Below are positions 1 through 64,000 of a DNA stretch of 64,000 bases, in pieces. Position numbers and translations under genes: made by a program. The stretch lies in contig JAIUOJ010000002.1 of NCBI GenBank assembly GCA_020161335.1, positions 52,411 through 116,410 on the forward strand, written 5' to 3'. This DNA comes from Pseudomonadota bacterium. Lineage in GTDB: Bacteria > Pseudomonadota > Gammaproteobacteria > Xanthomonadales > Xanthomonadaceae. The notes below the pieces were generated by a model. It saw only the letters and a list, made by a program, of their open reading frames with translations. It searched no databases and had not been told where the DNA came from. Within the stretch, counting starts at the first letter, position 1. Every line of letters starts with the position of its first letter.

Positions 1-561
1 GAGGAAGGTGTCGCGGCCGCTGGCATCGACGAGGTAGCGAGGGCGGAATGCGAGCGCTTCGCCGCCGGGACCGGTCGCCTGGACCCGCGCCGGCCGGCCG
101 TCCGCCCCGAAGTCGATGTGGGCCACGCGCACGCGCTCGCGGGCATCCACGCCGCTGGCGCGTGCGTGCGCGAACAGCAGCTGGTCGAACTCGGAGCGGC
201 GCACCTGGAAGGCGTGGTCGAACTTCGGGTCGAGCGCGCGATCGAAGCGGAACACGTGGGTGGTGCCGTTGGCGGGGCTGTCGGGGTCGTGGACCGGGAA
301 ATCGGCGCCGGCCTTGTACACGCCGATCGCGCGGACCTGGTCCAGCACGCCGAGGCGCTCGAGGATCGGCAGGTTCATCGGCAGCAGCGATTCGCCGATG
401 TGGAAGCGCGGGTGCGCGTCCTTCTCCAGCAGCACCACGCGCCAGCCCTTGCGCGCCAGCAGGGTCGCCGCGGTGCTGCCGGCCGGGCCGCCACCGATGA
501 CCAGCACGTCGCAGTCCTCGGCCGTGGTCGGAGCGGGGGCGGGCGGGGCGGGGCTGGCCAT
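1..561 (-). CDS. Halogenase-type FAD-dependent oxidoreductase, 3' end off the window
   Basis: Only the first 187 codons are visible; the gene continues past the left edge. After an Ala/Pro-rich leader the protein shows the FAD-binding motif GGGPAGS (residues 23-29) and then HIGESLLP, the signature of the flavin-dependent halogenase/monooxygenase branch of FAD oxidoreductases. The start ATG at 561 is the first in frame and faces the acyl carrier protein gene at 726, so the 164-bp gap probably holds divergent promoters. Flavoproteins of this kind are regular members of xanthomonadin clusters, where they are thought to halogenate or oxidise the aryl head group; that role is inferred from context. 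The truncated C-terminus prevents checking the halogenase WxWxIP motif. Confidence 0.8.
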   Translation of the reverse strand, partial: MASPAPPAPAPTTAEDCDVLVIGGGPAGSTAATLLARKGWRVVLLEKDAHPRFHIGESLLPMNLPILERLGVLDQVRAIGVYKAGADFPVHDPDSPANGTTHVFRFDRALDPKFDHAFQVRRSEFDQLLFAHARASGVDARERVRVAHIDFGADGRPARVQATGPGGEALAFRPRYLVDASGRDTFL

Positions 562-725
562 CCTGTGCGGGTCTGCCGGGGCATCTGCGGTTGCGGGTGC
601 GCATGATAGCGGACCGTCGCCGCCGCCCCGGTGGGCGGTCCCGGTGCGCCCTGCGGCCCGGGGCGCTTGCGCCGGGCGGCGCGATGCCGGAAGGTGGCGA
701 CCCCGTCCGGACGAGCCCACCGCCG

Positions 726-995
726 ATGTCCCCGCAAACCGATGCCGAACGTGAACTGGCCGCCCTGCTGGTCGAGAGCCTGAACCTGGATGGCGTCGAC
801 GCCGCCGGGATCGACCCGGAGGCGCCGCTGTTCAACGCCGGCCTTGGCCTGGATTCGATCGACGCGCTGGAACTGGCGCTGGCGATCAGCAAGCGCTACG
901 GCTTCCAGCTGCGCTCGGACAACGAGGAGAACCGGCGCATCTTCGCCTCGCTGCGCGCGCTGTCGGCGCACGTCGAAGAGCACCGCACCGCTTGA
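726..995 (+). CDS. Acyl carrier protein of the aryl-polyene cluster
   Basis: This 89-residue phosphopantetheine-binding protein carries the motif GLDSID, with Ser44 as the expected 4'-phosphopantetheine attachment site. It would carry the growing polyene chain in the cytoplasm. A longer reading frame begins at 591, but the ATG at 726 gives normal ACP length, and the upstream part is Arg/Pro-rich and overlaps the divergent promoter region. The stop codon overlaps the TTG start of the next gene, so the two are probably translationally coupled. It is the first gene of a plus-strand block running to about 8.0 kb. Confidence 0.9.
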   Translation: MSPQTDAERELAALLVESLNLDGVDAAGIDPEAPLFNAGLGLDSIDALELALAISKRYGFQLRSDNEENRRIFASLRALSAHVEEHRTA

Positions 996-1672
996 CCCTC
1001 GCGCTGCAGGTCGGGCTGGCGATCGCGTACGCGCTGCTGGCGCACGCGGCCAGCGCGGGCAGCGTGCACGCGGCGCTGGCGGCGCTGCTGGTGCTGGTGG
1101 CGCTGGTGCTGGCGGCGCCCATGCTGCAGCCCCGGGCCTGGGCCTGGGCGCTCGCCGCGCTGCTGGCTGCCGGCGCCTGGGCGCTGCACCGCGCCGGCTT
1201 GTCGATGGTGCCGCTGCTGCTGGTGCCGGTGGCATTCGTGTGGCTGGTGGCCTGGGTGTTCGCGCGCAGCCTGCGCCGCGACCGGGTGCCGCTGATCCTG
1301 CGCATCGTGTCCGGCATCGACGGCGTGCCGCCGGCGCAGGTGCCGGCCGATGTCGCCGCCTATGCGCGCGGCCTGACCGCCGCCTGGGCCTGGGTGCTGC
1401 TGCTGCTGGGCGTGGCCAACCTGGTGCTGGCGCTGCTCGCCACCCCGGGCGGCCTGCTCGACCAGGTCGGCCTGGCGTCGCCGTGGCCGATCACGCGCAC
1501 GCAGTGGTCGTGGTTCGCGAACCTGCTGAACTATGGCGTGGTCGGCGGTTTCTTCGTGCTCGAGTTCCAGTTCCGGCGCCTGAAGTTCCCGGCGCGCGAC
1601 CACGGGTTCCTCGATTTCATGCGACGCATGGGCAGGCTGGGCCCGGCCTTCTGGCGTGACCTGCTGCGCTGA
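992..1672 (+). CDS. Polytopic membrane protein of aryl-polyene clusters (COG4648-like)
   Basis: The 226-residue protein is dominated by hydrophobic stretches: about residues 4-50 (two helices), 52-95 (two helices) and 125-150, followed by an amphipathic tail. It resembles the conserved membrane protein found between the ACP and acyltransferase genes of aryl-polyene and xanthomonadin loci. Its biochemical role is unknown; it may organise the biosynthetic enzymes at the inner membrane. The start is TTG, overlapping the ACP stop by 4 nt (TTGA), and no better start exists nearby. No catalytic motif is visible. Confidence 0.75.
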   Translation: MTLALQVGLAIAYALLAHAASAGSVHAALAALLVLVALVLAAPMLQPRAWAWALAALLAAGAWALHRAGLSMVPLLLVPVAFVWLVAWVFARSLRRDRVPLILRIVSGIDGVPPAQVPADVAAYARGLTAAWAWVLLLLGVANLVLALLATPGGLLDQVGLASPWPITRTQWSWFANLLNYGVVGGFFVLEFQFRRLKFPARDHGFLDFMRRMGRLGPAFWRDLLR

Positions 1673-1770
1673 ACGGCCACGCCTTCAGCCGCCGCGGCCG
1701 GGCGCGACGGTATCCTGTGCCGCCAAATCCATTGGAAACCCGCGATGCCGGTGAGGCCAGGGCGACGCGC

Positions 1771-2502
1771 ATGCGCGTGATGTGGTCGATCTACAACGCG
1801 ATCATGTTCGCGCTGATCATGCTGTGGACCGCCGCGTGGATCTCGGCGGCCCTGCTGGCGCGCGCGTGCGGCGCCGGCGAGGATTTCGCGCTGCGCATGG
1901 CTGCGCGCGGCTGGGCGCCGGGCGTGCTGCTCGGCGCCGGCGTGCGCCTGCGGGTCGAAGGCCTGGAGCGGGTGGACTGGTCGCGGCCTTACCTGTTCGT
2001 GGCCAACCACCAGTCGGTGATCGACAACGCCGCGCTGTTCCGCGCGCTGCCGGTGCCGGTGCGTTTCCTGCTCAAGGCCGAGATGGCGCGCGTGCCGTTC
2101 CTGGGCTGGTATGCGCGCGCCACCGGGATGCTGTTCATCATCCGCGACGCGCGCCGCTCCGGCCCGCTTTTGCGCCGCGAAGCGGCCGCGTTGCTGGCCG
2201 CGGGCCATGGCCTGTGCCTGTTCCCCGAGGGCACGCGCAGCCTCACCGGCGAAGTGGCGCCGTTCAAGTCGGGCGCGCTGCAGGCGGCGATCGACGCCGG
2301 CGTGGCGATCGTGCCCGTCGCGCTGCAGGGCGCGGGCCGGGTGCTGCCGGTGGGCGGGATTTCCGGCGCCCGGCCGGGGCCGATCCGGGTCGGCATCGGC
2401 GTGCCGCTGGAGACACGGGTCGACGGCGCGCCGGTGCCGCGCCAGGCGCTGGCCGATCGCGCGCATGCCGACGTGCTGGCGATGCTGCGGCAATGGGCGT
2501 GA
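1771..2502 (+). CDS. PlsC-family acyltransferase
   Basis: The 243-residue protein has an N-terminal hydrophobic anchor (about residues 9-32) and the two PlsC/LPLAT hallmarks: NHQSVID (79-85), with the catalytic His/Asp, and FPEGTRS (151-157) for acceptor binding. It would transfer an acyl or polyene group onto a lipid acceptor at the inner membrane. The frame is open from a GTG at 1717; I prefer the ATG at 1771 because the upstream part lacks family similarity, and the ATG at 1780 is another option. It ends 10 nt before the dehydratase gene. Confidence 0.85.
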   Translation: MRVMWSIYNAIMFALIMLWTAAWISAALLARACGAGEDFALRMAARGWAPGVLLGAGVRLRVEGLERVDWSRPYLFVANHQSVIDNAALFRALPVPVRFLLKAEMARVPFLGWYARATGMLFIIRDARRSGPLLRREAAALLAAGHGLCLFPEGTRSLTGEVAPFKSGALQAAIDAGVAIVPVALQGAGRVLPVGGISGARPGPIRVGIGVPLETRVDGAPVPRQALADRAHADVLAMLRQWA

Positions 2503-2512
2503 GGCGGGTACC

Positions 2513-2833
2513 GTGGAGATCGTGATCGGCCATGACCATCCCAGCCTGCCCGGGCACTTCCCCGGGCGCCCGGTGGTGCCGGGCGTGGTCGTGCTCGACC
2601 GCGTGGTCGCCGCGCTCGAACAGGCGCACGGGCCGCTGCCGCCGCTGCGCCTGCCGCAGGTGAAGTTCCTGCAGCCGCTGCTGCCGGGCGAGGCGGCGCG
2701 GATCGAGTTCGCGCCCGCATCCGTGGCCTCGTCCGTGCCCGGCGAACGACGCTGGCGCTTCCACGTGCTGCGCGGACACGCGACAATCGCCAGCGGGGAG
2801 ATCGTGGCAGGGCCGGTGGAGAGCGATGCGTGA
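2513..2833 (+). CDS. Hot-dog 3-hydroxyacyl-ACP dehydratase (FabZ/ApeI-like)
   Basis: This 106-residue single hot-dog-fold protein carries GHFPGRPVVPGVV (from residue 14), the FabZ/FabA active-site segment with catalytic His15. It probably removes water during chain elongation to create the conjugated double bonds of the polyene. The start is a GTG, 10 nt after the stop of the acyltransferase. Its stop codon lies inside the first unit of a 14-bp tandem repeat that continues into the start of the next gene. It is short compared with FabZ (about 150 residues) but normal for aryl-polyene dehydratases. Confidence 0.85.
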   Translation: MEIVIGHDHPSLPGHFPGRPVVPGVVVLDRVVAALEQAHGPLPPLRLPQVKFLQPLLPGEAARIEFAPASVASSVPGERRWRFHVLRGHATIASGEIVAGPVESDA

Positions 2834-2913
2834 GCGTGCACGCGTGAGCATGCGCCGACGAGCGCGCACCCATGAGCGCGTATCAATGAGCGTGCATCCA
2901 TGAGCGTGGACTG
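2830..2913 (+). repeat. 14-bp tandem repeat carrying successive start codons
   Basis: Six units begin at 2830, 2844, 2858, 2872, 2886 and 2900, with approximate consensus RTGAGCGYGYAYCC. Five begin with GTGAGC or ATGAGC; the third begins ACGAGC. The array bridges the stop of the dehydratase (2831-2833) and the ATG of the acyltransferase (2900). Because 14 is not a multiple of 3, successive start codons fall in different frames, and only the units at 2858 and 2900 share the downstream frame. Confidence 0.9.
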
Positions 2914-3913
2914 GAAGCAGCGGCCGGAGGGTGGCGGGCGCTTCGCCATGTGGCTGTTGCGCACGATCGCGCGCCACGGCGGGCGCCCGGTCGCGCGCGT
3001 GCTGCTGTACCCGATCACCCTGTATTTCCTGTTCCGGCGCGGGCCCGAGCGGCGCGCGTCGATCGCTTTCCTCGATCGCGCGCTGGGCCGTCCGGCGACG
3101 CTGGCCGACGGCGCGCGCCACGTGCACACCTTCGCCTCGACCATCCTCGACCGGCTGTTCCTGCTCGACGGCGAGGAGCGCCGCTTCCGGATCGACGTGC
3201 ATGGCGTCGAGGCGCTGGCGGCGAAGGTGGACGAAGGCCGCGGCGTGCTGCTGTTCGGCTCGCACCTGGGCAGCTTCGAGGTGATGCGCGTGCTCTCGCG
3301 CCAGCGTCCCGGCCTGAAGCTGCGGGTGGTGCTGGACAAGGCCCACAGCCGCGCGCTGACGCAACTGCTGGACGCGCTGGCGCCGGAGATCGCCGCCGGC
3401 GTGATCGACGCCAGCCAGGACGGTCCGGCGCTGATGCTGCAGATCCAGCAGGCCGCCAGCGAGGGCGCGCTGGTCGCGCTGCTGGTCGACCGCACCCTGC
3501 CCGGGCAGCCCTCGGTGCAGGTGCCCTTCCTCGGCGCGCCGGCGCCGTTCCCGCTGGCGCCGTGGCAGATGGCGGCGGTGCTGAAGGTGCCGGTGATGCT
3601 CGGTTTCGGCCTGTATCGGGGAGGCAACCGCTACGAACTGGCGTTCGAGGCGTTCAGCGAAGGGCTCGACCTGCCGCGCGGGCGTCGCGACGCCGCGCTG
3701 GCCGCGCTCATCGCCGGTTACGCCGCGCGGCTGGAACATCATGCGCGGCGGGCTCCCTACAACTGGTTCAACTTCTACGATTTCTGGCATGTCGACGAAC
3801 AACTCCACCACGCCGTCCCTTCCGCGCCCGGCACCGCGCGCCCGCTGGCGCTGGCTGGCGATGGGCCTGCTGGCGATCGCGCCGTCGGCGTGGGCACAGG
3901 CCGCCCTCGATAG
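2900..3913 (+). CDS. LpxL/HtrB-like lysophospholipid acyltransferase
   Basis: The 337-residue reading frame contains SHLGSFE (121-127), the HX4E catalytic motif of LpxL/HtrB acyltransferases, and a VDRT-PFLG acceptor region near residues 188-205. The natural family end is near YNWFNFYDFW, about residue 295. The remaining roughly 41 residues overlap the next gene by 125 bp in another frame and have much lower third-position GC, so the true functional C-terminus is probably near residue 297. It is predicted to acylate a membrane-associated acceptor. The start ATG is the last unit of the 14-bp repeat. Confidence 0.85.
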   Translation: MSVDWKQRPEGGGRFAMWLLRTIARHGGRPVARVLLYPITLYFLFRRGPERRASIAFLDRALGRPATLADGARHVHTFASTILDRLFLLDGEERRFRIDVHGVEALAAKVDEGRGVLLFGSHLGSFEVMRVLSRQRPGLKLRVVLDKAHSRALTQLLDALAPEIAAGVIDASQDGPALMLQIQQAASEGALVALLVDRTLPGQPSVQVPFLGAPAPFPLAPWQMAAVLKVPVMLGFGLYRGGNRYELAFEAFSEGLDLPRGRRDAALAALIAGYAARLEHHARRAPYNWFNFYDFWHVDEQLHHAVPSAPGTARPLALAGDGPAGDRAVGVGTGRPR

Positions 3914-4463
3914 CGATGCGCTGCTGCGCGCGCTGGCGCGCCCGGCGCCGGCGGCCACGGCCTTCGTCGAAGTGCGCGACTCGCCGATGCTGAAGGCGCC
4001 GCTGCGCGTGTCCGGCGAGTACCGCCGTCCCGATGCCACCACCCTGGTGCGCGAGGTGCGCGCGCCCTATGCCGAGACCACCACCCTGCGCGGCGGCGAG
4101 GCGATCATCGCCCGGGCAGGCCGCGCGCCGCGCACGCTCGCGCTGTCGCGCGTGCCGGAACTGGCCGCCCTGCAGTCCAGTTTCGGCGCGCTGCTGGCCG
4201 GCGACGCCGACGCGCTGCGCGCGCACTACCGCATCGATGCGCAGGGCACGCGCGAACGCTGGACGATGCAACTCGTGCCGCGCGACGCCAGGCTGGCGGC
4301 GAAGCTGCGCGGCATCGTGCTGCACGGCGATGGCGACGACCTGCGCTGCATCGAGACCACGCCGGCGAAGGGCGAGGTGCAGCGCACGCTGATGGGCGCC
4401 ACCGCGCAGGCGGTCGGTGCCGGCGCCGACATCGCCGCGCTCTGCCGCGGCACCGCCGGCTGA
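3789..4463 (+). CDS. LolA-like outer-membrane lipoprotein carrier-related protein
   Basis: This 224-residue protein has a twin-Arg-free signal peptide (basic RWRWLAMGLLAIAP segment, likely cleavage after AWAQA near residue 37). A beta-rich domain follows that resembles the LolA-related proteins of aryl-polyene clusters. It is expected in the periplasm, where it may carry the lipid-linked pigment toward the outer membrane, working with the MMPL exporter. The ATG at 3789 is chosen because its codons have about 90 percent GC3 while the competing frame does not. Its TGA overlaps the next ATG (TGATG). Confidence 0.8.
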   Translation: MSTNNSTTPSLPRPAPRARWRWLAMGLLAIAPSAWAQAALDSDALLRALARPAPAATAFVEVRDSPMLKAPLRVSGEYRRPDATTLVREVRAPYAETTTLRGGEAIIARAGRAPRTLALSRVPELAALQSSFGALLAGDADALRAHYRIDAQGTRERWTMQLVPRDARLAAKLRGIVLHGDGDDLRCIETTPAKGEVQRTLMGATAQAVGAGADIAALCRGTAG

Positions 4464-6814
4464 TGCCGTCGCCGGCCGGGCGGCTGCTCGCGGCGCTGGC
4501 GTGGCTGGCGCTGCTGGCCGTTGCGGGGTGGTGGCTCGCCCAGCACCTGTCCTTCAGCACCGACCTGCGCCGCTTCCTGCCCGATCCGCGCACGCCGGAG
4601 CAGACGCTGCTGATCGAGGAACTCGGCGAGGGGCCGGGGTCGCGCCTGCTGCTGGTGGCGCTGTCGGGCGACGACGCGGAAACGCTGGCCGCGCAGTCGC
4701 AGGCGATGCAGGCGACGCTGTCGGCCGACGCGCGCTTCGCCTTCGTCGCCAACGGCGGCAGCCTCGGCCTCGACGCGATCCCCGAACGCCTGCGCCCGTA
4801 CCGCTACCTGCTGTCGCCGACGCTCGACGCGCAGCCGCTCGACGTCGACTACCTGCGCGAGGAACTGCAGGCACGCGTGCAGGACCTCGGCTCGCCCGCC
4901 GCCGACCTGGTCGAGCCGCTGCTGCCGTCCGATCCCACGCTGGAAACACTGCGCCTGGCCGAAGGCTGGCTGCCGCCGCATGCGCCGCAGACGCGGCACG
5001 ACGCCTGGTTCGACGCCGCGGGCAGGCAGGCCCTGCTGCTGGCCGAGACGCGCGCGCCGGGGTTCGACCCGGATGGCCAGCGCCAGGCCGTCGACGCGAT
5101 CCGCGCCGCGTTCGAGGCCGCGCGCGGCGACGGCGCGTCGCAGCTGGAGATCAGCGGTCCCGGTGCGTTCTCGGTCGAGATCGGCGGCCGCACCGAACGC
5201 GAAGCGCGCTGGATCGGCACCGTCGACACCGTCGGCCTGATCCTGCTGCTGCTGGTGGCGTACCGCAGCTGGCGCATCCCGCTGCTGGGCGTGCTGCCGC
5301 TGGCGAGCGCGGGGCTGGCGGGCCTGGCCGTGGTCGCGCTGCTGTTCGGTGACCGCGTGCACGGCATCACCATCGCCTTCGGCTTCACCCTGATCGGCGT
5401 GGTGCAGGACTACCCGATCCATTTCTTCAGCCACCAGCACGCGGGGCTGTCACCGTGGCGCAACGTGCGCGCGCTGTGGCCGACGCTGGCGACCGGCGTC
5501 GCCGCCACCTGCATCGCCTATGTCACCTTCCTGTTTTCCGGCGTCGACGGCTTGCGCCAGCTCGCGGTGTTCACCATCGTCGCGCTGGCGACCGCGGCGC
5601 TGTGCACGCGCTACCTGCTGCCGGGACTGGTCGATCCGGCGCCGCGCGACCCCGCCGCCTCGCCGCGGCTGCTCGCGCTGTGGCGCGCGATCGAGCGCCT
5701 GCCGCGGCCGCGCGGATCGCTGTTGGTGCTGGCGCTCGCCGCGCTGGCGGTGGTCGCGCTGCGACCGGGCGACTTCTGGCAGAACGACCTGTCGAAGCTG
5801 ACCCCGGTGCCGGCGCCGCTGCTGCAGCGCGACGCGCAGCTGCGCGCCGAACTCGGCGCGCCCGACGTGCGCTACGTGCTGGCGCTGACCGCGCCGGATG
5901 CACAGGCCGCGCTGGCGGGCAGCGAAGGCCTGCGACCCGCGCTCGACGCGCTGGTGGCGCGTGGTGCGATCGACGGTTACGACATGGCCGCGCGCTACCT
6001 GCCCAGCGCGGCGACCCAGCGCGCGCGCCAGCAGCAGCTGCCCGCAGGCGACGCGCTGCGCACGATGCTCGACGCGGCGCTGGCCGACTCGCCGTTCCGC
6101 GCCGATGCGTTCGAGGACTTCGTTGCCGACGTCGCGCGCGCGCGCACGGCACTGCCGCTGCAGCCGCGCGACCTCGACGGCACGCCGCTGGCGACCAGCG
6201 TGTCCGGCCTGCTGGTCGGCGGCGACGGCCACGCCACGGCGCTGGTGTCGCTGAGTGGCCTGGAGGACGTCGGCGCGGTCGCGCAGGCAGCCTCGGCGCA
6301 CGGGGCACGCCTGCTCGACCTCAAGCAGGCCTCGGAATCGCTGGTGGCCGACTACCGCGCGCGCATCCTCGCCTCGCTGGCGGTCGCGGCGCTGCTGCTG
6401 GTGGCCACCGTCTGGATCGCGCTGCGCACGCCGCGCCGAGTGCTGCGCGTGCTGCTGCCGATGGCGCTGACCACGCTGCTGATCCTCGCCGTGCTGCGCG
6501 GCTTCGGCGTGGAGCTCACCCTGTTCCACCTGGTCTCGCTGATCCTCGCCGCTGGGCTTGGCCTCGACTATGCGCTGTTCTTCGAACACGCCGGCGACAG
6601 CCGCGACGACCAGCTGCGCACCCTGCACGCGGTGATCGTGTGCAGCCTGATGACGCTATTGGTGTTCAGCCTGCTCGCGCTGTCGTCGATTCCGGTGTTG
6701 CGCGCCATCGGCAGTACCGTCGCGCTCGGCGTGCTGCTCAATTTCGTGCTGTCGCTGCTGATCGCGCGCGCGCCCGCAGCGCGAGTCCTGCCCATGGGCG
6801 GAACGACGGCATGA
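4463..6814 (+). CDS. MMPL/RND-type exporter
   Basis: The 783-residue inner-membrane protein has the MMPL two-fold layout: TM1 at about residues 8-27, a large periplasmic loop (30-245), a TM bundle (about 250-390), a second periplasmic loop (415-630) and a C-terminal TM bundle (about 635-775). Such predicted exporters are constant members of aryl-polyene and xanthomonadin loci and are thought to extract the lipid-linked pigment from the inner membrane. It overlaps the LolA-like gene by 1 nt and the following dehydratase gene by 4 nt (ATGA), so the three are probably co-translated. Confidence 0.9.
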   Translation: MPSPAGRLLAALAWLALLAVAGWWLAQHLSFSTDLRRFLPDPRTPEQTLLIEELGEGPGSRLLLVALSGDDAETLAAQSQAMQATLSADARFAFVANGGSLGLDAIPERLRPYRYLLSPTLDAQPLDVDYLREELQARVQDLGSPAADLVEPLLPSDPTLETLRLAEGWLPPHAPQTRHDAWFDAAGRQALLLAETRAPGFDPDGQRQAVDAIRAAFEAARGDGASQLEISGPGAFSVEIGGRTEREARWIGTVDTVGLILLLLVAYRSWRIPLLGVLPLASAGLAGLAVVALLFGDRVHGITIAFGFTLIGVVQDYPIHFFSHQHAGLSPWRNVRALWPTLATGVAATCIAYVTFLFSGVDGLRQLAVFTIVALATAALCTRYLLPGLVDPAPRDPAASPRLLALWRAIERLPRPRGSLLVLALAALAVVALRPGDFWQNDLSKLTPVPAPLLQRDAQLRAELGAPDVRYVLALTAPDAQAALAGSEGLRPALDALVARGAIDGYDMAARYLPSAATQRARQQQLPAGDALRTMLDAALADSPFRADAFEDFVADVARARTALPLQPRDLDGTPLATSVSGLLVGGDGHATALVSLSGLEDVGAVAQAASAHGARLLDLKQASESLVADYRARILASLAVAALLLVATVWIALRTPRRVLRVLLPMALTTLLILAVLRGFGVELTLFHLVSLILAAGLGLDYALFFEHAGDSRDDQLRTLHAVIVCSLMTLLVFSLLALSSIPVLRAIGSTVALGVLLNFVLSLLIARAPAARVLPMGGTTA

Positions 6815-7242
6815 TCGTCGCGCGCGCCGAGATCGAGACCCTCATCCCGCACAAGCACGGCATGTGCCTGTGGGACGAGGTGCTGGAATGGGATGCGCAG
6901 CGCATCCGCCTGCGGGCGCTGAACCACCGCGGCCCCGCGCACCCGTTGCGCAGCGACGGCCAGCTGCGCGCGCTGCACCTGTGCGAGTACGGCGCGCAGG
7001 CGATGGCGGTGCACGGTGGGCTGGTTGCGCGCGAACGGGGCGGCGTCGCGCCGCAGGGCATGCTCGTGGCCCTGCGCGACGTGCGCCTGCACGCGACCCG
7101 CATCGACACCTTCGCTGGCGCCCTGGTGTGTGGGGCCGAATGCCTTGCCGCCAGCGCCACCAGCCAGCAGTACGCCTTCCGCATCCACCACGCCGATGCA
7201 CTGCTGGCCGAAGGCCGCGCCACGGTGATGCTGGGCGCGTGA
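6811..7242 (+). CDS. Hot-dog dehydratase (ApeP-like)
   Basis: The 143-residue protein begins with IETLIPHKHGMCLWDEV, which contains the PHK/R-M-L-D pattern of 3-hydroxyacyl-ACP dehydratases from aryl-polyene clusters. It is the second dehydratase in the block and probably pairs with the small one at 2513, as two hot-dog proteins are usual in these pathways. The start ATG overlaps the exporter stop. The frame is open far upstream, but that part is out of phase with the exporter and is not coding. Confidence 0.85.
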   Translation: MIVARAEIETLIPHKHGMCLWDEVLEWDAQRIRLRALNHRGPAHPLRSDGQLRALHLCEYGAQAMAVHGGLVARERGGVAPQGMLVALRDVRLHATRIDTFAGALVCGAECLAASATSQQYAFRIHHADALLAEGRATVMLGA

Positions 7243-7319
7243 GCGCGCGGCGGACGGGACCGCGCGTGGAATCGTCCGCCGCGGCGGCATAATCGGCCGA
7301 TTCCTGAAGCGGAGACACG

Positions 7320-8039
7320 ATGAAACGGGCGCTGGTGACGGGTGGCAGTGGCGACATCGGTGGCGCGATCTGCCGCCGGCTGGCGGCGGAGGGCCTGCAC
7401 GTGGTCGTGCACGCGAATGCGAATCGGGCGCGCGCCGAGGCGGTGGTGGCGGAGATCGTCGCCAGCGGCGGCAGCGCGGAGGCGGTGGCCTTCGACGTGG
7501 CCGATGGCGAGGCGACGCGCGCCGCGGTCGAGGCGCTGCTGGCCGCGGGGCCGGTGCAGGTGGTGGTGAACAACGCCGGCATCCACGACGACGCGCCGAT
7601 GGCGGGCATGACCGAGGCGCAGTGGAAGCGCGTGGTCGACGTGTCGCTGCACGGCTTCTTCCATGTCACCCAGCCGCTGCTGCTGCCGATGGCGCGCACG
7701 CGCTGGGGGCGGATCGTCAGCGTGTCGTCGGTGGCGGCGGTGCTCGGCAACCGCGGCCAGGCGAACTACGCCGCGGCCAAGGCGGCGCTGCACGGGGCGA
7801 CCAAGTCGCTGGCGCGCGAGATGGGCTCGCGCGGCATCACCGTGAACGTGATTGCACCGGGCGTGATCGCCGGGGCGATGGCCGAGTCGGCCTTCCCCGA
7901 GGACCGGGTGAAGCAGCTGGTCCCCGCCGGGCGCGCCGGCACGCCGGAGGAGGTGGCGGCGCTGGTCGGCTTCCTGTGCTCGGACGCGGCCGGCTACGTC
8001 AACGGCCAGGTGATCGGCATCGACGGCGGCATGAGCTGA
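7320..8039 (+). CDS. 3-oxoacyl-ACP reductase, FabG-like SDR
   Basis: This 239-residue short-chain dehydrogenase has the cofactor motif TGGSGDIG (7-14), NNAG (84-87), and the catalytic Ser137, Tyr150 and Lys154 (YAAAK). It should reduce the 3-keto group after each condensation by the KS pair encoded on the other strand. The ATG is preceded by GCGGAGAC, an adequate ribosome-binding site. It is probably the last pathway gene of the plus-strand block; 77 bp separate it from the dehydratase gene. Confidence 0.93.
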   Translation: MKRALVTGGSGDIGGAICRRLAAEGLHVVVHANANRARAEAVVAEIVASGGSAEAVAFDVADGEATRAAVEALLAAGPVQVVVNNAGIHDDAPMAGMTEAQWKRVVDVSLHGFFHVTQPLLLPMARTRWGRIVSVSSVAAVLGNRGQANYAAAKAALHGATKSLAREMGSRGITVNVIAPGVIAGAMAESAFPEDRVKQLVPAGRAGTPEEVAALVGFLCSDAAGYVNGQVIGIDGGMS

Positions 8040-8136
8040 GCCGACGGTCGGGCCGGCGCCGCGGCTTGGCGATCCATTCACGTTCAGCGGCGGATCATCG
8101 CCGGGACACGGAGAGATCCTCCACAGGAGAGACACC

Positions 8137-8595
8137 ATGCGCCGCTTCCTTGCCCTGATCGCCCTGGCCGCCCTGGCCTTGACCCTGGGCGCCTGCGCCA
8201 CCCGGCCCGTCGTGACCGGCACCCCCCGTCCGGCGATCGACCCGGCCCAGGTGCGCATCTACTACGCGCCGCCACCGGGCGGTTACGAGGAGATCGCGCG
8301 GCTCGAGGTGGGCAGCGGCGGGTTCACCTATGGCGAGCAGAACAAGAACAACGCGGTGATGAACAAGCTGCGCCGCGAGGCCGCGAAGCTGGGGGCCAAC
8401 GGCGTGCTGTTCCAGGGCAGCGCCGACGGCTACGGCGGCGGTGGCGTGAGCGTGGGCGGCGGCGGTGGCCGCGTCGGCGGCAGCAGCTTCTCCAGCGTGG
8501 GCGTGGGCGTGAACATCTCGCCGCGGCAGAAGTACGGCAGCGGCATCGCCATCCACGTCGTCAACCCGCCCGCGGACGGCGCGTCGCAGCCGTAG
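8137..8595 (+). CDS. Glycine-rich lipoprotein of unknown function
   Basis: The 152-residue precursor has a signal peptide ending in the lipobox LGAC (Cys20). A small domain follows (YYAPPPGGYEEIARLEV and REAAKLGANGVLFQG) of the type found in small envelope proteins, then a Gly/Ser-rich linker of about 40 residues. It is probably attached to the outer membrane. A good ribosome-binding site (CACAGGAGAG) precedes the ATG. Nothing links it to pigment synthesis except position, and I cannot assign a function. Confidence 0.8.
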   Translation: MRRFLALIALAALALTLGACATRPVVTGTPRPAIDPAQVRIYYAPPPGGYEEIARLEVGSGGFTYGEQNKNNAVMNKLRREAAKLGANGVLFQGSADGYGGGGVSVGGGGGRVGGSSFSSVGVGVNISPRQKYGSGIAIHVVNPPADGASQP

Positions 8596-8605
8596 GCCGG
8601 CGTCG

Positions 8606-8633
8606 GCGTCGGCGTCGCGCTGCGCGCCGACGC
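8606..8633. terminator. Hairpin between convergent genes
   Basis: GCGTCGGCG (8606-8614) pairs with CGCCGACGC (8625-8633) across a 10-nt loop, between the convergent ends of the lipoprotein and flavoprotein genes. Three tandem GGCGTC hexamers (8599-8616) overlap the left arm. There is no T tract, so its terminator activity is only possible. Confidence 0.4.
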
Positions 8634-8677
8634 GTCGCATCATCGACCGGGCGCCTGCCCGGCCCTGTCGCGGGACG

Positions 8678-10336
8678 CTAGGCCGCCTGTTCCTCGGTGC
8701 GGGCGTCGTCCTCGGCATACCAGTCGGCGGCCAGCGATGCATCTGCCACGGCCCCCGCGCTGGCGAGGTGGTCGCCGAGTCCATGGTCGTCGAGATCGGG
8801 ATGGTCGGCGCGGGCGCGCTGCAGGATCTCCGCCGCCAGCCAGCGCATGCGCGCCACGTTGGTGTCGATCCGGGCCAGGAACGCCGGCGTTTCGAGCCGG
8901 TCCGAGAGCGCCCGGTTCATCTCGCGGAACCAGTCGATGCGGAACTGGTCGAGCATGCCGCGCGCCGGCGGCGATGCGCGCCCCGCGTTGCGCAGGCCCC
9001 ACTCGCGCAACAGTGGCTGCATTGCCAGGTTCAGCGCGCGCGCCTCCTCGAACTGCGGCCGCAGCCGCGACAACGTGGCCAGGTCGGTCAGGCGACCGGC
9101 GAAGAACAGCGGCGCCAGCAGCGACCAGTAGTAGGTGTAATCCCAGATCACCTTCACCGGCATCACCCGCTCGTCGCCGAACAGCGGGTACTGGTCCTGG
9201 TAAAGCGTCAGCGTGTTCTCGTAGAACGAGAAGTACAGCTGCTCGTACAGCGAGACGTAGGGCTCGAAGCGCTGCCCGGCGGCGTCTTTCGCCACCAGGT
9301 CGCAGATGTAGGTGTTGGCGATCGCGATGAAGTCGCTGCCGGGCGAGTAGAACGGGTCGAGGAACACGCCGGCCTCGCCGGTGCTGGCCCAGCGACGGGG
9401 CGAGAACACCTGCTTCGCGCCATGCGAGAAGTGGCGCAGGAACAGGAAGTCCTGCAGCGTGTGCTCGCTGCGGTCGAGGCTGGCCGCCACCTGCGGCTGG
9501 TGCACGCGCAGCCAGTCCATCGCCTTGGCGTGCGTGTTCATCGCCTCCAGCGGATGCAGCTTCGCGTCGCAGACGATGCCCAGCGAATGCGCGCCCGACG
9601 ACAGCGGGATCAGCCAGAACCAGTAGCCGGGGCCGCACATGTGGTTGGTCGAGCGCCAGCGGTCGGGCGGATCGCAGCGCTGCCGCCACTGCGCGTCCTG
9701 CGACCAGCCGTTGGGATCGACGAAGCCGTCCACCCGCCACCACGCGGCGTTGACGTCGTGGTCGTTGGCCTGGGCGAGATCGAGCTTGCGCTTGACCAGC
9801 GCCGCGCGGCCGCTGGCGTCCACCAGCCAACGGCAGTACAGCGCTTGGGCCTGGCCATCGCGCTCGTAGTGGACGAGATGGTCGTCCTCGTCGTCGGCGA
9901 TCTCGAAGCCGCGCACCACGGCGGCGTCCTCGAAGCGCACGCCCTGCGCCCGCGCCAGCACGCCGAGGTGGTTCTCGAAGCGGCCGCGGTCGATCTGCCA
10001 CGACGGCGTCGGCAGCAGCTGGCTCACGCCCAGTTCGGTGCAGCGGTCGATCGCGTGGCTGCCCTCGGAGAAGAAGAAGCGGAAGCCGAACTTGCGGATC
10101 TGTTTGGTCTCCAGGTGTTCGCGCAGGCCGAGAACGTCGGCGAAGTAGTGCGCGCCGATCTCGACCGTCGACTCGCCCACCTTGTGCGCCGCCTCGCGCA
10201 CCGGATGCGACTTGCGCTCGATGACCGCGACCGACAGGGCCGGCTGCTGCTTCCGCAGCTGCAGCGCGAGCGTCAGGCCGGCCAGGCCGCCGCCGAGGAT
10301 GGCGACGTCGACACGGGGGGCGGGGGCATTCGACAT
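8678..10336 (-). CDS. Halogenase-type FAD-dependent oxidoreductase of the pigment cluster
   Basis: The 552-residue flavoprotein has the FAD motif GGGLAGL near residue 15, KVGESTVEIG (the halogenase-family equivalent of GESLLP) near residue 52, and a VDASGRA FAD-contact segment near residue 172. The family acts on carrier- or lipid-bound aromatic substrates; xanthomonadins are known to be brominated. Whether this protein halogenates, or only oxidises, is not shown: the WxWxIP motif reads differently here (WFWLIPL). The ATG at 10336 has a good AAGGAGCG upstream. It is likely transcribed with the glycosyltransferase and KS genes. Confidence 0.85.
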   Translation of the reverse strand: MSNAPAPRVDVAILGGGLAGLTLALQLRKQQPALSVAVIERKSHPVREAAHKVGESTVEIGAHYFADVLGLREHLETKQIRKFGFRFFFSEGSHAIDRCTELGVSQLLPTPSWQIDRGRFENHLGVLARAQGVRFEDAAVVRGFEIADDEDDHLVHYERDGQAQALYCRWLVDASGRAALVKRKLDLAQANDHDVNAAWWRVDGFVDPNGWSQDAQWRQRCDPPDRWRSTNHMCGPGYWFWLIPLSSGAHSLGIVCDAKLHPLEAMNTHAKAMDWLRVHQPQVAASLDRSEHTLQDFLFLRHFSHGAKQVFSPRRWASTGEAGVFLDPFYSPGSDFIAIANTYICDLVAKDAAGQRFEPYVSLYEQLYFSFYENTLTLYQDQYPLFGDERVMPVKVIWDYTYYWSLLAPLFFAGRLTDLATLSRLRPQFEEARALNLAMQPLLREWGLRNAGRASPPARGMLDQFRIDWFREMNRALSDRLETPAFLARIDTNVARMRWLAAEILQRARADHPDLDDHGLGDHLASAGAVADASLAADWYAEDDARTEEQAA

Positions 10337-10412
10337 CGGGCAGCGCTCCTTGCGCGCCGCGTCCGGGGGAACGCGACCGGCGGAGACTACCGCAAGGCGC
10401 GGCGTGGCGTGT

Positions 10413-11222
10413 TCACGGCGCGTGTGCGCCGGGCACCGTCGATGCGTGGGGGTCGAACACCACCGGCGGACGGGCGCGCGTGCGCCGGTACTCGCGCACC
10501 ACGTGGCCCTGCGCCAGCACCTGCCGGAACACGTGCGAGGTGATCCGCCACAGGTCGCGGAACAGGCGGAAGTGGCTCTTGCGGAACTGCTCGTCCGAAC
10601 CGGCGGTGGCGTAGCGCGTCTCCACCGGCACCGACACCACGCCGTAGCCGAGCCGGCGCGCGGCCGAGATCAGCACCTGTGCCTCGAACACGAAGCCCTC
10701 GCCCGGCACGCCATCGAGGGCCAGCACCGGCGCCGGGTAAAGCCGCTGCCCGCTCTGGCTGTCGACCAGGCGGAAGCCACAGGCCCAGGCGATGCCCCAG
10801 TCGCCGAAATCGTTGCCGATCCGGCGGTACCACGGCTGCGTGCTGCGCTTCTTCAGGCGCGCGCCATTGACGATGTTGCGCGGATGCGCGTTGGCGGCGG
10901 CCACCAGGCGCGGGATGTCGCTGGCGCGGTGCTGGCCGTCGCCATCCAGCGTCACCGCCGCCGCCATGCCGCGGCGCAGGGCCTCGGCGAACCCGTCGCG
11001 CAGCGCCTGGCCCTTGCCCATGCGCCGCGGATGCCGCACCAGCACCACCGGCAGGCTCGACACGATCGCGGCGGTGTCGTCGTCGGAGCCGTCGTCGACC
11101 ACGATCACCAGGTCGCAGTGCGCGAGCGCGCCCTCGACCACCTCGCGGATGCGCAGCGCTTCGTTCAATGCGGGAATCACCGCGGCGACGTTGCCGCGGT
11201 GCAGCGTCGGCGGCTCAGACAC
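10413..11222 (-). CDS. Family 2 glycosyltransferase
   Basis: This 269-residue GT-A enzyme carries VIPALNEA, VDDGSDDDT (nucleotide-sugar binding), MGKGQALRDG and LDGDGQH (DXD-like metal site), like dolichyl-phosphate-mannose synthase-type transferases. It may glycosylate the lipid carrier of the polyene. The GTG start at 11222 overlaps the stop of the upstream KS-like gene by 8 nt; the frame remains open further upstream, but that part is a shadow of the KS-like gene. The C-terminal part has a REYRRTRARPP basic tail. Confidence 0.85.
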   Translation of the reverse strand: MSEPPTLHRGNVAAVIPALNEALRIREVVEGALAHCDLVIVVDDGSDDDTAAIVSSLPVVLVRHPRRMGKGQALRDGFAEALRRGMAAAVTLDGDGQHRASDIPRLVAAANAHPRNIVNGARLKKRSTQPWYRRIGNDFGDWGIAWACGFRLVDSQSGQRLYPAPVLALDGVPGEGFVFEAQVLISAARRLGYGVVSVPVETRYATAGSDEQFRKSHFRLFRDLWRITSHVFRQVLAQGHVVREYRRTRARPPVVFDPHASTVPGAHAP

Positions 11223-11994
11223 CGGCGATATCCAACGCGAGCTGGCGGTGCGCGCCCGCCGGCAACGATGCCGACGCGGCGCCGGCGGCCAGCGCGTCGA
11301 ACAGCGCCAGCATCGGCGCCATCGCGTTCGCCTGCAGGCGCCGCGCCAGCGGACCGTCGGCCACGGGCGCGTCGCCGTCGCGCAGCGTCGCGGACAGCCG
11401 CGGCCCGGCGCCATCGCGCGCGAGCACCAGGGCCGCACCGAGCAGGCCCTCGCTGTGCGTCACCGTGCCGAGCAGGCCGGTGGCGGTGGTGTCGTAGGCC
11501 ACCAGCAGCACGGCGTCGGCGTCGGTCGCCAGCTGCGTCATCGCTTCCAGCAGGCCCTGCGCGAAGGTCGCGCGGTAGGCGCTGATCGCGGTGGTGGTGC
11601 GCATGCAGCCGCTGCCGATGGTCCAGTAGCCGGCAGCGGCGTTGTGCACCGAGTTGTGGAACTTCGTCGGCGAGATGTCGGTGGGCGTGTCGGCCAGCGT
11701 CGCGCACATGTAGTCGGTGATGCCGAGGTCGCCGTGGGTCGAGGCGAACACCGACGGCAGCGACGCCGGATCGCGGCCGGCGCCTTGGCACGCGGCCAGC
11801 GCCACGTCCAGGGCCACCGCCACCGATGGCGGCGCGCGCCGGCGCTCGTTCGGCGCCAGCAGGTGCGGCGAAGGCTTGGCCGGTGCATTGGCGGGCAGGC
11901 CGCCGTCACGCGCGAAGGCGCGCGCGGCGGCCCAGTCCGGCAGGCCGTCGCTCCAGAACCCGATGCCGGCCACGGTCGCGGACAGCGTGCTCAT
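11215..11994 (-). CDS. Beta-ketoacyl synthase-like chain-length factor
   Basis: The 259-residue protein contains the segment SPTKFHNSVHNAAAGYW, typical of the chain-length-factor partner (Ketoacyl-synt_2 family) in aryl-polyene systems. It lacks the TACSSS nucleophile motif; the nearby segment reads GSGCMRTTTAIS. It probably forms a heterodimer with the KS encoded immediately upstream and sets the chain length. Its ATG overlaps the KS stop (ATGA), which fits a 1:1 complex. Confidence 0.85.
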   Translation of the reverse strand: MSTLSATVAGIGFWSDGLPDWAAARAFARDGGLPANAPAKPSPHLLAPNERRRAPPSVAVALDVALAACQGAGRDPASLPSVFASTHGDLGITDYMCATLADTPTDISPTKFHNSVHNAAAGYWTIGSGCMRTTTAISAYRATFAQGLLEAMTQLATDADAVLLVAYDTTATGLLGTVTHSEGLLGAALVLARDGAGPRLSATLRDGDAPVADGPLARRLQANAMAPMLALFDALAAGAASASLPAGAHRQLALDIAGV

Positions 11995-13196
11995 GCCGCG
12001 GCTCCCGTGCCGAACACCAGCGAGCAGTTGTTGCCGCCGAAGCCGAACGAATTGTTCATCGCGAACGCGATGTCGCGCCGGGCGTTGTCGAAGCGGATCT
12101 GCGGGCCGCAGCCGGGATCGGGCGTGGCGCTGTTGAGGATGCCGGGCAACAGGCCGTGTTCCAGCGCGAGCAGCGCGAACACCGACTCGACGATGCCGGC
12201 CGCGCCGAGCGTGTGCCCGGTCCAGCCCTTGGTCGAACTGGCGTGCAGGGTGTCCGGGAACAGCGCCGCCACCGCGCGCGCCTCGATCGCGTCGTTGGCC
12301 GGGGTCGAGGTGCCGTGCAGGTTGAGGTAGCCCACCTGCGCCGCGTCGATGCCGGCGCGCGCCAGCGCATCGCGCATGGCGAGCGTGGCGCCGAGGCCGT
12401 GCGGATGCGGCGCCGACATGTGGTGCGCGTCGCTCGATTCACCGTAGCCGCGCAGCTGCAAGGGCGCGTCCTCGCCGGGCGCCAGGCCCTCGAGCACCGC
12501 GAAACCGCCGGCCTCGCCCAGCGACAGCCCGTCGCGGGTGGCGTCGAACGGGCGGCAGGGTTCGGCCGAGACCAGCCCCAGCGCGTTGAAGCCGAACAGC
12601 ACGCTGCCGCACAGCGTGTCGACGCCGCCGACCAGCGCGGCATCGGCGACGCCGGCCTGGATGAGGCGCGCGGCCTGCGCGAACACCTTCGCGCTTGACG
12701 AGCAGGCGGTGGCGACCGTCACGCACGGCCCGCGCAGGCCGGTGGCGTGCTGCAGGAAATCACCAAGCGAATGCGGGGTGTGCACGATCGGCCGCTGCAG
12801 GTCTTCGGGCATGCGCAGGGTGCCGTCGGGCGTGGCCGCCGCGCGCGCATAGCCTTCTTCGCTGGCGCCGATGCTGGAGGTCGACGTGCCCACCACCAGC
12901 GCGATGCGTTCCGCGCCATGGCGCGCGACCAGCGCGTCGAGCACCGCCGGCACGCCGTCCTGCTGCAGCGCCAGCCAGGCCAGCCGGTTGTTGCGGCATT
13001 CCCAGCCGGCGAGGTGGGCGGGCAACGGGCTGTCCTCGAGGCCGTCGACACGGCCGATCCAGGTCGGCAGCGGCGCGGCGCCGAAATCATTGCGGCGCAG
13101 GCCGCCGCGGCGCGTGGCCAGGGCATCGGCCTGGGCATCGCGCCCGCGGCCGACGGCCGTGGTGGCGGTGTAGGCGCGGATCGCCAGCGCCGGCAT
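11991..13196 (-). CDS. Beta-ketoacyl-ACP synthase (FabB/FabF-like)
   Basis: The 401-residue condensing enzyme has the full Cys-His-His triad: Cys165 in TACSSS, His294 in NLHGTST and His328 in KGWTGHTLG. It elongates the polyene chain by decarboxylative Claisen condensation on the ACP. The ATG at 13196 starts MPALAI; a GTG at 13223 would add nine residues. It is the first gene of the minus-strand block (KS, chain-length factor, glycosyltransferase, flavoprotein) and is divergent from the YdcF-like gene. Confidence 0.92.
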   Translation of the reverse strand: MPALAIRAYTATTAVGRGRDAQADALATRRGGLRRNDFGAAPLPTWIGRVDGLEDSPLPAHLAGWECRNNRLAWLALQQDGVPAVLDALVARHGAERIALVVGTSTSSIGASEEGYARAAATPDGTLRMPEDLQRPIVHTPHSLGDFLQHATGLRGPCVTVATACSSSAKVFAQAARLIQAGVADAALVGGVDTLCGSVLFGFNALGLVSAEPCRPFDATRDGLSLGEAGGFAVLEGLAPGEDAPLQLRGYGESSDAHHMSAPHPHGLGATLAMRDALARAGIDAAQVGYLNLHGTSTPANDAIEARAVAALFPDTLHASSTKGWTGHTLGAAGIVESVFALLALEHGLLPGILNSATPDPGCGPQIRFDNARRDIAFAMNNSFGFGGNNCSLVFGTGAAA

Positions 13197-13260
13197 GGCA
13201 AGAGGCGATGGCGTGGGACCCACGGATGCGACCAGTGCGGAAAAGCGGGATTATATCGGC

Positions 13261-13983
13261 GTGGAAGCCGGGGACGTTCACCTGACGACGACCGCCGCGC
13301 GCCAGCGCCGCGCGCACCGCTGGCGCCTGCTGCGCGACCCGCACGCCTGGACCGCACTGGGCGTGGCCGGCGGCGCCTGCGTGTTCAGCTTCGGACTGGT
13401 GTACGTCGGCTATTTCGCGCACGTGCTGCATGTCGCGCGGCGTGCGCCGGTGCGACCGTCCGGACCGGGCTGCCTGCTGCTGTTCGGCAAGCATGCGCCC
13501 GGCGGGCGCATCGATCCGGAGTTCCGCGACCGCCTGCGTCGCGCCGCCGAAGTCTGGCAACGGCAACCCGGGCGCCCGCTGCTGCTGATGGGTGGCGGCT
13601 TCGACGGCAGCACCAGCGAAGCCGAACTCGCGCGCCGCGCGCTGTTGGAGGCCGGCGTGGCGGACACGGCGACGCTGCTGCTCGACACCGAGTCGCGCGA
13701 CACGCTGCAGAACCTGCGCAACGCGCGAGAGCTGCTGCGTGCGCATCCGCAGGCCGGCCCGGCGGTGCTGCTCAGCAGTCGCTACCACCTCGCCCGCTGC
13801 GCACTGTTCGCGCGCAACCTCGGCCTGGACGCGGAGCTGTGCGCGGCGGAAGCGCGGCTGCCGTGGCGGCCGTCGACCCTGTGGCGCCTCGCCGGCGAGG
13901 CCGCCTACGTGTGCTGGACCGACCTCGGCACGCGCTGGGCGCGCCTGGTGCGCCATCGCGGGATGCTGGAACGCGTCAGCTGA
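13261..13983 (+). CDS. YdcF/SanA-type DUF218 membrane protein
   Basis: The protein has a membrane segment at about residues 28-50, then a DUF218 domain with GCLLLFGKHAPGG, LLLMGGGFDG, ESRDTLQNLRNA and LLSSRYHLAR, the usual order of conserved blocks. Family members (SanA, ElyC, YdcF) act in envelope biogenesis by unknown chemistry. I prefer the GTG at 13261 (240 residues), because the earlier ATG at 13195 overlaps the start of the divergent KS gene and leaves no space for promoters; TTATAT at 13250-13255 could then be a -10 element. Confidence 0.7.
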   Translation: MEAGDVHLTTTAARQRRAHRWRLLRDPHAWTALGVAGGACVFSFGLVYVGYFAHVLHVARRAPVRPSGPGCLLLFGKHAPGGRIDPEFRDRLRRAAEVWQRQPGRPLLLMGGGFDGSTSEAELARRALLEAGVADTATLLLDTESRDTLQNLRNARELLRAHPQAGPAVLLSSRYHLARCALFARNLGLDAELCAAEARLPWRPSTLWRLAGEAAYVCWTDLGTRWARLVRHRGMLERVS

Positions 13984-14111
13984 GCGGGCGCACGGCCTCC
14001 ACGCAACCGCTCGGACGCGGGGTGCTGCGACTGGACCAGCCCGCGCCGTGAAGCGGCCTCGGCCGGGATGTAGAGTGGGACCCTTCCGGTACTCCAACGG
14101 AGCTGAAAGAC

Positions 14112-14585
14112 ATGACGCGTACGATGCGTGCGGTTGCCGTCCTCGGCCTCCTGTGGGTCGCAGGTGCGCTGCTGGCGCAGACGCCTCCCGAGACTGTCGC
14201 AGCGGCCGAGCTTCCCGATGTTGCGCTGCCGCCTGAGCTGGATCGGGTGCTGCGGGATTACGAGCGGGCCTGGCGCGCTGGCGACGCAACCGGAATCGCG
14301 TCGCTGTTCACCGAGGACGGGGTCCTGCTGCAGAACCACCGCCCGCCCATCCGCGGGCGCGCGGCAATCCAGGCGGTCTACGCGGGCGAGCAGGGCGGCC
14401 CGTTGCGGCTGCGCGCGCTCGCGTACGCGGCAGGCGACACGATTGGCTACATCGTCGGCGGGTACCGCTACGGGGATGCGGCGCACGACATCGGCAAGTT
14501 CACGATCACGTTGCAGCGCGAACACGGCGGCCCTTGGCGGATATCCTCGGACATGGACAGCAACAACGCTTCGCCCAGGCCGTGA
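14112..14585 (+). CDS. Secreted SnoaL/DUF4440-like protein
   Basis: The 157-residue precursor has a signal peptide (cleavage likely after LLAQ, about residue 23) and an NTF2-like domain: DYERAWRAGDATGIASLFTE, GRAAIQAVY and FTITLQREHGGPWRISSD. DUF4440 proteins form small cone-shaped dimers that bind small ligands; the substrate here is unknown. The ATG is preceded by ACGGAGCT. It is convergent with the peptidase gene downstream. No direct link to the pigment genes is visible. Confidence 0.8.
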   Translation: MTRTMRAVAVLGLLWVAGALLAQTPPETVAAAELPDVALPPELDRVLRDYERAWRAGDATGIASLFTEDGVLLQNHRPPIRGRAAIQAVYAGEQGGPLRLRALAYAAGDTIGYIVGGYRYGDAAHDIGKFTITLQREHGGPWRISSDMDSNNASPRP

Positions 14586-14703
14586 CCGGAACCGGATGCA
14601 GCGGTGCCCGCGAAACCGCCGGCCGCGTCTCCCTCGTCCGCCAGCGAGCCGATCACGACCTGGCACGCGGCGTCGATCCCCTGGCATCGCAACGGCACGC
14701 CGG

Positions 14704-17125
<2,422 letters not shown>

Positions 17126-17300
17126 CCCGTGGCAAAAACCATGAGGCGGCATTCGGGAGCACGCGTCGCCGGGATGATGGAGCATGACGAGGACGGAACG
17201 GCAAGTGCGTGGCATGAAACGCGGAATGCGACGAGCCGTCCAGGATCGCGCGTCACGCCGCGTCACGAATGATCCGCAATGACACACGCGGCCGCTGCGG

Positions 17301-18020
17301 TCAGCGCGTGCCCGGTCGTGCGCCCTGCCCGAACAGGATCTTCCGCTCTTCATCGCTCAACGGCTGCCCGGTGCCGGACACCTGCTTGCCCAGCGCGTAG
17401 GCCCGTTGCGTCGCCGGGCGCGCGGCGATCGCGGCGTGCCAGCGGCGCACTTCGGCGAACGGCGCGAGGTCCAGCGGCGCCTTGTCGTAGGGATTGATCC
17501 ACGGATACGCGGCCATGTCGGCGATGGTGTAGTCGTCGCCGGTGATGAAGGCGCGCCCGGCCAGCTGCCGGTCGAGCACGCCCAGCAGGCGCAGCGCCTC
17601 GCGCGTGTAGCGGTCGATCGCGTAGGGGATCTTCTCCGGCGCATACACGGTGAAATGGCCGTACTGCCCGGTCATCGGGCCGAGTCCGCCCATCTGCCAC
17701 ATCAGCCACTGGTTGACCTCGACCTTGCGCCGCACGCTGTCGCCGAAGAAGCGGCCGCTCTTGTTGGCGAGGTAGAGCAGGATCGCGCCCGACTCGAACA
17801 CGCTGATCGGCGCGCCGCCGTCGGCCGGTGCATGGTCGACGATGGCCGGCATCTTGTTGTTCGGCGAGAACGCGAGGTAATCCGCCCGGAACTGGTCGCC
17901 CTTGCCGATGTCGAGCGGCTTGATCGTGTACGCCAGCGGCGTGCCGGCCTCGGCCAGCTCCTCGAGCAGCAGGGTGATCTTGTGGCCGTTGGGCGTGGGC
18001 CAGTAGTACAGGTCGATCAT
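17301..18020 (-). CDS. Glutathione S-transferase (YghU/YfcG-like)
   Basis: This 239-residue protein has an N-terminal thioredoxin-like domain (YYWPTPNGHKITLLLEE, then SPNNKMPAIVD, the cis-Pro glutathione site, and ESGAILLYLA) and an alpha-helical C-terminal domain with FITGDDYTIADMAAYPW. The pattern matches the nu-class YghU/YfcG disulfide-bond oxidoreductases, which bind two glutathiones. It is cytoplasmic. The start is ATG at 18020; the long upstream open frame is a shadow of the receptor gene. It lies 95 bp downstream of the receptor and may share its transcript. Confidence 0.92.
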   Translation of the reverse strand: MIDLYYWPTPNGHKITLLLEELAEAGTPLAYTIKPLDIGKGDQFRADYLAFSPNNKMPAIVDHAPADGGAPISVFESGAILLYLANKSGRFFGDSVRRKVEVNQWLMWQMGGLGPMTGQYGHFTVYAPEKIPYAIDRYTREALRLLGVLDRQLAGRAFITGDDYTIADMAAYPWINPYDKAPLDLAPFAEVRRWHAAIAARPATQRAYALGKQVSGTGQPLSDEERKILFGQGARPGTR

Positions 18021-18115
18021 GGCGGTGCCTGCGCGGGGCGGGAACCGCAGTGTAGACGCCGGCCGGGCAACGGGCCGTCGCGTGGACGGCCCGCTGCGTT
18101 GCATCGGGCGGATGG

Positions 18116-20926
18116 TCAGAACGCGTAGCGCACGCCGAGCAGGTACTGGCGCCCGTACTCGGTGTATTCCTCGGGGAAGAACAGGTCCGGATGGGTGCCG
18201 GAACTGACCTCGGTGCGGAACGGCTCGTTGTTGAGGTTGTTCACCTGCAACAACAGCGACAGGCCCGACAGCGTGCTCGACTCGGGGAAGTCGTAGCCGA
18301 GCTGCAGGTCGAGCACGCGCTCGTTGGTGGTGTAGCGGTAGGTGCGCTGGTTGAAGATCGAGCCGTACTCGCCGCGGTAGGGATCGCGGAAGCGCTGGCT
18401 GACGCGCGCCGAGAACCCGTGCTTCTCGTAGTACACCGTCGCGTTGGCCACGATCTTGGACAGGCCCGGGAAGGTGTCGGTCCCCGAGCCGACGCCGGGG
18501 CCGTCCGGATCGATCGACGACTCGGTGTACGAGGCATTGACCAGCAGGCCGAAGCCGTCGAGCGCGTCGTGCAGCAGTTCGCCGCCCAGCGCGGTCGAGA
18601 CTTCCACGCCGCGCATGTAGCCGCCCGTGCCGTTGGCGGGGGTGCTGAACGTGCCCCAGTCGGAGGCGGGCGGGATGGGGCCTTCGTAGTCGTAGCCCGC
18701 GAAGTTCCACGGGATCTCGCGGGTATAGATGTAGGAGTCCATGTCCTTGTAGAACAGCGCCAGCGCCACGTAGCTGGCCTCGCCGAAGTACTTCTCCATC
18801 GAGATGTCGTAGGCATTGGCCCGGTACGGCTCGAGCTGCGGGTTGCCGCCGCTGCCGCGCCATTCGCCAACGCCATCCTGGACGTTGACCCAGACGCTGG
18901 CACGCGCGCCCATGTCGTTGATGCGCGGGCGCATGAGTTCGCGCGCCGCGCCGAAGCGCAGGTTCCAGCCGTTGCCGAAGTCGGCGACCAGGTTGAGGCT
19001 GGGCAGGATGTCGCCATACGAGGCACCGGCGCTGCCGGCGGCGAGCACCTGGCCCTCCGCGTTCTGCTCGACGACGACGCCCGAGGACATCTGTTCCGTG
19101 CGCACGTACTGCACGCCGGCGTTGCCGCGCAGGCGCACGCTGTCGCTCAGGTCCATGTCGAGGTTGGCCTTGAAGTAGAAGGTCTTGAGCTTCTCCTCGG
19201 TCAGCGCATCCTTCTGCAGGTCGTCGTTGGACTCGCTGAGGTAGACGTCGTAGTAGCGCGACAGCAGCGCGCGCGGATCGAAGGTCAGCACGCGGCCCAT
19301 GCCGGCGAAGCCGAGGTCGGTCGACGTGGACAGCAGCGAGGGGTCCACCAGGGTCGGCGTGCGCTCGGGCAGATCGGCGAAGTACACCTCGGCGCGCTTT
19401 TCCTTGGTGCGCCTGCCGTAGTGCACGCCCAGGTCCCAGCTGCGCAGGAAGTCGGAGGATTCCACGACCCGGTTCACCGCCACGCGGAACGCGCGCAGTT
19501 CGTCCTCCTGGTGGCTGTCCTCGAGGCGCCCGTCGTGACCCCAGCCCTGGGGGTCGCTCAGGTAGACCGCGGACGGGTCGGACATGTCGGGCAAGGTGTA
19601 ATGGGCATACCCCGCGGAGAGCGGGATGCGGAAGTCGACATCCTGCGCGCCGAGCCGGCCGGCGTAGGTCTCGAGCTTGGAATCCTCGACCTTCGCGCTC
19701 GAGTAGCTCACGTCCGTCGCCAGCGTCCACACCTCGCCGAACTTGAATTCGTTGTTCCAGCCGATCGAGAACAGGCGCGCTTCACGCGTGTTGTTGTCGT
19801 TGCGCACCACCGGCTGGACGCCGCTCAAGGTGCCGCTGGTCACCACCGGCACGCCGTGGTAGTCCGTGGTCTGCGCCGAAGCGTAGGAGACCGCGCCTTC
19901 GTTCCACCACGGATCGTTGGTGAACATCGCGCCGCGCATCCACTCGTCCTGGTCGAAGCGCGAAGCGTAGACGTCGAGCACGCTGTGCCAGGTGTCGTTG
20001 GGCTTGAACTCGAGCACGGCCATCACGCCGTCGCGGGTGGTATCGCGCGACTTGACCCAGGCCTCGGTCCCCTGCAGCGCGATCGCGTCTGCCGGCTTTC
20101 CGGCCTGCGGCTGGCCCCACAGGTCGGTATTGGCCCACCACCACGACTTGTAGTGCTTCTCCTGGAAGGGCGCGTCCATCCGCGCCACGCCGATCGCGAA
20201 ACCGATCGTGTCGTTGGCGAACTGGTCGACGTAGGACGCGGACAGGCGGTAACCGTTGTCGTTGCCGCCTTCGGTGAGGTTGCCGAGCGAGTTGCGTTCG
20301 CCCTGCCCGGAGACCACGATGCGCCGCTCGCCGAACGCCAGCGGGCGGATGCTCTGCAGGTCCACGGTGCCGGAAATGCCCTGGCCAATGATCGAGGCGT
20401 CCGGCGTCTTGTAGACCGTCACGCCGTTGATCAGCTCCGAGGGGTACTGGTCGAGTTCGACGCCGCGGTTGTCGCCGGTGGTCACCTGTTCGCGCCCGTT
20501 GAGCAGGGTGCCGGCGAACTGCTCGGACATGCCGCGGATATGGATGACCTGGCCGCGGCCGTCGAGGCGCTGCATGGTCAGGCCGGGCAGGCGCGAGATC
20601 GAGTCGGCGATGCTGATGTCGGGCAGCTTGCCGATGTCCTCGGCGCTGATCGCCTCGACGATCGACGTCGATTCGCTCTTGGTTTCCACTGCCGAGGCGA
20701 TCGCGCGGCGGATGCCGGTCACGCGCACGGTGTCGAGGTCCACGGCTTCCTGGGTCGAGGCCCCCGGTGCGGGCGATTCCTGCGCGGTCTCCTGCGCCAG
20801 TGCCGGGGTGGACAGCGCCAGCGCGGCGCAGCAGGCCAGCGCGAGCCGGTGCCGGACCGGTAGCGGCGCGGGCTCGCGGCGACTGGGGTGGCGGGGGGAT
20901 GATCGGTCTGTGGCGTGGTCCTGCAT
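18116..20926 (-). CDS. TonB-dependent receptor (carbohydrate-type)
   Basis: The 936-residue outer-membrane receptor has a signal peptide (cleavage near ALAQ, about residue 45), a TonB-box-like segment LDTVRVTGIRRA, the plug domain (AISAEDIGKLPDISIADSI, VIHIRGMSEQ) and a 22-strand barrel ending in the terminal Phe (LLGVRYAF). Receptors of this subgroup are typical of glycan-uptake loci in Xanthomonadaceae. The ATG at 20926 has a strong site, GGAGAGGAAGG. A LacI-type operator lies 25-38 bp upstream and is shared with the divergent GH30 gene. The substrate is probably a beta-glucan fragment, judged only from the neighbours. Confidence 0.92.
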   Translation of the reverse strand: MQDHATDRSSPRHPSRREPAPLPVRHRLALACCAALALSTPALAQETAQESPAPGASTQEAVDLDTVRVTGIRRAIASAVETKSESTSIVEAISAEDIGKLPDISIADSISRLPGLTMQRLDGRGQVIHIRGMSEQFAGTLLNGREQVTTGDNRGVELDQYPSELINGVTVYKTPDASIIGQGISGTVDLQSIRPLAFGERRIVVSGQGERNSLGNLTEGGNDNGYRLSASYVDQFANDTIGFAIGVARMDAPFQEKHYKSWWWANTDLWGQPQAGKPADAIALQGTEAWVKSRDTTRDGVMAVLEFKPNDTWHSVLDVYASRFDQDEWMRGAMFTNDPWWNEGAVSYASAQTTDYHGVPVVTSGTLSGVQPVVRNDNNTREARLFSIGWNNEFKFGEVWTLATDVSYSSAKVEDSKLETYAGRLGAQDVDFRIPLSAGYAHYTLPDMSDPSAVYLSDPQGWGHDGRLEDSHQEDELRAFRVAVNRVVESSDFLRSWDLGVHYGRRTKEKRAEVYFADLPERTPTLVDPSLLSTSTDLGFAGMGRVLTFDPRALLSRYYDVYLSESNDDLQKDALTEEKLKTFYFKANLDMDLSDSVRLRGNAGVQYVRTEQMSSGVVVEQNAEGQVLAAGSAGASYGDILPSLNLVADFGNGWNLRFGAARELMRPRINDMGARASVWVNVQDGVGEWRGSGGNPQLEPYRANAYDISMEKYFGEASYVALALFYKDMDSYIYTREIPWNFAGYDYEGPIPPASDWGTFSTPANGTGGYMRGVEVSTALGGELLHDALDGFGLLVNASYTESSIDPDGPGVGSGTDTFPGLSKIVANATVYYEKHGFSARVSQRFRDPYRGEYGSIFNQRTYRYTTNERVLDLQLGYDFPESSTLSGLSLLLQVNNLNNEPFRTEVSSGTHPDLFFPEEYTEYGRQYLLGVRYAF

Positions 20927-20950
20927 GGTCCTTCCTCTCCGGAGGTGTGT

Positions 20951-20964
20951 TGACAGCGCTGCCA
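20951..20964. promoter_or_regulatory. LacI-type operator between receptor and GH30 genes
   Basis: TGACAGCGCTGCCA matches the palindrome TGACAGCGCTGTCA with one mismatch. It lies in the 92- to 185-bp divergent gap and could control both genes. It resembles the sites at 25274, 26691 and 37662. Confidence 0.65.
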
Positions 20965-21111
20965 TATGATGCGGCGTAGGGTGGCGCCCACGACCAGGGC
21001 GCTGGAGGAATCATCGACATGCTTGGGCTTTTGAATGCGTTACATCGTGTTACATCGCGGGGTCGTCGTGCTTGCGCTGCGACGCAGCACGATTCCAGCG
21101 CGACGCGCCTG

Positions 21112-22560
21112 ATGAACGCGGCCGGCCTGCTGTGGGCGGCGTGCGTGCTCACGGGCTGCGCGACGTCGGCAATGCCATCGCCCGCCAGCGACGTCGTGGA
21201 GGCGTGGATCACCACGTCCGACCACCGCCTGGCGCTTTCACACGTGGACGTGCCGCTGCACACGGGCGCGCAGTCGCCCGATGCCGCCGCGGTGCGCATC
21301 GACGTGGATGCCGCCGCGCGCCACCAGCGCATGGTCGGCTTCGGCGCGGCGATCACCGATGCCTCGGCGTGGCTGATCCGGCATCGCATGGATGCCGCGC
21401 AGCGCGAGGCGCTGCTGCGCGAGCTGTTCGGTCGCGGCGAGGGTGGTGTGGGTTTCGATTTCGCGCGACTCACCATCGGTGCCTCCGATTTCTCGCGCCA
21501 CCATTACAGCCTCGACGATCCACCCGGTGGCACGCCGGATCCGGCATTGCGTCATTTCAGCATCGCGCCCAACCTTGACGACGTGGTGCCGGTGGTGCGC
21601 GAGGCGCTGGCGGTGAATCCCGGGCTGAAGATCATGGCCTCGCCGTGGAGCGCGCCGGCGTGGATGAAGGACACCGGCAGCCTGGTGAAGGGCAAGCTGC
21701 GGCCGGAGCATTACGACGCGTTCGCACGTTACCTGCTGGCCTACGTCGAGGCCTATGACGCGCAGGGCATCCCGATCTTCGCGCTGACAGTGCAGAACGA
21801 GCCCGACTACGAGCCCGCCGACTACCCCGGCATGCGCTTCAACGCGCCCGAGCGCGCGCGCTTCATCGGCGACCATCTCGGGCCGCTGCGCGATGCGCGC
21901 CGGCCATCGCTGCAGCTCTTCGACTGGGACCACAACTGGGACAAGCCCGAGGAACCGCTGGCGGTGCTGGCCGATCCCGCCGCGGGACGGCACGTCTCCG
22001 CCGTGGCCTGGCACTGCTACGGCGGCGAGGTGTCGGCGCAGACGCCGGTGCGCGACGCGCATCCGGACAAGGACGTGTACATGACCGAGTGTTCCGGCGG
22101 CGACTGGGAGCCGGTGCGCAGCGGCGGGCTCACCCTGCAGGCGCGCACGCTGGTGATCGGCACCACCCGCAACTGGGCGCGCGGGGTACTGTTCTGGAAC
22201 CTGGCGCTGGACGAGCACAACGGCCCGCATGCCGGGGGCTGCGACACCTGCCGCGGCGTGGTCACCATCGATTCGCGCACCGGCGCGGTGGCCCGCACCG
22301 ACGACTACTACGCCCTGGCCCACGCCAGCCGCTTCGTTCGGCGCGATGCCTGGCGCATCGGCTCGACCCCGACCGCGGACGGCGTCGACAACGTGGCGTT
22401 CGAGAACAGCGACGACGGCTCGCGCGTGCTGGTGGCCAGCAACTCGAACGATTCACCGCGTGCCATCGCGGTGCACGATGGCGGTCGCGTGTTCGAGCAT
22501 GTACTGCCCGCGAAAAGCGTGGCGACGTTCCGCTGGAACGCCGCGCCCATCGGCAGGTGA
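21112..22560 (+). CDS. GH30 family glycoside hydrolase lipoprotein
   Basis: The 482-residue enzyme has a lipobox LTGC (Cys16) and a GH30 (beta/alpha)8 domain. The acid/base is Glu230 in TVQNEP and the nucleophile Glu326 in MTECSGG, in the layout of glucosylceramidase/beta-1,6-glucanase. A C-terminal beta-sandwich carries the usual NSNDSP segment. It is probably surface- or periplasm-anchored and releases glucose oligomers for the neighbouring receptor. An ATG at 21019 has a good GGAGG, but the 93 nt between it and 21112 have low third-position GC and look like a leader, so I take 21112. The start is not certain. Confidence 0.9.
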   Translation: MNAAGLLWAACVLTGCATSAMPSPASDVVEAWITTSDHRLALSHVDVPLHTGAQSPDAAAVRIDVDAAARHQRMVGFGAAITDASAWLIRHRMDAAQREALLRELFGRGEGGVGFDFARLTIGASDFSRHHYSLDDPPGGTPDPALRHFSIAPNLDDVVPVVREALAVNPGLKIMASPWSAPAWMKDTGSLVKGKLRPEHYDAFARYLLAYVEAYDAQGIPIFALTVQNEPDYEPADYPGMRFNAPERARFIGDHLGPLRDARRPSLQLFDWDHNWDKPEEPLAVLADPAAGRHVSAVAWHCYGGEVSAQTPVRDAHPDKDVYMTECSGGDWEPVRSGGLTLQARTLVIGTTRNWARGVLFWNLALDEHNGPHAGGCDTCRGVVTIDSRTGAVARTDDYYALAHASRFVRRDAWRIGSTPTADGVDNVAFENSDDGSRVLVASNSNDSPRAIAVHDGGRVFEHVLPAKSVATFRWNAAPIGR

Positions 22561-22591
22561 GACAAGGATCCGGCTGAGACAAAGATCCGGG
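22558..22591 (+). repeat. 17-bp tandem duplication at the GH30 stop codon
   Basis: TGAGACAAGGATCCGGC (22558-22574) is followed directly by TGAGACAAAGATCCGGG (22575-22591), with two mismatches. The first TGA is the GH30 stop codon. Confidence 0.85.
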
Positions 22592-22620
22592 ACGTCCGCC
22601 CGGGCGGGCGGCGCGTCCCG
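22588..22620. terminator. Hairpin between convergent GH30 and GH3 genes
   Basis: CGGGACG (22588-22594) pairs with CGTCCCG (22614-22620), and inside it CCGCCC pairs with GGGCGG. The element could stop transcription from either side, but it has no T tract. Confidence 0.5.
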
Positions 22621-22631
22621 GCGGAGAAAGC

Positions 22632-25217
22632 CTACTGGGTCGCGCAGGCGACCTTGTGGTCGAAGTCGGTGCTGGCGACGACCCGCGTCAGCGCGATCTT
22701 CGCGCCGGCGCCCGCGCGCAGCGCGAACGGCATGTCGAGCTTGCTGGTGTCGGCGCCGGCCGCGCGCAGGCACTTGAGCTGCACGCCCAGGCGCGTCCAC
22801 TCGCCCTTCGGCAAGGCCGCCAGCGCTTCGCCGACCGGCAGTTCGGCGCTGCAGCCCGCCCCGCAGCCGACCACGACCGAGGCCTTGCCGTCGGCCGGCA
22901 GCGCATCCACGCGCAGCGTCGCTACCACGAACACGTCGCCGTTGGTCTCGCGGCCGAGGTCGATCGGCGCGTTGGCGCGCAATTGCACCGTGCCGTCGCC
23001 ATTCCAGGCGAACAGGCGCGCGCCTTCCTGCCGCTCGTGGTTGATCGCGGTCATGTCGAGCGCGCCGTCGGCGGTCTTCGCCGCCGGATGCACGATGTCC
23101 ATCGCCGTGCCTTCCTGGCCACCGACCATGCGCAGGGTCAGGCCGGTGGTCGCCACGCCGTGTTCGAACCAGGTGTTGGTGCGCGCGGCATCGGGATCGA
23201 TGCCCGGGTCTTCCGGCAGCGGCGCGAGGTCGCCGTTGTCGGCATAGGTCAGGCCATAGCCGAAGGCGAACAGCGGGTCGTAGCCGGGCTGGCCGTGGTT
23301 GTTCGCGAACTGGTCGGCGCGGCGCGGCCACGAGTAGCTGAGCTTGCCCTTGAAGTCGTGCTGGACCTTGCCGTCGGCGCCGCGCAGCAGCACGTCGGCG
23401 ATGCCGCCGCCCTCCGAGCCCGGCAGCCAGGCCGCGACGAAGGCGTCGGCGGCATTGATCTCGCGGTTGAGCCACAGCGGGCGACCGCTGAGGAACACCG
23501 CGACCACCGGGATGCCGTCGGCCTTGAGCTTCTGCATCAGTTCGAGGTCACCCGACTTGCCGCCGGCGAACATCAGGTTGGCGAGGTCGCCCTGGAACTC
23601 CGCATAGGGGTTCTCGCCGAAGACCACCACGGCCACGTCGGGCCTGGTCTTGTAGGCGCCATCGACCGCGAGTTCGGCGCTGCCGCCGGCGGCCTTCACC
23701 TGCGCCTGCAGGCCTTCCCAGATCGAATCGGCATTGGGATAGTCGGCACGCGTGGTGCCGTCGCCCTGCCAGGTCAGTGTCCAGCCACCGGTCTGTTTGC
23801 TGAGGTTGTCGGCACCATCGCCGGCCACCAGCAGCTTGGTTTTCGGCGCCAGCGGCAGGATCCCGCCCTGGTTCTTCAGCAGCACCAGCGATTCGCGCAC
23901 CGCGCGGCGCGCGACGTCGCGGTGCGCCGGTGCACCGAGCAGTTCGAACTTGCCGCCGAGCGCGCGTGCCGACGGCTTCGGCTTGTCGAACAGGCCCATG
24001 CGGAACTTCACGGTGAGGATGCGCCGCACCGCGTCGTCCAGGCGCGCCATCGGGATCGTGCCGTCCTTCACGTGCGCCAGCGTGGTCTCGTACAGGCCCT
24101 TCCAGCTGTCCGGCGCCATCGCCATGTCGAGGCCCGCATTGAAGGTCTGCGCGCAATCGGTGTTGGTGCAGCCACGCACCTGGCCATGGCCGTTCCAGTC
24201 GCCGACGATGAAGCCGCCGAAGTGCATGCGGTCCTTCAGCACGTCGGTGAGCAGCGGCTTGTGGCCGTGCATCTTCTCGCCGTGGAAGCTGTTGTACGAG
24301 GCCATCACCGCCTGCGCCCCGGCGGCGATCGCCGGCACGTAGCCGGCCGCATGGATGTCGCGCAGCTGCGCTTCGCTCACCTGGGTGTCGCCCTGGTCCT
24401 TGCCGTCGGTGGTGCCACCATCGCCGAGGAAATGCTTGACCGAGCTCATGACGTGGTGGTCGTCGAGGAATTCCGCCGAGCCGGGCTTGCCCTGCAGGCC
24501 TTCGACGAACACTCCGGCGTAACTGGCGACCAGTTCGGGATTCTCTGAATAGCCTTCGTAGGTACGGCCCCAGCGGTCGTCCTGCGGCACGGCCACGGTC
24601 GGCGCGAAGGTCCACTCCATGCCGGTGGTGCGCGTCTCGATCGCGGTGATGCGCGCGATCTCGCGCAGCAGGTCCGGGTTGCGCGTCGCGCCCAGGCCGA
24701 TGTTGTGCGGGAACAGGGTGGCGCCGACGATGTTGCTCTGGCCGTGCATCGCGTCGATGCCCCAGATCACCGGGATCGCCTTGCCGCCGCCACTGGTGTC
24801 CATCGAGGCTTCCCAGAACGCGTCGGCGAGGTCGAGCCACGCCTTCGGCGGTGCGTTGTACTGGCCGCCGGGATCGGAACCGCCGCCAGCGAGGATCGAG
24901 CCGAGGCGGTACTTGCGCAGGTCGTCGGGGGTGATGCTGCCGATGTCGCCCTGGATGATCTGCCCGACCTTCTCCTCCACCGTCATCGAGGCCAGCAGCG
25001 CGTCCACCTTCTGCTCGAGCGCGGCGTCGGCCTGGAACGGCCACTGCGGCTGCGGCCAGTGGGCCGGGTCGATCGCGTTGGCATCGCCCGTTGCAGCGGG
25101 GGCGGCGGCATCGGCGGCGGTCGGCGTGGCGCGTTCACCGCACGCGGCGAGGGCGAGCGTGATCGCCAGTGCGGCGGCCAGGGACGGGGAAGAGGAGGAC
25201 GGGCGGGGGATTCTCAT
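22632..25217 (-). CDS. GH3 beta-glucosidase lipoprotein
   Basis: The 861-residue precursor has a lipobox LALAAC (Cys26), the GH3 (beta/alpha)8 domain with KHFLGDGGT near residue 261 and the nucleophile Asp340 in GFIVGDW, an alpha/beta sandwich domain and a C-terminal beta domain. It resembles ExoP-type exo-beta-glucosidases acting on beta-1,3/1,4-glucans. The ATG at 25217 has GAAGGAAG upstream. The frame stays open far beyond this start, but that is a codon-bias effect. An operator palindrome lies 57-70 bp upstream. It likely works with the GH30 enzyme in the periplasm. Confidence 0.93.
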   Translation of the reverse strand: MRIPRPSSSSPSLAAALAITLALAACGERATPTAADAAAPAATGDANAIDPAHWPQPQWPFQADAALEQKVDALLASMTVEEKVGQIIQGDIGSITPDDLRKYRLGSILAGGGSDPGGQYNAPPKAWLDLADAFWEASMDTSGGGKAIPVIWGIDAMHGQSNIVGATLFPHNIGLGATRNPDLLREIARITAIETRTTGMEWTFAPTVAVPQDDRWGRTYEGYSENPELVASYAGVFVEGLQGKPGSAEFLDDHHVMSSVKHFLGDGGTTDGKDQGDTQVSEAQLRDIHAAGYVPAIAAGAQAVMASYNSFHGEKMHGHKPLLTDVLKDRMHFGGFIVGDWNGHGQVRGCTNTDCAQTFNAGLDMAMAPDSWKGLYETTLAHVKDGTIPMARLDDAVRRILTVKFRMGLFDKPKPSARALGGKFELLGAPAHRDVARRAVRESLVLLKNQGGILPLAPKTKLLVAGDGADNLSKQTGGWTLTWQGDGTTRADYPNADSIWEGLQAQVKAAGGSAELAVDGAYKTRPDVAVVVFGENPYAEFQGDLANLMFAGGKSGDLELMQKLKADGIPVVAVFLSGRPLWLNREINAADAFVAAWLPGSEGGGIADVLLRGADGKVQHDFKGKLSYSWPRRADQFANNHGQPGYDPLFAFGYGLTYADNGDLAPLPEDPGIDPDAARTNTWFEHGVATTGLTLRMVGGQEGTAMDIVHPAAKTADGALDMTAINHERQEGARLFAWNGDGTVQLRANAPIDLGRETNGDVFVVATLRVDALPADGKASVVVGCGAGCSAELPVGEALAALPKGEWTRLGVQLKCLRAAGADTSKLDMPFALRAGAGAKIALTRVVASTDFDHKVACATQ

Positions 25218-25273
25218 CGAGCAGCTTCCTTCGGAGCGTTCCGGTCGTCGGCAGGCCATGGCGCGCCGCCGCA

Positions 25274-25287
25274 TGACAGCGTTGTCA
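25274..25287. promoter_or_regulatory. LacI-type operator between GH3 and lacI-type genes
   Basis: TGACAGCGTTGTCA is a near-perfect 14-bp palindrome with the central CG typical of LacI-family operators. Lying between the divergent GH3 and regulator genes, it could give repression of the glucosidase and autoregulation. Confidence 0.75.
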
Positions 25288-25484
25288 GAATGTGCACGAT
25301 ACCCGGTTCGCGCAGCCGAAGCTTGTTGCACAGCACCAAGCGCGCCGCGTGCCGACACCACGGGGGGACCATGGCAGGCAACGAAAGGCGTCGACCCTCG
25401 ACGGGCGCGGGCGCACGGGCGGAGCGGCCGGCGCCTGCGGTTCTGGCAAAATCCACGACCGGTAGGGAAACACCCGGTGCAGGC

Positions 25485-26498
25485 ATGGTGCGCGTGCGGA
25501 TCGAGGATGTGGCGGAAGCGGCCGGGGTGTCGATCAAGACCGTGTCGCGCGTGCTCAACGACGAGCCCAACGTGTCCGAGGCCACCCGCGACCGCGTGCG
25601 CGAGGCGGTGGAGCGCCTGAACTACAAGCCGCACCCGTCCGCGCGCGTGTTGGCCGGCCGTCGCTCGTACCTGATCGCCATGCTCTACGACAACCCGTCG
25701 AGCAACTACCTGATGGAAGTCGAGCTGGGCGTGCTCGACGCCTGCCAGGCCCAGCACTACAACATGATGCTGGCGCCGCTGGTGTACGACGCCAAGGACA
25801 TCGTGGCGAAGGTGGAGTCGCTGGTGGTGCAGTCGCGGCTGGACGGCGTGGTGCTGACGCCGCCGATCACCGACGACGCCGCACTGCTGGCGCGCCTGGA
25901 CGAGCTCGACATTCCCTGGTCCAGCATCTCGCCGATGGAATCCAACCGCCGGATCGGCGTGGTCGTCGACGAGCGCAGCGCGGTGGCGGAGATGATCGCG
26001 CACCTGGTGTCGCTGGGACACCGGCGCATCGCGCACATCAAGGGCCACGCCGCGCATGGCGCGAGCGCATGGCGGCTGGCGGGCTATCGCGACGGGCTGA
26101 AACAGACGGGCCTGAAGCACGATCCGGCGCTGGTGCTGCAGGGCGAGTTCTCCTACGACTCCGGCTTCGAGGCGGCCAATCGCCTGCTCGACCTGCCGGA
26201 GCCGCCGACCGCGATCTTCGCCGCCAACGACGACATGGCCGCCGGCGCCATCTGCGCGATCTGCGAGCGCGGGCTGTCGGTGCCGAAGGACGTCTCGGTG
26301 TGCGGTTTCGACGACACCCCGATCGCGCACCAGATCTACCCGTCGCTGACCACGGTGCGCCAGCCCACGCGCGAGATGGGCCGGCTGGCCGCGGTCGAAC
26401 TGCTCAAGGCGATCCGCGACCGCGATGACGGCGGCATGGTGACCGTGCCCTACGCGCTGCAGCTGCGCCGCTCCACAGGGCCCGCGCCGAAGCGCTGA
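25485..26498 (+). CDS. LacI-family transcriptional repressor
   Basis: The 337-residue regulator has an N-terminal helix-turn-helix ([20 protein letters not shown], residues 5-24), the hinge helix [12 protein letters not shown] and a periplasmic-binding-protein-like effector domain ([33 protein letters not shown]). It should bind palindromes with a central CG; four such sites exist nearby at 20951, 25274, 26691 and 37662. The effector is probably glucose or a beta-glucoside (inferred). The ATG at 25485 gives standard length; an in-frame ATG at 25371 would add an Arg/Pro-rich leader with atypical codons. Confidence 0.92.
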
Positions 26499-26666
26499 GG
26501 CCACGTCGCGGCGCGCGCCTTGCCGCGCGCCCGCGGTGCCCGGTCCCGCGAGACCGCCCGCCCCCGCCCGCGTGATCCGTCCGCGCGGCCCGGCGCGCAG
26601 GATCGACGGTGTTTGCGTTGCGATGCAACATCGAAAGCTGCGGAAAAACGCGCTTTCGGAGCAGGA

Positions 26667-26680
26667 TGACAGCGTCGGAC
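26667..26680. promoter_or_regulatory. Degenerate second operator half-site
   Basis: TGACAGCGTCGGAC keeps the left half-site TGACAGCG but not the right one. It begins 24 bp before the full operator at 26691, so it could help a tetrameric or cooperative repressor. The match is weak. Confidence 0.3.
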
Positions 26681-26690
26681 AACACTGATT

Positions 26691-26704
26691 TGACAACGCT
26701 GTCA
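26691..26704. promoter_or_regulatory. LacI-type operator overlapping the receptor A promoter
   Basis: TGACAACGCTGTCA lies 92-105 bp before the receptor start. It overlaps a TTGACA -35 candidate (26690-26695); TCCAAT at 26713-26718 would be the -10 element with a 17-bp spacer. Repression by blocking RNA polymerase is therefore likely. Confidence 0.75.
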
Positions 26705-26795
26705 GCTTCCCCTCCAATCGAATCGTCGGAGCGGGCTTGGGCTTGCTTCGACCACACAACCTGATTTTTCGTGAGTCCTTGGAGAGGGGTGATTC

Positions 26796-29700
26796 ATGAA
26801 ACACACGCACGGGGCGCCCAGGCGGCGCCTGCTGACGTCTGCACTGATGCTTGCTTTGGCGCCGCCGCTCGCGGCGCAGACCGTTCCGGATGCGCAGGGC
26901 GCTGCGCCCGCCGCGCAGGCACAGGACGATGCCGAGACGCTCGACACCGTCGTCGTCACCGGCATCCGCGCCAGCCTGCAGTCGTCGATGAACCTCAAGC
27001 GCGACTCGCAGGGCGTCGTCGACGGTATCGTGGCCGAGGACATCGGCAAGTTCCCGGATACCAACCTCGCTGAATCACTGCAGCGCATCAGCGGCGTGTC
27101 GATCGACCGCCAGCAGGGCGAGGGCTCCAAGGTCACGGTCCGCGGCGTCGGCCCGGACTTCAACCTTGTGCTGCTGAATGGACGGCAGATGCCGACCTCG
27201 GGCAACGCTTTCGGCGCCGGGGTGTCCAACTCGCGCGCGTTTGATTTCGCCAACCTGGCGTCGGAGGCGGTCTCGGCGGTCGAGGTCTACAAGACGGGCC
27301 GGGCCGAGAATCCGACCGGCGGCATCGGCGCGACGATCAACATCCGCACGACCAAACCGCTCGAGACCGGTCCGCTGGCAAGCGTCGGCATGAAGGCCGT
27401 GCATGACACCTCGAACGGCAACCTGCCCAAGTCGCTGCAGGGCGACGACGTGACCGGCGAATGGTCGGGCATCTACAGTGATACGTTCGCCGATGGCCGC
27501 TTCGGCATCGCCTTGACCGGCAGCTACCAGGCGCGCGACTTCGGCTACAGCCAGGTCGCGGTCGGCAACGGCTGGCGCGGGCCCTTCCGTGGCGACGAGA
27601 ACAACTGGGGCACGATCCCGCAGCCGGGTGCGCCCGGGTCGGAGAACATCACCAACCGGCCCGGCCCGGACGACATCTACAACGTCCCGCAGAACCTCAA
27701 CTACAACGTCAACGGCCTGCGCCGGCAGCGCACCAACGGCCAGCTCACGCTGCAATGGGCGCCGACCGACAACATCACCACCACGCTCGACTACACCTAC
27801 TCCGAGAACAAGATCCAGCACCAGCGCAACGAGCTGTCGGTGTGGTTCAACTTCGGGCCCTCGGTGAGTTCGTGGACCGATGGCCCGGTGGCCGCGCCCA
27901 TCATCTACTCAGAGCTGATCCCCGACGCGAACAGCGACCTGTCGATGGGCGGCGCGAAGATCGCCAACGTCAACGAGAACAAGTCGCTGGGCTTCAACGT
28001 CGAGTGGGAAGTGAACGACCGTCTTGACCTGTCGTTCGATTATCACAACTCGTCGGCCGAAACCCGCCCGGATAGTCCCTACGGATCGGCCGGCGTGCTC
28101 GGCGTGGCCGCCTTCGTGCGCGGCACCACGACGGTCGACTTCGGCGGCAAGTTCCCGGTGCTCAACGTGGAGCTGCCCGCGGGCGTTTCACAGGTGAGTC
28201 CCAGCCAGGCACTCGTCACCGGCTCGGTCTTCCAGAACGCCTATACGCGATCGGAGATCGAGCAGGCGCAGATCAACGGGCGCTTCGAGTTCGGCGACTA
28301 CTCCGGCCTCGATTTCGGCGTGGCGGCGACGGAAGTCAACAACCGCACCGCCTATGGCTTCACGCAGCGCGACACCTGGGGTGGCGTCGGCACACCGGAC
28401 GACTATGCCGACGACATCTGGTTCGCGGACAACATGGGCCGGTATTTCGACCAGTTCTCCGGGGCCAGCAGTCCCTCTTTCACCGACGCCTTCCTGCTGT
28501 TCGACTTCGAACGCCTGCGCGATCGTGCAGCCCAGGTCACCGGCCGGGAAGACTGGTATCGCGCGCCCGACGAATTCAGCCGCGACCTGCGCACGACCGA
28601 GAAGTCGCGCAGCGCCTACCTGCAATGGAGCACCAGCTGGGACCTGCATTTCCCGGTGAAGGCCGCGGTCGGTGTTCGCTACGAGGAGACCGAGGTCACG
28701 TCCTCGGCGCTGGTGCCGATCGCCAACGAGATCTCGTGGGGTTCGGCCAACGAGCTCAACGTGGTGTTCGGTGAACCCGGCTTCACCACGCTGGAAGGCA
28801 AGTACGACTACTGGCTGCCCAACCTGGACCTGAGCGTCGAGTTCACCGATCGCATGATCCTGCGTGGCAGCTACAGCCGCACCATCGGACGCCCGGGCTG
28901 GGCGGACATCCAGGGCGGGCAGACGCTCGACCAGATCGTCCGCGTCGACGGAGGCACGGGTGCCCAGGGCAATCCTGCGCTGGAGCCATTGCTGTCGGAC
29001 AACTTCGACCTGTCGTTCGAGTGGTACTACGGCGAGTCGAGTTACGTGTCGGCGGGCTACTTCCGCAAGAACATCGACAACTACATCGGCACGACCCAGG
29101 TCGTGGACACGCCGTTCAACCTGCACACGCCGGTCGGTGGGGCCTACTGGAACGCGGCGACCGCCAATGGCTGCGCCACCGCCGACGTGGTGTGCATCCG
29201 CAACTACATCTTCCAGAACTTCAACGGCCAGCCCGGCGTGACGTCCACCGGCACCGATGTGAACGGCAACTACACCGGCACGATCGTCGGCCAGCCGAAC
29301 GATCCGGTCGCGGACTTCCGCATCAATGTGCCGTCCAACACCGGGTCGTCGACGCTGGATGGCTGGGAATTCAACGTTCAGCACGTCTTTGGCGAGAGTG
29401 GCTTTGGCCTGTCGGCCAACTACACGATCGTCGACAGCCCGGATCTTACGTACGACAACGCCAGCTTCGGCCAGCAGTTCGCGCTGATCGGGTTGAGCGA
29501 CTCGGCCAACCTCGTGGCGTTCTACGACAAGGGACCGTGGCAGATCCGTGCCGCCTACAACTGGCGCGACCAGTTCCTGTCCGGCGTGTTCGACGGCTCG
29601 GGTCCGAATCCGAACTACGTCGAGGAGTACGGCCAGTTCGACCTGAGCATCGGCTACCAGGTGACCGACCGCCTGTCGCTGCAGTTCGAGGGCATCAACC

Positions 29701-29804
29701 TCACCGACGAGACCAACCGCGTCCATGGGCGGCACGTCAACGAGGTGCTGTACCTGACCCAGACCGGGCCACGCTACATGTTCGGCATGCGCTACAAGTT
29801 CTGA
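26796..29804 (+). CDS. TonB-dependent receptor A (module A)
   Basis: The 1002-residue outer-membrane receptor has a signal peptide (cleavage near LAAQ, about residue 28), a TonB-box-like LDTVVVTGIRASLQSSMN segment, the plug (GIVAEDIGKFPDTNLAESLQ, VRGVGPDFN) and a barrel ending in Phe (MFGMRYKF). This is the subgroup usually followed by tryptophan-halogenase-like genes in Caulobacter and Xanthomonas relatives. A strong site, TTGGAGAGG, precedes the ATG. It is controlled by the operator at 26691, and a hairpin follows the gene before the accessory enzymes. The substrate is unknown; a glycan is inferred. Confidence 0.93.
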   Translation: MKHTHGAPRRRLLTSALMLALAPPLAAQTVPDAQGAAPAAQAQDDAETLDTVVVTGIRASLQSSMNLKRDSQGVVDGIVAEDIGKFPDTNLAESLQRISGVSIDRQQGEGSKVTVRGVGPDFNLVLLNGRQMPTSGNAFGAGVSNSRAFDFANLASEAVSAVEVYKTGRAENPTGGIGATINIRTTKPLETGPLASVGMKAVHDTSNGNLPKSLQGDDVTGEWSGIYSDTFADGRFGIALTGSYQARDFGYSQVAVGNGWRGPFRGDENNWGTIPQPGAPGSENITNRPGPDDIYNVPQNLNYNVNGLRRQRTNGQLTLQWAPTDNITTTLDYTYSENKIQHQRNELSVWFNFGPSVSSWTDGPVAAPIIYSELIPDANSDLSMGGAKIANVNENKSLGFNVEWEVNDRLDLSFDYHNSSAETRPDSPYGSAGVLGVAAFVRGTTTVDFGGKFPVLNVELPAGVSQVSPSQALVTGSVFQNAYTRSEIEQAQINGRFEFGDYSGLDFGVAATEVNNRTAYGFTQRDTWGGVGTPDDYADDIWFADNMGRYFDQFSGASSPSFTDAFLLFDFERLRDRAAQVTGREDWYRAPDEFSRDLRTTEKSRSAYLQWSTSWDLHFPVKAAVGVRYEETEVTSSALVPIANEISWGSANELNVVFGEPGFTTLEGKYDYWLPNLDLSVEFTDRMILRGSYSRTIGRPGWADIQGGQTLDQIVRVDGGTGAQGNPALEPLLSDNFDLSFEWYYGESSYVSAGYFRKNIDNYIGTTQVVDTPFNLHTPVGGAYWNAATANGCATADVVCIRNYIFQNFNGQPGVTSTGTDVNGNYTGTIVGQPNDPVADFRINVPSNTGSSTLDGWEFNVQHVFGESGFGLSANYTIVDSPDLTYDNASFGQQFALIGLSDSANLVAFYDKGPWQIRAAYNWRDQFLSGVFDGSGPNPNYVEEYGQFDLSIGYQVTDRLSLQFEGINLTDETNRVHGRHVNEVLYLTQTGPRYMFGMRYKF

Positions 29805-29825
29805 GCCCCAGCGCCAGGTCTTGGC

Positions 29826-29849
29826 GGGCCGCCGGGATACCGGCGGCCC
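29826..29849 (+). terminator. Hairpin between receptor A and its accessory genes
   Basis: GGGCCGCCGG (29826-29835), a GATA loop and CCGGCGGCCC (29840-29849) form a perfect 10-bp stem, followed by GTTCGTT. The weak T content suggests partial termination or protection of the receptor mRNA 3' end. Confidence 0.65.
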
Positions 29850-29897
29850 GTTCGTTGGGGCATCCTGTCGCCCCTTGGGAACGTGGAGGGCAGGTGC

Positions 29898-31451
29898 GTG
29901 CCAGGTGGGATCCAGGACATCGTCATCCTTGGCGGCGGCACCGCCGGCTGGCTGACCGCGGCGGTGTTGGCGGCCGACCACGAGGCCGCGGCGCCTGGCG
30001 GTGTGAGGATCACCCTGGTCGAATCGCCGGACGTGCGCACGGTGGGCGTCGGCGAAGGCACCTGGCCGACGATGCGCGATACCTTGCGCCGGACCGGCGT
30101 GAGCGAAACCGATTTCCTGCGCGAGTGCGACGCCGCGTTCAAGCAGGGGTCCAAGTTCGTGCGTTGGCGCGACGGCCGTGACGAAGACAGCTACTACCAT
30201 CCCTTCGTTCTGCCGCAAGGGTTCCTCGATGCCAACCTCGTCGCAGGCTGGCTCGCGCACCAAGACGTCCCGTTCGGCAAGCTGGTGAGCTTCCAGCCGC
30301 ACCTGTGCGATGCAGGCAAGGCGCCCAAGCAGTTTTCGACGCCGGAGTGGGCGGCGGTGGCCAACTACGCCTACCACCTCGACGCCGGCAAGCTCGGCGA
30401 GTTCATGCGCCGGCATTGCGTGGGCACGCTCGGCGTGCGGCACGTGCCCGATCATGTGGTCGGCATCGAAAGCCACGACAACGGCGACATCGCGGCGCTG
30501 CGCACCCGCGAGCAGGGCGCCATCGCCGGCGACCTGTTCATCGACTGCAGCGGCACGCGTGCGCTCCTGCTCGGACAGCACTACGGCATCGGGCAGGTGC
30601 CGCTGGCGCACGTGCTGTTCAACGACCGTGCGATCGCGGCACAGGTGCCTTATGCCGATCCGTCTGCGGAGATCGCCTGCCAGACGATCTCCACCGCCCA
30701 CGGCAACGGCTGGATCTGGGACATCGGCCTGCAGTCGCGGCGCGGGGTTGGCGTGGTCTACTCGAGCGCGCACACAAGCGATGAGGCGGCTGCCGACGAA
30801 CTGCATCGCCACATCCTCGCCACCGGCGGGCGCGAACAGGACATCGGTGCGCTCCCGAAGATCGCCATCCAACCCGGCTACAGGAAGACGTTCTGGCATC
30901 GCAACTGCGTTGCGGTCGGGTTGTCGAGCGGCTTCATGGAACCGCTCGAAGCATCTTCCCTGGTTCTGGTGGAGCTGGCGGCGGGCATGATCAGCGACCA
31001 GCTGCCGGCCACGCGCGAGGCGATGGACATCGTCGCAACGCGCTTCAACGAGGCATTCTTGTACCGTTTCGGGCGCGTGGTGGACTTCCTGAAGCTGCAC
31101 TACGTCCTCAGCCGTCGCGCGGATACCGACTACTGGCGCGACAACCATCGTGCGGAGTCGATCCCTGAACGGCTGCAGGAACAGCTGTCGTTGTGGCGGC
31201 ACCAGCCGCCATCGCGCTACGACCTGCCGCGTGTCGAGGAAGTGTTCCCCTCCGCGAGCTACCAGTACATCCTGTACGGCATGGGCTTCCGGCCGGAGCC
31301 GAGACCCACCGCGCGGCACGCGGATGACGTACGCCGCGCCGAAGGTCATTTCCAGGAGGCGGCCGACCTCGCGCGCAGGATGCTGGCGGCGTTGCCGGGG
31401 CATCGGGAAATGCTCGAGCATGTTCGCACGCGCGGCATGCCGCGCATCTAG
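29898..31451 (+). CDS. Tryptophan-halogenase-like flavoprotein 1 (module A)
   Basis: The 517-residue flavoprotein has the FAD motif GGGTAGW (12-18) and the position of the catalytic Lys (Lys82 in FKQGSKF) and Glu (Glu351 in FMEPLEAS), as in PrnA Lys79 and Glu346. The second halogenase signature reads GWIWDIG (271-277) instead of WxWxIP, and Ser after the Glu is replaced by Ala. It has no signal peptide, so it is cytoplasmic. GTG at 29898 follows GGAGGG by 7 nt; an upstream GTG at 29883 is less likely. The true substrate of receptor-linked halogenases is unknown, so halogenation of free tryptophan should not be assumed. Confidence 0.85.
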   Translation: MPGGIQDIVILGGGTAGWLTAAVLAADHEAAAPGGVRITLVESPDVRTVGVGEGTWPTMRDTLRRTGVSETDFLRECDAAFKQGSKFVRWRDGRDEDSYYHPFVLPQGFLDANLVAGWLAHQDVPFGKLVSFQPHLCDAGKAPKQFSTPEWAAVANYAYHLDAGKLGEFMRRHCVGTLGVRHVPDHVVGIESHDNGDIAALRTREQGAIAGDLFIDCSGTRALLLGQHYGIGQVPLAHVLFNDRAIAAQVPYADPSAEIACQTISTAHGNGWIWDIGLQSRRGVGVVYSSAHTSDEAAADELHRHILATGGREQDIGALPKIAIQPGYRKTFWHRNCVAVGLSSGFMEPLEASSLVLVELAAGMISDQLPATREAMDIVATRFNEAFLYRFGRVVDFLKLHYVLSRRADTDYWRDNHRAESIPERLQEQLSLWRHQPPSRYDLPRVEEVFPSASYQYILYGMGFRPEPRPTARHADDVRRAEGHFQEAADLARRMLAALPGHREMLEHVRTRGMPRI

Positions 31452-31480
31452 CAACACGCGGACCACCCACAGGAAACCAG

Positions 31481-32188
31481 ATGACGCGCCACGTCCAGCT
31501 CAACAACATCGACCATCGGGACCTGCGCATCGACACGGCGCGCGGCACGGCGCTCGGCGACGGTGTCTCGTTCGCGCCGGTGGTGCCCGCGGAGTTCCGT
31601 AGCGTGCAGGCCTGCTACCCCATCGTGTTCCGCAAGGCCGCGGATGGCGGGTTCCAGCCGGTCGCGCTGTTCGGCTTCGAGGAGGGGATGAACCTGTTCC
31701 TCGACGACGACCAATGGGATGCGCCTTATCTGCCGTTGGCGATCGAGCGGCAGCCGTTCCTGATCGGACGCGGCGGAGACGCGCTCACCGTCCACATCGA
31801 CCTCGACCATCCGCGCGTGCGTACCGACGTGGGCGAGGCCCTGTTCCGCGAGCACGGTGGCACCACTGATTTCCTCGAGCGCATGACCTCGCTGCTGCTG
31901 TCGCTCCATGAAGGGCTGGAACGCGTGCCGGCGCTGGTCGATGTATTGCTGCGTCACGAATTGCTGGAATCGTTCGTGCTCGACGTGCGCCTCGATGACG
32001 GCAGCGAATGCCGGTTCGCCGGGTTCTACACGATTGCCGAGGAACGCCTGCGCGCACTTGATGGCACGGCGCTGGTGGACCTGCATCGTGGCGGCCACCT
32101 CGAAGCCGCCTACATGGCCATGGCCTCGCTGTCGCGCTTCCGCGACCTGGTCGACCGCTTGAGCCGCCGCCGTGCTGCCGGTCGATAG
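31481..32188 (+). CDS. SapC-like protein (module A)
   Basis: The 235-residue protein matches the SapC family layout: an N-terminal NIDHRDLRI segment, PVVPAEFRSVQACYPIVF, ALFGFEEGMNLFLD and a final LDGTALVDLHRGGHLEAAYMAMASL block. The name comes from a Campylobacter S-layer locus, but in this group the gene accompanies TonB-dependent receptors and its function is not known. No signal peptide or membrane helix is present. The ATG has AGGAAA upstream. Its end overlaps the cupin gene by 17 nt, so the proteins are probably made together. Confidence 0.85.
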   Translation: MTRHVQLNNIDHRDLRIDTARGTALGDGVSFAPVVPAEFRSVQACYPIVFRKAADGGFQPVALFGFEEGMNLFLDDDQWDAPYLPLAIERQPFLIGRGGDALTVHIDLDHPRVRTDVGEALFREHGGTTDFLERMTSLLLSLHEGLERVPALVDVLLRHELLESFVLDVRLDDGSECRFAGFYTIAEERLRALDGTALVDLHRGGHLEAAYMAMASLSRFRDLVDRLSRRRAAGR

Positions 32189-33191
32189 GCCGATCCGCGA
32201 GATCGCGGGCCTCGATCCGCGCGCGCTTCCGGCCGACCTGCTGCGCGCGCAGGAACCGGTGGTCATGCGCGGTGTCGTCTCTGACTGGCCGATGACACGT
32301 GCCGCGCGCGCTTCCGACGCCGAGGCAACCGCCTACCTGCAACGCTTCGTGCGTCGTGGCGCGCCGCCGGTGGTCGCCACCGTCGGGCCACCGGAGATCG
32401 GAGGCCGCTTCTTCTACGACGACAGCGTGCGAGGCTTCAACTTCCGCCAGGAGCAGGTGCCGCTGGGCGTGGCGCTGGACACATTGCTCAAGTACACCCG
32501 CGACCCGGCGCCTCCGGCGATTTATCTGGCCTCGACCACGATCGACACCTGGCTGCCCGGCTTCCGTGCCGAGAACGACATGGCGCTGCCTGATCCGGAT
32601 CCGTTGGCCAGCATCTGGATCGGCAACCGCACGCGCATCGCCGCGCACCAGGATGTGCCCGACAACCTGGCCTGCGTGGTGGCGGGCCGGCGGCGGGTGA
32701 CGCTCTTTCCGCCGCAGCAACTGCCGAACCTCTACATCGGCCCGCTCGACTACACACCGGCCGGGCAGGCGATCAGCCTGGTCGATTTCGCGGCACCCGA
32801 CTTCCAGCGCTTTCCGCGCTTCGAGGAGGCGCTGCGCCACGCGCAGGCCGCGGTGCTCGATCCTGGCGATGCGGTGTTCATTCCCAGCATGTGGTGGCAC
32901 CACATGGAGGGGCTGGAGCCGTTCAACGTACTGGTCAACTATTGGTGGCGGCAGACGCCGGCGTGGATGGACACGCCGATGAACGCGCTGATGCTCGCGA
33001 TCATGACCGTGCGCGACTTGCCCCAGCCGCAGCGCGCGGTCTGGGAGGATGTGTTCCGTCACTACGTGTTCGAGGCCGGCGACGACACCGCCGCGCATAT
33101 CCCGGCAGATGCGCGTCGCGCGCTTGGCCCGCTCGACGAGGCGCGCGCGCGCGAATTGCGTGCGCGCCTGCTGCAAAGGCTCAACCGATGA
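32172..33191 (+). CDS. JmjC/cupin-8 family protein (module A)
   Basis: The 339-residue protein has the cupin-8/JmjC fold of Fe(II)/2-oxoglutarate oxygenases: an HxD pair (His159, Asp161 in AHQDVPD), a distal His (243 or 244 in SMWWHHMEG) and the LFPPQQLPNLY segment. It could hydroxylate a protein or small molecule in the cytoplasm; the substrate is unknown. The start is GTG, inside the end of the SapC-like gene. A homologue with the same layout sits at 43721 in module B. It ends 10 nt before the second halogenase gene. Confidence 0.88.
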   Translation: MLPVDRPIREIAGLDPRALPADLLRAQEPVVMRGVVSDWPMTRAARASDAEATAYLQRFVRRGAPPVVATVGPPEIGGRFFYDDSVRGFNFRQEQVPLGVALDTLLKYTRDPAPPAIYLASTTIDTWLPGFRAENDMALPDPDPLASIWIGNRTRIAAHQDVPDNLACVVAGRRRVTLFPPQQLPNLYIGPLDYTPAGQAISLVDFAAPDFQRFPRFEEALRHAQAAVLDPGDAVFIPSMWWHHMEGLEPFNVLVNYWWRQTPAWMDTPMNALMLAIMTVRDLPQPQRAVWEDVFRHYVFEAGDDTAAHIPADARRALGPLDEARARELRARLLQRLNR

Positions 33192-33201
33192 GGACGGCCC
33201 C

Positions 33202-34710
33202 TTGACGAACGATGCAGGCGCACAGCGCCAGATCCCGATCCGGCGCGTTGTCATTGCCGGCGGCGGCACTGCCGGCTGGATGGCCGCGGCGGCCCTGTCG
33301 AAGATGCTCGGCAAGGTGCTCGACATCACCTTGGTGGAGTCGGAAGAGATCGGCACCATCGGCGTCGGCGAGGCCACGATCCCAACCCTGGTGACGTTCC
33401 ACCGGCTGCTTGAGATCGGCGAACAGGAGTTCATGGCCGCCACCCAGGGCACGATCAAGCTCGGGATCTCGTTCGAGAACTGGCTCGACGTCGGGCATCG
33501 CTACATCCACTCCTTCGGCACGTCGGGCAAGGACCACTGGTCGGCCGGGTTCCAGCACTTCTGGCTTCGCGGGCGTGAACTCGGCATTGCCAGTGGCTAC
33601 GAAGACTATTGCGTCGAGCTGCGTGCCAGCCTGCAGGACCGGTTCGCGCACCTGCCGCGAGGCGGTATCAACTATGCCTACCACATGGATGCGGCGCTGT
33701 ACGCGCGCTTCCTGCGCGATTTCAGCGAGGCGCGTGGCATGCGGCGCGTGGAGGGCAAGATCGTCGAGGTGCAGACCGACGAACTTTCTGGGGACATCAC
33801 CGCGCTCGCGCTTGCCGACGGTTCGCGGATCGAGGGCGACTTCTTCATCGACTGCACCGGGTTCCGTGCACTCCTGATCGGCAAGGCGCTCAACGTGGGA
33901 TACGAGGACTGGTCGCACTGGTTGCTTAACGACAGCGCGCTGGCGACGCAGACGACCGCCGTTCGCGACGCGGTGCCATACACCCGCGCCATCGCCGGGA
34001 CGGCGGGATGGCAGTGGCGCATTCCGCTGCAGCACCGTGTCGGCAATGGCATCGTCTACGCCAGCCGCTACATCGCCGACGACGAAGCCCGGCACGAGTT
34101 CCTGTCGAGCCTGGAGGGCGAGGTGATCAGGGATCCGTTGCCGATCCGCTTCCGGCCGGGCCAGCGGCTCAAGTGCTGGCACAAGAACTGCGTCGCGCTG
34201 GGGCTGGCCGGAAGCTTCATCGAGCCGCTGGAATCGACCACGATCCACCTGATCCAGCGCGGCATCGTGCATCTGCTGCAGATGTTCCCGCACGTGGTCA
34301 CGCAGCCGGCGATCGACCAGTACAACACGCAGTTGGGTTCCGAGCTGCAGCACGTGCGCGACTTCGTCGTGCTGCACTATGCGTTGACCAACCGCCGGGA
34401 CACGCCCTACTGGCGCATGGTGTCCAGCATGGATTTGCCGCCGAGCCTGGAACACCGCATCGAACTGTTCCGGGAGACTGGCAGTGTGTTCCGGGTGCCG
34501 AACGAGTTGTTCGCGGAGAATTCGTGGATCCAAGTGATGATGGGCCAGGGCGTGCTGCCAAGTGGCCACCATCCGACCGCTGAGGTGATGGGTGAGTCCG
34601 AACTGAAGCGTTTCCTCGACGAGATCCGCGCGAACGTCATCGCCACGGCCGATCGGCTGCCGTCGCACATGGACTACATGCGCAGCTACGCGCCGGCCGC
34701 GAAGCCCTGA
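33202..34710 (+). CDS. Tryptophan-halogenase-like flavoprotein 2 (module A)
   Basis: This 502-residue flavoprotein retains all the halogenase landmarks: GGGTAGW (20-26), Lys86 in IKLGISFENW, the complete WxWxIP motif GWQWRIP (269-275) and Glu344-Ser in FIEPLEST. It is therefore the best candidate in the window for a chemically competent halogenase. The start is TTG at 33202, eight bases after a GAGGACGG ribosome-binding site. It shares the operon with halogenase-like protein 1, whose motifs are degraded, so the two may form a catalytic/non-catalytic pair. Confidence 0.88.
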   Translation: MTNDAGAQRQIPIRRVVIAGGGTAGWMAAAALSKMLGKVLDITLVESEEIGTIGVGEATIPTLVTFHRLLEIGEQEFMAATQGTIKLGISFENWLDVGHRYIHSFGTSGKDHWSAGFQHFWLRGRELGIASGYEDYCVELRASLQDRFAHLPRGGINYAYHMDAALYARFLRDFSEARGMRRVEGKIVEVQTDELSGDITALALADGSRIEGDFFIDCTGFRALLIGKALNVGYEDWSHWLLNDSALATQTTAVRDAVPYTRAIAGTAGWQWRIPLQHRVGNGIVYASRYIADDEARHEFLSSLEGEVIRDPLPIRFRPGQRLKCWHKNCVALGLAGSFIEPLESTTIHLIQRGIVHLLQMFPHVVTQPAIDQYNTQLGSELQHVRDFVVLHYALTNRRDTPYWRMVSSMDLPPSLEHRIELFRETGSVFRVPNELFAENSWIQVMMGQGVLPSGHHPTAEVMGESELKRFLDEIRANVIATADRLPSHMDYMRSYAPAAKP

Positions 34711-34726
34711 TCGTCGCGGCGCGCGG

Positions 34727-35959
34727 TCACCCGCGCGTCCGTCCGTCGCCGGCGGCGCCGCCGGCGGCGAGCCCGACGGCGCGCAGCTTCGGGCTGACGA
34801 CGGGAATGGTCAGCATGGTGCTGGCGACGGCCATCAGCAGCAGCGCGGTGAACGTCGCGCTGGTGATGATCGCCTTGTCGAGCAGGATGTTGGCGAAGAT
34901 GATCATGATCAACGCCTTGGTCTGCAGCAGCCAGCCGATGATCGAGGCCTCGCCCGGCGTCCAGCGCAGCAGGCGACCGGCCAGGTGCACGCCGGCCAGC
35001 TTGCCCGCGACCGAGGCCACCAGCAGCGCGCCAGCGGCGACGAAGACCGCGGCGCCGCCCATCTCCCACGAGGTGCGCAGGCCGGTGCTGAGGAAGAACA
35101 CCGGCATCACCACCAGCAGCACGTGGTGGCGCAGCAGGTCCATGGTCTCCTGGTCGAACCAGTCCGCGTCCATCACCACGCCGGCAAGGAACGCACCGAC
35201 CATGAAGTGCAGCCCGGCCCAGTCCGCGCCGAACGCGCACACCGCCAGCCAGATCAGCATCACGTACCAGCGGTCGCGCGCGGGGATTGCGCGCATCAGC
35301 CGGCGGAAGGCGACGCAGGCCAGTGCGAACACCCCCAGGAACGCGGCCTGCCGGCCCATGCGCTCCCAGTCCATCAGCACCAGCGCGAGCACGCCCCAGA
35401 TGGCGATGTCGTCGAGGCTGGCGTAGCGCAGGATGCGCTGTCCGAGCGGACTGCGCAGGATGTCCAGCTTCTCCATGAGCAGGATCAGGATCGGCAGCGC
35501 GGTCACCGCGCAGGCCATCCCCACGCCGACCACGAACTGCCAGGAACGCCCCTGCGCGCCGAGCCAGCCATCCGTGCCCAGCATGCCCACCGCCACCACC
35601 GCGCCGAAGACCAGCGGCACGGTCAGCGCGAGGCCGGCGGTGATGCCGGTCTCGCGGCGGTTGGCCCAGGCCTTGCGCACGTCCAGCTCGATGCCGGCGA
35701 TCATCACGAACAGCATCACCGCCCACCAGGCCACGCCGTTGAGCGCGGTGATCACCTGGGGGTTGAACACCGTGGCATGCAGCTCTGGCAGCGCCTTGCC
35801 CAGCACCCCCGGCCCGAGCAGGATGCCGCACACGATCTGCACCACCACCAGCGGCGCGAAGTAGTCGGTCCGCGCCAGTCGCCAGATCAGGTAGGGCACG
35901 GCGAAGATGATCGCCATGGCGACCAGGAACAGTTCGGTGGTCGTGACGGCGTGGCTCAT
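34727..35959 (-). CDS. CPA2-type cation:proton antiporter
   Basis: The 410-residue inner-membrane protein has about 12 hydrophobic helices with the signatures ILLGPGVLGKALPE, AGIELDVRKAW and FVVGVGMACAVTALPILILL, the monovalent cation:proton antiporter-2 (Kef/NapA-like) pattern. It lacks the C-terminal TrkA-N domain of KefB/C, so it resembles simple Na+(K+)/H+ exchangers. It is convergent with halogenase 2, with a 16-bp gap, and 86 bp downstream of the permease gene, with which it may be co-transcribed. Confidence 0.88.
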   Translation of the reverse strand: MSHAVTTTELFLVAMAIIFAVPYLIWRLARTDYFAPLVVVQIVCGILLGPGVLGKALPELHATVFNPQVITALNGVAWWAVMLFVMIAGIELDVRKAWANRRETGITAGLALTVPLVFGAVVAVGMLGTDGWLGAQGRSWQFVVGVGMACAVTALPILILLMEKLDILRSPLGQRILRYASLDDIAIWGVLALVLMDWERMGRQAAFLGVFALACVAFRRLMRAIPARDRWYVMLIWLAVCAFGADWAGLHFMVGAFLAGVVMDADWFDQETMDLLRHHVLLVVMPVFFLSTGLRTSWEMGGAAVFVAAGALLVASVAGKLAGVHLAGRLLRWTPGEASIIGWLLQTKALIMIIFANILLDKAIITSATFTALLLMAVASTMLTIPVVSPKLRAVGLAAGGAAGDGRTRG

Positions 35960-36045
35960 CGGCGCGGTCGCGGCGGGCGGTGGCGTATTGCATCACGGCC
36001 CGCGGCTCCCCGCACGCGCGGGGAGGCGGGCGTGCGGGCGTGGCG

Positions 36046-37512
36046 TCAGTGCCCGGCCTGCGCGACCAGCTTGTCCAGGTCGATGCCCTGCTGGCGCAGG
36101 ACGTGCGGTGCGCGCGCGGCATAGAAGGCCAGGTACACGAAGCAGGCGACGCCGACCACGAAGCTGTAGTGGATGCCCACCTTGTCGGCCAGCGCGCCCT
36201 GCGCCCAGCTCACCAGGCCGCCGCCCATGATCATCATGATCAGCAGGCTGCTGCCCTGGTTGGTGTTGCGGCCCAGCCCGGTGATCGCAAGCGCGAAGAT
36301 GCACGGCCACATGGTGCTGCAGAACAGGCCCACGCTGATGAAGGCGACCACGCTCGTCATGCCCGTGGTGAACATGCCCACCAGCAGCGCGGCGATGCCG
36401 CACAGCGAGAAGATCAGCAGCATGCGCGCCGGGTTGCCGCGGCTGGCGAAGGTGGCGACGATCATCAGCACGATCACGAACGCGTACAGGAAGAAGTGCG
36501 AGATTTCGTGGCGGGCGATGGCGTTCACCGCGAGGAACACGCCGAACGCGAGGTAGGGCAGGAGCACCGTCAGCATGCGCTTGGTGTTCATGCGCACCTC
36601 GAACGCGCCCGCGGCGCCGGCCCAGCGGCCGATCATCAGGCTGGCCCAGTACAGCGACACGAAGGGCGCGATCAGCGCGGTCTCGATGCCCAGGCCGCCC
36701 TGGTCAGCCGGCAGTTCGAGGTAGGCCGGCAGGTTGGCGATGGTGGACACCTCCACGCCGACGTAGACGAAGATCGCAACCATGCCCAGCACCAGCTGCG
36801 GGTACGCGAACGCGGACTTCTTGTGCACCAGCTTGCTCGCGTCCTCTGCTTCCTCGGCCGCCAGCCCGTCGAGGTCGATCTGGTTCGGCACGGAGGAGAA
36901 CTTGAGGAAGATCGCGACCAGCACGAACGCCGCGCCGAGCACCAGGTACGGCGTCTTCACCGATTCGATGCTCGCCTCGGTGCCGCCGGCGCTGACGCTG
37001 CCGAAGATGGCGAAGCTCACCAGCAGCGGGCCGATGGTGGTGCCGAAGTTGTTGATGCCGCCGGCCATGGTCAGGCGTTGCGCGCCGGTGGCCGGGTCGC
37101 CCATCACGATCGCCAGCGGGTTGGCGGCGATCTGTTGCAGCGAGAAGCCCAGGCCGACGATGAACAGGCCCGACAGCATCAGCCCGAACGAACCCGCGTT
37201 CGCGGCGGGGTAGAACAGCAGCGAGCCCATCGCCGAGATCAGCAGGCCCAGGCAGATGCCGTTCTTGTAGCCGATCCGGTTGAGCACGTCGGCGCCGATG
37301 GCCTTCGAGGTCAGGAAGTAGATGATCGAGCCGACCGTGTAGGCCACGTAGAACGCCACCGCCACGTACTGGCTCTGCGCCTGGCTGAGGTGGAAGGCGT
37401 TCTTGAAGACCGGGATCAGGATGTCGTTGCTGGCGGCGACGAAGCCCCAGAAGAAGAACACGGTGATCAGGACGAGGAACTGTGACCAACGGGTCTGCTG
37501 GTGGGTCGTCAT
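36046..37512 (-). CDS. FucP-like MFS sugar permease
   Basis: The 488-residue protein has about 12 TM helices and the FucP/GluP fold signatures FFFWGFVAASNDILIPVFK near the N-terminus and ANPLAIVMGDP, matching the glucose/galactose:H+ symporter subfamily. It should import the monosaccharide released by the GH30 and GH3 enzymes. The ATG at 37512 gives the normal start; the longer frame upstream has no TM content. A perfect LacI-type palindrome lies about 150 bp upstream, joining this gene to the local regulon. Confidence 0.92.
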   Translation of the reverse strand: MTTHQQTRWSQFLVLITVFFFWGFVAASNDILIPVFKNAFHLSQAQSQYVAVAFYVAYTVGSIIYFLTSKAIGADVLNRIGYKNGICLGLLISAMGSLLFYPAANAGSFGLMLSGLFIVGLGFSLQQIAANPLAIVMGDPATGAQRLTMAGGINNFGTTIGPLLVSFAIFGSVSAGGTEASIESVKTPYLVLGAAFVLVAIFLKFSSVPNQIDLDGLAAEEAEDASKLVHKKSAFAYPQLVLGMVAIFVYVGVEVSTIANLPAYLELPADQGGLGIETALIAPFVSLYWASLMIGRWAGAAGAFEVRMNTKRMLTVLLPYLAFGVFLAVNAIARHEISHFFLYAFVIVLMIVATFASRGNPARMLLIFSLCGIAALLVGMFTTGMTSVVAFISVGLFCSTMWPCIFALAITGLGRNTNQGSSLLIMMIMGGGLVSWAQGALADKVGIHYSFVVGVACFVYLAFYAARAPHVLRQQGIDLDKLVAQAGH

Positions 37513-37661
37513 GGGGCCTGCCGTCGAGAGGTGGGAATGAAGAAGGAGCGGCGACCGCCGGGAAGCCCGGCCGTCGTCCGCCCCGCGGAACAGCACCACG
37601 CGTCGCGCCTCTCCTTCGCGCCGCACCGGCCTGCCGCCCCGGGGAGCTTGTACAGGGCGCC

Positions 37662-37675
37662 TGACAACGTTGTCA
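37662..37675. promoter_or_regulatory. Perfect LacI-type operator before the sugar permease
   Basis: TGACAACGTTGTCA is a perfect 14-bp palindrome. On the minus strand TTGACA (37676-37671) overlaps it as a -35 element, and GTACAA, 17 bp further, is a possible -10. The 350-bp gap between the permease and yqhA otherwise holds only leader sequence; the palindrome could also affect yqhA. Confidence 0.8.
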
Positions 37676-37862
37676 AATGTGCCGCGCATCGACCACGAGG
37701 CCTGGCCCAAGCCCTTGATCTGGCGCGGATTTGTGTGCATCGCAGCATGCCCGGCGCGCAGCCTGCCGGCGGTCCTCCGTTGGCGCCGCCGTCACCCCGC
37801 TTGGCAGGCCGGGGCGCGGTCGCTAACCTCCGCGCTCCCTCCGCCGGACCCCGCCGATCCCG

Positions 37863-38519
37863 ATGCCCGCCAACGCCTCCGCACCCTCGCGCATTCCGCC
37901 GCTCGCCTACGTCATCTTCGGCTCGCGCTGGCTGCAGTTGCCGCTCTACCTGGGCCTGATCGTCGCGCAGGGCGTCTACGTGTTCCTGTTCCTCAAGGAA
38001 CTGCTGCACCTGGTGCAGGATGCCAATGCGCTCACCGAGCAGGGGATCATGCTGCTGGTGCTGGGCCTGATCGACGTGGTGATGATCTCCAACCTGCTGG
38101 TGATGGTGATCGTGGGCGGCTACGAGACGTTCGTCTCGCGGCTGGGGCTGCAGAACCATCCCGACCAGCCCGAGTGGCTCAGCCACGTCAACGCCAGCGT
38201 GCTGAAGGTGAAGCTGGCAATGGCGATCATCGGCATCTCCTCGATCCACCTGCTCAAGACCTTCATCGCCGCCGGTGACCTCGGACTGCCCGTGTGCGGA
38301 TCCGCGGACTTCATCGCGGCGATGCAGGCGTTCTCCGGTGCGGTCGAGGCGGGGCTGTCGGGCATCGCCGCGCCCGCCTGCACGCGTACCACCGCCGCCG
38401 GCGTGATGTGGCAGACCATCATCCACGGCGCCTTCATCCTGTCGGCGATCGGCATCGCCTGGACCGACAAGCTGATGACCGGCGCCAGCGCCAAGCGCGA
38501 GCACGTCGCGGCGCACTGA
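37863..38519 (+). CDS. yqhA: YqhA/UPF0114 family membrane protein
   Basis: The 218-residue inner-membrane protein carries the UPF0114 (TIGR00645) blocks FGSRWLQLPLYLGLIVAQG, LGLIDVVMISNLLVMVIVGGYE and VKLAMAIIGISSIHLLKTFI, with four helices. Its function is unknown. A roughly 40-residue insertion (about 142-180, including two Cys) extends it beyond the E. coli length of 164. It is transcribed away from the sugar permease and shows no clear link to carbohydrate uptake. Confidence 0.88.
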   Translation: MPANASAPSRIPPLAYVIFGSRWLQLPLYLGLIVAQGVYVFLFLKELLHLVQDANALTEQGIMLLVLGLIDVVMISNLLVMVIVGGYETFVSRLGLQNHPDQPEWLSHVNASVLKVKLAMAIIGISSIHLLKTFIAAGDLGLPVCGSADFIAAMQAFSGAVEAGLSGIAAPACTRTTAAGVMWQTIIHGAFILSAIGIAWTDKLMTGASAKREHVAAH

Positions 38520-38686
38520 CCAGGCGCAACGCCGACGCGCACCGGCCCTGGGCCCGCGGGCGGGGAGTGGGGCGTCGTCGTCGATCCGGACGCTGCCGGG
38601 CATGGCGAGGCCTGGCGTCCCTGCGCCGGATCGTTCCATCGGCTGCCCTGAATCCAGGTGCCAGGGGCCGTTCGACGCAGATTTGA

Positions 38687-38700
38687 TGATAGCGCTATCA
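38687..38700. promoter_or_regulatory. Class 2 palindromic operator, distal
   Basis: TGATAGCGCTATCA is a perfect 14-bp palindrome. Its TGATAGCG half-site differs from the TGACARCG class, so another LacI-type protein probably binds here. It lies 895 bp before receptor B and 167 bp after yqhA. Confidence 0.65.
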
Positions 38701-39216
38701 GAAAACAGGCGTCCCGCGGCCCGGCGAATGCCCGCCGATGGCTGCCGTCGTTGCGCCCGGCGCCCATTGCGACAGGCGCGACGTTCGGCGCATGGCGACA
38801 TGCCATGTCACGCCCATCGTCGCGGCACGCATGCGGGATGCGCGCGACGCGATGGGCACCCATCGGCGTCGCGCGGGCGATGCGCGACGATCTATCGGCC
38901 TGCGCGCCTCGCGTTCGCGCTCACGCGTCAAATCCCGGCAAAACCCCGCGCAAACCGCCGTTGCGGCGCAGCATGGCCGGAGGCGCGCAACGCAACGTGC
39001 ATTGCTTTCTCGGGAAACGGATGCGACGCGAGGTGCCATCGGGCCTCTCGTTCCGCGCGGCGAAATCGGTTACAGCCCGCGAGATTGCGTGATGCCACCA
39101 ACGCCTCGACGTGCGTGTCGTCGCCGTCGCGCGACACGTCCTGTCCCGCGCCGGACAATCTGTTGCAGCGCAATGTGACAGTGCCCGGGCGACATGCTAC
39201 GAATCGCCCCGCTTGG

Positions 39217-39230
39217 TGTTAGCGCTAACA
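39217..39230. promoter_or_regulatory. Class 2 palindromic operator, proximal
   Basis: TGTTAGCGCTAACA is a perfect 14-bp palindrome of the same class as the site 530 bp upstream. It lies 352 bp before receptor B. The pair could support DNA looping. Confidence 0.7.
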
Positions 39231-39457
39231 GTACGACGCGAACCCGCACGACCGAGAGCCCGCCCCGCGGGCGGTCGCAAGGGGGTCTGCAGCGGGCTGT
39301 CCCGGGGCGGTCGTCGTGCGGTGAGGGTGCGGATGACCGTCGCGCAGGGATCGCAGGGAACCGGATGCGCCGCAAGCCTGCCTCGTCTGAGGGGACGAGG
39401 CGGTGGTGTTCGCCTGACGAAACGAAGAAGAGAAGAAAAAAGGGGAGGGGCATCAGA

Positions 39458-39484
39458 TGGGTGTAGGCGGGAGTCGAACTCCGC
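39458..39484 (-). pseudogene. tRNA/tmRNA 3'-end-like remnant
   Basis: Read on the minus strand, GCGGAGTTCGACTCCCGCC is a canonical T-arm (GCGGG, TTCGACT, CCCGC) with one extra A, followed by TACACCCA, close to a tmRNA/tRNA acceptor ending in CCA. No D-arm, anticodon arm or 5' acceptor strand is present upstream, so it can only be a fragment or a chance match. Confidence 0.35.
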
Positions 39485-39581
39485 ACTGACCAGGGCCCCC
39501 GGGGGTTGCCGTTGCAGGCATCCCTGCCGGTATCGAGACGCGTTTGTCGATCGTCCAAATTCCAGTGCCGAGGACAAGTCC

Positions 39582-42500
39582 ATGAACCACCAGTTGAAGC
39601 GATTCCGCTCGAAGGCGATGTTCACCTTCGTCGGCGGCGTACTGATCATCAATCCCGCGTTCGCGCAGGATCCGCAAACCCCGTCGCCGGCGCCGACCGA
39701 GCAGGCCGCGTCACCGGCGCGGCCGGACGCGGCGACGCTCGACACGGTCGTCGTCACCGGCCTGCGCAACAGCCTCGAGAACTCGATGAACATCAAGCGC
39801 GACACCGCCGGTGTCGTCGATGCCATCAGCGCCGAGGACATCGGCAAGTTCCCCGACACCAACCTCGCCGAATCGCTGCAGCGCATCACCGGCATCTCGA
39901 TCGAGCGGCGCAACGGCGAGGGCGCGCAGATCACCGCCCGCGGCTTCGGTCCGGACTACAACATGGTCACGCTCAACGGCCGCCAGATTCCCGGCGCCGA
40001 CGCGTTCTCCAACGGCGACAGCGTGACCGGCGGCGTCGGCGCAGGCACGCGCGGCTTCAACTTCGCCCAGCTTGCCTCCGAGGCGATCAGTGGCATCACC
40101 GTATACAAGACGGGTCGCGCCGATGCCCCCAGCGGCGGCATGGGCGCCACGGTCGACATCCTCACCAGCCGGCCGCTGTCGCTGCCCGCGGGCCTGACCA
40201 TGAACGCCGGCCTCAAGCTGGGTTCGGACGAGTCGCAGACCATCGGCAGCAGCATCACCCCGGAAATCTCGTCGATCCTCAGCTACGCCAGCGACGACAA
40301 GCGCTGGGGCGCGAGCCTGAGCACCAGCTTCCAGAAGCGCAAGGGCGGCGACGTCCAGGCCACCGAGAACGCATGGAACATCCGGACCTGGACCGGTGAC
40401 GACAACGCGTTCGCGGACGACGTCAACATCGTCAACGCGCCGGCCGTGGGTTCGCTCTATTCCTTCCCCAACGACCTGCGCTATGCGTTCTCCAGCTTCG
40501 AGCGCCAGCGCATCAACGCCCAGGGCGTGCTGCAGTTCGCGCCGACCGACTCGCTCACCCTGACCCTGGACTACACCCACTCCAGCAACGAGATCTCCGA
40601 GGACCGCGGCGAACAGACGCAGTGGCTCAACCAGGGCGGTGGCGTCAGCGACATCGAGTTCGACACCAGCGGCGCGGTCGCGGTGCCGGTGTACATCCGC
40701 GAAGTCACCGGCGGCAAGGACTTCGGCTACGAGCAGCAGCGCAACGAGCAGAAGTACAAGCTGGACTCGATCGGCTTCAACGCCAACTGGCAGGTCACCG
40801 ATCGCTTCAACCTGAACTTCGATGCGCACCGTTCCGAGACCAAGAGCCTGCCAAACGACCCGATCACCGGCGCCAGCGCGACGTTCTTCTCGATGGCGGG
40901 GACCAACGCGTGCGCCGCCGGCGCAGGTCCGTACTGCGGCGGCAACTGGGCGCAGGAGTACTGGTTCAACAACAGCATGCCGATCATGGCGCGCACCTGG
41001 TACCCGACGCTCGGCGATGCCGATGCCGGCAGCAACGGCACGGTGAACCCCGACTTCCCGGCGCAGCAGGTGGGCTCGCAGATCCAGCGCATCTGGTACT
41101 CGCGCCAGGACAGCGAGGTCAAGCAGGCCAGCATCGACGGCACGCTCGACTTCGACAACGGCCGCTTCCAGTTCGGCGTCGATTCGGCGAAGGTCTCGAT
41201 GAAGCGCCTCGCCTCCAACGACAACCAGGCGGTGCTGGGCAACTGGGGCGTGAGCAACGTCGGCGCCGAACCCGGCCTGCAGGACCTGATCCGGCCGATC
41301 AGCATCACCGGCCTGTTCAGCGACTACAACATGTCGGGTGCCGCGCCTGGCGCGTGGTGGGGCAATGCCAGCCAGCTGGCGGAGTGGGCGTCCAACTTCT
41401 ACGGCACCTCGTCCACCTACAACCCCAACCTGGCCTCGAACAACCTGATCGAGGAGAAGACCAACGCGGTCTACGTGCAATACGAGTGGAACGGCGAACT
41501 GGGCTCGATGGGCGCCAACCTGGTGGTGGGCGCGCGCTACGAACAGACGGAACTGAGCTCGACCTCGCAGATCCCGATCCCGCAATCGATCAACTGGAAC
41601 GGCGACAACGACTTCGCCCGCACCGACTCGGCCGACATCCAGCCGTTCACCGAGGAGGCCAAGTACAACTACCTGCTGCCCAACCTCGACTTCAGCCTGG
41701 GCCTCACCAGCAACCTCAAGGGCCGTCTGTCGGCGAGCAAGACGATCGCGCGCGCGCCGTACGGCAACCTGTACGCCGGCCCCACGGCCAACACGCCGTC
41801 GGGCTCGGTGCTGCTGGGCGAGAGCTTCCGTGCCTCGGGTACGGCGCAGACGCCGACCCTGCTGCCGCTGGAATCGCGCAACCTCGACCTCGCGCTGGAG
41901 TGGTACTTTGCACCGGCCAGCTACCTGTCGCTGACGTTCTTCGACAAGCGCGTGAAGAACTTCATCGGCAACACCCAGGGCCAGGAGAACCTGTACGGCC
42001 TGCGTGATCCCACCTCCGGCCCGGATGCGCAGTTCGTGCTGAACTGGCTGACCAGTGGCGCCTGCCAGGCCCAGGTGGCGGCCTTGCCGAACGTGAGCCC
42101 CAATGCCTGCGGCAACAACAACATCGCGCTGTTCACGGCGATGGCGCTGTACCGCAACGCCGCGCAGACCGGTGGCCTGGCGGCCTACAACGGCACCGAC
42201 GCGCAGTGGACGGCGATGGAAAACTTCGTCCGCCAGCCCGGCAACGAGCTCATCGGCGAAGCGGACGACCCGCTGTACATGTTCAACGTCAGCCGCCCGA
42301 TCAACCAGCAGGAGGCCCGCATCCATGGCTGGGAGCTCGGTGGCCAGTACTTCTTCGGCGACAGCGGCTTCGGCGTGCAGGCCAACTACACGATCGTCAA
42401 GGGCGACGTGGGCATCAACGACGCCGCGCCCCCGGGCGTGAACCAGTTCGCCCTGACCGGCTTGAGTGACACGGCAAATGCAGTGCTCATGTATGAGAAG

Positions 42501-42776
42501 TACGGCTGGACCGCCCGCCTGGCCTGGAACTGGCGCGACGAGTACCTGATCGCCGCGAACCAGAACGGCTCGAGCACCAACCCGTACTACGTCCAGGAAT
42601 ACGACCAGCTGGACTTCAGCGTCACCTACCAGCTCAGCGAGAACTGGTCGGCCGGCTTCGAGGCGATCAACCTGACCGGCGAAGACATCCGCTGGCGCGC
42701 CCGCACCGAGAAGCAGGTGGTGAAGCTGGTTGACCAGAGCCCGCGCTACATGGTCGGGATCCGCTACACCTTCTGA
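39582..42776 (+). CDS. TonB-dependent receptor B (module B)
   Basis: The 1064-residue outer-membrane receptor has a signal peptide (cleavage near AFAQ, about residue 29), TonB-box-like LDTVVVTGLRNSLENSMN, the plug (AISAEDIGKFPDTNLAESLQ, ARGFGPDYN) and a barrel ending in Phe (MVGIRYTF). It is clearly related to receptor A in the plug region but has longer extracellular loops, including a Cys-containing insert near residues 440-460. The ATG at 39582 follows CGAGGACA; the frame is open upstream to 39111 without coding character. Two class 2 palindromes lie upstream and a strong terminator follows. Confidence 0.93.
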   Translation: MNHQLKRFRSKAMFTFVGGVLIINPAFAQDPQTPSPAPTEQAASPARPDAATLDTVVVTGLRNSLENSMNIKRDTAGVVDAISAEDIGKFPDTNLAESLQRITGISIERRNGEGAQITARGFGPDYNMVTLNGRQIPGADAFSNGDSVTGGVGAGTRGFNFAQLASEAISGITVYKTGRADAPSGGMGATVDILTSRPLSLPAGLTMNAGLKLGSDESQTIGSSITPEISSILSYASDDKRWGASLSTSFQKRKGGDVQATENAWNIRTWTGDDNAFADDVNIVNAPAVGSLYSFPNDLRYAFSSFERQRINAQGVLQFAPTDSLTLTLDYTHSSNEISEDRGEQTQWLNQGGGVSDIEFDTSGAVAVPVYIREVTGGKDFGYEQQRNEQKYKLDSIGFNANWQVTDRFNLNFDAHRSETKSLPNDPITGASATFFSMAGTNACAAGAGPYCGGNWAQEYWFNNSMPIMARTWYPTLGDADAGSNGTVNPDFPAQQVGSQIQRIWYSRQDSEVKQASIDGTLDFDNGRFQFGVDSAKVSMKRLASNDNQAVLGNWGVSNVGAEPGLQDLIRPISITGLFSDYNMSGAAPGAWWGNASQLAEWASNFYGTSSTYNPNLASNNLIEEKTNAVYVQYEWNGELGSMGANLVVGARYEQTELSSTSQIPIPQSINWNGDNDFARTDSADIQPFTEEAKYNYLLPNLDFSLGLTSNLKGRLSASKTIARAPYGNLYAGPTANTPSGSVLLGESFRASGTAQTPTLLPLESRNLDLALEWYFAPASYLSLTFFDKRVKNFIGNTQGQENLYGLRDPTSGPDAQFVLNWLTSGACQAQVAALPNVSPNACGNNNIALFTAMALYRNAAQTGGLAAYNGTDAQWTAMENFVRQPGNELIGEADDPLYMFNVSRPINQQEARIHGWELGGQYFFGDSGFGVQANYTIVKGDVGINDAAPPGVNQFALTGLSDTANAVLMYEKYGWTARLAWNWRDEYLIAANQNGSSTNPYYVQEYDQLDFSVTYQLSENWSAGFEAINLTGEDIRWRARTEKQVVKLVDQSPRYMVGIRYTF

Positions 42777-42812
42777 CCCGAACCTCTCCGACGGTTGGAT
42801 GGTGTCAACGGT

Positions 42813-42843
42813 GGGGCCGCTGCGCGCGCAGCGGCCCCTTTTT
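42813..42843 (+). terminator. Strong intrinsic terminator after receptor B
   Basis: GGGGCCGCTGC (42813-42823), a GCGC loop and GCAGCGGCCCC (42828-42838) make a perfect 11-bp stem followed by TTTTT. It separates receptor B from the accessory genes that follow in the same direction. Confidence 0.92.
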
Positions 42844-42954
42844 CTCCAGGCGCGGCCCGCGCCGTCCCTCGATTTCCCCGCGGCGCGGGCGCATCATCGC
42901 GTGGTGGTCGGCGATACGGAATCCAGTGCGCTGGCGTAGTCAGGTGGAGACGAG

Positions 42955-43710
42955 ATGGCGCAGTACGAACTGCTCGACAACGTGAAGCACAAGGACCTGC
43001 GGGTCGACCTGCGCTTCGGCGCGGGCCTCGGCGACGGCAGCGGGCTGGTGCCGGCGTGGCCCACCGAGTTCGCGGAGCTGCAGCGCGAGTACCCCATCTT
43101 CCTGCGCGAGGACGGCGAGGGCGGCGGCTACCAGGCGGCGGCGCTGCTGGGGTTCGACCGCGACGAGAACCTGTTCGTGCGCGACGACCGCTGGAGCGCC
43201 GGCTACCTGCCGGGCGCGCTGGCGCGCGGGCCGTTCCTGATCGGCTTCCAGGAGCAGGCTGGCGCGGCCCGACTGGAGCGCACGCCGGTCATCCACGTCG
43301 ACATGGCGCATCCGCGCGTGGCGCGCGATGGCGAAGGCGTGGCGGTGTTCCTGCCCCAGGGCGGGCAGAGTCCGTACCTGCAGCACGTGACCACGGTGTT
43401 GACCGGGATCAACGACGGTGTCGAGGCAGGCCACGCGATGTACGCCGCGCTCGACGCGCTGGGACTGGTGCAGCCGGTGGACATCGAGCTCAAGTTCGAC
43501 GAGCACCACGGTGCGAAGCTGACCGGACTGCATGGCATCGACCGCGACCGCCTGGCGGGGCTCGACGCGGCGCAGCTGCATGGCCTGCATCGCGCCGGCT
43601 GGCTGGAAGGCGTCTACCTGATGCTGTCCTCGCTGCACAACCTGCGCCGCCTGATCGCCGAGAAACAGCGCCGCCTGCGCGAACAGGCCGCGGCCGAAGC
43701 GGCGGCCTGA
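42955..43710 (+). CDS. SapC-like protein (module B)
   Basis: The 251-residue homologue of the module A SapC-like protein keeps the same blocks: NVKHKDLRV, PAWPTEFAELQREYPIFL, ALLGFDRDENLFVRDD and LDAAQLHGLHRAGWLEGVYLMLSSL. No signal peptide is visible. The ATG has AGGTGGAG upstream. It is the first gene after the receptor B terminator, so the four-gene accessory operon probably has its own promoter in 42844-42954 or depends on read-through. Function unknown. Confidence 0.85.
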   Translation: MAQYELLDNVKHKDLRVDLRFGAGLGDGSGLVPAWPTEFAELQREYPIFLREDGEGGGYQAAALLGFDRDENLFVRDDRWSAGYLPGALARGPFLIGFQEQAGAARLERTPVIHVDMAHPRVARDGEGVAVFLPQGGQSPYLQHVTTVLTGINDGVEAGHAMYAALDALGLVQPVDIELKFDEHHGAKLTGLHGIDRDRLAGLDAAQLHGLHRAGWLEGVYLMLSSLHNLRRLIAEKQRRLREQAAAEAAA

Positions 43711-43720
43711 GGACAACGGC

Positions 43721-44743
43721 ATGATCGAGGCCGCCGTCCGCACGCGCGTCATCGAAGGCGCACAGCCCGATGCGCTGCCGCTGCAGGCGCTGCTCGCGGG
43801 TGGCGAGCCGGTGGTGCTGCGCGGCCTGTGCCGCGGCTGGCGCCTGGTGCAGGCCGGCGAGGACTCGCCGCAGGCGGCGATCGCGCACCTGCTCGAGCAC
43901 TACAACGGTCGACCGCTGCCGTACTCGTGGGGGCCGCCCGCGACCGCGGGCCGACCGTTCTACGCGGAGGGTTTCACGAGCCTCAACACCGAAGCCCGGC
44001 GCGGCCGGCTGGACGACGTGCTGGCGGACATCGTCGCCCACCTCGACGATGCGCGCCCGCCGACGCATTACGTGGCATCGGTGCCGGTCGACGGCGTGCT
44101 GCCGGGACTGCGCGCGGGCAACGACCTCGACTTCGCCGCGCATGGTGTCGACGCGTCGCCCGCGATCTGGATCGGCAACCGCACCACGGCCTCGTGCCAC
44201 TACGACGCGCCGGACAACATTGCCTGCTGCGTGGTGGGGCGCCGGCGCTTCACCCTGTTCCCGCCGGAGCAGGTGCACAACCTGTACCCGGGGCCGCTGG
44301 ATCCCACGCCCGGCGGCCAGGCGGTGAGCATCGTCGACTTCGATGCGCCGGACCTCGAGCGGTTCCCGCGCTTCCGCGATGCGCTGCCGCATGCGCGCGG
44401 CGTGGTGCTCGAGCCCGGCGACGCGATCTTCATCCCGAGCATGTGGTGGCACCACGTCCGGGGGCTGTCGCCGTTCAACGTCCTGGTCAACTACTGGTGG
44501 AGCAGCATGCCGGCCTACATCCCGACGCCGATGCATGCGCTGCACCATGCGCTCTGGGCCATCCGAGATCGCCCCGAGCGCGAGAAACAGGCGTGGCGCG
44601 AGGTCTTCGATTACTACGTGTTCGGCCCCGCACAACGCGCTGGCGAACACCTGCCGGAGCCCGCGCGCAAGACGCTGGCGCCGATCGACGAGACCCTGGC
44701 GCGCCAGCTCCGGGCCTGGCTGATCGCCAGGCTCAATCGCTGA
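43721..44743 (+). CDS. JmjC/cupin-8 family protein (module B)
   Basis: The 340-residue protein has the same layout as the module A protein: HxD pair His160/Asp162 in CHYDAPD, distal His244/245 in SMWWHHVRG, and LFPPEQVHNLY. The Fe(II)/2-oxoglutarate oxygenase fold is supported by these residues; the substrate is unknown. It starts 10 nt after the SapC-like stop and ends with RLNR like its module A homologue. No export signal is visible. Confidence 0.88.
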   Translation: MIEAAVRTRVIEGAQPDALPLQALLAGGEPVVLRGLCRGWRLVQAGEDSPQAAIAHLLEHYNGRPLPYSWGPPATAGRPFYAEGFTSLNTEARRGRLDDVLADIVAHLDDARPPTHYVASVPVDGVLPGLRAGNDLDFAAHGVDASPAIWIGNRTTASCHYDAPDNIACCVVGRRRFTLFPPEQVHNLYPGPLDPTPGGQAVSIVDFDAPDLERFPRFRDALPHARGVVLEPGDAIFIPSMWWHHVRGLSPFNVLVNYWWSSMPAYIPTPMHALHHALWAIRDRPEREKQAWREVFDYYVFGPAQRAGEHLPEPARKTLAPIDETLARQLRAWLIARLNR

Positions 44744-44779
44744 TCGCGGCGCCTCGGGACACGGGCAAGGGAGACGGGA

Positions 44780-46417
44780 ATGGACGGACAGGCGGGCAGG
44801 ATCCGGAAGGTGGTCATCGCCGGCGGCGGCACCGCGGGCTGGGTCGCGGCCTGCGCGCTGACCCACCAGTTCCGCGACCTGCTGGAGGTCACGCTGGTCG
44901 AGTCGGAGCAGATCGGCACGGTGGGCGTCGGCGAATCGACGATCCCGACCATCCGCACGTTCCACCAGCTGCTGCAGATCGACGAGCGCGAGTTCATGAG
45001 TTCGGTCGCCGCCAGCTTCAAGCTCTCGATCTCGTTCGAGGACTGGTTGCGTCCGGGCCAGCGCTACTTCCATCCTTTCGGGCTGACCGGGCTGGGCACG
45101 TGGGCCTGCGAGTTCCATCATTTCTGGCTCGAAAGCCGGCGCCGCGGCATCCGCTCCGAGCTGGGCGACTTCTGCCTGGAGACGGTGGCCTCGCGCGTCG
45201 ACCGCTTCGTGCTGGCGGGCCAGGGACGCGGCGATGGCCAGTGGTCGACGCGCTGGGACCCGCCGGCCACGACGCCGGCACGGCCCGAGGTGAACTACGC
45301 CTACCACTTCGACGCCGGCCTCTACGCCGCGTACATGCGCGAGCGCGCCGAACGCCAGGGCCTGGTGCGCATCGAGGGCAAGATCCAGCAGGTGCGCCAG
45401 CATCCAGGGAGCGGCCATGTCGAGGCGCTGGTGCTCGACAACGGCACGGTGGTGGACGGCGACCTGTTCATCGATTGCACAGGCGGCCGCGCGGTGCTGA
45501 GCGAGCAGGCGCTGGGCACCGGCTACGAGGACTGGAACCACTGGCTGCCAAGCAACCGCGCGGTGGCCTTGCAGACCGAGGCCGACGGGCCGGCCGTGCC
45601 GTACACGCGCGCGATCGCGCACGCGGCCGGCTGGCACTGGAAGATCGCGCTGCAGCACCGGATCGGCTGCGGCATCGTGTTCTCCGACGCGCACATGTCC
45701 GACGACGAGGCGACCGCCAGGCTGTTGTCGGCCAATCCGGCGAAACCGCTGCGCGATCCGTGGATCATCCCGTTCCGCACCGGCCGGCGGCGCAAGGCCT
45801 GGCACAAGAACGTGATCGCGCTGGGGCTGGCCAGCGGTTTCATCGAGCCGCTGGAATCCACCAGCATCCACCTCACCCTCAGCGGCGTGGCGAGGCTGCT
45901 GAAGCTGTTCCCGGCCGACGGCATCGACGCATCGCTGGTGCAGCGCTACAACGACATCAGCCGTGCCGAGATGGAGCACGTGCGCGACTTCATCATCCTG
46001 CACTACCACCTCAACCAGCGCGACGAGCCGATGTGGCAGCAGGTGCGGCACATGCGCCTGCCGCCGGACCTGGCGCACCGGATCGAGATGTTCCGCGACC
46101 GCGCGCATGCGCTGCAGGGCGAGGATGAGCTGTTCCGGCTCGATTCGTGGACCCACTGCATGCTCGGCCAGGGCGTGGTGCCGAGGGCGCACCATCCGCT
46201 CACCCGCGCGCTGTCGGACGCCGACCTCGCGCGCCTGTTCGACGGCATCCGCCAGCCGATCGATCGCGCCGTGGCGGCGATGCCGACGCACCAGCAGTTC
46301 CTCGATCGCTACTGCAAGGCTTCGCCATCGGCGTGGGAGCAGATGTACGAGCGGGCACGCGCGCATGCGCGGGTGACCGGGCGGATCGCCGGCACGGGCG
46401 GCGAACTGCAACGCTGA
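44780..46417 (+). CDS. Tryptophan-halogenase-like flavoprotein 3 (module B)
   Basis: The 545-residue flavoprotein has GGGTAGW (15-21), Lys81 in FKLSISFEDW, and Glu359-Ser in FIEPLEST. The second signature is GWHWKIA (284-290), with Ala replacing the Pro of WxWxIP. It is closest to halogenase-like protein 2 of module A. A GC-rich insertion near residues 145-170 and a longer C-terminal tail distinguish it. It starts 36 nt after the cupin gene with GGGAGACGGG upstream. It is cytoplasmic; the substrate is unknown. Confidence 0.88.
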   Translation: MDGQAGRIRKVVIAGGGTAGWVAACALTHQFRDLLEVTLVESEQIGTVGVGESTIPTIRTFHQLLQIDEREFMSSVAASFKLSISFEDWLRPGQRYFHPFGLTGLGTWACEFHHFWLESRRRGIRSELGDFCLETVASRVDRFVLAGQGRGDGQWSTRWDPPATTPARPEVNYAYHFDAGLYAAYMRERAERQGLVRIEGKIQQVRQHPGSGHVEALVLDNGTVVDGDLFIDCTGGRAVLSEQALGTGYEDWNHWLPSNRAVALQTEADGPAVPYTRAIAHAAGWHWKIALQHRIGCGIVFSDAHMSDDEATARLLSANPAKPLRDPWIIPFRTGRRRKAWHKNVIALGLASGFIEPLESTSIHLTLSGVARLLKLFPADGIDASLVQRYNDISRAEMEHVRDFIILHYHLNQRDEPMWQQVRHMRLPPDLAHRIEMFRDRAHALQGEDELFRLDSWTHCMLGQGVVPRAHHPLTRALSDADLARLFDGIRQPIDRAVAAMPTHQQFLDRYCKASPSAWEQMYERARAHARVTGRIAGTGGELQR

Positions 46418-46424
46418 GGCCGTC

Positions 46425-47126
46425 GTGCTGATCCAGCCTCATCCCGGCCTGCGATGGCAGGTGCGCCGCATCGGCAGCGAAGGCGCGCCGCTGCTGGTCG
46501 TCGACCAGGCCGTGGCCGATCCGGACCGGCTGGTGCGCAAGGCCGCCCGCGGCCACTTCACGTCGCAGGGCGCCCTGTTCCCGGGGCTGCGGATCCGTGC
46601 GCCGCTTTCGTATGAAGTCTTCCTGGAGCAGTTGGTCCGGCCGCTGCTGGACGCGCATTTCGGGCTGCCCGCGCGCGGCCGGCTGGCGTTTCCCGTGTGC
46701 CACTACTCGTTGGTCGCGCGCAGGCCCGAGGCACTGGAGTTCCTCCAGCGCATCCCGCACGTCGATTCCACCGCCGCGCACGGACTGGCCACGGTGCATT
46801 ACCTGTTCCGCGGCGACTGGGGCGGCACCGCGTTCTATCGCCATCGCGCCACCGGCTTCGAGTGCGTCGACGACGCGCGGCGCGACGCCTATTTCGCGCG
46901 GCTCAAGGACGAAAGCGAGGGCGACGACGCGCCGGCGCCGGGCTACATTCGTGGCGACACGCCGCTGTTCCAGCGCATCGACGCGGTCGCGGGCGTGTTC
47001 AACCGGCTGCTGGTCTATCGCCGCAACTCGTTGCATTCGGGCGACATCGACGACGCCCGCGTCCCGCCGCCGGACCCGCTGGCCGGGCGGCTGTCGATCA
47101 ACAGCTTCATCGACGTCCTGCCCTGA
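46425..47126 (+). CDS. DUF6445 family protein, probable Fe/2-oxoglutarate enzyme
   Basis: The 233-residue protein matches DUF6445 proteins seen beside receptor-linked halogenases. An HxD pair (His112, Asp114 in IPHVDSTAAHG), a distal His204 in NSLHSGDI and Arg222 in GRLSINSF are spaced as in prolyl-4-hydroxylase-like 2-oxoglutarate oxygenases; that reading is my inference. GTG at 46425 starts 7 nt after the halogenase stop, so it belongs to the module B operon. Module A has no counterpart and carries a second halogenase instead. Confidence 0.78.
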   Translation: MLIQPHPGLRWQVRRIGSEGAPLLVVDQAVADPDRLVRKAARGHFTSQGALFPGLRIRAPLSYEVFLEQLVRPLLDAHFGLPARGRLAFPVCHYSLVARRPEALEFLQRIPHVDSTAAHGLATVHYLFRGDWGGTAFYRHRATGFECVDDARRDAYFARLKDESEGDDAPAPGYIRGDTPLFQRIDAVAGVFNRLLVYRRNSLHSGDIDDARVPPPDPLAGRLSINSFIDVLP

Positions 47127-47185
47127 CCGCCGGCCGGCGGCGCCCGTCCCGGGCCCTGCGACGCCCGGTCGCCTAGAATGCGCGC

Positions 47186-49366
47186 ATGGATGTCTCGTAT
47201 CTGATCGACGGGCTGAACGCCGCCCAGCGCGAAGCCGTCACCGCCCCCGATGGCCATTACCTCGTGCTCGCCGGTGCCGGCAGCGGCAAGACCCGCGTGC
47301 TCACGCACCGCATCGCCTGGCTCAACGAGGTCGTCGGCGTGCCGGTGCACGGCATCTTCGCCGTGACCTTCACCAACAAGGCGGCCGCGGAGATGCGCCA
47401 TCGCGCCGACGCACTGCTGCGTCGTGGCTCGCGCGGGCTGTGGATCGGCACCTTCCACGGCCTGGCGCACCGGCTGCTGCGCCTGCACTGGCAGGACGCG
47501 AAGTTGCCCGAAGGCTTCCAGATCCTCGACAGCGACGACCAGCTGCGGCTGGTCAAGCGCGTGGTGCAGCAGCTGGAGCTGGACGAAGCGCGCTTCCCGC
47601 CGCGCCAGATCGCGTGGTGGATCAACGCGCAGAAGGACGAAGGCCGCCGCCCGGCGCATATCCAGTCCGGCGGCGACGAATGGTCGGACGTGATGCTGAA
47701 AAGCTACGCGCTCTACCAGGAGCGCTGCGATCGCGCGGGGCTGGTGGATTTCGACGAGATCCTGCTGCGTGCGCACGAGCTGCTGCGCGACACGCCGGCG
47801 CTGCTGGCGCACTACCGCCAGCGCTTCGGCCACCTGCTGGTCGACGAGTTCCAGGACACCAACAGCGTGCAGTACGGCTTCGTGCGCCTGCTTGCCGGAG
47901 ACACCGGACAGGTATTCGTGGTCGGCGACGACGACCAGTCGATCTACGGCTGGCGCGGCGCGAAGGTGGAGAACATGCAGCGCCTCCTGCGGGACTTCCC
48001 CGGCGCGCACACGATCCGCCTCGAACAGAACTACCGCTCCAGTGCCAACATCCTCGGCGCCGCCAATGCCGTGATCGCGCACAACCCGGACCGGCTGGGC
48101 AAGCAGCTGTGGACCGACAGCGGCGAGGGCGAGCCGATCGATCTCTACGCGGCCTACAACGAGATCGACGAGGCGCGCTTCGTGGTCGAGCGGATCGCGC
48201 AGTGGGTGCGCGATGGCGGCAGCCACGGCGACTGCGCGGTGCTCTACCGCAGCAATGCCCAGTCGCGCGCGTTCGAGGAGACGCTGCTGGCCGAGCAGGT
48301 GCCGTATCGCGTCTACGGCGGCGTGCGCTTCTTCGAGCGCGCCGAGGTCAAGGACACGCTGGCCTACTTGCGGCTGGTGGCCAACCGCGGCGACGACGCC
48401 GCGTTCGAGCGCGCGGTCAACACGCCCACGCGCGGCATCGGCGAGCGCACCCTGGACGAGGTGCGGCGACTGGCGCGCGCGCAGGGACTGTCGCTGTGGC
48501 AGGCCTCGCGGCAGGTGGCCGAAGGCGGCGCGCTGGCGGCGCGTTCGCGCAACGCGCTGTCCGGCTTCCACGCGCTGGTCGATGCCATCGAGGGCGAGGT
48601 CGCCGAGCTGCCGCTCAAGGACAAGATCGACCACGTGCTCCAGCGCTCAGGCCTGCGCGTGCACTACACCAACGAGTCGAAGGGCGCGGCGGATTCGCGC
48701 GTGGACAACCTCGACGAACTGGTCTCGGTGGCTTCGCGCTTCGTGAAGGGCGACGAGGACGATGCCGCGCAGCTGTCGGAGCTGGTCGCGTTCCTTGCCT
48801 ACGCCGCGCTCGAGGCCGGCGAGGGCCAGGCGCAGGCGGGCGAGGACGGCGTGCAGCTGATGACCCTGCACAGCGCCAAGGGCCTGGAGTTCCCGCTGGT
48901 GTTCCTCGCCGGCATGGAGGAGGGCCTGTTTCCGAACGCACGCTCGGTGGAGGAGAGCGGGCGGCTGGAAGAGGAGCGCAGGCTTGCCTATGTCGGCATT
49001 ACCCGTGCGCGGCAGAAGCTGGTGCTCAGCTACGCCGAGGCGCGGCGCCTGCACGGACAGGACATGTACGGCGTGCCCTCGCGCTTCCTGCGCGAAATCC
49101 CCTCGCCGCTGCTGCACGAAGTGCGCCCGCGCGTGCAGGTCTCGCGCCCGGCGTTCGCACCGCAGCCGCGACGCGACTGGGGCCACGCCGCGATCGAGCC
49201 CGGCAGGACGTTCAAGCTGGGACAGAACGTTGCGCACCCCAAGTTCGGCCTCGGCGTGGTGACCGACTACGAAGGCAACGGCGCGCACATGCGCGTGCAC
49301 GTGAACTTCGAGGATGCCGGCCCCAAGATCCTGATCCTCGCCTACGCCAACCTGTCGGCGGCGTAG
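47186..49366 (+). CDS. uvrD: DNA helicase II, UvrD
   Basis: The 726-residue SF1A helicase has Walker A GAGSGKT (30-36), motif Ia TFTNKAAAEM, DEFQDT (220-225, motif II), GDDDQSIYGWRGA (motif III), YRSNAQSR, LMTLHSAKGLEF (motif V) and VGITRARQ (motif VI). A C-terminal Tudor-like segment (VAHPKFGLGVV) is typical of UvrD rather than Rep. It unwinds DNA in nucleotide-excision and mismatch repair. It begins 59 bp after the module B operon and is unrelated to it. Confidence 0.95.
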   Translation: MDVSYLIDGLNAAQREAVTAPDGHYLVLAGAGSGKTRVLTHRIAWLNEVVGVPVHGIFAVTFTNKAAAEMRHRADALLRRGSRGLWIGTFHGLAHRLLRLHWQDAKLPEGFQILDSDDQLRLVKRVVQQLELDEARFPPRQIAWWINAQKDEGRRPAHIQSGGDEWSDVMLKSYALYQERCDRAGLVDFDEILLRAHELLRDTPALLAHYRQRFGHLLVDEFQDTNSVQYGFVRLLAGDTGQVFVVGDDDQSIYGWRGAKVENMQRLLRDFPGAHTIRLEQNYRSSANILGAANAVIAHNPDRLGKQLWTDSGEGEPIDLYAAYNEIDEARFVVERIAQWVRDGGSHGDCAVLYRSNAQSRAFEETLLAEQVPYRVYGGVRFFERAEVKDTLAYLRLVANRGDDAAFERAVNTPTRGIGERTLDEVRRLARAQGLSLWQASRQVAEGGALAARSRNALSGFHALVDAIEGEVAELPLKDKIDHVLQRSGLRVHYTNESKGAADSRVDNLDELVSVASRFVKGDEDDAAQLSELVAFLAYAALEAGEGQAQAGEDGVQLMTLHSAKGLEFPLVFLAGMEEGLFPNARSVEESGRLEEERRLAYVGITRARQKLVLSYAEARRLHGQDMYGVPSRFLREIPSPLLHEVRPRVQVSRPAFAPQPRRDWGHAAIEPGRTFKLGQNVAHPKFGLGVVTDYEGNGAHMRVHVNFEDAGPKILILAYANLSAA

Positions 49367-49528
49367 CAGGGCGCGCGCCTTCCGCGGGCCGTGCCCGCCG
49401 CCGCCCCGGCTCTGCTAACGTGCGTCGGCGCGACCGCCGACCGCGACCGTGTCGCGGCCCTTGCAACCCGCTGCGCGGCGCGCGTATCGCTTGCCCGTTC
49501 CTTCCCGCTTCCCACACAGGTGGTGTCC

Positions 49529-51490
49529 ATGTCCAGCTTCAGGCTGTTGTCCGTCCCGCTCCTCGTGGCCGGCATGCTTGCCGGCTGCGGGGCGCAGTCG
49601 CCCGCGCCGGTCGCCGATGCCTCCGTGGCGCCGCCCGAGGCGCCGCCCGCGCGCTACTCCGCGCAGCAGTTCTTCGACACCACCAGCGTCCGCATCGCGG
49701 ATGCGGGTGGCCTCGCCTTCTCGCCGGACGGGCAGTCGCTGCTGATCAGCTCCGATGCGACCGGCGTGTTCAACGCCTATGCCCTGCCGGTGGCCGGTGG
49801 CGCGCCCGTGGCGCTGACCTCGTCGACGGACAACGCCGTGTTCGCCGCCACGTACCTGCCCGACGGGCGCGTGGTGGTGGCCTCGGACCAGGGCGGCAAC
49901 GAGCTGGACCACGTCTACGTGCGCGAGGTCGACGGCCGTCTGCGCGACCTCACGCCGGGCGACAAGGTGAAGGCCGGCTTTCTCGCGCTGTCGCCGGACG
50001 GCAAGACGCTGTGGCTCACGTCCAACGCGCGCGATGCCAAGGCCTTCGATGTTGTCGCCTTCGATACCGCGACCCTCGAAGGCAAGACCGCCTTCAGCAA
50101 CACCGGCGCGTTCTACCCGGCCGCGATCTCGCGCGACGGCCGCTGGCTGGCGCTGGACAAGCCCAATACCTCGGCCGATTCGGACGTGTACGTGGTCGAC
50201 CTGCAGGGCAAGGGCGAACCGAAGCGGGTGACCGAGCACACCGGCAACGTGTCCAACGGCGTGCTCGACTTCACTCCGGATTCGAAGGGCCTGGTGCTGT
50301 CCACCGACGCGCATGGCGAGTTCAGCCAGGCCTGGACCTACGACCTGGCCAGCGGCGAAACCACGCCGCTGCTGCAGGCCGACTGGGACGTGATGTTCGT
50401 GTCCTGGTCGCCGTCCGGGCGCTATCGCGTGTCGGCGATCAACAACGACGCCAAGAGCGAACTGACCCTGCTCGATACCCGGTCCGGCAAGCCAATGTCG
50501 TTCACCGGCCTGCCCGACGGTGACATCGGCGGCGTGCGCTTCTCGCCGGATGAATCGCGCGTGGCGTTCACCGTGGCCTCCGACACCTCGCCGTCCGACG
50601 TGTTCATCGCCGACCTGGCCGACGGCAAGGCGCGCCGCCTGACCACGGCCCTGAATCCCGCGATCAAGGAACGCGACCTCGTCGAGGCGACGATCGTCCG
50701 CTACGCCGGCGAGGGCGGCGTGCAGGTGCCGGCGGTGCTGTACAAGCCCAAGGGGGCATCGGCCGCGAACCCGGTGCCGGCGGTGGTGCTCGTGCATGGC
50801 GGTCCGGGCGGCCAGAGCCGCCGCGGCTACTCGGCGATGATCCAGCACCTGGTCAACCATGGATACGCCGTGCTCGCCGCCAACAACCGGGGTTCTTCGG
50901 GCTACGGCAAGACGTTCTTCCACATGGACGACAAGGCGCATGGCGAGGCCGACCTGCGCGACATCGTCGCCGGTGGCGACTGGCTGCGCGCGCAGGACTG
51001 GGTCGCGAAGGACCAGGTGGCGGTGATGGGGGGGTCCTACGGCGGCTTCATGACGGCCGCCGCGCTGGCATTCCATCCGGACGCCTTCGCGGCCGGCATC
51101 AACATCTTCGGCGTGACCAACTGGGTGCGCACGCTGGAATCGATCCCCGCGTGGTGGGGCGCGCAACGCGACGCGCTGTACGACGAGATGGGCGATCCGG
51201 CGACCGATGGCGAGCGCCATCGCCGCATTTCGCCGCTGTTCCATGCCGGCAACATCCAGCGACCGCTGCTGGTGGTGCAGGGCGCCAACGACCCGCGCGT
51301 GCTGCAGGTGGAGTCCGACGAGCTGGTGGCCGCGGTGCGCAAGAACAACGTGCCGGTGGAGTACGTGCTGTTCCCGGACGAGGGCCACGGCTTCCTCAAG
51401 CGCGAGAACCGCATCGCCGCGCAGGAAGCCTACCTGACGTTCCTCGACGCCCACGTGCGCAAGGCCAAGGACGCACCCGCGGCGCAGTGA
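49529..51490 (+). CDS. S9 family prolyl oligopeptidase-like lipoprotein
   Basis: The 653-residue precursor has a lipobox MLAGC (Cys20), a WD/propeller-like N-terminal domain (about 40-385) and a C-terminal alpha/beta hydrolase with Ser503 in GGSYGGF, Asp588 in GANDPRV and His620 in DEGHGF. It is an acylaminoacyl-peptidase/oligopeptidase-type enzyme, probably anchored in the periplasm. The ATG at 49529 is chosen because it directly precedes the signal peptide; the frame is open earlier. It is a single-gene unit, convergent with the minus-strand pair downstream. Confidence 0.92.
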   Translation: MSSFRLLSVPLLVAGMLAGCGAQSPAPVADASVAPPEAPPARYSAQQFFDTTSVRIADAGGLAFSPDGQSLLISSDATGVFNAYALPVAGGAPVALTSSTDNAVFAATYLPDGRVVVASDQGGNELDHVYVREVDGRLRDLTPGDKVKAGFLALSPDGKTLWLTSNARDAKAFDVVAFDTATLEGKTAFSNTGAFYPAAISRDGRWLALDKPNTSADSDVYVVDLQGKGEPKRVTEHTGNVSNGVLDFTPDSKGLVLSTDAHGEFSQAWTYDLASGETTPLLQADWDVMFVSWSPSGRYRVSAINNDAKSELTLLDTRSGKPMSFTGLPDGDIGGVRFSPDESRVAFTVASDTSPSDVFIADLADGKARRLTTALNPAIKERDLVEATIVRYAGEGGVQVPAVLYKPKGASAANPVPAVVLVHGGPGGQSRRGYSAMIQHLVNHGYAVLAANNRGSSGYGKTFFHMDDKAHGEADLRDIVAGGDWLRAQDWVAKDQVAVMGGSYGGFMTAAALAFHPDAFAAGINIFGVTNWVRTLESIPAWWGAQRDALYDEMGDPATDGERHRRISPLFHAGNIQRPLLVVQGANDPRVLQVESDELVAAVRKNNVPVEYVLFPDEGHGFLKRENRIAAQEAYLTFLDAHVRKAKDAPAAQ

Positions 51491-51499
51491 GGTTGCACC

Positions 51500-51523
51500 G
51501 GGCCGGCGCGCGCGTGCCGGTCC
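51500..51523. terminator. Hairpin between convergent genes
   Basis: GGGCCGGC (51500-51507) pairs with GCCGGTCC (51516-51523), with one G-U pair. It may end both converging transcripts; no T tract is present. Confidence 0.4.
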
Positions 51524-51533
51524 GACGTGCAGG

Positions 51534-51962
51534 TCAGTCGGTGCCGACCACGCGCAGCATCGGTCGCTGCCGGCCCAGCGCGTCGGCGTGGATGCGCACG
51601 ATCGGCCCCGGATCGTGGTCGCCGCCGGCATGGGTGCTGACCACCACGATGCCGTGCTCGTCGCAGAAGCGCAGCATCCGCACGATGTCGTCGACCGCGC
51701 CCGGCAGCAGCATCGCGGCGATGAGCGAGCGTGCCGGTCGGCCCTGGTCGTCGACGGTGCCGACCTGCGCGGCGACATCCACCACCAGGCGGCCCCTGAG
51801 CAGCGGCAGCGGCGCGCGCCCGGTGGCCTGGCCCGGATCGACGATCCACGCGCGGGCGATGATGTCGAAGCCGACGATCGACGCCTGGCCGGGCGGCGGT
51901 TGGTCAGGTGTTCCGCGCATCGCGTGCGGTCCTGCGGGCGTGGCCGTGCGATGCCTGCTCAT
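51534..51962 (-). CDS. Unknown protein overlapping the subtilase remnant
   Basis: The 142-residue product has no signal peptide and is not a family I recognise. Its middle part (RGRLVVDVAAQV, AAMLLPGAVDDIVRMLRF, EHGIVVVSTHAGGD) has alternating hydrophobic strands and one helix, like an alpha/beta fold. The segments EHGIVVVSTHAGG and PMLRVVGTD faintly resemble the strand before the oxyanion site of subtilases, so it might be a displaced piece of the catalytic domain missing from the upstream gene. Its ATG overlaps that gene's stop (ATGA). Codon use is normal for the genome. Confidence 0.5.
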   Translation of the reverse strand: MSRHRTATPAGPHAMRGTPDQPPPGQASIVGFDIIARAWIVDPGQATGRAPLPLLRGRLVVDVAAQVGTVDDQGRPARSLIAAMLLPGAVDDIVRMLRFCDEHGIVVVSTHAGGDHDPGPIVRIHADALGRQRPMLRVVGTD

Positions 51963-52723
51963 CGCCCACGCGCGGCCAGGCGCTCCAGCGAGCGTTTCGG
52001 AGGGAGCAGGCTGCGCTGGCCGTCCTCGACGGGGTCGGCGCCATCGACGATCAGGGCGATGACCTCGGCAACGGACAGCCGCGGTTCGATGGCCCAGAGC
52101 TTGGCGGCGAGGTTGGCGACCTGCGGCGCCGCCATCGACGTGCCCGACCACGCCATGCGGACGTCGTCCTGGACCACGTCCCAGGGCAGCGGATCGATCG
52201 CGGCCGCGTAGTGGGCGCGGTAGACCGCCGCGCGTCCTCCGGGCGGCGCGTCCAGGGCCGCGGCATGGGCCTCCAGGTCGAGGCCCGACATCAGCCTGCG
52301 CGAGGGCTTGTCGGACAGCGCGCGCAGCTTCGGTGCCAGTGCGCGCAGGCCGGCCGCGTCCCCGCGCATGAGCGCGATGTCGGCAAGGCGCGCGTACAGG
52401 CGGCGCAGCGTGGCCGGGTCGTCGATGGCGTAGGTCTCCAGCACCTGGCGGATGTCGCGCTCCACCGCGTCGGCGCACGTGGCAAACGCCGCGTCGTCGT
52501 CGAGCAGCGCGCTCGCGGTCGCGGTTGGCAGGCGGTACTGGTGCCGCGGCAGTTCGTCCTGGCTGCGCACCTCGACCCGTGCTTCGGCCGGCTCGGCGGC
52601 AAGTGCGCCGCGACAGTTCGCCAGTGGCGGCAGCAGCGCCAACAGGCAGGCTGCGAGGACCGGTGATGGCAGCGCGCGGCGGGAGATGCGGCGGGTTTCG
52701 GCAGATGATGCGAAGACGGACAT
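51959..52723 (-). pseudogene. Internally deleted S8 (subtilase) peptidase
   Basis: The 254-residue product has a signal-anchor-like N-terminus (residues 15-43) and a helical prodomain-like region (60-185). It then jumps at about residue 188 directly into AWSGTSMAAPQ (191-201), the nucleophile segment of subtilases (Ser196), and a final helix. The Asp and His parts of the catalytic domain, normally about 200 residues, are absent, while the reading frame is intact. It is therefore an in-frame deletion product or a specialised non-catalytic protein. It is divergent from the LuxR-type gene across 183 bp. Confidence 0.65.
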
Positions 52724-52906
52724 GCGCGTCGTGGCTCCTTCCAGAAGGGTGACGGCCGCGGTTTCCAGGCCTGTTCACCCGTGGATATCCGATCGACCGC
52801 CCACGGGACGATCCCGTGCCGGGCGATGCCTGTGGCCCGCTGGCGTCGACAAAAGCGTTGTAGGAGACTGCGGAGGAAGCCGCTACTCCCAGACAGGAGT
52901 GACGTC

Positions 52907-54049
52907 ATGAAGGACCAGGACGCGTTGCTGTCCGTGATCGGGCGGATCTACGACACCCTGCTCGAGGATGCACCGGAGCAGGGCTGGCTCGATGGCCTGC
53001 GCGACTGGATCGGCGCCGGTCACGCCTGCCTGAACGAGGTCGGCGCGTCGACGCGCTGGTGGAGCTGCAGCCGGTTCTCCGTCGATGACCGTGCCCTGGG
53101 TGATCGCTTCGTGCGTGAACCGGACTACGCGCTTGCCCTGGAACAGGCGCCGGTGATGCAGCCGGTCCGGCTGTCCGCCTTCGTGCCGGTGGATGACCTG
53201 CGCCGCACCGACATGTACCAGGAGCTGATCCGGCCGATGCAGGGCGGCCTGGCGGCGGTCTGCGCCTGGCGTCGCGACCGCGACCTGCACGCGCTGACCC
53301 TCTGCCGCAGTGCCGAGGACGATGACGATTTCAGCGACGAGGAGGTCGCTGCGCTGCGACCCCTGCTGTCGCACCTGCGCAACGCGGTGCGCCTGCGCGC
53401 CCGCCTGCTGGCGCTGGAGACCGCGCTTTCGCAGGTCCACGCGGCGCTGGATGCGGTGCAGGACGGCGTGCTCGTGCTGGATGCCGCGGGCCGGGTGCGC
53501 CACGCGAACGTGTCGGCGCGCCACCTGCTCGCCGAGGGCGATGGCCTGCGGCTTGAATACGGCAGGCTGCGTGCCGCACGCGGCGAGGATGACCGTCCTC
53601 TGCAGGCCCTGCTGCAGGCGACGCTGGCGCCGCGCGGTGCCCTGCACGGCCGGCGCGGCGCCGCGGATCCGTCGCTGCTGCCCGGCACCGGCGACGCTTT
53701 GCTGCTGGAGCGCGTCCGCCCACGGCGCCCGCTGCGGATCGCCGTGGCGCCCTCGCTGGGCGGCGCGCGGCTGCTGGACGGCGATGCGCGCGAGGCGGCG
53801 ATCGTGCTGGTGCGCGATCCCGACCGTGCCGGTGCCTGCACCACCGCAAGCCTGATGGCCCTGTTCGGCCTGACCCGGCGCGAGGCCGAACTGGCCCGGG
53901 CGCTGGGGGATGGCAACTCGCTGTCGGCAGCTGCCGTCTCGCTCGGCATCACCGAAGGCACCGCGCGCCAGTACCTCAAGGGCGTGTTCGTGAAGGTGGG
54001 CGTGGATCGCCAGCCGGCGCTGGTCGGCCTGCTATCGGCGCTGGCCTGA
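52907..54049 (+). CDS. LuxR-family transcriptional regulator
   Basis: The 380-residue regulator has an N-terminal region of unknown ligand (about 1-180), a PAS-like segment (ALDAVQDGVLVLDAAGRVRHAN, about 190-215) and a C-terminal LuxR/GerE helix-turn-helix (LTRREAELARALGDG, SLGITEGTARQYLKGVFVKVGV). No acyl-homoserine-lactone domain or receiver domain is apparent. The ATG at 52907 follows CAGGAG by seven bases; an earlier ATG at 52781 gives a basic extension without support. It is divergent from the subtilase remnant, which it may once have regulated. Confidence 0.85.
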   Translation: MKDQDALLSVIGRIYDTLLEDAPEQGWLDGLRDWIGAGHACLNEVGASTRWWSCSRFSVDDRALGDRFVREPDYALALEQAPVMQPVRLSAFVPVDDLRRTDMYQELIRPMQGGLAAVCAWRRDRDLHALTLCRSAEDDDDFSDEEVAALRPLLSHLRNAVRLRARLLALETALSQVHAALDAVQDGVLVLDAAGRVRHANVSARHLLAEGDGLRLEYGRLRAARGEDDRPLQALLQATLAPRGALHGRRGAADPSLLPGTGDALLLERVRPRRPLRIAVAPSLGGARLLDGDAREAAIVLVRDPDRAGACTTASLMALFGLTRREAELARALGDGNSLSAAAVSLGITEGTARQYLKGVFVKVGVDRQPALVGLLSALA

Positions 54050-54130
54050 AACACTGCGTGCCGGCCGCGGGCGACCGTGCTGCTGCATGATGGTCGCCGC
54101 CGCCGCACGCGGCGCAACGGAGGACGCGCG

Positions 54131-55036
54131 ATGCAACTGGGCATGATCGGACTGGGCCGCATGGGCGCGAACATGGCGCAACGCCTGGCGCGCGGCGGGC
54201 ACATGGTGGTCGGCTTCGATCCCTCGGCCGAGGCGCGTGCGCGGGCCGGTGACGAGGGCCTGGCGACGGTGGACTCGCTGGCCGCGCTCGTCGCCACGCT
54301 CGACGCCCCGCGCGCGCTGTGGATGATGGTGCCGGCCGGCGCGATCGTCGACGCCACGATCGATGCATTGCGGCCGCTGCTGTCGGCCGGCGACGTGCTG
54401 GTGGACGGCGGCAACTCGTTCTATCGCGACAGCCAGCGCCGCGCGGCCGCGCTGGCGGACGCGGGCATCGCCTACCTCGACGTGGGCACCAGCGGCGGCG
54501 TGTGGGGGCTGGCGGAGGGCTACAGCCTGATGATCGGCGGAGACGCCGCGGCCAGCGGCCGCCTCTCGCCGCTGTTCCGCACGCTGGCGCCGGCGCCCGA
54601 GCGCGGCTGGGGCCACGTCGGCCCGAGCGGCGCCGGCCATTTCACCAAGATGATCCACAACGGCATCGAGTACGGAATGATGCAGGCCTACGCCGAAGGC
54701 TTCGCCATCCTCGAGCGCAAGCATGACCTGGTGCCCGACCTGGCCCAGGTCGCCGAGATCTGGCGTTATGGCAGCGTGGTACGTTCATGGCTGCTCGACC
54801 TGACCGCTGACGCGCTGGTGCAGAACCCGCGGCTGGACGGCATCGCGCCCTACGTGCCCGATTCCGGCGAGGGCCGCTGGACGGTGGCCGAGGCCATCGA
54901 CCTCGACGTCGCCGCGCCGGTGATCACCCAGTCGCTGATCGAGCGCCTGCGCTCGCGTGATGACGACGCGTTCTCCGACAAGCTGCTGTCGGCCATGCGC
55001 AACGCCTTCGGCGGCCACGCGATCAAGCGCGACTGA
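54131..55036 (+). CDS. gnd: 6-phosphogluconate dehydrogenase, decarboxylating (short form)
   Basis: The 301-residue enzyme has the Rossmann motif GLGRMGANMA (8-17), DGGNSFYRDS, the substrate signature VGTSGGVWGLAEGY and the catalytic Lys in GAGHFTKMIHNGIEYGMM. The short length fits the YqeC/Gnd2-type, often NAD-preferring, 6PGDH rather than the 470-residue form. It oxidises 6-phosphogluconate to ribulose 5-phosphate in the cytoplasm. The ATG at 54131 starts the family sequence exactly. Confidence 0.93.
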   Translation: MQLGMIGLGRMGANMAQRLARGGHMVVGFDPSAEARARAGDEGLATVDSLAALVATLDAPRALWMMVPAGAIVDATIDALRPLLSAGDVLVDGGNSFYRDSQRRAAALADAGIAYLDVGTSGGVWGLAEGYSLMIGGDAAASGRLSPLFRTLAPAPERGWGHVGPSGAGHFTKMIHNGIEYGMMQAYAEGFAILERKHDLVPDLAQVAEIWRYGSVVRSWLLDLTADALVQNPRLDGIAPYVPDSGEGRWTVAEAIDLDVAAPVITQSLIERLRSRDDDAFSDKLLSAMRNAFGGHAIKRD

Positions 55037-55180
55037 TCGGGCCGAGGCGCGGCATCCGGCGGGCGCGCGGATCGCGCCGCGGCCCGACGCGGGAATGCCG
55101 CACCCTTTGCGCTGGATCAAGGTGTCGCCTCCGCGCGCGGGCCAGCATGGGCCTGGTCCCGCTGCCCGGGAGGGCTCCGC

Positions 55181-55630
55181 ATGTACCGTCGCATCCTGGT
55201 CGCGACCGACGGCTCCGCGCTGGCCGGCAAGGGCGTCGATGCGGGCCTGGCGCTCGCGGCGGCGCTGAAGGCTTCGGTCGTGCTGGTTGCCGTGTCCGAA
55301 CCGTGGCAGGACGTCTATCCCGGCGATCCGAACGGCATGGCACTGTCGTGCGAACTGCGCGACGCGTATCGCGCCGCGAGGCTGGCCGAGGGCGAACGCG
55401 TCCTGGCCGTCGCGCGCGCCCGCGCCGACGCCCTGGACCTGGCCGTGGACACGGTCTACGTGCGCGACCGCGCCCCGGCCGACGCCATCCTCGACACCGC
55501 GCGGACCCAGGGCGTCGACCTGGTGGTGATGGCCTCGCATGGACGCAGCGGCCTGCAGAAATGGCTGCTCGGCAGCCAGACCCAGGCGGTCATCGTGCGC
55601 GGCACGCTTCCGGTGCTGGTGGTGCGTTGA
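55181..55630 (+). CDS. Universal stress protein, UspA family
   Basis: The 149-residue protein has RRILVATDGSALAGKGVDAG at the N-terminus and the ATP-binding motif GRSGLQKWLLGSQTQAVI near the C-terminus (G-2X-G-9X-G(S/T)). It is the single-domain, ATP-binding type. It is followed after 6 bp by the converging oxidoreductase gene. The ATG follows GGGAGGG by seven bases. Confidence 0.92.
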   Translation: MYRRILVATDGSALAGKGVDAGLALAAALKASVVLVAVSEPWQDVYPGDPNGMALSCELRDAYRAARLAEGERVLAVARARADALDLAVDTVYVRDRAPADAILDTARTQGVDLVVMASHGRSGLQKWLLGSQTQAVIVRGTLPVLVVR

Positions 55631-55636
55631 GCGGCG

Positions 55637-56668
55637 TCAGTCGAACGTGATGGCACCGCGCTCTCGCGCGCTGGCATGTCCGGCTTCCAGCACGCGCATG
55701 ACGTCCAGTGCCTGGGTGGGGGTGACGGGCGGATCGCCGCGCCCGGCGATCGCCTCGCGCATTGCGACGTAGAACGCACGGTAGTCGCCCGGCACGCCGG
55801 CGACGAGGCGGGAGCTGCCGTCCGCGGCAGTCAACGTGCCCGGTGCCGGATCCACGCCCCAGCCCGGCGATCCGGGCGCGATGCCGGCCTTCAGCGCCGC
55901 CTCCTGCGGATCGAGCCCGTGCTTGACGAAGCTGCCGCCGGTGCCGTGCGCGGCGAAGCGCGGCGCGGGCGCCGGCACCAGCGCGCCGGCGTGCAGCACC
56001 ACGCGCAGGCGCGGGTAGCGCAGCAGCACGTGGAAGAAGTCGTCGACCTGCGCGTCGTCGCGCTGCGCGCCGATGTCCGCCTGCAGCGATTGCGGCAGGC
56101 CGAACAGCTGCAGCGCCTGGTCGACCAGGTGCGGGCCCAGGTCGAACCACAGCCCGGAGCCCGGGCCCGCGCGTTCGCGCCAGCGGTCGGGCACCCGTGG
56201 ACGGAAGCGGTCGAAGTGCGAATGAAGTTCGACGACCTCGCCCAGCGCGCCATCCTGGACCAGCCCGCGCAGGGTGAGGAAATCGCTGTCCCAGCGCCGG
56301 TTCTGGAACACGCTGGCGATGCGGCCGACGTCGCTCGCCATCTCGACCACGCGCCGGGCTTCGTCCAGCGTGGTCGTGAACGGCTTGTCGACCACCACAT
56401 GGCGACCGGCGCGCAGTGCGGCGATCGCCAGCGGGGCGTGCACGGCATTCGGTGCGGCGATCACCACCAGGTCGATGGCGTCGTCCTCGAATGCCTGTTG
56501 CGGATCGGACAGCACGCGCGCGCCGGGGACATCCGCGTGCACCTTGGCGGGATCGCCGGACACGACGGTATGCAGCCGAAGGCCATCGGTGTGCGCGATC
56601 AATGGCGCGTGGAAGGTCTTGCCGACGTAGCCGTAGCCGACCAGCGCGACGTTGAGCGGCGCATTCAT
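55637..56668 (-). CDS. Gfo/Idh/MocA family oxidoreductase
   Basis: The 343-residue enzyme has an N-terminal Rossmann fold (GYGYVGKTFHAPLI, residues 11-24), the characteristic DKPFTTT (EKP-like) catalytic segment and a C-terminal alpha/beta domain with GSGLWFDLGPHLVDQAL. It resembles YdgJ-type NAD(P)-dependent oxidoreductases. The substrate, probably a sugar or sugar derivative, cannot be deduced. ATG at 56668 is the natural start. No operon partner is evident. Confidence 0.9.
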   Translation of the reverse strand: MNAPLNVALVGYGYVGKTFHAPLIAHTDGLRLHTVVSGDPAKVHADVPGARVLSDPQQAFEDDAIDLVVIAAPNAVHAPLAIAALRAGRHVVVDKPFTTTLDEARRVVEMASDVGRIASVFQNRRWDSDFLTLRGLVQDGALGEVVELHSHFDRFRPRVPDRWRERAGPGSGLWFDLGPHLVDQALQLFGLPQSLQADIGAQRDDAQVDDFFHVLLRYPRLRVVLHAGALVPAPAPRFAAHGTGGSFVKHGLDPQEAALKAGIAPGSPGWGVDPAPGTLTAADGSSRLVAGVPGDYRAFYVAMREAIAGRGDPPVTPTQALDVMRVLEAGHASARERGAITFD

Positions 56669-56771
56669 GGGCCACGCATCGCGATGGCCGGATGCGCGGC
56701 GTGGATGCGGGGCACCGATCGTTCGCCAGGCCCGGACGTGGGCGGCGCGTTGCGCAGGCGCAGGGCAGGCA

Positions 56772-57062
56772 TTACCAGCTGAACAGCTTGAAGTAGGTCT
56801 GCGGCGCGTCGTCGCCGGGCTTGGTCGACACCAGGCGGCCGTTGTTCTGGTACAGGTAATACGCCGGGCCGCGCGGCGGCTGGATCTTCACCATGCGCAA
56901 CTGCCCGCCGACGCGGTACTCGGTGATCGTGTCGCCATTCGCTTCGGTGCGCGTGTTCTCCAGCGCGCCTTCCGGGATGTCAACGCCGCTTTCCGGCGCG
57001 GTGGCGCAGGCGCCGAGGGCGAGCAGCAGCGGCAGGAGCAGGGCGGGGTGCGATCGGCGCAT
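56772..57062 (-). CDS. DUF2782 small lipoprotein
   Basis: The 96-residue precursor has a lipobox LGAC (Cys21) and the DUF2782 domain (NGDTITEYRVGGQLRMVKIQP, PAYYLYQNNGRL, PQTYFKLFSW). In gammaproteobacteria this gene commonly lies beside polA, as here, although transcribed away from it. The function is unknown. The ATG at 57062 is chosen because it begins the signal peptide; the upstream open frame lies in the intergenic repeat region. Confidence 0.85.
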   Translation of the reverse strand: MRRSHPALLLPLLLALGACATAPESGVDIPEGALENTRTEANGDTITEYRVGGQLRMVKIQPPRGPAYYLYQNNGRLVSTKPGDDAPQTYFKLFSW

Positions 57063-57227
57063 GGCGGGGGTCCCGTCGACTGGAGTGGCCATTATGCGCG
57101 GCGGGGCGTTGCGGGCGGGTGATCGAGGGCGGTGTCGGGGGCAAGGCGTGGCGTGCGCGCTGCGTGGGCGGGAAGCGGGTGGTTCCCGGGGTAGAGATCC
57201 GCGGTGGCCGGGCAGGGTGCTGGCATC

Positions 57228-57325
57228 GCGCGTGGGGACGCGCTTGCTTCTGGATGATGCGGGACGGTGTTTTGGCAGGAGCCGAGGCCATGGTGGTTTG
57301 CCTTGCGTCACGCGTGGGGACGCGT
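57228..57325. repeat. Two tetraloop stem-loops upstream of polA
   Basis: GCGCGT-GGGG-ACGCGC (57228-57243) and ACGCGT-GGGG-ACGCGT (57310-57325) are perfect 6-bp hairpins 82 bp apart in the 314-bp gap before polA. Related hairpins with a CCCGT/ACGGG stem follow polA. Nothing else is visible in the gap apart from promoter space. Confidence 0.75.
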
Positions 57326-57376
57326 TCGTCATCCCGACGGCGTCTGGATTCGATGGGCCCGGCGTAGAATCGGGCC

Positions 57377-60136
57377 ATGCCCAGACTTGTCCTGATCGAC
57401 GGTTCCTCCTACCTGTTCCGCGCGTTCCACGCGCTGCCGCCGTTGACCAATGCCGATGGCGAGCCGACCGGCGCGCTGTTCGGCGTGGTCAACATGCTGC
57501 GCGCGACGATCAAGGAGCAGCCCGACTACGCCGCCTTCGTGGTCGATGCCAGCGGCCCGACGTTCCGCGACGCACTGTATCCGCAGTACAAGGCCAACCG
57601 CCCGCCGATGCCGGACGAACTGCGTGCGCAGGTCGAGCCGATGATGGCGCTTGTCGAAGCGCTGGGCCTGCCGATCCTGCGCGTCTCCGGCGTGGAGGCC
57701 GACGACGTGATCGGCACGCTGGCGTTGCAGGGCGCGGCCGACGGCATCGACGTGACCATCTCCACCGGCGACAAGGATTTCGCGCAACTGGTGCGGCCGC
57801 ATGTCGAGCTGGTGAACACCATGACCGGCAGCCGCATGGACAGCGACGATGCGGTGGTCGAGAAGTTCGGCGTGCGTGCCGACCAGATCGTCGACATGCT
57901 GGCGCTGATGGGCGACAGCGTGGACAACATCCCCGGTGTGCCCAAGTGCGGGCCGAAGACCGCGGCGAAGTGGCTGGCCGAGTACGGCACGCTCGATGGC
58001 GTGATCGCCCATGCCGATGCGATCAAGGGCAAGATCGGCGAGAGCCTTCGCGACGCCTTGCCGCAACTGCCGCTGAGCCGGCAACTGGCGACGATCAAGA
58101 CCGATGTCGCACTCGATGTCTCCCCGCAAGGGCTGCAGATGCGTCCGCGCGACGTGGAAGCGTTGTGCACCCTGTATGCGCGCTACGGCTTCAACCAGGC
58201 GCTGAAGGAACTTGACGGCAGCGCCGCACCCGACGCCCCGGCGAAGGAACCGGGCAAGGCGCGTGGCAGCGGCCGCTATGCCGCGCCGGCCGCGGAGGAC
58301 GTGCCGCCACCGCCGGCGGAATTGTCCGCGCCGGGCGAGTACGAGGCCATCCTCACGCAGGCGCAGCTCGACGACTGGATCGCGAAGCTGCGCGGTGCGG
58401 ATGGCTTCGCGTTCGACACCGAGACCGATGCGCTCGATCCGATGCGCGCCAACCTCGTTGGCATCAGCCTCGCGGTCGAACCTGGCCACGCCGCCTACCT
58501 GCCGCTCGGCCACGACTATCCCGGTGCGCCGGCGCAGCTCGATCGCGATGTAGTGCTGGCTGCACTCAAGCCGATCCTCGAAGACGCGGGCAAGCGCAAG
58601 GTCGGCCAGCACGGCAAGTACGACCTGCACGTGCTGCGCCGCCACGGCATCGACGTGCGCGGCTACGCCGACGACACCCTGCTCGAAAGCTTCGTGCTGA
58701 ACTCCAGCCAGCGCCACGACATGGATTCGATGGCGAAGCGCCTGCTCGGCTACGACACCATCAAGTACGAATCCGTCGCCGGCAAGGGCGCGAAGCAGAT
58801 CCCGTTCTCGTCCGTCGCCATCGACGATGCCACCCGCTACGCCGCCGAGGATGCCGACATCACCCTGCGCCTGCATCGCGTGCAGGCGCCGACGCTGGCG
58901 GCAACGCCGTCGCTGGAGGGGGTGTACCGCGATATCGAGATGCCGCTGGTGCCGGTGCTTGAACGCATCGAGGCCAACGGCGTGAGAATCGATGCCGACG
59001 AACTGCGACGACAGTCCGCGGATCTGTCGCGACGCATGCTTGCCGCGCAGCAGAAGGCGACCGAACTCGCCGGCCGCACCTTCAACCTCGATTCACCCAA
59101 GCAACTGCAGGCCCTGCTGTTCGATGAGCTGGGGTTGCCGGCACTGGTGAAGACGCCGACCGGACAGCCCTCGACCAACGAGGAGGCGCTGGAAGCCATC
59201 GCCGACCAGCACGAACTGCCGCGCGTGATCCTCGACTACCGCGGCCTGGCCAAGCTGCGCAGCACCTACACCGAGAAGCTGCCGGAGATGGTCAATCCCG
59301 GTACCGGTCGCGTGCACACCAGCTACCACCAGGCAGGTGCGGCGACCGGGCGGTTGGCGTCGAGCGATCCCAACCTGCAGAACATCCCGATCCGCACCGA
59401 GGACGGGCGCCGCATCCGCACCGCCTTCGTCGCGCCACAAGGCCGCAAGCTGGTCGCCTGCGACTACTCGCAGATCGAGTTGCGGATCATGGCGCACCTG
59501 TCGGAGGACCCGGCGCTGGTGCGCGCGTTCGAATCCGGCGCCGACATCCATCGCGCCACTGCTGCGGAAGTGTTCGGCCGCACGCTCGACCAAGTGACCT
59601 CGAACGAACGCCGCGCCGCCAAGGCGATCAACTTCGGCCTGATGTACGGCATGAGCGCATTCGGACTGGCGCGCAACCTCGGCATCGGACGCGGTGAGGC
59701 ACAGGACTACATCGCCACCTACTTCTCGCGCTATCCCGGCGTGCGCGATTTCATGGAACGCACGCGGCAGCAGGCACGCGACCAAGGCTACGTGGAAACG
59801 GTGTTCGGTCGCCGGCTGTACCTCGAATACATCCAGCGCGGCACGCAGGGCCAACGCGCCGGCGCCGAGCGCGCCGCGATCAACGCGCCGATGCAGGGCA
59901 CCGCGGCCGACATCATCAAGCGCGCGATGATCGACATCCACCGCTGGCTCGAAGGCCATGCCGACCGCGCGCTGATGATCCTGCAGGTGCACGACGAACT
60001 GGTGTTCGAAGCCGACGAAGGCTTCGTCGAGACCCTGCTGGCCGAAGCGCCGGCGCGGATGGCGTCGGCGGCGGAATTGCGGGTTCCGCTGGTGGTGGAT
60101 TCGGGGGTGGGGATCAATTGGGACGAAGCTCACTGA
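57377..60136 (+). CDS. polA: DNA polymerase I
   Basis: The 919-residue enzyme has all three domains: 5'-3' nuclease (LIDGSSYLFRAFHALP, GVEADDVIGTLA, STGDKDFAQLV, residues 1-290), 3'-5' exonuclease (FDTETD near residue 349, KYDLHVLRRHGI, YAAEDADITLRLH) and polymerase (ASSDPNLQNIPIRTEDGRRIR, DYSQIELRIMAHLS, RRAAKAINFGLMYGMS, QVHDELVFE). The exonuclease acidic residues are retained, so it proofreads. ATG at 57377 is the family start. Confidence 0.97.
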   Translation: MPRLVLIDGSSYLFRAFHALPPLTNADGEPTGALFGVVNMLRATIKEQPDYAAFVVDASGPTFRDALYPQYKANRPPMPDELRAQVEPMMALVEALGLPILRVSGVEADDVIGTLALQGAADGIDVTISTGDKDFAQLVRPHVELVNTMTGSRMDSDDAVVEKFGVRADQIVDMLALMGDSVDNIPGVPKCGPKTAAKWLAEYGTLDGVIAHADAIKGKIGESLRDALPQLPLSRQLATIKTDVALDVSPQGLQMRPRDVEALCTLYARYGFNQALKELDGSAAPDAPAKEPGKARGSGRYAAPAAEDVPPPPAELSAPGEYEAILTQAQLDDWIAKLRGADGFAFDTETDALDPMRANLVGISLAVEPGHAAYLPLGHDYPGAPAQLDRDVVLAALKPILEDAGKRKVGQHGKYDLHVLRRHGIDVRGYADDTLLESFVLNSSQRHDMDSMAKRLLGYDTIKYESVAGKGAKQIPFSSVAIDDATRYAAEDADITLRLHRVQAPTLAATPSLEGVYRDIEMPLVPVLERIEANGVRIDADELRRQSADLSRRMLAAQQKATELAGRTFNLDSPKQLQALLFDELGLPALVKTPTGQPSTNEEALEAIADQHELPRVILDYRGLAKLRSTYTEKLPEMVNPGTGRVHTSYHQAGAATGRLASSDPNLQNIPIRTEDGRRIRTAFVAPQGRKLVACDYSQIELRIMAHLSEDPALVRAFESGADIHRATAAEVFGRTLDQVTSNERRAAKAINFGLMYGMSAFGLARNLGIGRGEAQDYIATYFSRYPGVRDFMERTRQQARDQGYVETVFGRRLYLEYIQRGTQGQRAGAERAAINAPMQGTAADIIKRAMIDIHRWLEGHADRALMILQVHDELVFEADEGFVETLLAEAPARMASAAELRVPLVVDSGVGINWDEAH

Positions 60137-60144
60137 CGGGTTGC

Positions 60145-60310
60145 TCGTTTGCATCTCCCGTAGGGACGGGTTTGTCAGCGTTGCAGCGATGGGTGGTCTC
60201 TGGCCCGGGATGAGGCGCATTGACCAGACTATTTGTTTCCTTCTCCCGTGGGGACGGGTGTGTCAGCGTTGCTGCGATGGGTGGTCCCTGGCCCGGGACG
60301 GGAGGCCTCG
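60145..60310. repeat. Tandem 88-bp duplication with tetraloop stem-loops after polA
   Basis: Two diverged copies, beginning near 60151 and 60239, share CCCGT-RGGG-ACGGG hairpins (60157-60170 and 60245-60258), then TGTCAGCGTTGCWGCGATGG and GGTGGTCYCTGGCCCGGGA. They are non-coding; a 62-codon frame crossing them has no coding character. The 60311-60552 stretch is less GC-rich and holds no gene I can support. Confidence 0.8.
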
Positions 60311-60552
60311 GGCCGCGTGTTGTCCCTGAAAATTGTTATTTCCGCGTGACGGCGGTGCGATCGATGCGCACGATCAAGCGGTTACATCCTGGCGCGCGGC
60401 GGCGGCATGACCTCTGGCCTATTCATGTAACGCGCACTGGAACGAACATGCCCGCCGTGCCCTGGATTCCCGAGGTAAACGCCGCCTGAATTTCCACGGA
60501 AACCAAGCGCGATCTTCACGAACTATCAATGCGCCGGGTGGTCATATGACTC

Positions 60553-60674
60553 GCGACAGATGCAAGGTCTGTCGCTGATCTCTCCCATCCCCTGGAGTGA
60601 TCCCGGAACGAAGACTTCTCCCCGAGTCCCGTTCCCCGAGCCCCGCCGGCCCCCCCTGCCTGCGGGGCTTTTTA
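60553..60674 (+). ncRNA. sX13-like small RNA downstream of polA
   Basis: A chain of hairpins with C-rich loops ends in an intrinsic terminator: GCGACAGA/TCTGTCGC (60553-60575); CTCC/GGAG with loop CATCCCCT (60582-60597); GGAACG/CGTTCC (60605-60635) enclosing GACT/AGTC with loop TCTCCCCG; then the terminator. This architecture, the exposed CCCC loops and the position after polA match the Xanthomonas sRNA sX13, which pairs through C-rich loops with G-rich mRNA sites, as I recall. E. coli Spot 42 also lies after polA. The 5' end is estimated; TATGAC at 60545-60550 may be the -10 or lie within the promoter. Confidence 0.75.
60639..60673 (+). terminator. Intrinsic terminator of the sX13-like RNA
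   Basis: AGCCCCGC (60639-60646) pairs with GCGGGGCT (60662-60669) over a 15-nt C-rich loop, followed by a TTTTT tract ending at 60673. Confidence 0.9.
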
Positions 60675-60806
60675 TTGCCCGTCGTTGCGTGCCCGCGGGT
60701 CGGCCCGTCCCGGCCTGGCGTGGACGAAGGCTGCGCCCAAGGGCGTTGCAGCTGCGCGCTGGCCCGCGGGATGCGACAGTGCGCGCTCCACAAGGGAGGT
60801 GCCGGG

Positions 60807-61286
60807 ATGCCCGCGATGTTCCAACTGGCGATGCCGTGGTGGGAGTTCATCCTGCGCGCGCTGATGGTGTACTTCGTGTTGATGCTGATGATCCGCCTGT
60901 CGGGCAAACGGTCGATGGGCCAGTTCACGTCGTTCGACATCCTGCTGGTGGTGCTGCTCGGCAACGCGGTGCAGAACGCGCTGCTGGGCGAAGACGCCTC
61001 GGTCGGCGGCGGCATGCTGCTGGCGGCGACCTTGATCGTGCTGAACTGGGTCGTGGGCTGGCTGTCGGCGCGCTCGCCGCGGGTGGAGCGCTGGGTCGAA
61101 GGCGTGCCGGTCCTGCTGGCGCGCGACGGCAACGTCTATCGCGACGTACTGCGCCGGGAGCTGATCAGCCACGAGGACTTCCAGAAGGCGATGCGCGAGT
61201 CGGGTTGCCTCGAACTCGACAATATCCGGCTGGCGGTGCTGGAGACCAACGGCCAGATCAGCATCGTCCAGCGCTCGGACGGGTGA
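60807..61286 (+). CDS. DUF421 (YetF-like) membrane protein
   Basis: The 159-residue protein has three membrane segments (about 10-28, 44-62, 66-85) and a cytoplasmic DUF421 domain: RLSGKRSMGQFTSFDILL, VLLARDGNVYRDVLRRELIS and RESGCLELDNIRLAVLETNG. Proteins of this family are inner-membrane proteins of unclear function, some linked to spore or stress phenotypes. The ATG at 60807 follows GGGAGG by seven bases, which decides it against the longer open frame that overlaps the sRNA. Confidence 0.88.
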   Translation: MPAMFQLAMPWWEFILRALMVYFVLMLMIRLSGKRSMGQFTSFDILLVVLLGNAVQNALLGEDASVGGGMLLAATLIVLNWVVGWLSARSPRVERWVEGVPVLLARDGNVYRDVLRRELISHEDFQKAMRESGCLELDNIRLAVLETNGQISIVQRSDG

Positions 61287-61318
61287 CGGGCGCCGGCAGG
61301 CTCTGGAATAGCATCGAC

Positions 61319-62428
61319 GTGCGCAAGATCATCCACATCGACATGGACGCGTTCTACGCGTCGGTGGAACAGCGCGATGATCCGTCGCTGCGCGGGCGGC
61401 CGGTGGTGGTGGCCTGGCGCGGCGCGCGCTCGGTGGTGTGCGCCGCCTCCTACGAGGCGCGCACTTATGGCGTGCGCTCGGCAATGCCCGCGGTACGCGC
61501 CGAGCGACTGTGCCCGGACGCGGTATTCGTGCCGCCCGACTTCCCGCGCTACAAGGCGGTGTCTCGCCAGGTGCGCGAGATCTTCCTTGCCCACACCGAC
61601 CTGGTCGAGCCGCTGTCGCTGGACGAGGCCTACCTCGACGTCAGCGCGCCGAAGCTCGAATCCGCCAGCGCCACCGCCACCGCGCAGGCGATCCGCGCGC
61701 GCATCCGCGAGGAGACGCAGCTCACCGCGTCGGCGGGCGTCGCGCCGAACAAGTTCATCGCCAAGATCGCCTCGGACTGGAACAAGCCCGACGGCCTGTT
61801 CGTGGTCAAGCCGGCGCAGGTCGAGGCGTTCCTGACGCCATTGCCGGTGGCGAAGATCCCGGGCGTGGGCAAGGTGATGCAGGCAAGGCTGGCGAACATG
61901 GGCATCGCCACCGTCGGCGACCTGCGTGCGTTCTCGCTGCAGGACCTGGAGCAGCGCTTTGGCAGCTTCGGTGGTTCGCTGCACCGGCGTGCGCGCGGCA
62001 TCGACGAGCGCCCCGTGCAGCCCGACCAGCCGGTGCAGTCGATTTCCGCCGAGGACACCTTCGCCACCGACCTGCCGCTGCGGGAACTGGAGCCGCACAT
62101 CCGGCGCATCGCGGAGAAGGCGTGGAACGCCACCCGCAAGACCGAACGCGTCGGCCGCACCGTGGTGCTCAAGCTCAAGACCGCGCAGTTCCGCATCCTC
62201 ACGCGCAGCTTCACGCCGGAGGCGCCGCCGGCGTCGCTGGAGGCGTTCACGCGCATCGCGCTGTCACTGCTGGCGCGCGTGGCGCTGCCGGCGGCGACGC
62301 GCTATCGGCTCGTCGGCGTCGGCCTGTCCGGCTTCCGCGAGCGCGATGACGTTGCCGCACAGCCGGCGCTGTTCGACGGCTGGGACGCGCCGCCGGGCTA
62401 CACTGGCGAACCGCCTGCCGACCCCTGA
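61319..62428 (+). CDS. dinB: DNA polymerase IV
   Basis: The 369-residue Y-family polymerase has IHIDMDAFYASVEQ (residues 6-19, metal ligands), SYEARTYGVRSAMP, SLDEAYLDVS (catalytic Asp/Glu), the ASAGVAPNKFIAKIAS palm segment, and the thumb IPGVGKVMQARL. It performs error-prone translesion synthesis. The GTG at 61319 gives VRKIIHIDMDAF. No LexA-like box is seen near it. It is 32 bp after the DUF421 gene and 4 bp before gph, so the three probably share a transcript. Confidence 0.94.
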   Translation: MRKIIHIDMDAFYASVEQRDDPSLRGRPVVVAWRGARSVVCAASYEARTYGVRSAMPAVRAERLCPDAVFVPPDFPRYKAVSRQVREIFLAHTDLVEPLSLDEAYLDVSAPKLESASATATAQAIRARIREETQLTASAGVAPNKFIAKIASDWNKPDGLFVVKPAQVEAFLTPLPVAKIPGVGKVMQARLANMGIATVGDLRAFSLQDLEQRFGSFGGSLHRRARGIDERPVQPDQPVQSISAEDTFATDLPLRELEPHIRRIAEKAWNATRKTERVGRTVVLKLKTAQFRILTRSFTPEAPPASLEAFTRIALSLLARVALPAATRYRLVGVGLSGFRERDDVAAQPALFDGWDAPPGYTGEPPADP

Positions 62429-62432
62429 CCCG

Positions 62433-63092
62433 ATGCCCGTTCCCGCGCGTGCCGTGCTGTTCGACCTCGATGGCACGCTGATCGACAGCGCCAGCGGCAT
62501 TGCCGAGGCGGTCAACCGCACCCTGCTGGAGCTGGGCCAGCGGCGCGAGGATCCGGCGGTGGTGCGTGGCTGGATCGGCGATGGCGCGCGCCTGCTGCTG
62601 CATCGCGCGCTGGCCCATGCCGGCGCCGACCTGCCCGACGGCCCGGCGTTCGATGCGGCATTCGCGGTGCTGATGCGCCATTACGGCGAATCGCTGCCGC
62701 AGCAGGCGCTGGCGTATCCCGGTGCCGGCGAGGCGCTGCACGGACTGCGTGCGCGTGGCGTGCCGGTCGCGTTGTGCACCAACAAGCCCGGGCGCTTCAT
62801 CGGGCCGCTGCTGGACGCGCTGGCGTGGTCGTCGCTGTTCGATGCGATCGTCGGCGGCGATACGCTGCCGGAGCGCAAGCCGAGCCCGGTGCCGCTGCTG
62901 CACATCGCCGATGGCTTCGGCGTCGCCCCCGGCGATGCGCTGATGGTCGGCGATTCGCGGACCGATGCCGATGCCGCGCAGGCCGCGGGCATGCCGCTGC
63001 TGCTGGTGCGTTACGGCTACCACCACGGGCATCTGCCCGCAGCGGGCGACGCGGTCGCCTTCACCGACGACCTGCGCTCGCTGCTGGACTGA
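62433..63092 (+). CDS. gph: Phosphoglycolate phosphatase (HAD family)
   Basis: The 219-residue HAD hydrolase has FDLDGTLIDS (9-18, nucleophile Asp and general acid Asp), CTNKPG (motif II), the Lys of ERKPSP (motif III) and VGDSRTDADAA (motif IV). It matches Gph, which dephosphorylates 2-phosphoglycolate produced during DNA repair or oxygenation reactions. Its ATG lies 4 nt after the dinB stop. The cap domain is the usual alpha-helical type. Confidence 0.92.
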   Translation: MPVPARAVLFDLDGTLIDSASGIAEAVNRTLLELGQRREDPAVVRGWIGDGARLLLHRALAHAGADLPDGPAFDAAFAVLMRHYGESLPQQALAYPGAGEALHGLRARGVPVALCTNKPGRFIGPLLDALAWSSLFDAIVGGDTLPERKPSPVPLLHIADGFGVAPGDALMVGDSRTDADAAQAAGMPLLLVRYGYHHGHLPAAGDAVAFTDDLRSLLD

Positions 63093-63137
63093 GCCGGCCG
63101 CGCTGCGCCGCCGCGGGGACGGCGCAGCGCTGATGGC

Positions 63138-64000
63138 TCAGTCGCGCGCCGCGTAGCGCACGCTGAGGCCGTACTCGCGCCCGGGCTGGTCGTACCAGGC
63201 GATCGTTTCGTAGCGGCGGTCGAACACGTTGTTGGCGCGCGCTTCCAGCGTCCAGCGCGACGTGAGCGCCCAGGCCAGGCGCAGGTCGAGCGTGCCGTAG
63301 CCGCCCAGGCGCACGCTGTTGGCGGCGTTGTCGTAGCGATGGCTGGCGCCGCTGGCGGTCAGGCCGAGGCGCAGGTCGCCGAAGGCGCGGTCGACGTCGA
63401 GGCGCGCGCTGTTGCGCGCGCGTCGCGGCAGCAGGTTGCCGTCGTTGGCGCCATCGGTGCGGTTGCGTGGATCGGTGTGGCTGGCCTGCGCGGCGATGTC
63501 CCAGCCGGCCAGCGTGATCGCGCCGGTCAGCTCGGCGCCGCGGATGCGCGCCTGCTCGATGTTCTGCGGCGTCCAGGTGGCGTCGAGCCCGATCAGGTCG
63601 TCGATGCGCGTCTCGTACACGTCCAGGCCCCAGCGCCAGGCGTCGCCCTGCTGCGCCAGCCCGAGGTTGAAGCTCTTCGAGCGTTCCGGCGCCAGCGTCG
63701 GGTTGGCGGAGAACGGGAAGTACAGGTCGTTGAAGGTCGGTGCCTTGAAGCCGGTGCCGGCGTTCGCGCTCAGGCGCCAGCCGTTGCCGAAGCCGACGCC
63801 CCAGCCGAGGCTGCCGGTGGCGTGGCTGCCGAACTGCTCGTTGTCGTCGTTGCGCACGCTGGCCTGCACCCGGTGCGCGCCGAAGCGGCCCTGGTACTCG
63901 ACGAACACGCCGGTGTTGTCGCGGCCGTCCACGGGCGTGCCATCGCCGTCGAGGAAGGTGGTGGAGCTGGTGACCTCGTCGCGATGGCACGCCCGTGGAC
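63138..64000 (-). CDS. btuB: TonB-dependent vitamin B12 receptor, C-terminal part
   Basis: Only the C-terminal 287 residues are visible; the N-terminus lies beyond the right edge. The barrel segments SLGWGVGFGNGWRLSANAG, GFKAPTFNDLYFPFSANP, PERSKSFNLGLAQQG and the terminal ARANNVFDRRYE with REYGLSVRYA match BtuB. It lacks the usual final Phe and ends ...AARD. It transports cobalamin across the outer membrane. A 20-bp perfect inverted repeat lies in its coding sequence at the window edge (63927-63946 and 63981-64000). It is convergent with gph. Confidence 0.85.
   Translation of the reverse strand, partial: PRACHRDEVTSSTTFLDGDGTPVDGRDNTGVFVEYQGRFGAHRVQASVRNDDNEQFGSHATGSLGWGVGFGNGWRLSANAGTGFKAPTFNDLYFPFSANPTLAPERSKSFNLGLAQQGDAWRWGLDVYETRIDDLIGLDATWTPQNIEQARIRGAELTGAITLAGWDIAAQASHTDPRNRTDGANDGNLLPRRARNSARLDVDRAFGDLRLGLTASGASHRYDNAANSVRLGGYGTLDLRLAWALTSRWTLEARANNVFDRRYETIAWYDQPGREYGLSVRYAARD
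63927..64000. repeat. 20-bp perfect inverted repeat in btuB at the window edge
   Basis: The arm 63927-63946 is the exact reverse complement of 63981-64000, with a 34-bp spacer. The right arm ends exactly at the window edge, so the repeat may be longer. Confidence 0.9.

Follow-up and report, generated by a model that had tools for sequence, protein, structure and literature searches.

Two probable sugar-receptor operons with co-encoded flavin halogenases, Cupin_8 proteins and SapC-family proteins: a possible modification system for exported proteins

The flavin-dependent halogenases BrvH (PDB code 6frl) and Xcc4156 are described in the main text of the respective papers as bromide-preferring enzymes with open active sites that do not halogenate free tryptophan (PMC7336383, PMC5945002). 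In vitro, BrvH brominates free indole, again with a preference for bromide, at an activity that its authors judged too low for a natural substrate (PMC5945002). A peptide was proposed as the substrate of both enzymes (PMC7336383 section 3.1; PMC5945002 section 23), and the native substrate of BrvH and the Xanthomonas halogenases has been published as unknown (PMC7336383). A second point of reference is the CUT loci of Xanthomonas and Caulobacter, in which a receptor, an inner-membrane carrier, degrading enzymes and a regulator are found in one locus, as in the region described here (main text of PMC1790865). We analyzed a window of 64,000 nucleotides (the whole stretch of DNA under study) that contains two gene sets, A and B, which are probably two sugar-receptor operons under LacI-type control. 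In our preferred reading, to which we assign a probability of roughly 0.38, each operon carries a cytoplasmic oxidative tailoring set that would act on the receptor or on some other protein destined for export.

A preliminary description had placed ten genes in the two sets, and family profile scores recovered all of them at the same positions and in the same order (Table 1): receptor, halogenase 1, SapC, cupin and halogenase 2 in copy A, and receptor, SapC, cupin, halogenase and DUF6445 in copy B. The scores exclude chance for all ten family assignments made from the sequence (cut-offs: TIGR01782 310, Trp_halogenase 21, SapC 28.9, Cupin_8 27.4 and DUF6445 24 bits). Its claims of tight or overlapping spacing and of enzymes without an export signal held as well. 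The SapC A and cupin A ORFs overlap by 17 bp, the gaps after SapC B are 10, 36 and 7 bp, and receptor A lies 78 bp from halogenase A1 and receptor B 178 bp from SapC B. By a crude hydropathy check made by inspection, an export-signal-like N-terminus (basic, then hydrophobic) is found in the two receptors only, and in 0 of the 8 enzyme and SapC proteins. Read from its listed start (33049), the ORF of halogenase A2 shares 143 bp with the cupin gene, and the family match sets in only at residue 66; a TTG near 33202 is the likely start.

Table 1. Features of the two receptor operons and the neighboring sugar genes (positions in the window).
Feature	Position	Strand	Evidence
TonB-dependent receptor without linked halogenase, adjoins palindrome shared with copy A	18116..20965	-	Pfam Plug and barrel; TIGR01782 600.7 bits
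LacI-type palindrome TGACAGCGCTGCCA	20951..20964	+	pattern scan of window and genome
GH30 glycoside hydrolase	21019..22560	+	PF02055, PF17189
GH3-family glycoside hydrolase	22632..25200, upstream end approximate (frame open to 26810)	-	PF00933, PF01915, PF18559
LacI-type palindrome TGACAACGCTGTCA, between GH3 and LacI	25274..25287	-	pattern scan
LacI-family regulator	25485..26498	+	PF00356, PF13377; start by inspection
LacI-type palindrome TGACAACGCTGTCA, 91 bp upstream of receptor A	26691..26704	+	pattern scan; L075 has same site
Copy A TonB-dependent receptor, TIGR01782	26796..29804	+	662 bits, cut-off 310
Copy A flavin halogenase A1, PDB 2pyx type	29883..31451	+	PF04820 384 bits; best PDB match 2pyx; FKQ-motif lysine present
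Copy A SapC-family protein	31481..32188	+	PF07277 227 bits
Copy A Cupin_8 (JmjC/FIH-like) protein	32172..33191	+	PF13621 234 bits; HxD...H invariant
Copy A flavin halogenase A2, grouped with halogenase B	33202..34710, start uncertain (ORF open from 33049)	+	PF04820 612 bits; 50% identity to halogenase B; reading frame
MFS transporter, true start uncertain	36046..37740	-	PF07690
LacI-type palindrome TGACAACGTTGTCA, near MFS start	37662..37675	+	pattern scan
Palindrome TGATAGCGCTATCA, upstream of receptor B	38687..38700	+	pattern scan
Palindrome TGTTAGCGCTAACA, upstream of receptor B	39217..39230	+	pattern scan
Copy B TonB-dependent receptor, TIGR01782	39582..42776	+	745 bits, cut-off 310
Copy B SapC-family protein	42955..43710	+	PF07277 206 bits; model pLDDT 90.3
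Copy B Cupin_8 (JmjC/FIH-like) protein	43721..44743	+	PF13621 238 bits; PDB matches FIH, JMJD5
Copy B flavin halogenase, BrvH/Xcc4156 type	44780..46417	+	PF04820 600 bits; best PDB matches 9luq, 6y1w, 6frl
Copy B DUF6445, Fe/2-oxoglutarate-oxygenase-like motif	46425..47126	+	PF20043 255 bits; HxD...H and R invariant in 9/9

The two sets had been called a duplicated module. Two sets are indeed present, but the word duplicated is misleading, as A and B are only 37% (receptor), 38% (SapC), 49% (cupin) and 50% (halogenase, A2) identical. Copy A is 62–75% identical to locus L075 and copy B 62–76% to locus L074, both in one genome of the same family (G031). All four A proteins have their nearest relatives in L075 and the B proteins in L074, except that receptor B is closer to L076 by one point. 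A recent tandem copy is therefore ruled out by the low identity between the sets, together with the closer relative that each of them has in a different genus. The module recurs across Gamma- and Alphaproteobacteria. Besides the Xanthomonas-like group of the window, linkage of all four genes (receptor, SapC, cupin and halogenase) is seen in Sphingomonas, Sphingobium, Asticcacaulis and Marinimicrobium, for example in Asticcacaulis taihuensis (L116) and Sphingobium scionense (L119). Gene content, gene order and co-inheritance are established at the level of sequence.

The halogenases A1, A2 and B carry the N-terminal FAD motif GxGxxG (GGGTAG in all three) and retain the catalytic lysine, which is missing from 7 of 81 aligned halogenases, none of them from the window. 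The WxWxIP motif reads WQWRIP in A2, WHWKIA in B and WIWDIG in A1. Against the PDB, halogenase B scored 504 and 423 bits with BrvH/Xcc4156-type entries (6y1w is presumably Xcc4156) and at most 287 bits with the following entries; judged by these scores, it is closer to BrvH/Xcc4156 than to the free-tryptophan halogenases. Halogenase A1 differs from B, with 2pyx, 9ltb and 9lu2 as best matches. Elsewhere, locus L128 contains four halogenase genes.

The HxD...H metal triad of the cupin is invariant in 24 of 24 proteins. In a PDB sequence search, the best matches of cupin B among solved structures were FIH and JMJD5 (lowest E approximately 1e-21 and 1e-16, respectively), with an aligned stretch of about 115 catalytic-core residues; both are protein hydroxylases. 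In DUF6445, the corresponding triad and a distal arginine (H103, D105, H195 and R213, numbered in the matched segment) are invariant in 9 of 9. A sequence search of the PDB at E 1 returned nothing for this family, its structure model, built on just 2 sequences, reached a pLDDT of 35, and no paper in the collection searched mentions it. The halogenase catalytic and Fe/2-oxoglutarate metal-binding motifs are thus intact, in agreement with the description of the receptor-linked set as flavin halogenases with one or two Fe/2-oxoglutarate-motif enzymes.

As in a CUT locus, the GH30, GH3, LacI and MFS genes lie together with receptor A and have a LacI-type palindrome in common with copy A. The palindromes of copy B differ, giving A and B distinct operator-like sites, and no tRNA was found at the B promoter in the window. 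Copy A is probably co-regulated with the GH30, GH3, LacI and MFS genes, and carbohydrate uptake and use through the receptor is predicted from the CUT-like gene content. Such co-regulation would also fit an alternative in which the enzymes act in the cytoplasm on the imported ligand or an accompanying aromatic compound (an aryl-decorated glycan or glycoside), delivered by the MFS carrier. The in vitro bromination of free indole by BrvH (PMC5945002) agrees with this, as does GH3 being the commonest recognized neighbor of the SapC-containing subset (8 of 22 loci), for which reason the ligands of that subset may be alike. We nevertheless consider the alternative unlikely. The sugar genes beside halogenase-bearing receptors vary (GH13/GH97, GH3/GH16, GH43, GH29 and GH89/GH95), and the substrates of GH13/GH97, GH43, GH29 and GH89/GH95 need no aromatic group. 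This diversity makes one imported ligand unlikely as the common substrate, and the indole activity of BrvH is too low for a natural substrate according to its authors (PMC5945002). The preliminary description considered two targets, an imported ligand and an exported protein. For the halogenase, the range of glycoside hydrolases found alongside speaks against the ligand; the SapC/cupin subset is narrower, and a ligand may still be the target there. In locus L126, GH32 and amylosucrase genes lie beside a halogenase, and the annotated receptor there was unmatched by the receptor profile.

Between genomes, halogenases are more alike the more alike their receptors are (r 0.57; 28 pairs, 9 genomes). 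When halogenases were swapped among receptors of the same genome, the mean r was 0.12 and the observed value was reached in 0 of 5000 swaps. As far as the sequences indicate, halogenase type goes with receptor type and not with genome, a receptor-specific matching that is equally expected from plain operon inheritance or from a ligand-directed enzyme. Across 9 independent pairs, none of the 99 receptor residue states examined tracked the halogenase, the best following in 3–4 of 9. The apparent marker residues R134, D414 and N400 (receptor B; 47 receptors with and 53 without halogenase) failed in the independent pairs. Receptor tryptophan was not enriched (1.37% with halogenase vs 1.43% without). 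Because neither a tracking residue nor tryptophan enrichment was found, modification of the receptor is something that we infer.

In 18 modules, family matches are separated by 9–219 bp, except for single gaps of 279 and 365 bp. A separate precursor peptide would scarcely fit, so that one inside the module (the MibH-like ribosomal peptide case) is unlikely on these lengths. We consider it improbable that the product of the set is a small halogenated or hydroxylated molecule, for example a bromoindole used in signaling or defence and made when the sugar is present. BrvH does brominate indole and prefers bromide (PMC5945002), and halogenase genes can multiply in one locus, as the four in L128, but in the conserved module, whose gaps are short, there is no additional biosynthetic enzyme, no exporter and no evident precursor peptide, and on this reading halogenase and receptor type would not be expected to match.

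Co-occurrence was surveyed by family matches in 150 genomes of the phylum. A full-length halogenase was also present in 8 of 8 genomes with full-length Cupin_8, 6 of 6 DUF6445 genomes and 14 of 60 SapC genomes, the other 46 SapC genomes having none. Among the control genomes, Caulobacter vibrioides matched SapC, Trp_halogenase, Cupin_8 and TIGR01782 and did not match DUF6445; the Trp_halogenase profile also hit unrelated controls such as E. coli. Of 40 fetched halogenase clusters, 33 have a TIGR01782-type receptor no more than 5 kb away and 7 do not; the same limit holds for cupin and receptor in 14 of 16 cases. Among 104 TIGR01782-type receptors compared, 53 have no linked halogenase, and the 22 with a SapC-containing halogenase cluster all fall in one clade. 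The expectation that these genes travel together therefore stood for Cupin_8, DUF6445 and the receptor clade, and failed for SapC, which is mostly independent, and for the 7 clusters that lack a nearby receptor. Titles and abstract openings, among the matches listed, revealed no published link of the halogenase with the receptor, SapC or DUF6445.

The SapC protein of copy B gave a good model (pLDDT 90.3), whose fold matched nothing in the PDB or a viral library at E 0.001. In a tree of 68 SapC rows, two of them left unlabelled, module-linked proteins fall on one side of one branch (24 of 24 labelled). L113 (6.9 kb covered) and L121 (17 kb covered) each contain a SapC from the module branch and show no halogenase, cupin or receptor match; the L121 SapC gene comes after a glycosyltransferase-like ORF. 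Of 55 fetched SapC, 42 lie more than 3 kb from any halogenase. An ORF of at least 1,900 aa or with RTX-like repeats occurs within three genes of solo SapC in 7 of 41 loci, as a raw count with no background rate (L048, L053, L057, L059, L065, L073 and L081), and a small TonB receptor adjoins it in L044 and, judged by length and similarity, L049. Neither of these surface-protein neighbors was counted in the other 32 loci. The commonest neighbor families of solo SapC, in the half that was scanned, are OEP and HlyD (type I secretion or efflux pumps). Candidate SapC fusions were rejected: three long SapC ORFs showed no additional Pfam domain, and their extra length may be open reading frame before or after the gene. 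The position of most SapC away from a halogenase, the 7 halogenase clusters without a receptor and the ten examined examples on plasmid records would suit genes carried along in a mobile sugar-uptake cassette, acting on unrelated cell components and tied to the receptor by shared regulation only, but this has little probability given the one-sided branch of linked SapC, the shared nearest relatives of the A (4 of 4) and B proteins (receptor B apart) and the closeness of cupin to receptor.

Modification of a protein is favored by several of these observations: the halogenases stay with the receptor while the sugar genes change, their identity follows that of the receptor, the best structural matches of the cupin are FIH and JMJD5, no enzyme has an apparent export signal, linked SapC share one side of a branch, some solo SapC adjoin other exported proteins and the gaps hardly accommodate a precursor peptide. 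The open sites of BrvH/Xcc4156, their inactivity on free tryptophan and the suggested peptide substrate point the same way (PMC7336383, PMC5945002). It is weakened by the failed residue and tryptophan comparisons, by halogenase clusters without receptors and receptors without halogenases, by L113, L121 and the 32 solo SapC without a surface-protein neighbor, and by the other explanations of the matching.

In the protein-modification scheme, sensing of the sugar would lead to joint production of receptor and enzymes. SapC, cytoplasmic and of no recognized fold, would serve as an adaptor: it would bind its target, either the receptor or a different exported protein, ahead of or during export and deliver it to the enzymes. 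An aromatic side chain of the target would then be halogenated or hydroxylated by the BrvH-type halogenase, and the FIH/JmjC-like cupin and DUF6445 would hydroxylate other side chains, tuning receptor binding, stability or recognition. We tentatively propose a dedicated system that modifies nutrient receptors of the outer membrane, or some other exported surface protein, through SapC-guided cytoplasmic halogenation and 2-oxoglutarate-dependent hydroxylation, induced together with sugar-uptake genes. If true, this would supply the missing native substrate of the BrvH/Xcc4156 class, and halogenation or hydroxylation of a receptor or exported protein would be an unexpected layer of nutrient-uptake control. 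If the ligand is modified instead, the set would represent a new step in glycan use. The conserved partnership directs the substrate search to sugar-induced cells, with the co-encoded receptor first.

Compared with BrvH and Xcc4156, halogenase B has its nearest solved structures in 9luq, 6y1w and 6frl and keeps the catalytic lysine, whereas the WxWxIP motif ends in alanine in B and in glycine in A1. A second halogenase gene adjoins that of BrvH too (main text of PMC5945002), and the words receptor, cupin and SapC are absent from the main text of PMC7336383, PMC5945002 and PMC8269204. Both SapC proteins match PF07277 over its full length; the linked proteins differ from the rest of the family in forming a separate branch, and the copy B protein lacks a fold match at the threshold given above. 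The cupins resemble the JmjC-type 2-oxoglutarate protein hydroxylases FIH and JMJD5 in the catalytic-core sequence and HxD...H, and differ in being bacterial and situated within a receptor operon. The terms halogenase, cupin, SapC and oxygenase are absent from the main text on CUT loci (PMC1790865), to which the present locus adds a tailoring set.

Family scans find two TIGR01782 TonB-dependent receptors, three flavin halogenases, two SapC, two Cupin_8 and one DUF6445 in the window, all far above the cut-off. The positions and families given in the preliminary description are thereby borne out, as are the tight spacing of the enzyme genes (tens of bases, or overlapping, from their coordinates) and the lack of export signals, none of which were found in the enzymes by inspection. 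Around the modules, the scans identified a halogenase-free receptor, GH30, GH3, LacI and MFS genes. The locus is a kind of carbohydrate utilisation locus, and every part belongs to an already known family. A literature search, mostly without subscription papers, found no description of the assembled module with a single SapC branch and a receptor-specific halogenase.

Features of the window and of compared stretches from other genomes and plasmids (L handles)
Feature	Position	Strand	Remark
Acyltransferase and MMPL protein genes	2900-13223	plus	group presumably aryl-polyene-like
Weak Trp_halogenase-like flavoprotein, glycosyltransferase, ketoacyl synthase	2900-13223	minus	same group
TonB-dependent receptor without halogenase	18116-20965	minus	surroundings of copies A and B
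Copy A	26796-34710		receptor A, halogenase A1, SapC, Cupin_8, halogenase A2
Copy B	39582-47126		receptor B, SapC, Cupin_8, halogenase B, DUF6445
sX13 small RNA of Xanthomonadaceae	60564-60674	plus	80.5 bits
Module-branch SapC	L121:4276-6041		directly after glycosyltransferase-like ORF (by eye), in place of receptor set
TPR and 2OG-FeII_Oxy_5 protein	L126:10448-11977		Catenovulum, sucrose-type locus; between receptor and halogenase
Halogenase-like genes, non-lysine at catalytic lysine column	L097:13068, L101:9766, L105:8015, L108:9089, L128:8908, L041:8186, L046:12524

The two gene sets, initially described as a duplicated module, are both present, and a recent duplication is ruled out by their low mutual identity (receptor 37%, SapC 38%, cupin 49%, halogenase 50%, for A2 against B) and by closer counterparts elsewhere. 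For all four copy A proteins the nearest relative is in L075, and for copy B in L074, apart from receptor B, whose identity to L076 is higher by one point; L074 and L075 belong to one genome of the host's family but of a different genus. Judged by these identities, A and B are old paralogous modules, inherited as units. Across 18 complete modules the identities of the four module proteins correlate (r 0.65-0.79; 0 of 2000 permutations as high). The closest named relatives of the copy B SapC are from Lysobacterales and Pseudoxanthomonas MAGs (57 and 55% identity); these and the sX13 small RNA mark the host as Xanthomonadaceae-like.

The copies also differ in their putative operators. The palindrome TGACARCGCTGYCA occurs at four places: in the interval from the halogenase-free receptor to GH30, in that from GH3 to LacI, ahead of receptor A, and where the MFS gene starts. 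The window has 12 strand-matches at up to 2 mismatches, against 2.6 expected. Genome-wide (3.56 Mb) there are 11 places with at most 1 mismatch, four of them inside the 17 kb of this locus, and control matches numbered 1 and 1 against 7 and 11. It is absent near copy B, which is preceded by the perfect palindromes TGATAGCGCTATCA and TGTTAGCGCTAACA; a similar site is present in L074, the counterpart of copy B. The distinct palindromes suggest that A and B are probably under different LacI-type regulators. Over up to 540 bp of upstream sequence, a degenerate LacI-like palindrome (at most 1 mismatch) precedes 15 of the 47 receptors with a halogenase and 7 of the 53 without; among 520 shuffled stretches a single one matched.

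Of 150 genomes drawn from the phylum, which are related, making co-occurrence probabilities a guide only, 60 have SapC and 6 have DUF6445; by the rows listed, 15 have a full-length halogenase (at least 298 bits) and 8 a full-length Cupin_8 (at least 197 bits). Full-length halogenase accompanies the cupin in 8/8 genomes and DUF6445 in 6/6, and SapC is present in 14 of the 15 halogenase genomes. Linkage was counted with profiles built from the window's proteins, on stretches that took in every listed full-length halogenase place and some of the SapC places. Of 40 halogenase clusters, comprising 59 genes, 33 lie no more than 5 kb from a TIGR01782-type receptor. Receptors lie within 5 kb of the cupin in 14/16 cases and of DUF6445 in 4/8; halogenases lie within 3 kb of the cupin in 13/16, of DUF6445 in 5/8 and of SapC in 13/55. 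The proposed co-occurrence holds for the most part; against it stand the largely independent occurrence of SapC as a family and the 7 of the 40 clusters that have no such receptor in this range. In all 10 plasmids examined (from the best 23 of 91 records with a halogenase match, leaving out lower-identity Streptomyces and Burkholderia matches), an annotated TonB-dependent receptor adjoins the halogenase or is separated from it only by accessory genes (SapC, cupin, DUF6445, 2OG-oxygenase or further halogenases).

Mapped on the 104-row receptor tree, halogenase presence changes 10 times, against 33.5 for shuffled labels, and all 22 halogenase-bearing receptors with linked SapC fall in one clade of 27, so several receptor lineages carry halogenase and one carries SapC. 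Cupin without SapC is the neighbour of four further receptors that have a halogenase and of one that does not. Between genomes, halogenase and receptor identities correlate at 0.57 (28 pairs, 9 genomes with several pairs); swapping halogenases among receptors within each genome gave a mean of 0.12 and a maximum of 0.45 in 5000 swaps. The matching exceeds shared genome ancestry, but plain operon inheritance would give it as well. It is by type rather than exact, since nearest receptor and nearest halogenase agree on the locus in 20 of 46 pairs.

The most likely reading, with a probability of about 0.38, is that cytoplasmic module enzymes would modify an exported protein, the receptor being the first candidate. 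It is favoured by the varied ligands, the protein-hydroxylase-like cupin, the open-site halogenase class, the cytoplasmic location of the enzymes and, weakly, the other company of SapC. Counting against it are the halogenase clusters and SapC genes without a receptor, the lack of tryptophan enrichment in halogenase-associated receptors, and the lack of a receptor residue that follows the halogenase (best state in 3-4 of 9 pairs, 99 states tested). Action on the imported ligand is less likely. Recognised neighbours of halogenase-bearing receptors include GH13/GH97, GH3/GH16/GH30, GH43, GH29, GH95 and GH89, with further GH3, alpha-amylase, GH1, GH42, GH10, GH5, melibiase and fucosidase domains (132 of 138 ORFs scanned), and GH32 and amylosucrase in L126 beside an annotated receptor unmatched by the profile built here; an aromatic ligand common to such varied loci is hard to imagine. 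For the SapC subset, with GH3 recognised in 8 of 22 loci and 11 of 22 without a match to the seeds used, a shared beta-glucan-like ligand is possible. Production of a small metabolite by the set and mere co-regulation with the receptor are both improbable.

In the 68-row SapC tree, a branch with SH-aLRT 98 separates 42 solo SapC from the 24 that have a halogenase, cupin or receptor at most 1.5 kb away; long branches are flagged, three of them among these 24 (L080, L084, L088). Two unlabelled SapC, from L113 and L121, group with the linked ones, and neither stretch has a halogenase, cupin or receptor match. L121 is a real exception, since the stretch extends 6 kb ahead of its SapC and 10 kb beyond it. 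The structure model of SapC is confident and matched no known fold in the PDB or a viral library. Counted without a background rate, and with several loci from one bacterial family, 7 of 41 solo SapC loci (L048, L053, L057, L059, L065, L073, L081) have an ORF of at least 1,900 aa or with RTX-like repeats within three genes (the RTX repeats Pfam-confirmed in L081, the only one of the seven scanned), SapC is directly preceded by a smaller TonB receptor in L044 and also in L049, where similarity cluster and length identify it, and outer-membrane efflux (OEP) and HlyD proteins are the commonest neighbouring families (5 members each; 121 of 223 ORFs scanned). Both families are also parts of efflux pumps. 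This company is a weak hint that SapC acts together with exported surface proteins. Solo SapC is directly followed by a Mu-type phage portal gene in L066 (by Pfam) and in L067 (a similar ORF).

The catalytic lysine is kept in A1, A2 and B and absent in 7 of 81 aligned halogenases; the lysine-less genes, perhaps inactive partners, have intact ones alongside in all except L046, and the L041 match is short. The TPR protein of L126 is placed as if it replaced the cupin. The closest solved structure to A1 is 2pyx, and those nearest to B are 9luq, 6y1w (which we take to be Xcc4156) and 6frl. The last is BrvH (PMC7336383). In two publications, halogenases of the Xcc4156/BrvH type brominate indole, BrvH slowly, and do not halogenate free tryptophan; their active site is open, and a peptide substrate is proposed by the authors (PMC7336383, PMC5945002). 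In DUF6445, HxD...H and a distal arginine are conserved in 9/9 sequences. The module cupin likewise retains HxD...H, and its sequence matches include FIH and JMJD5.
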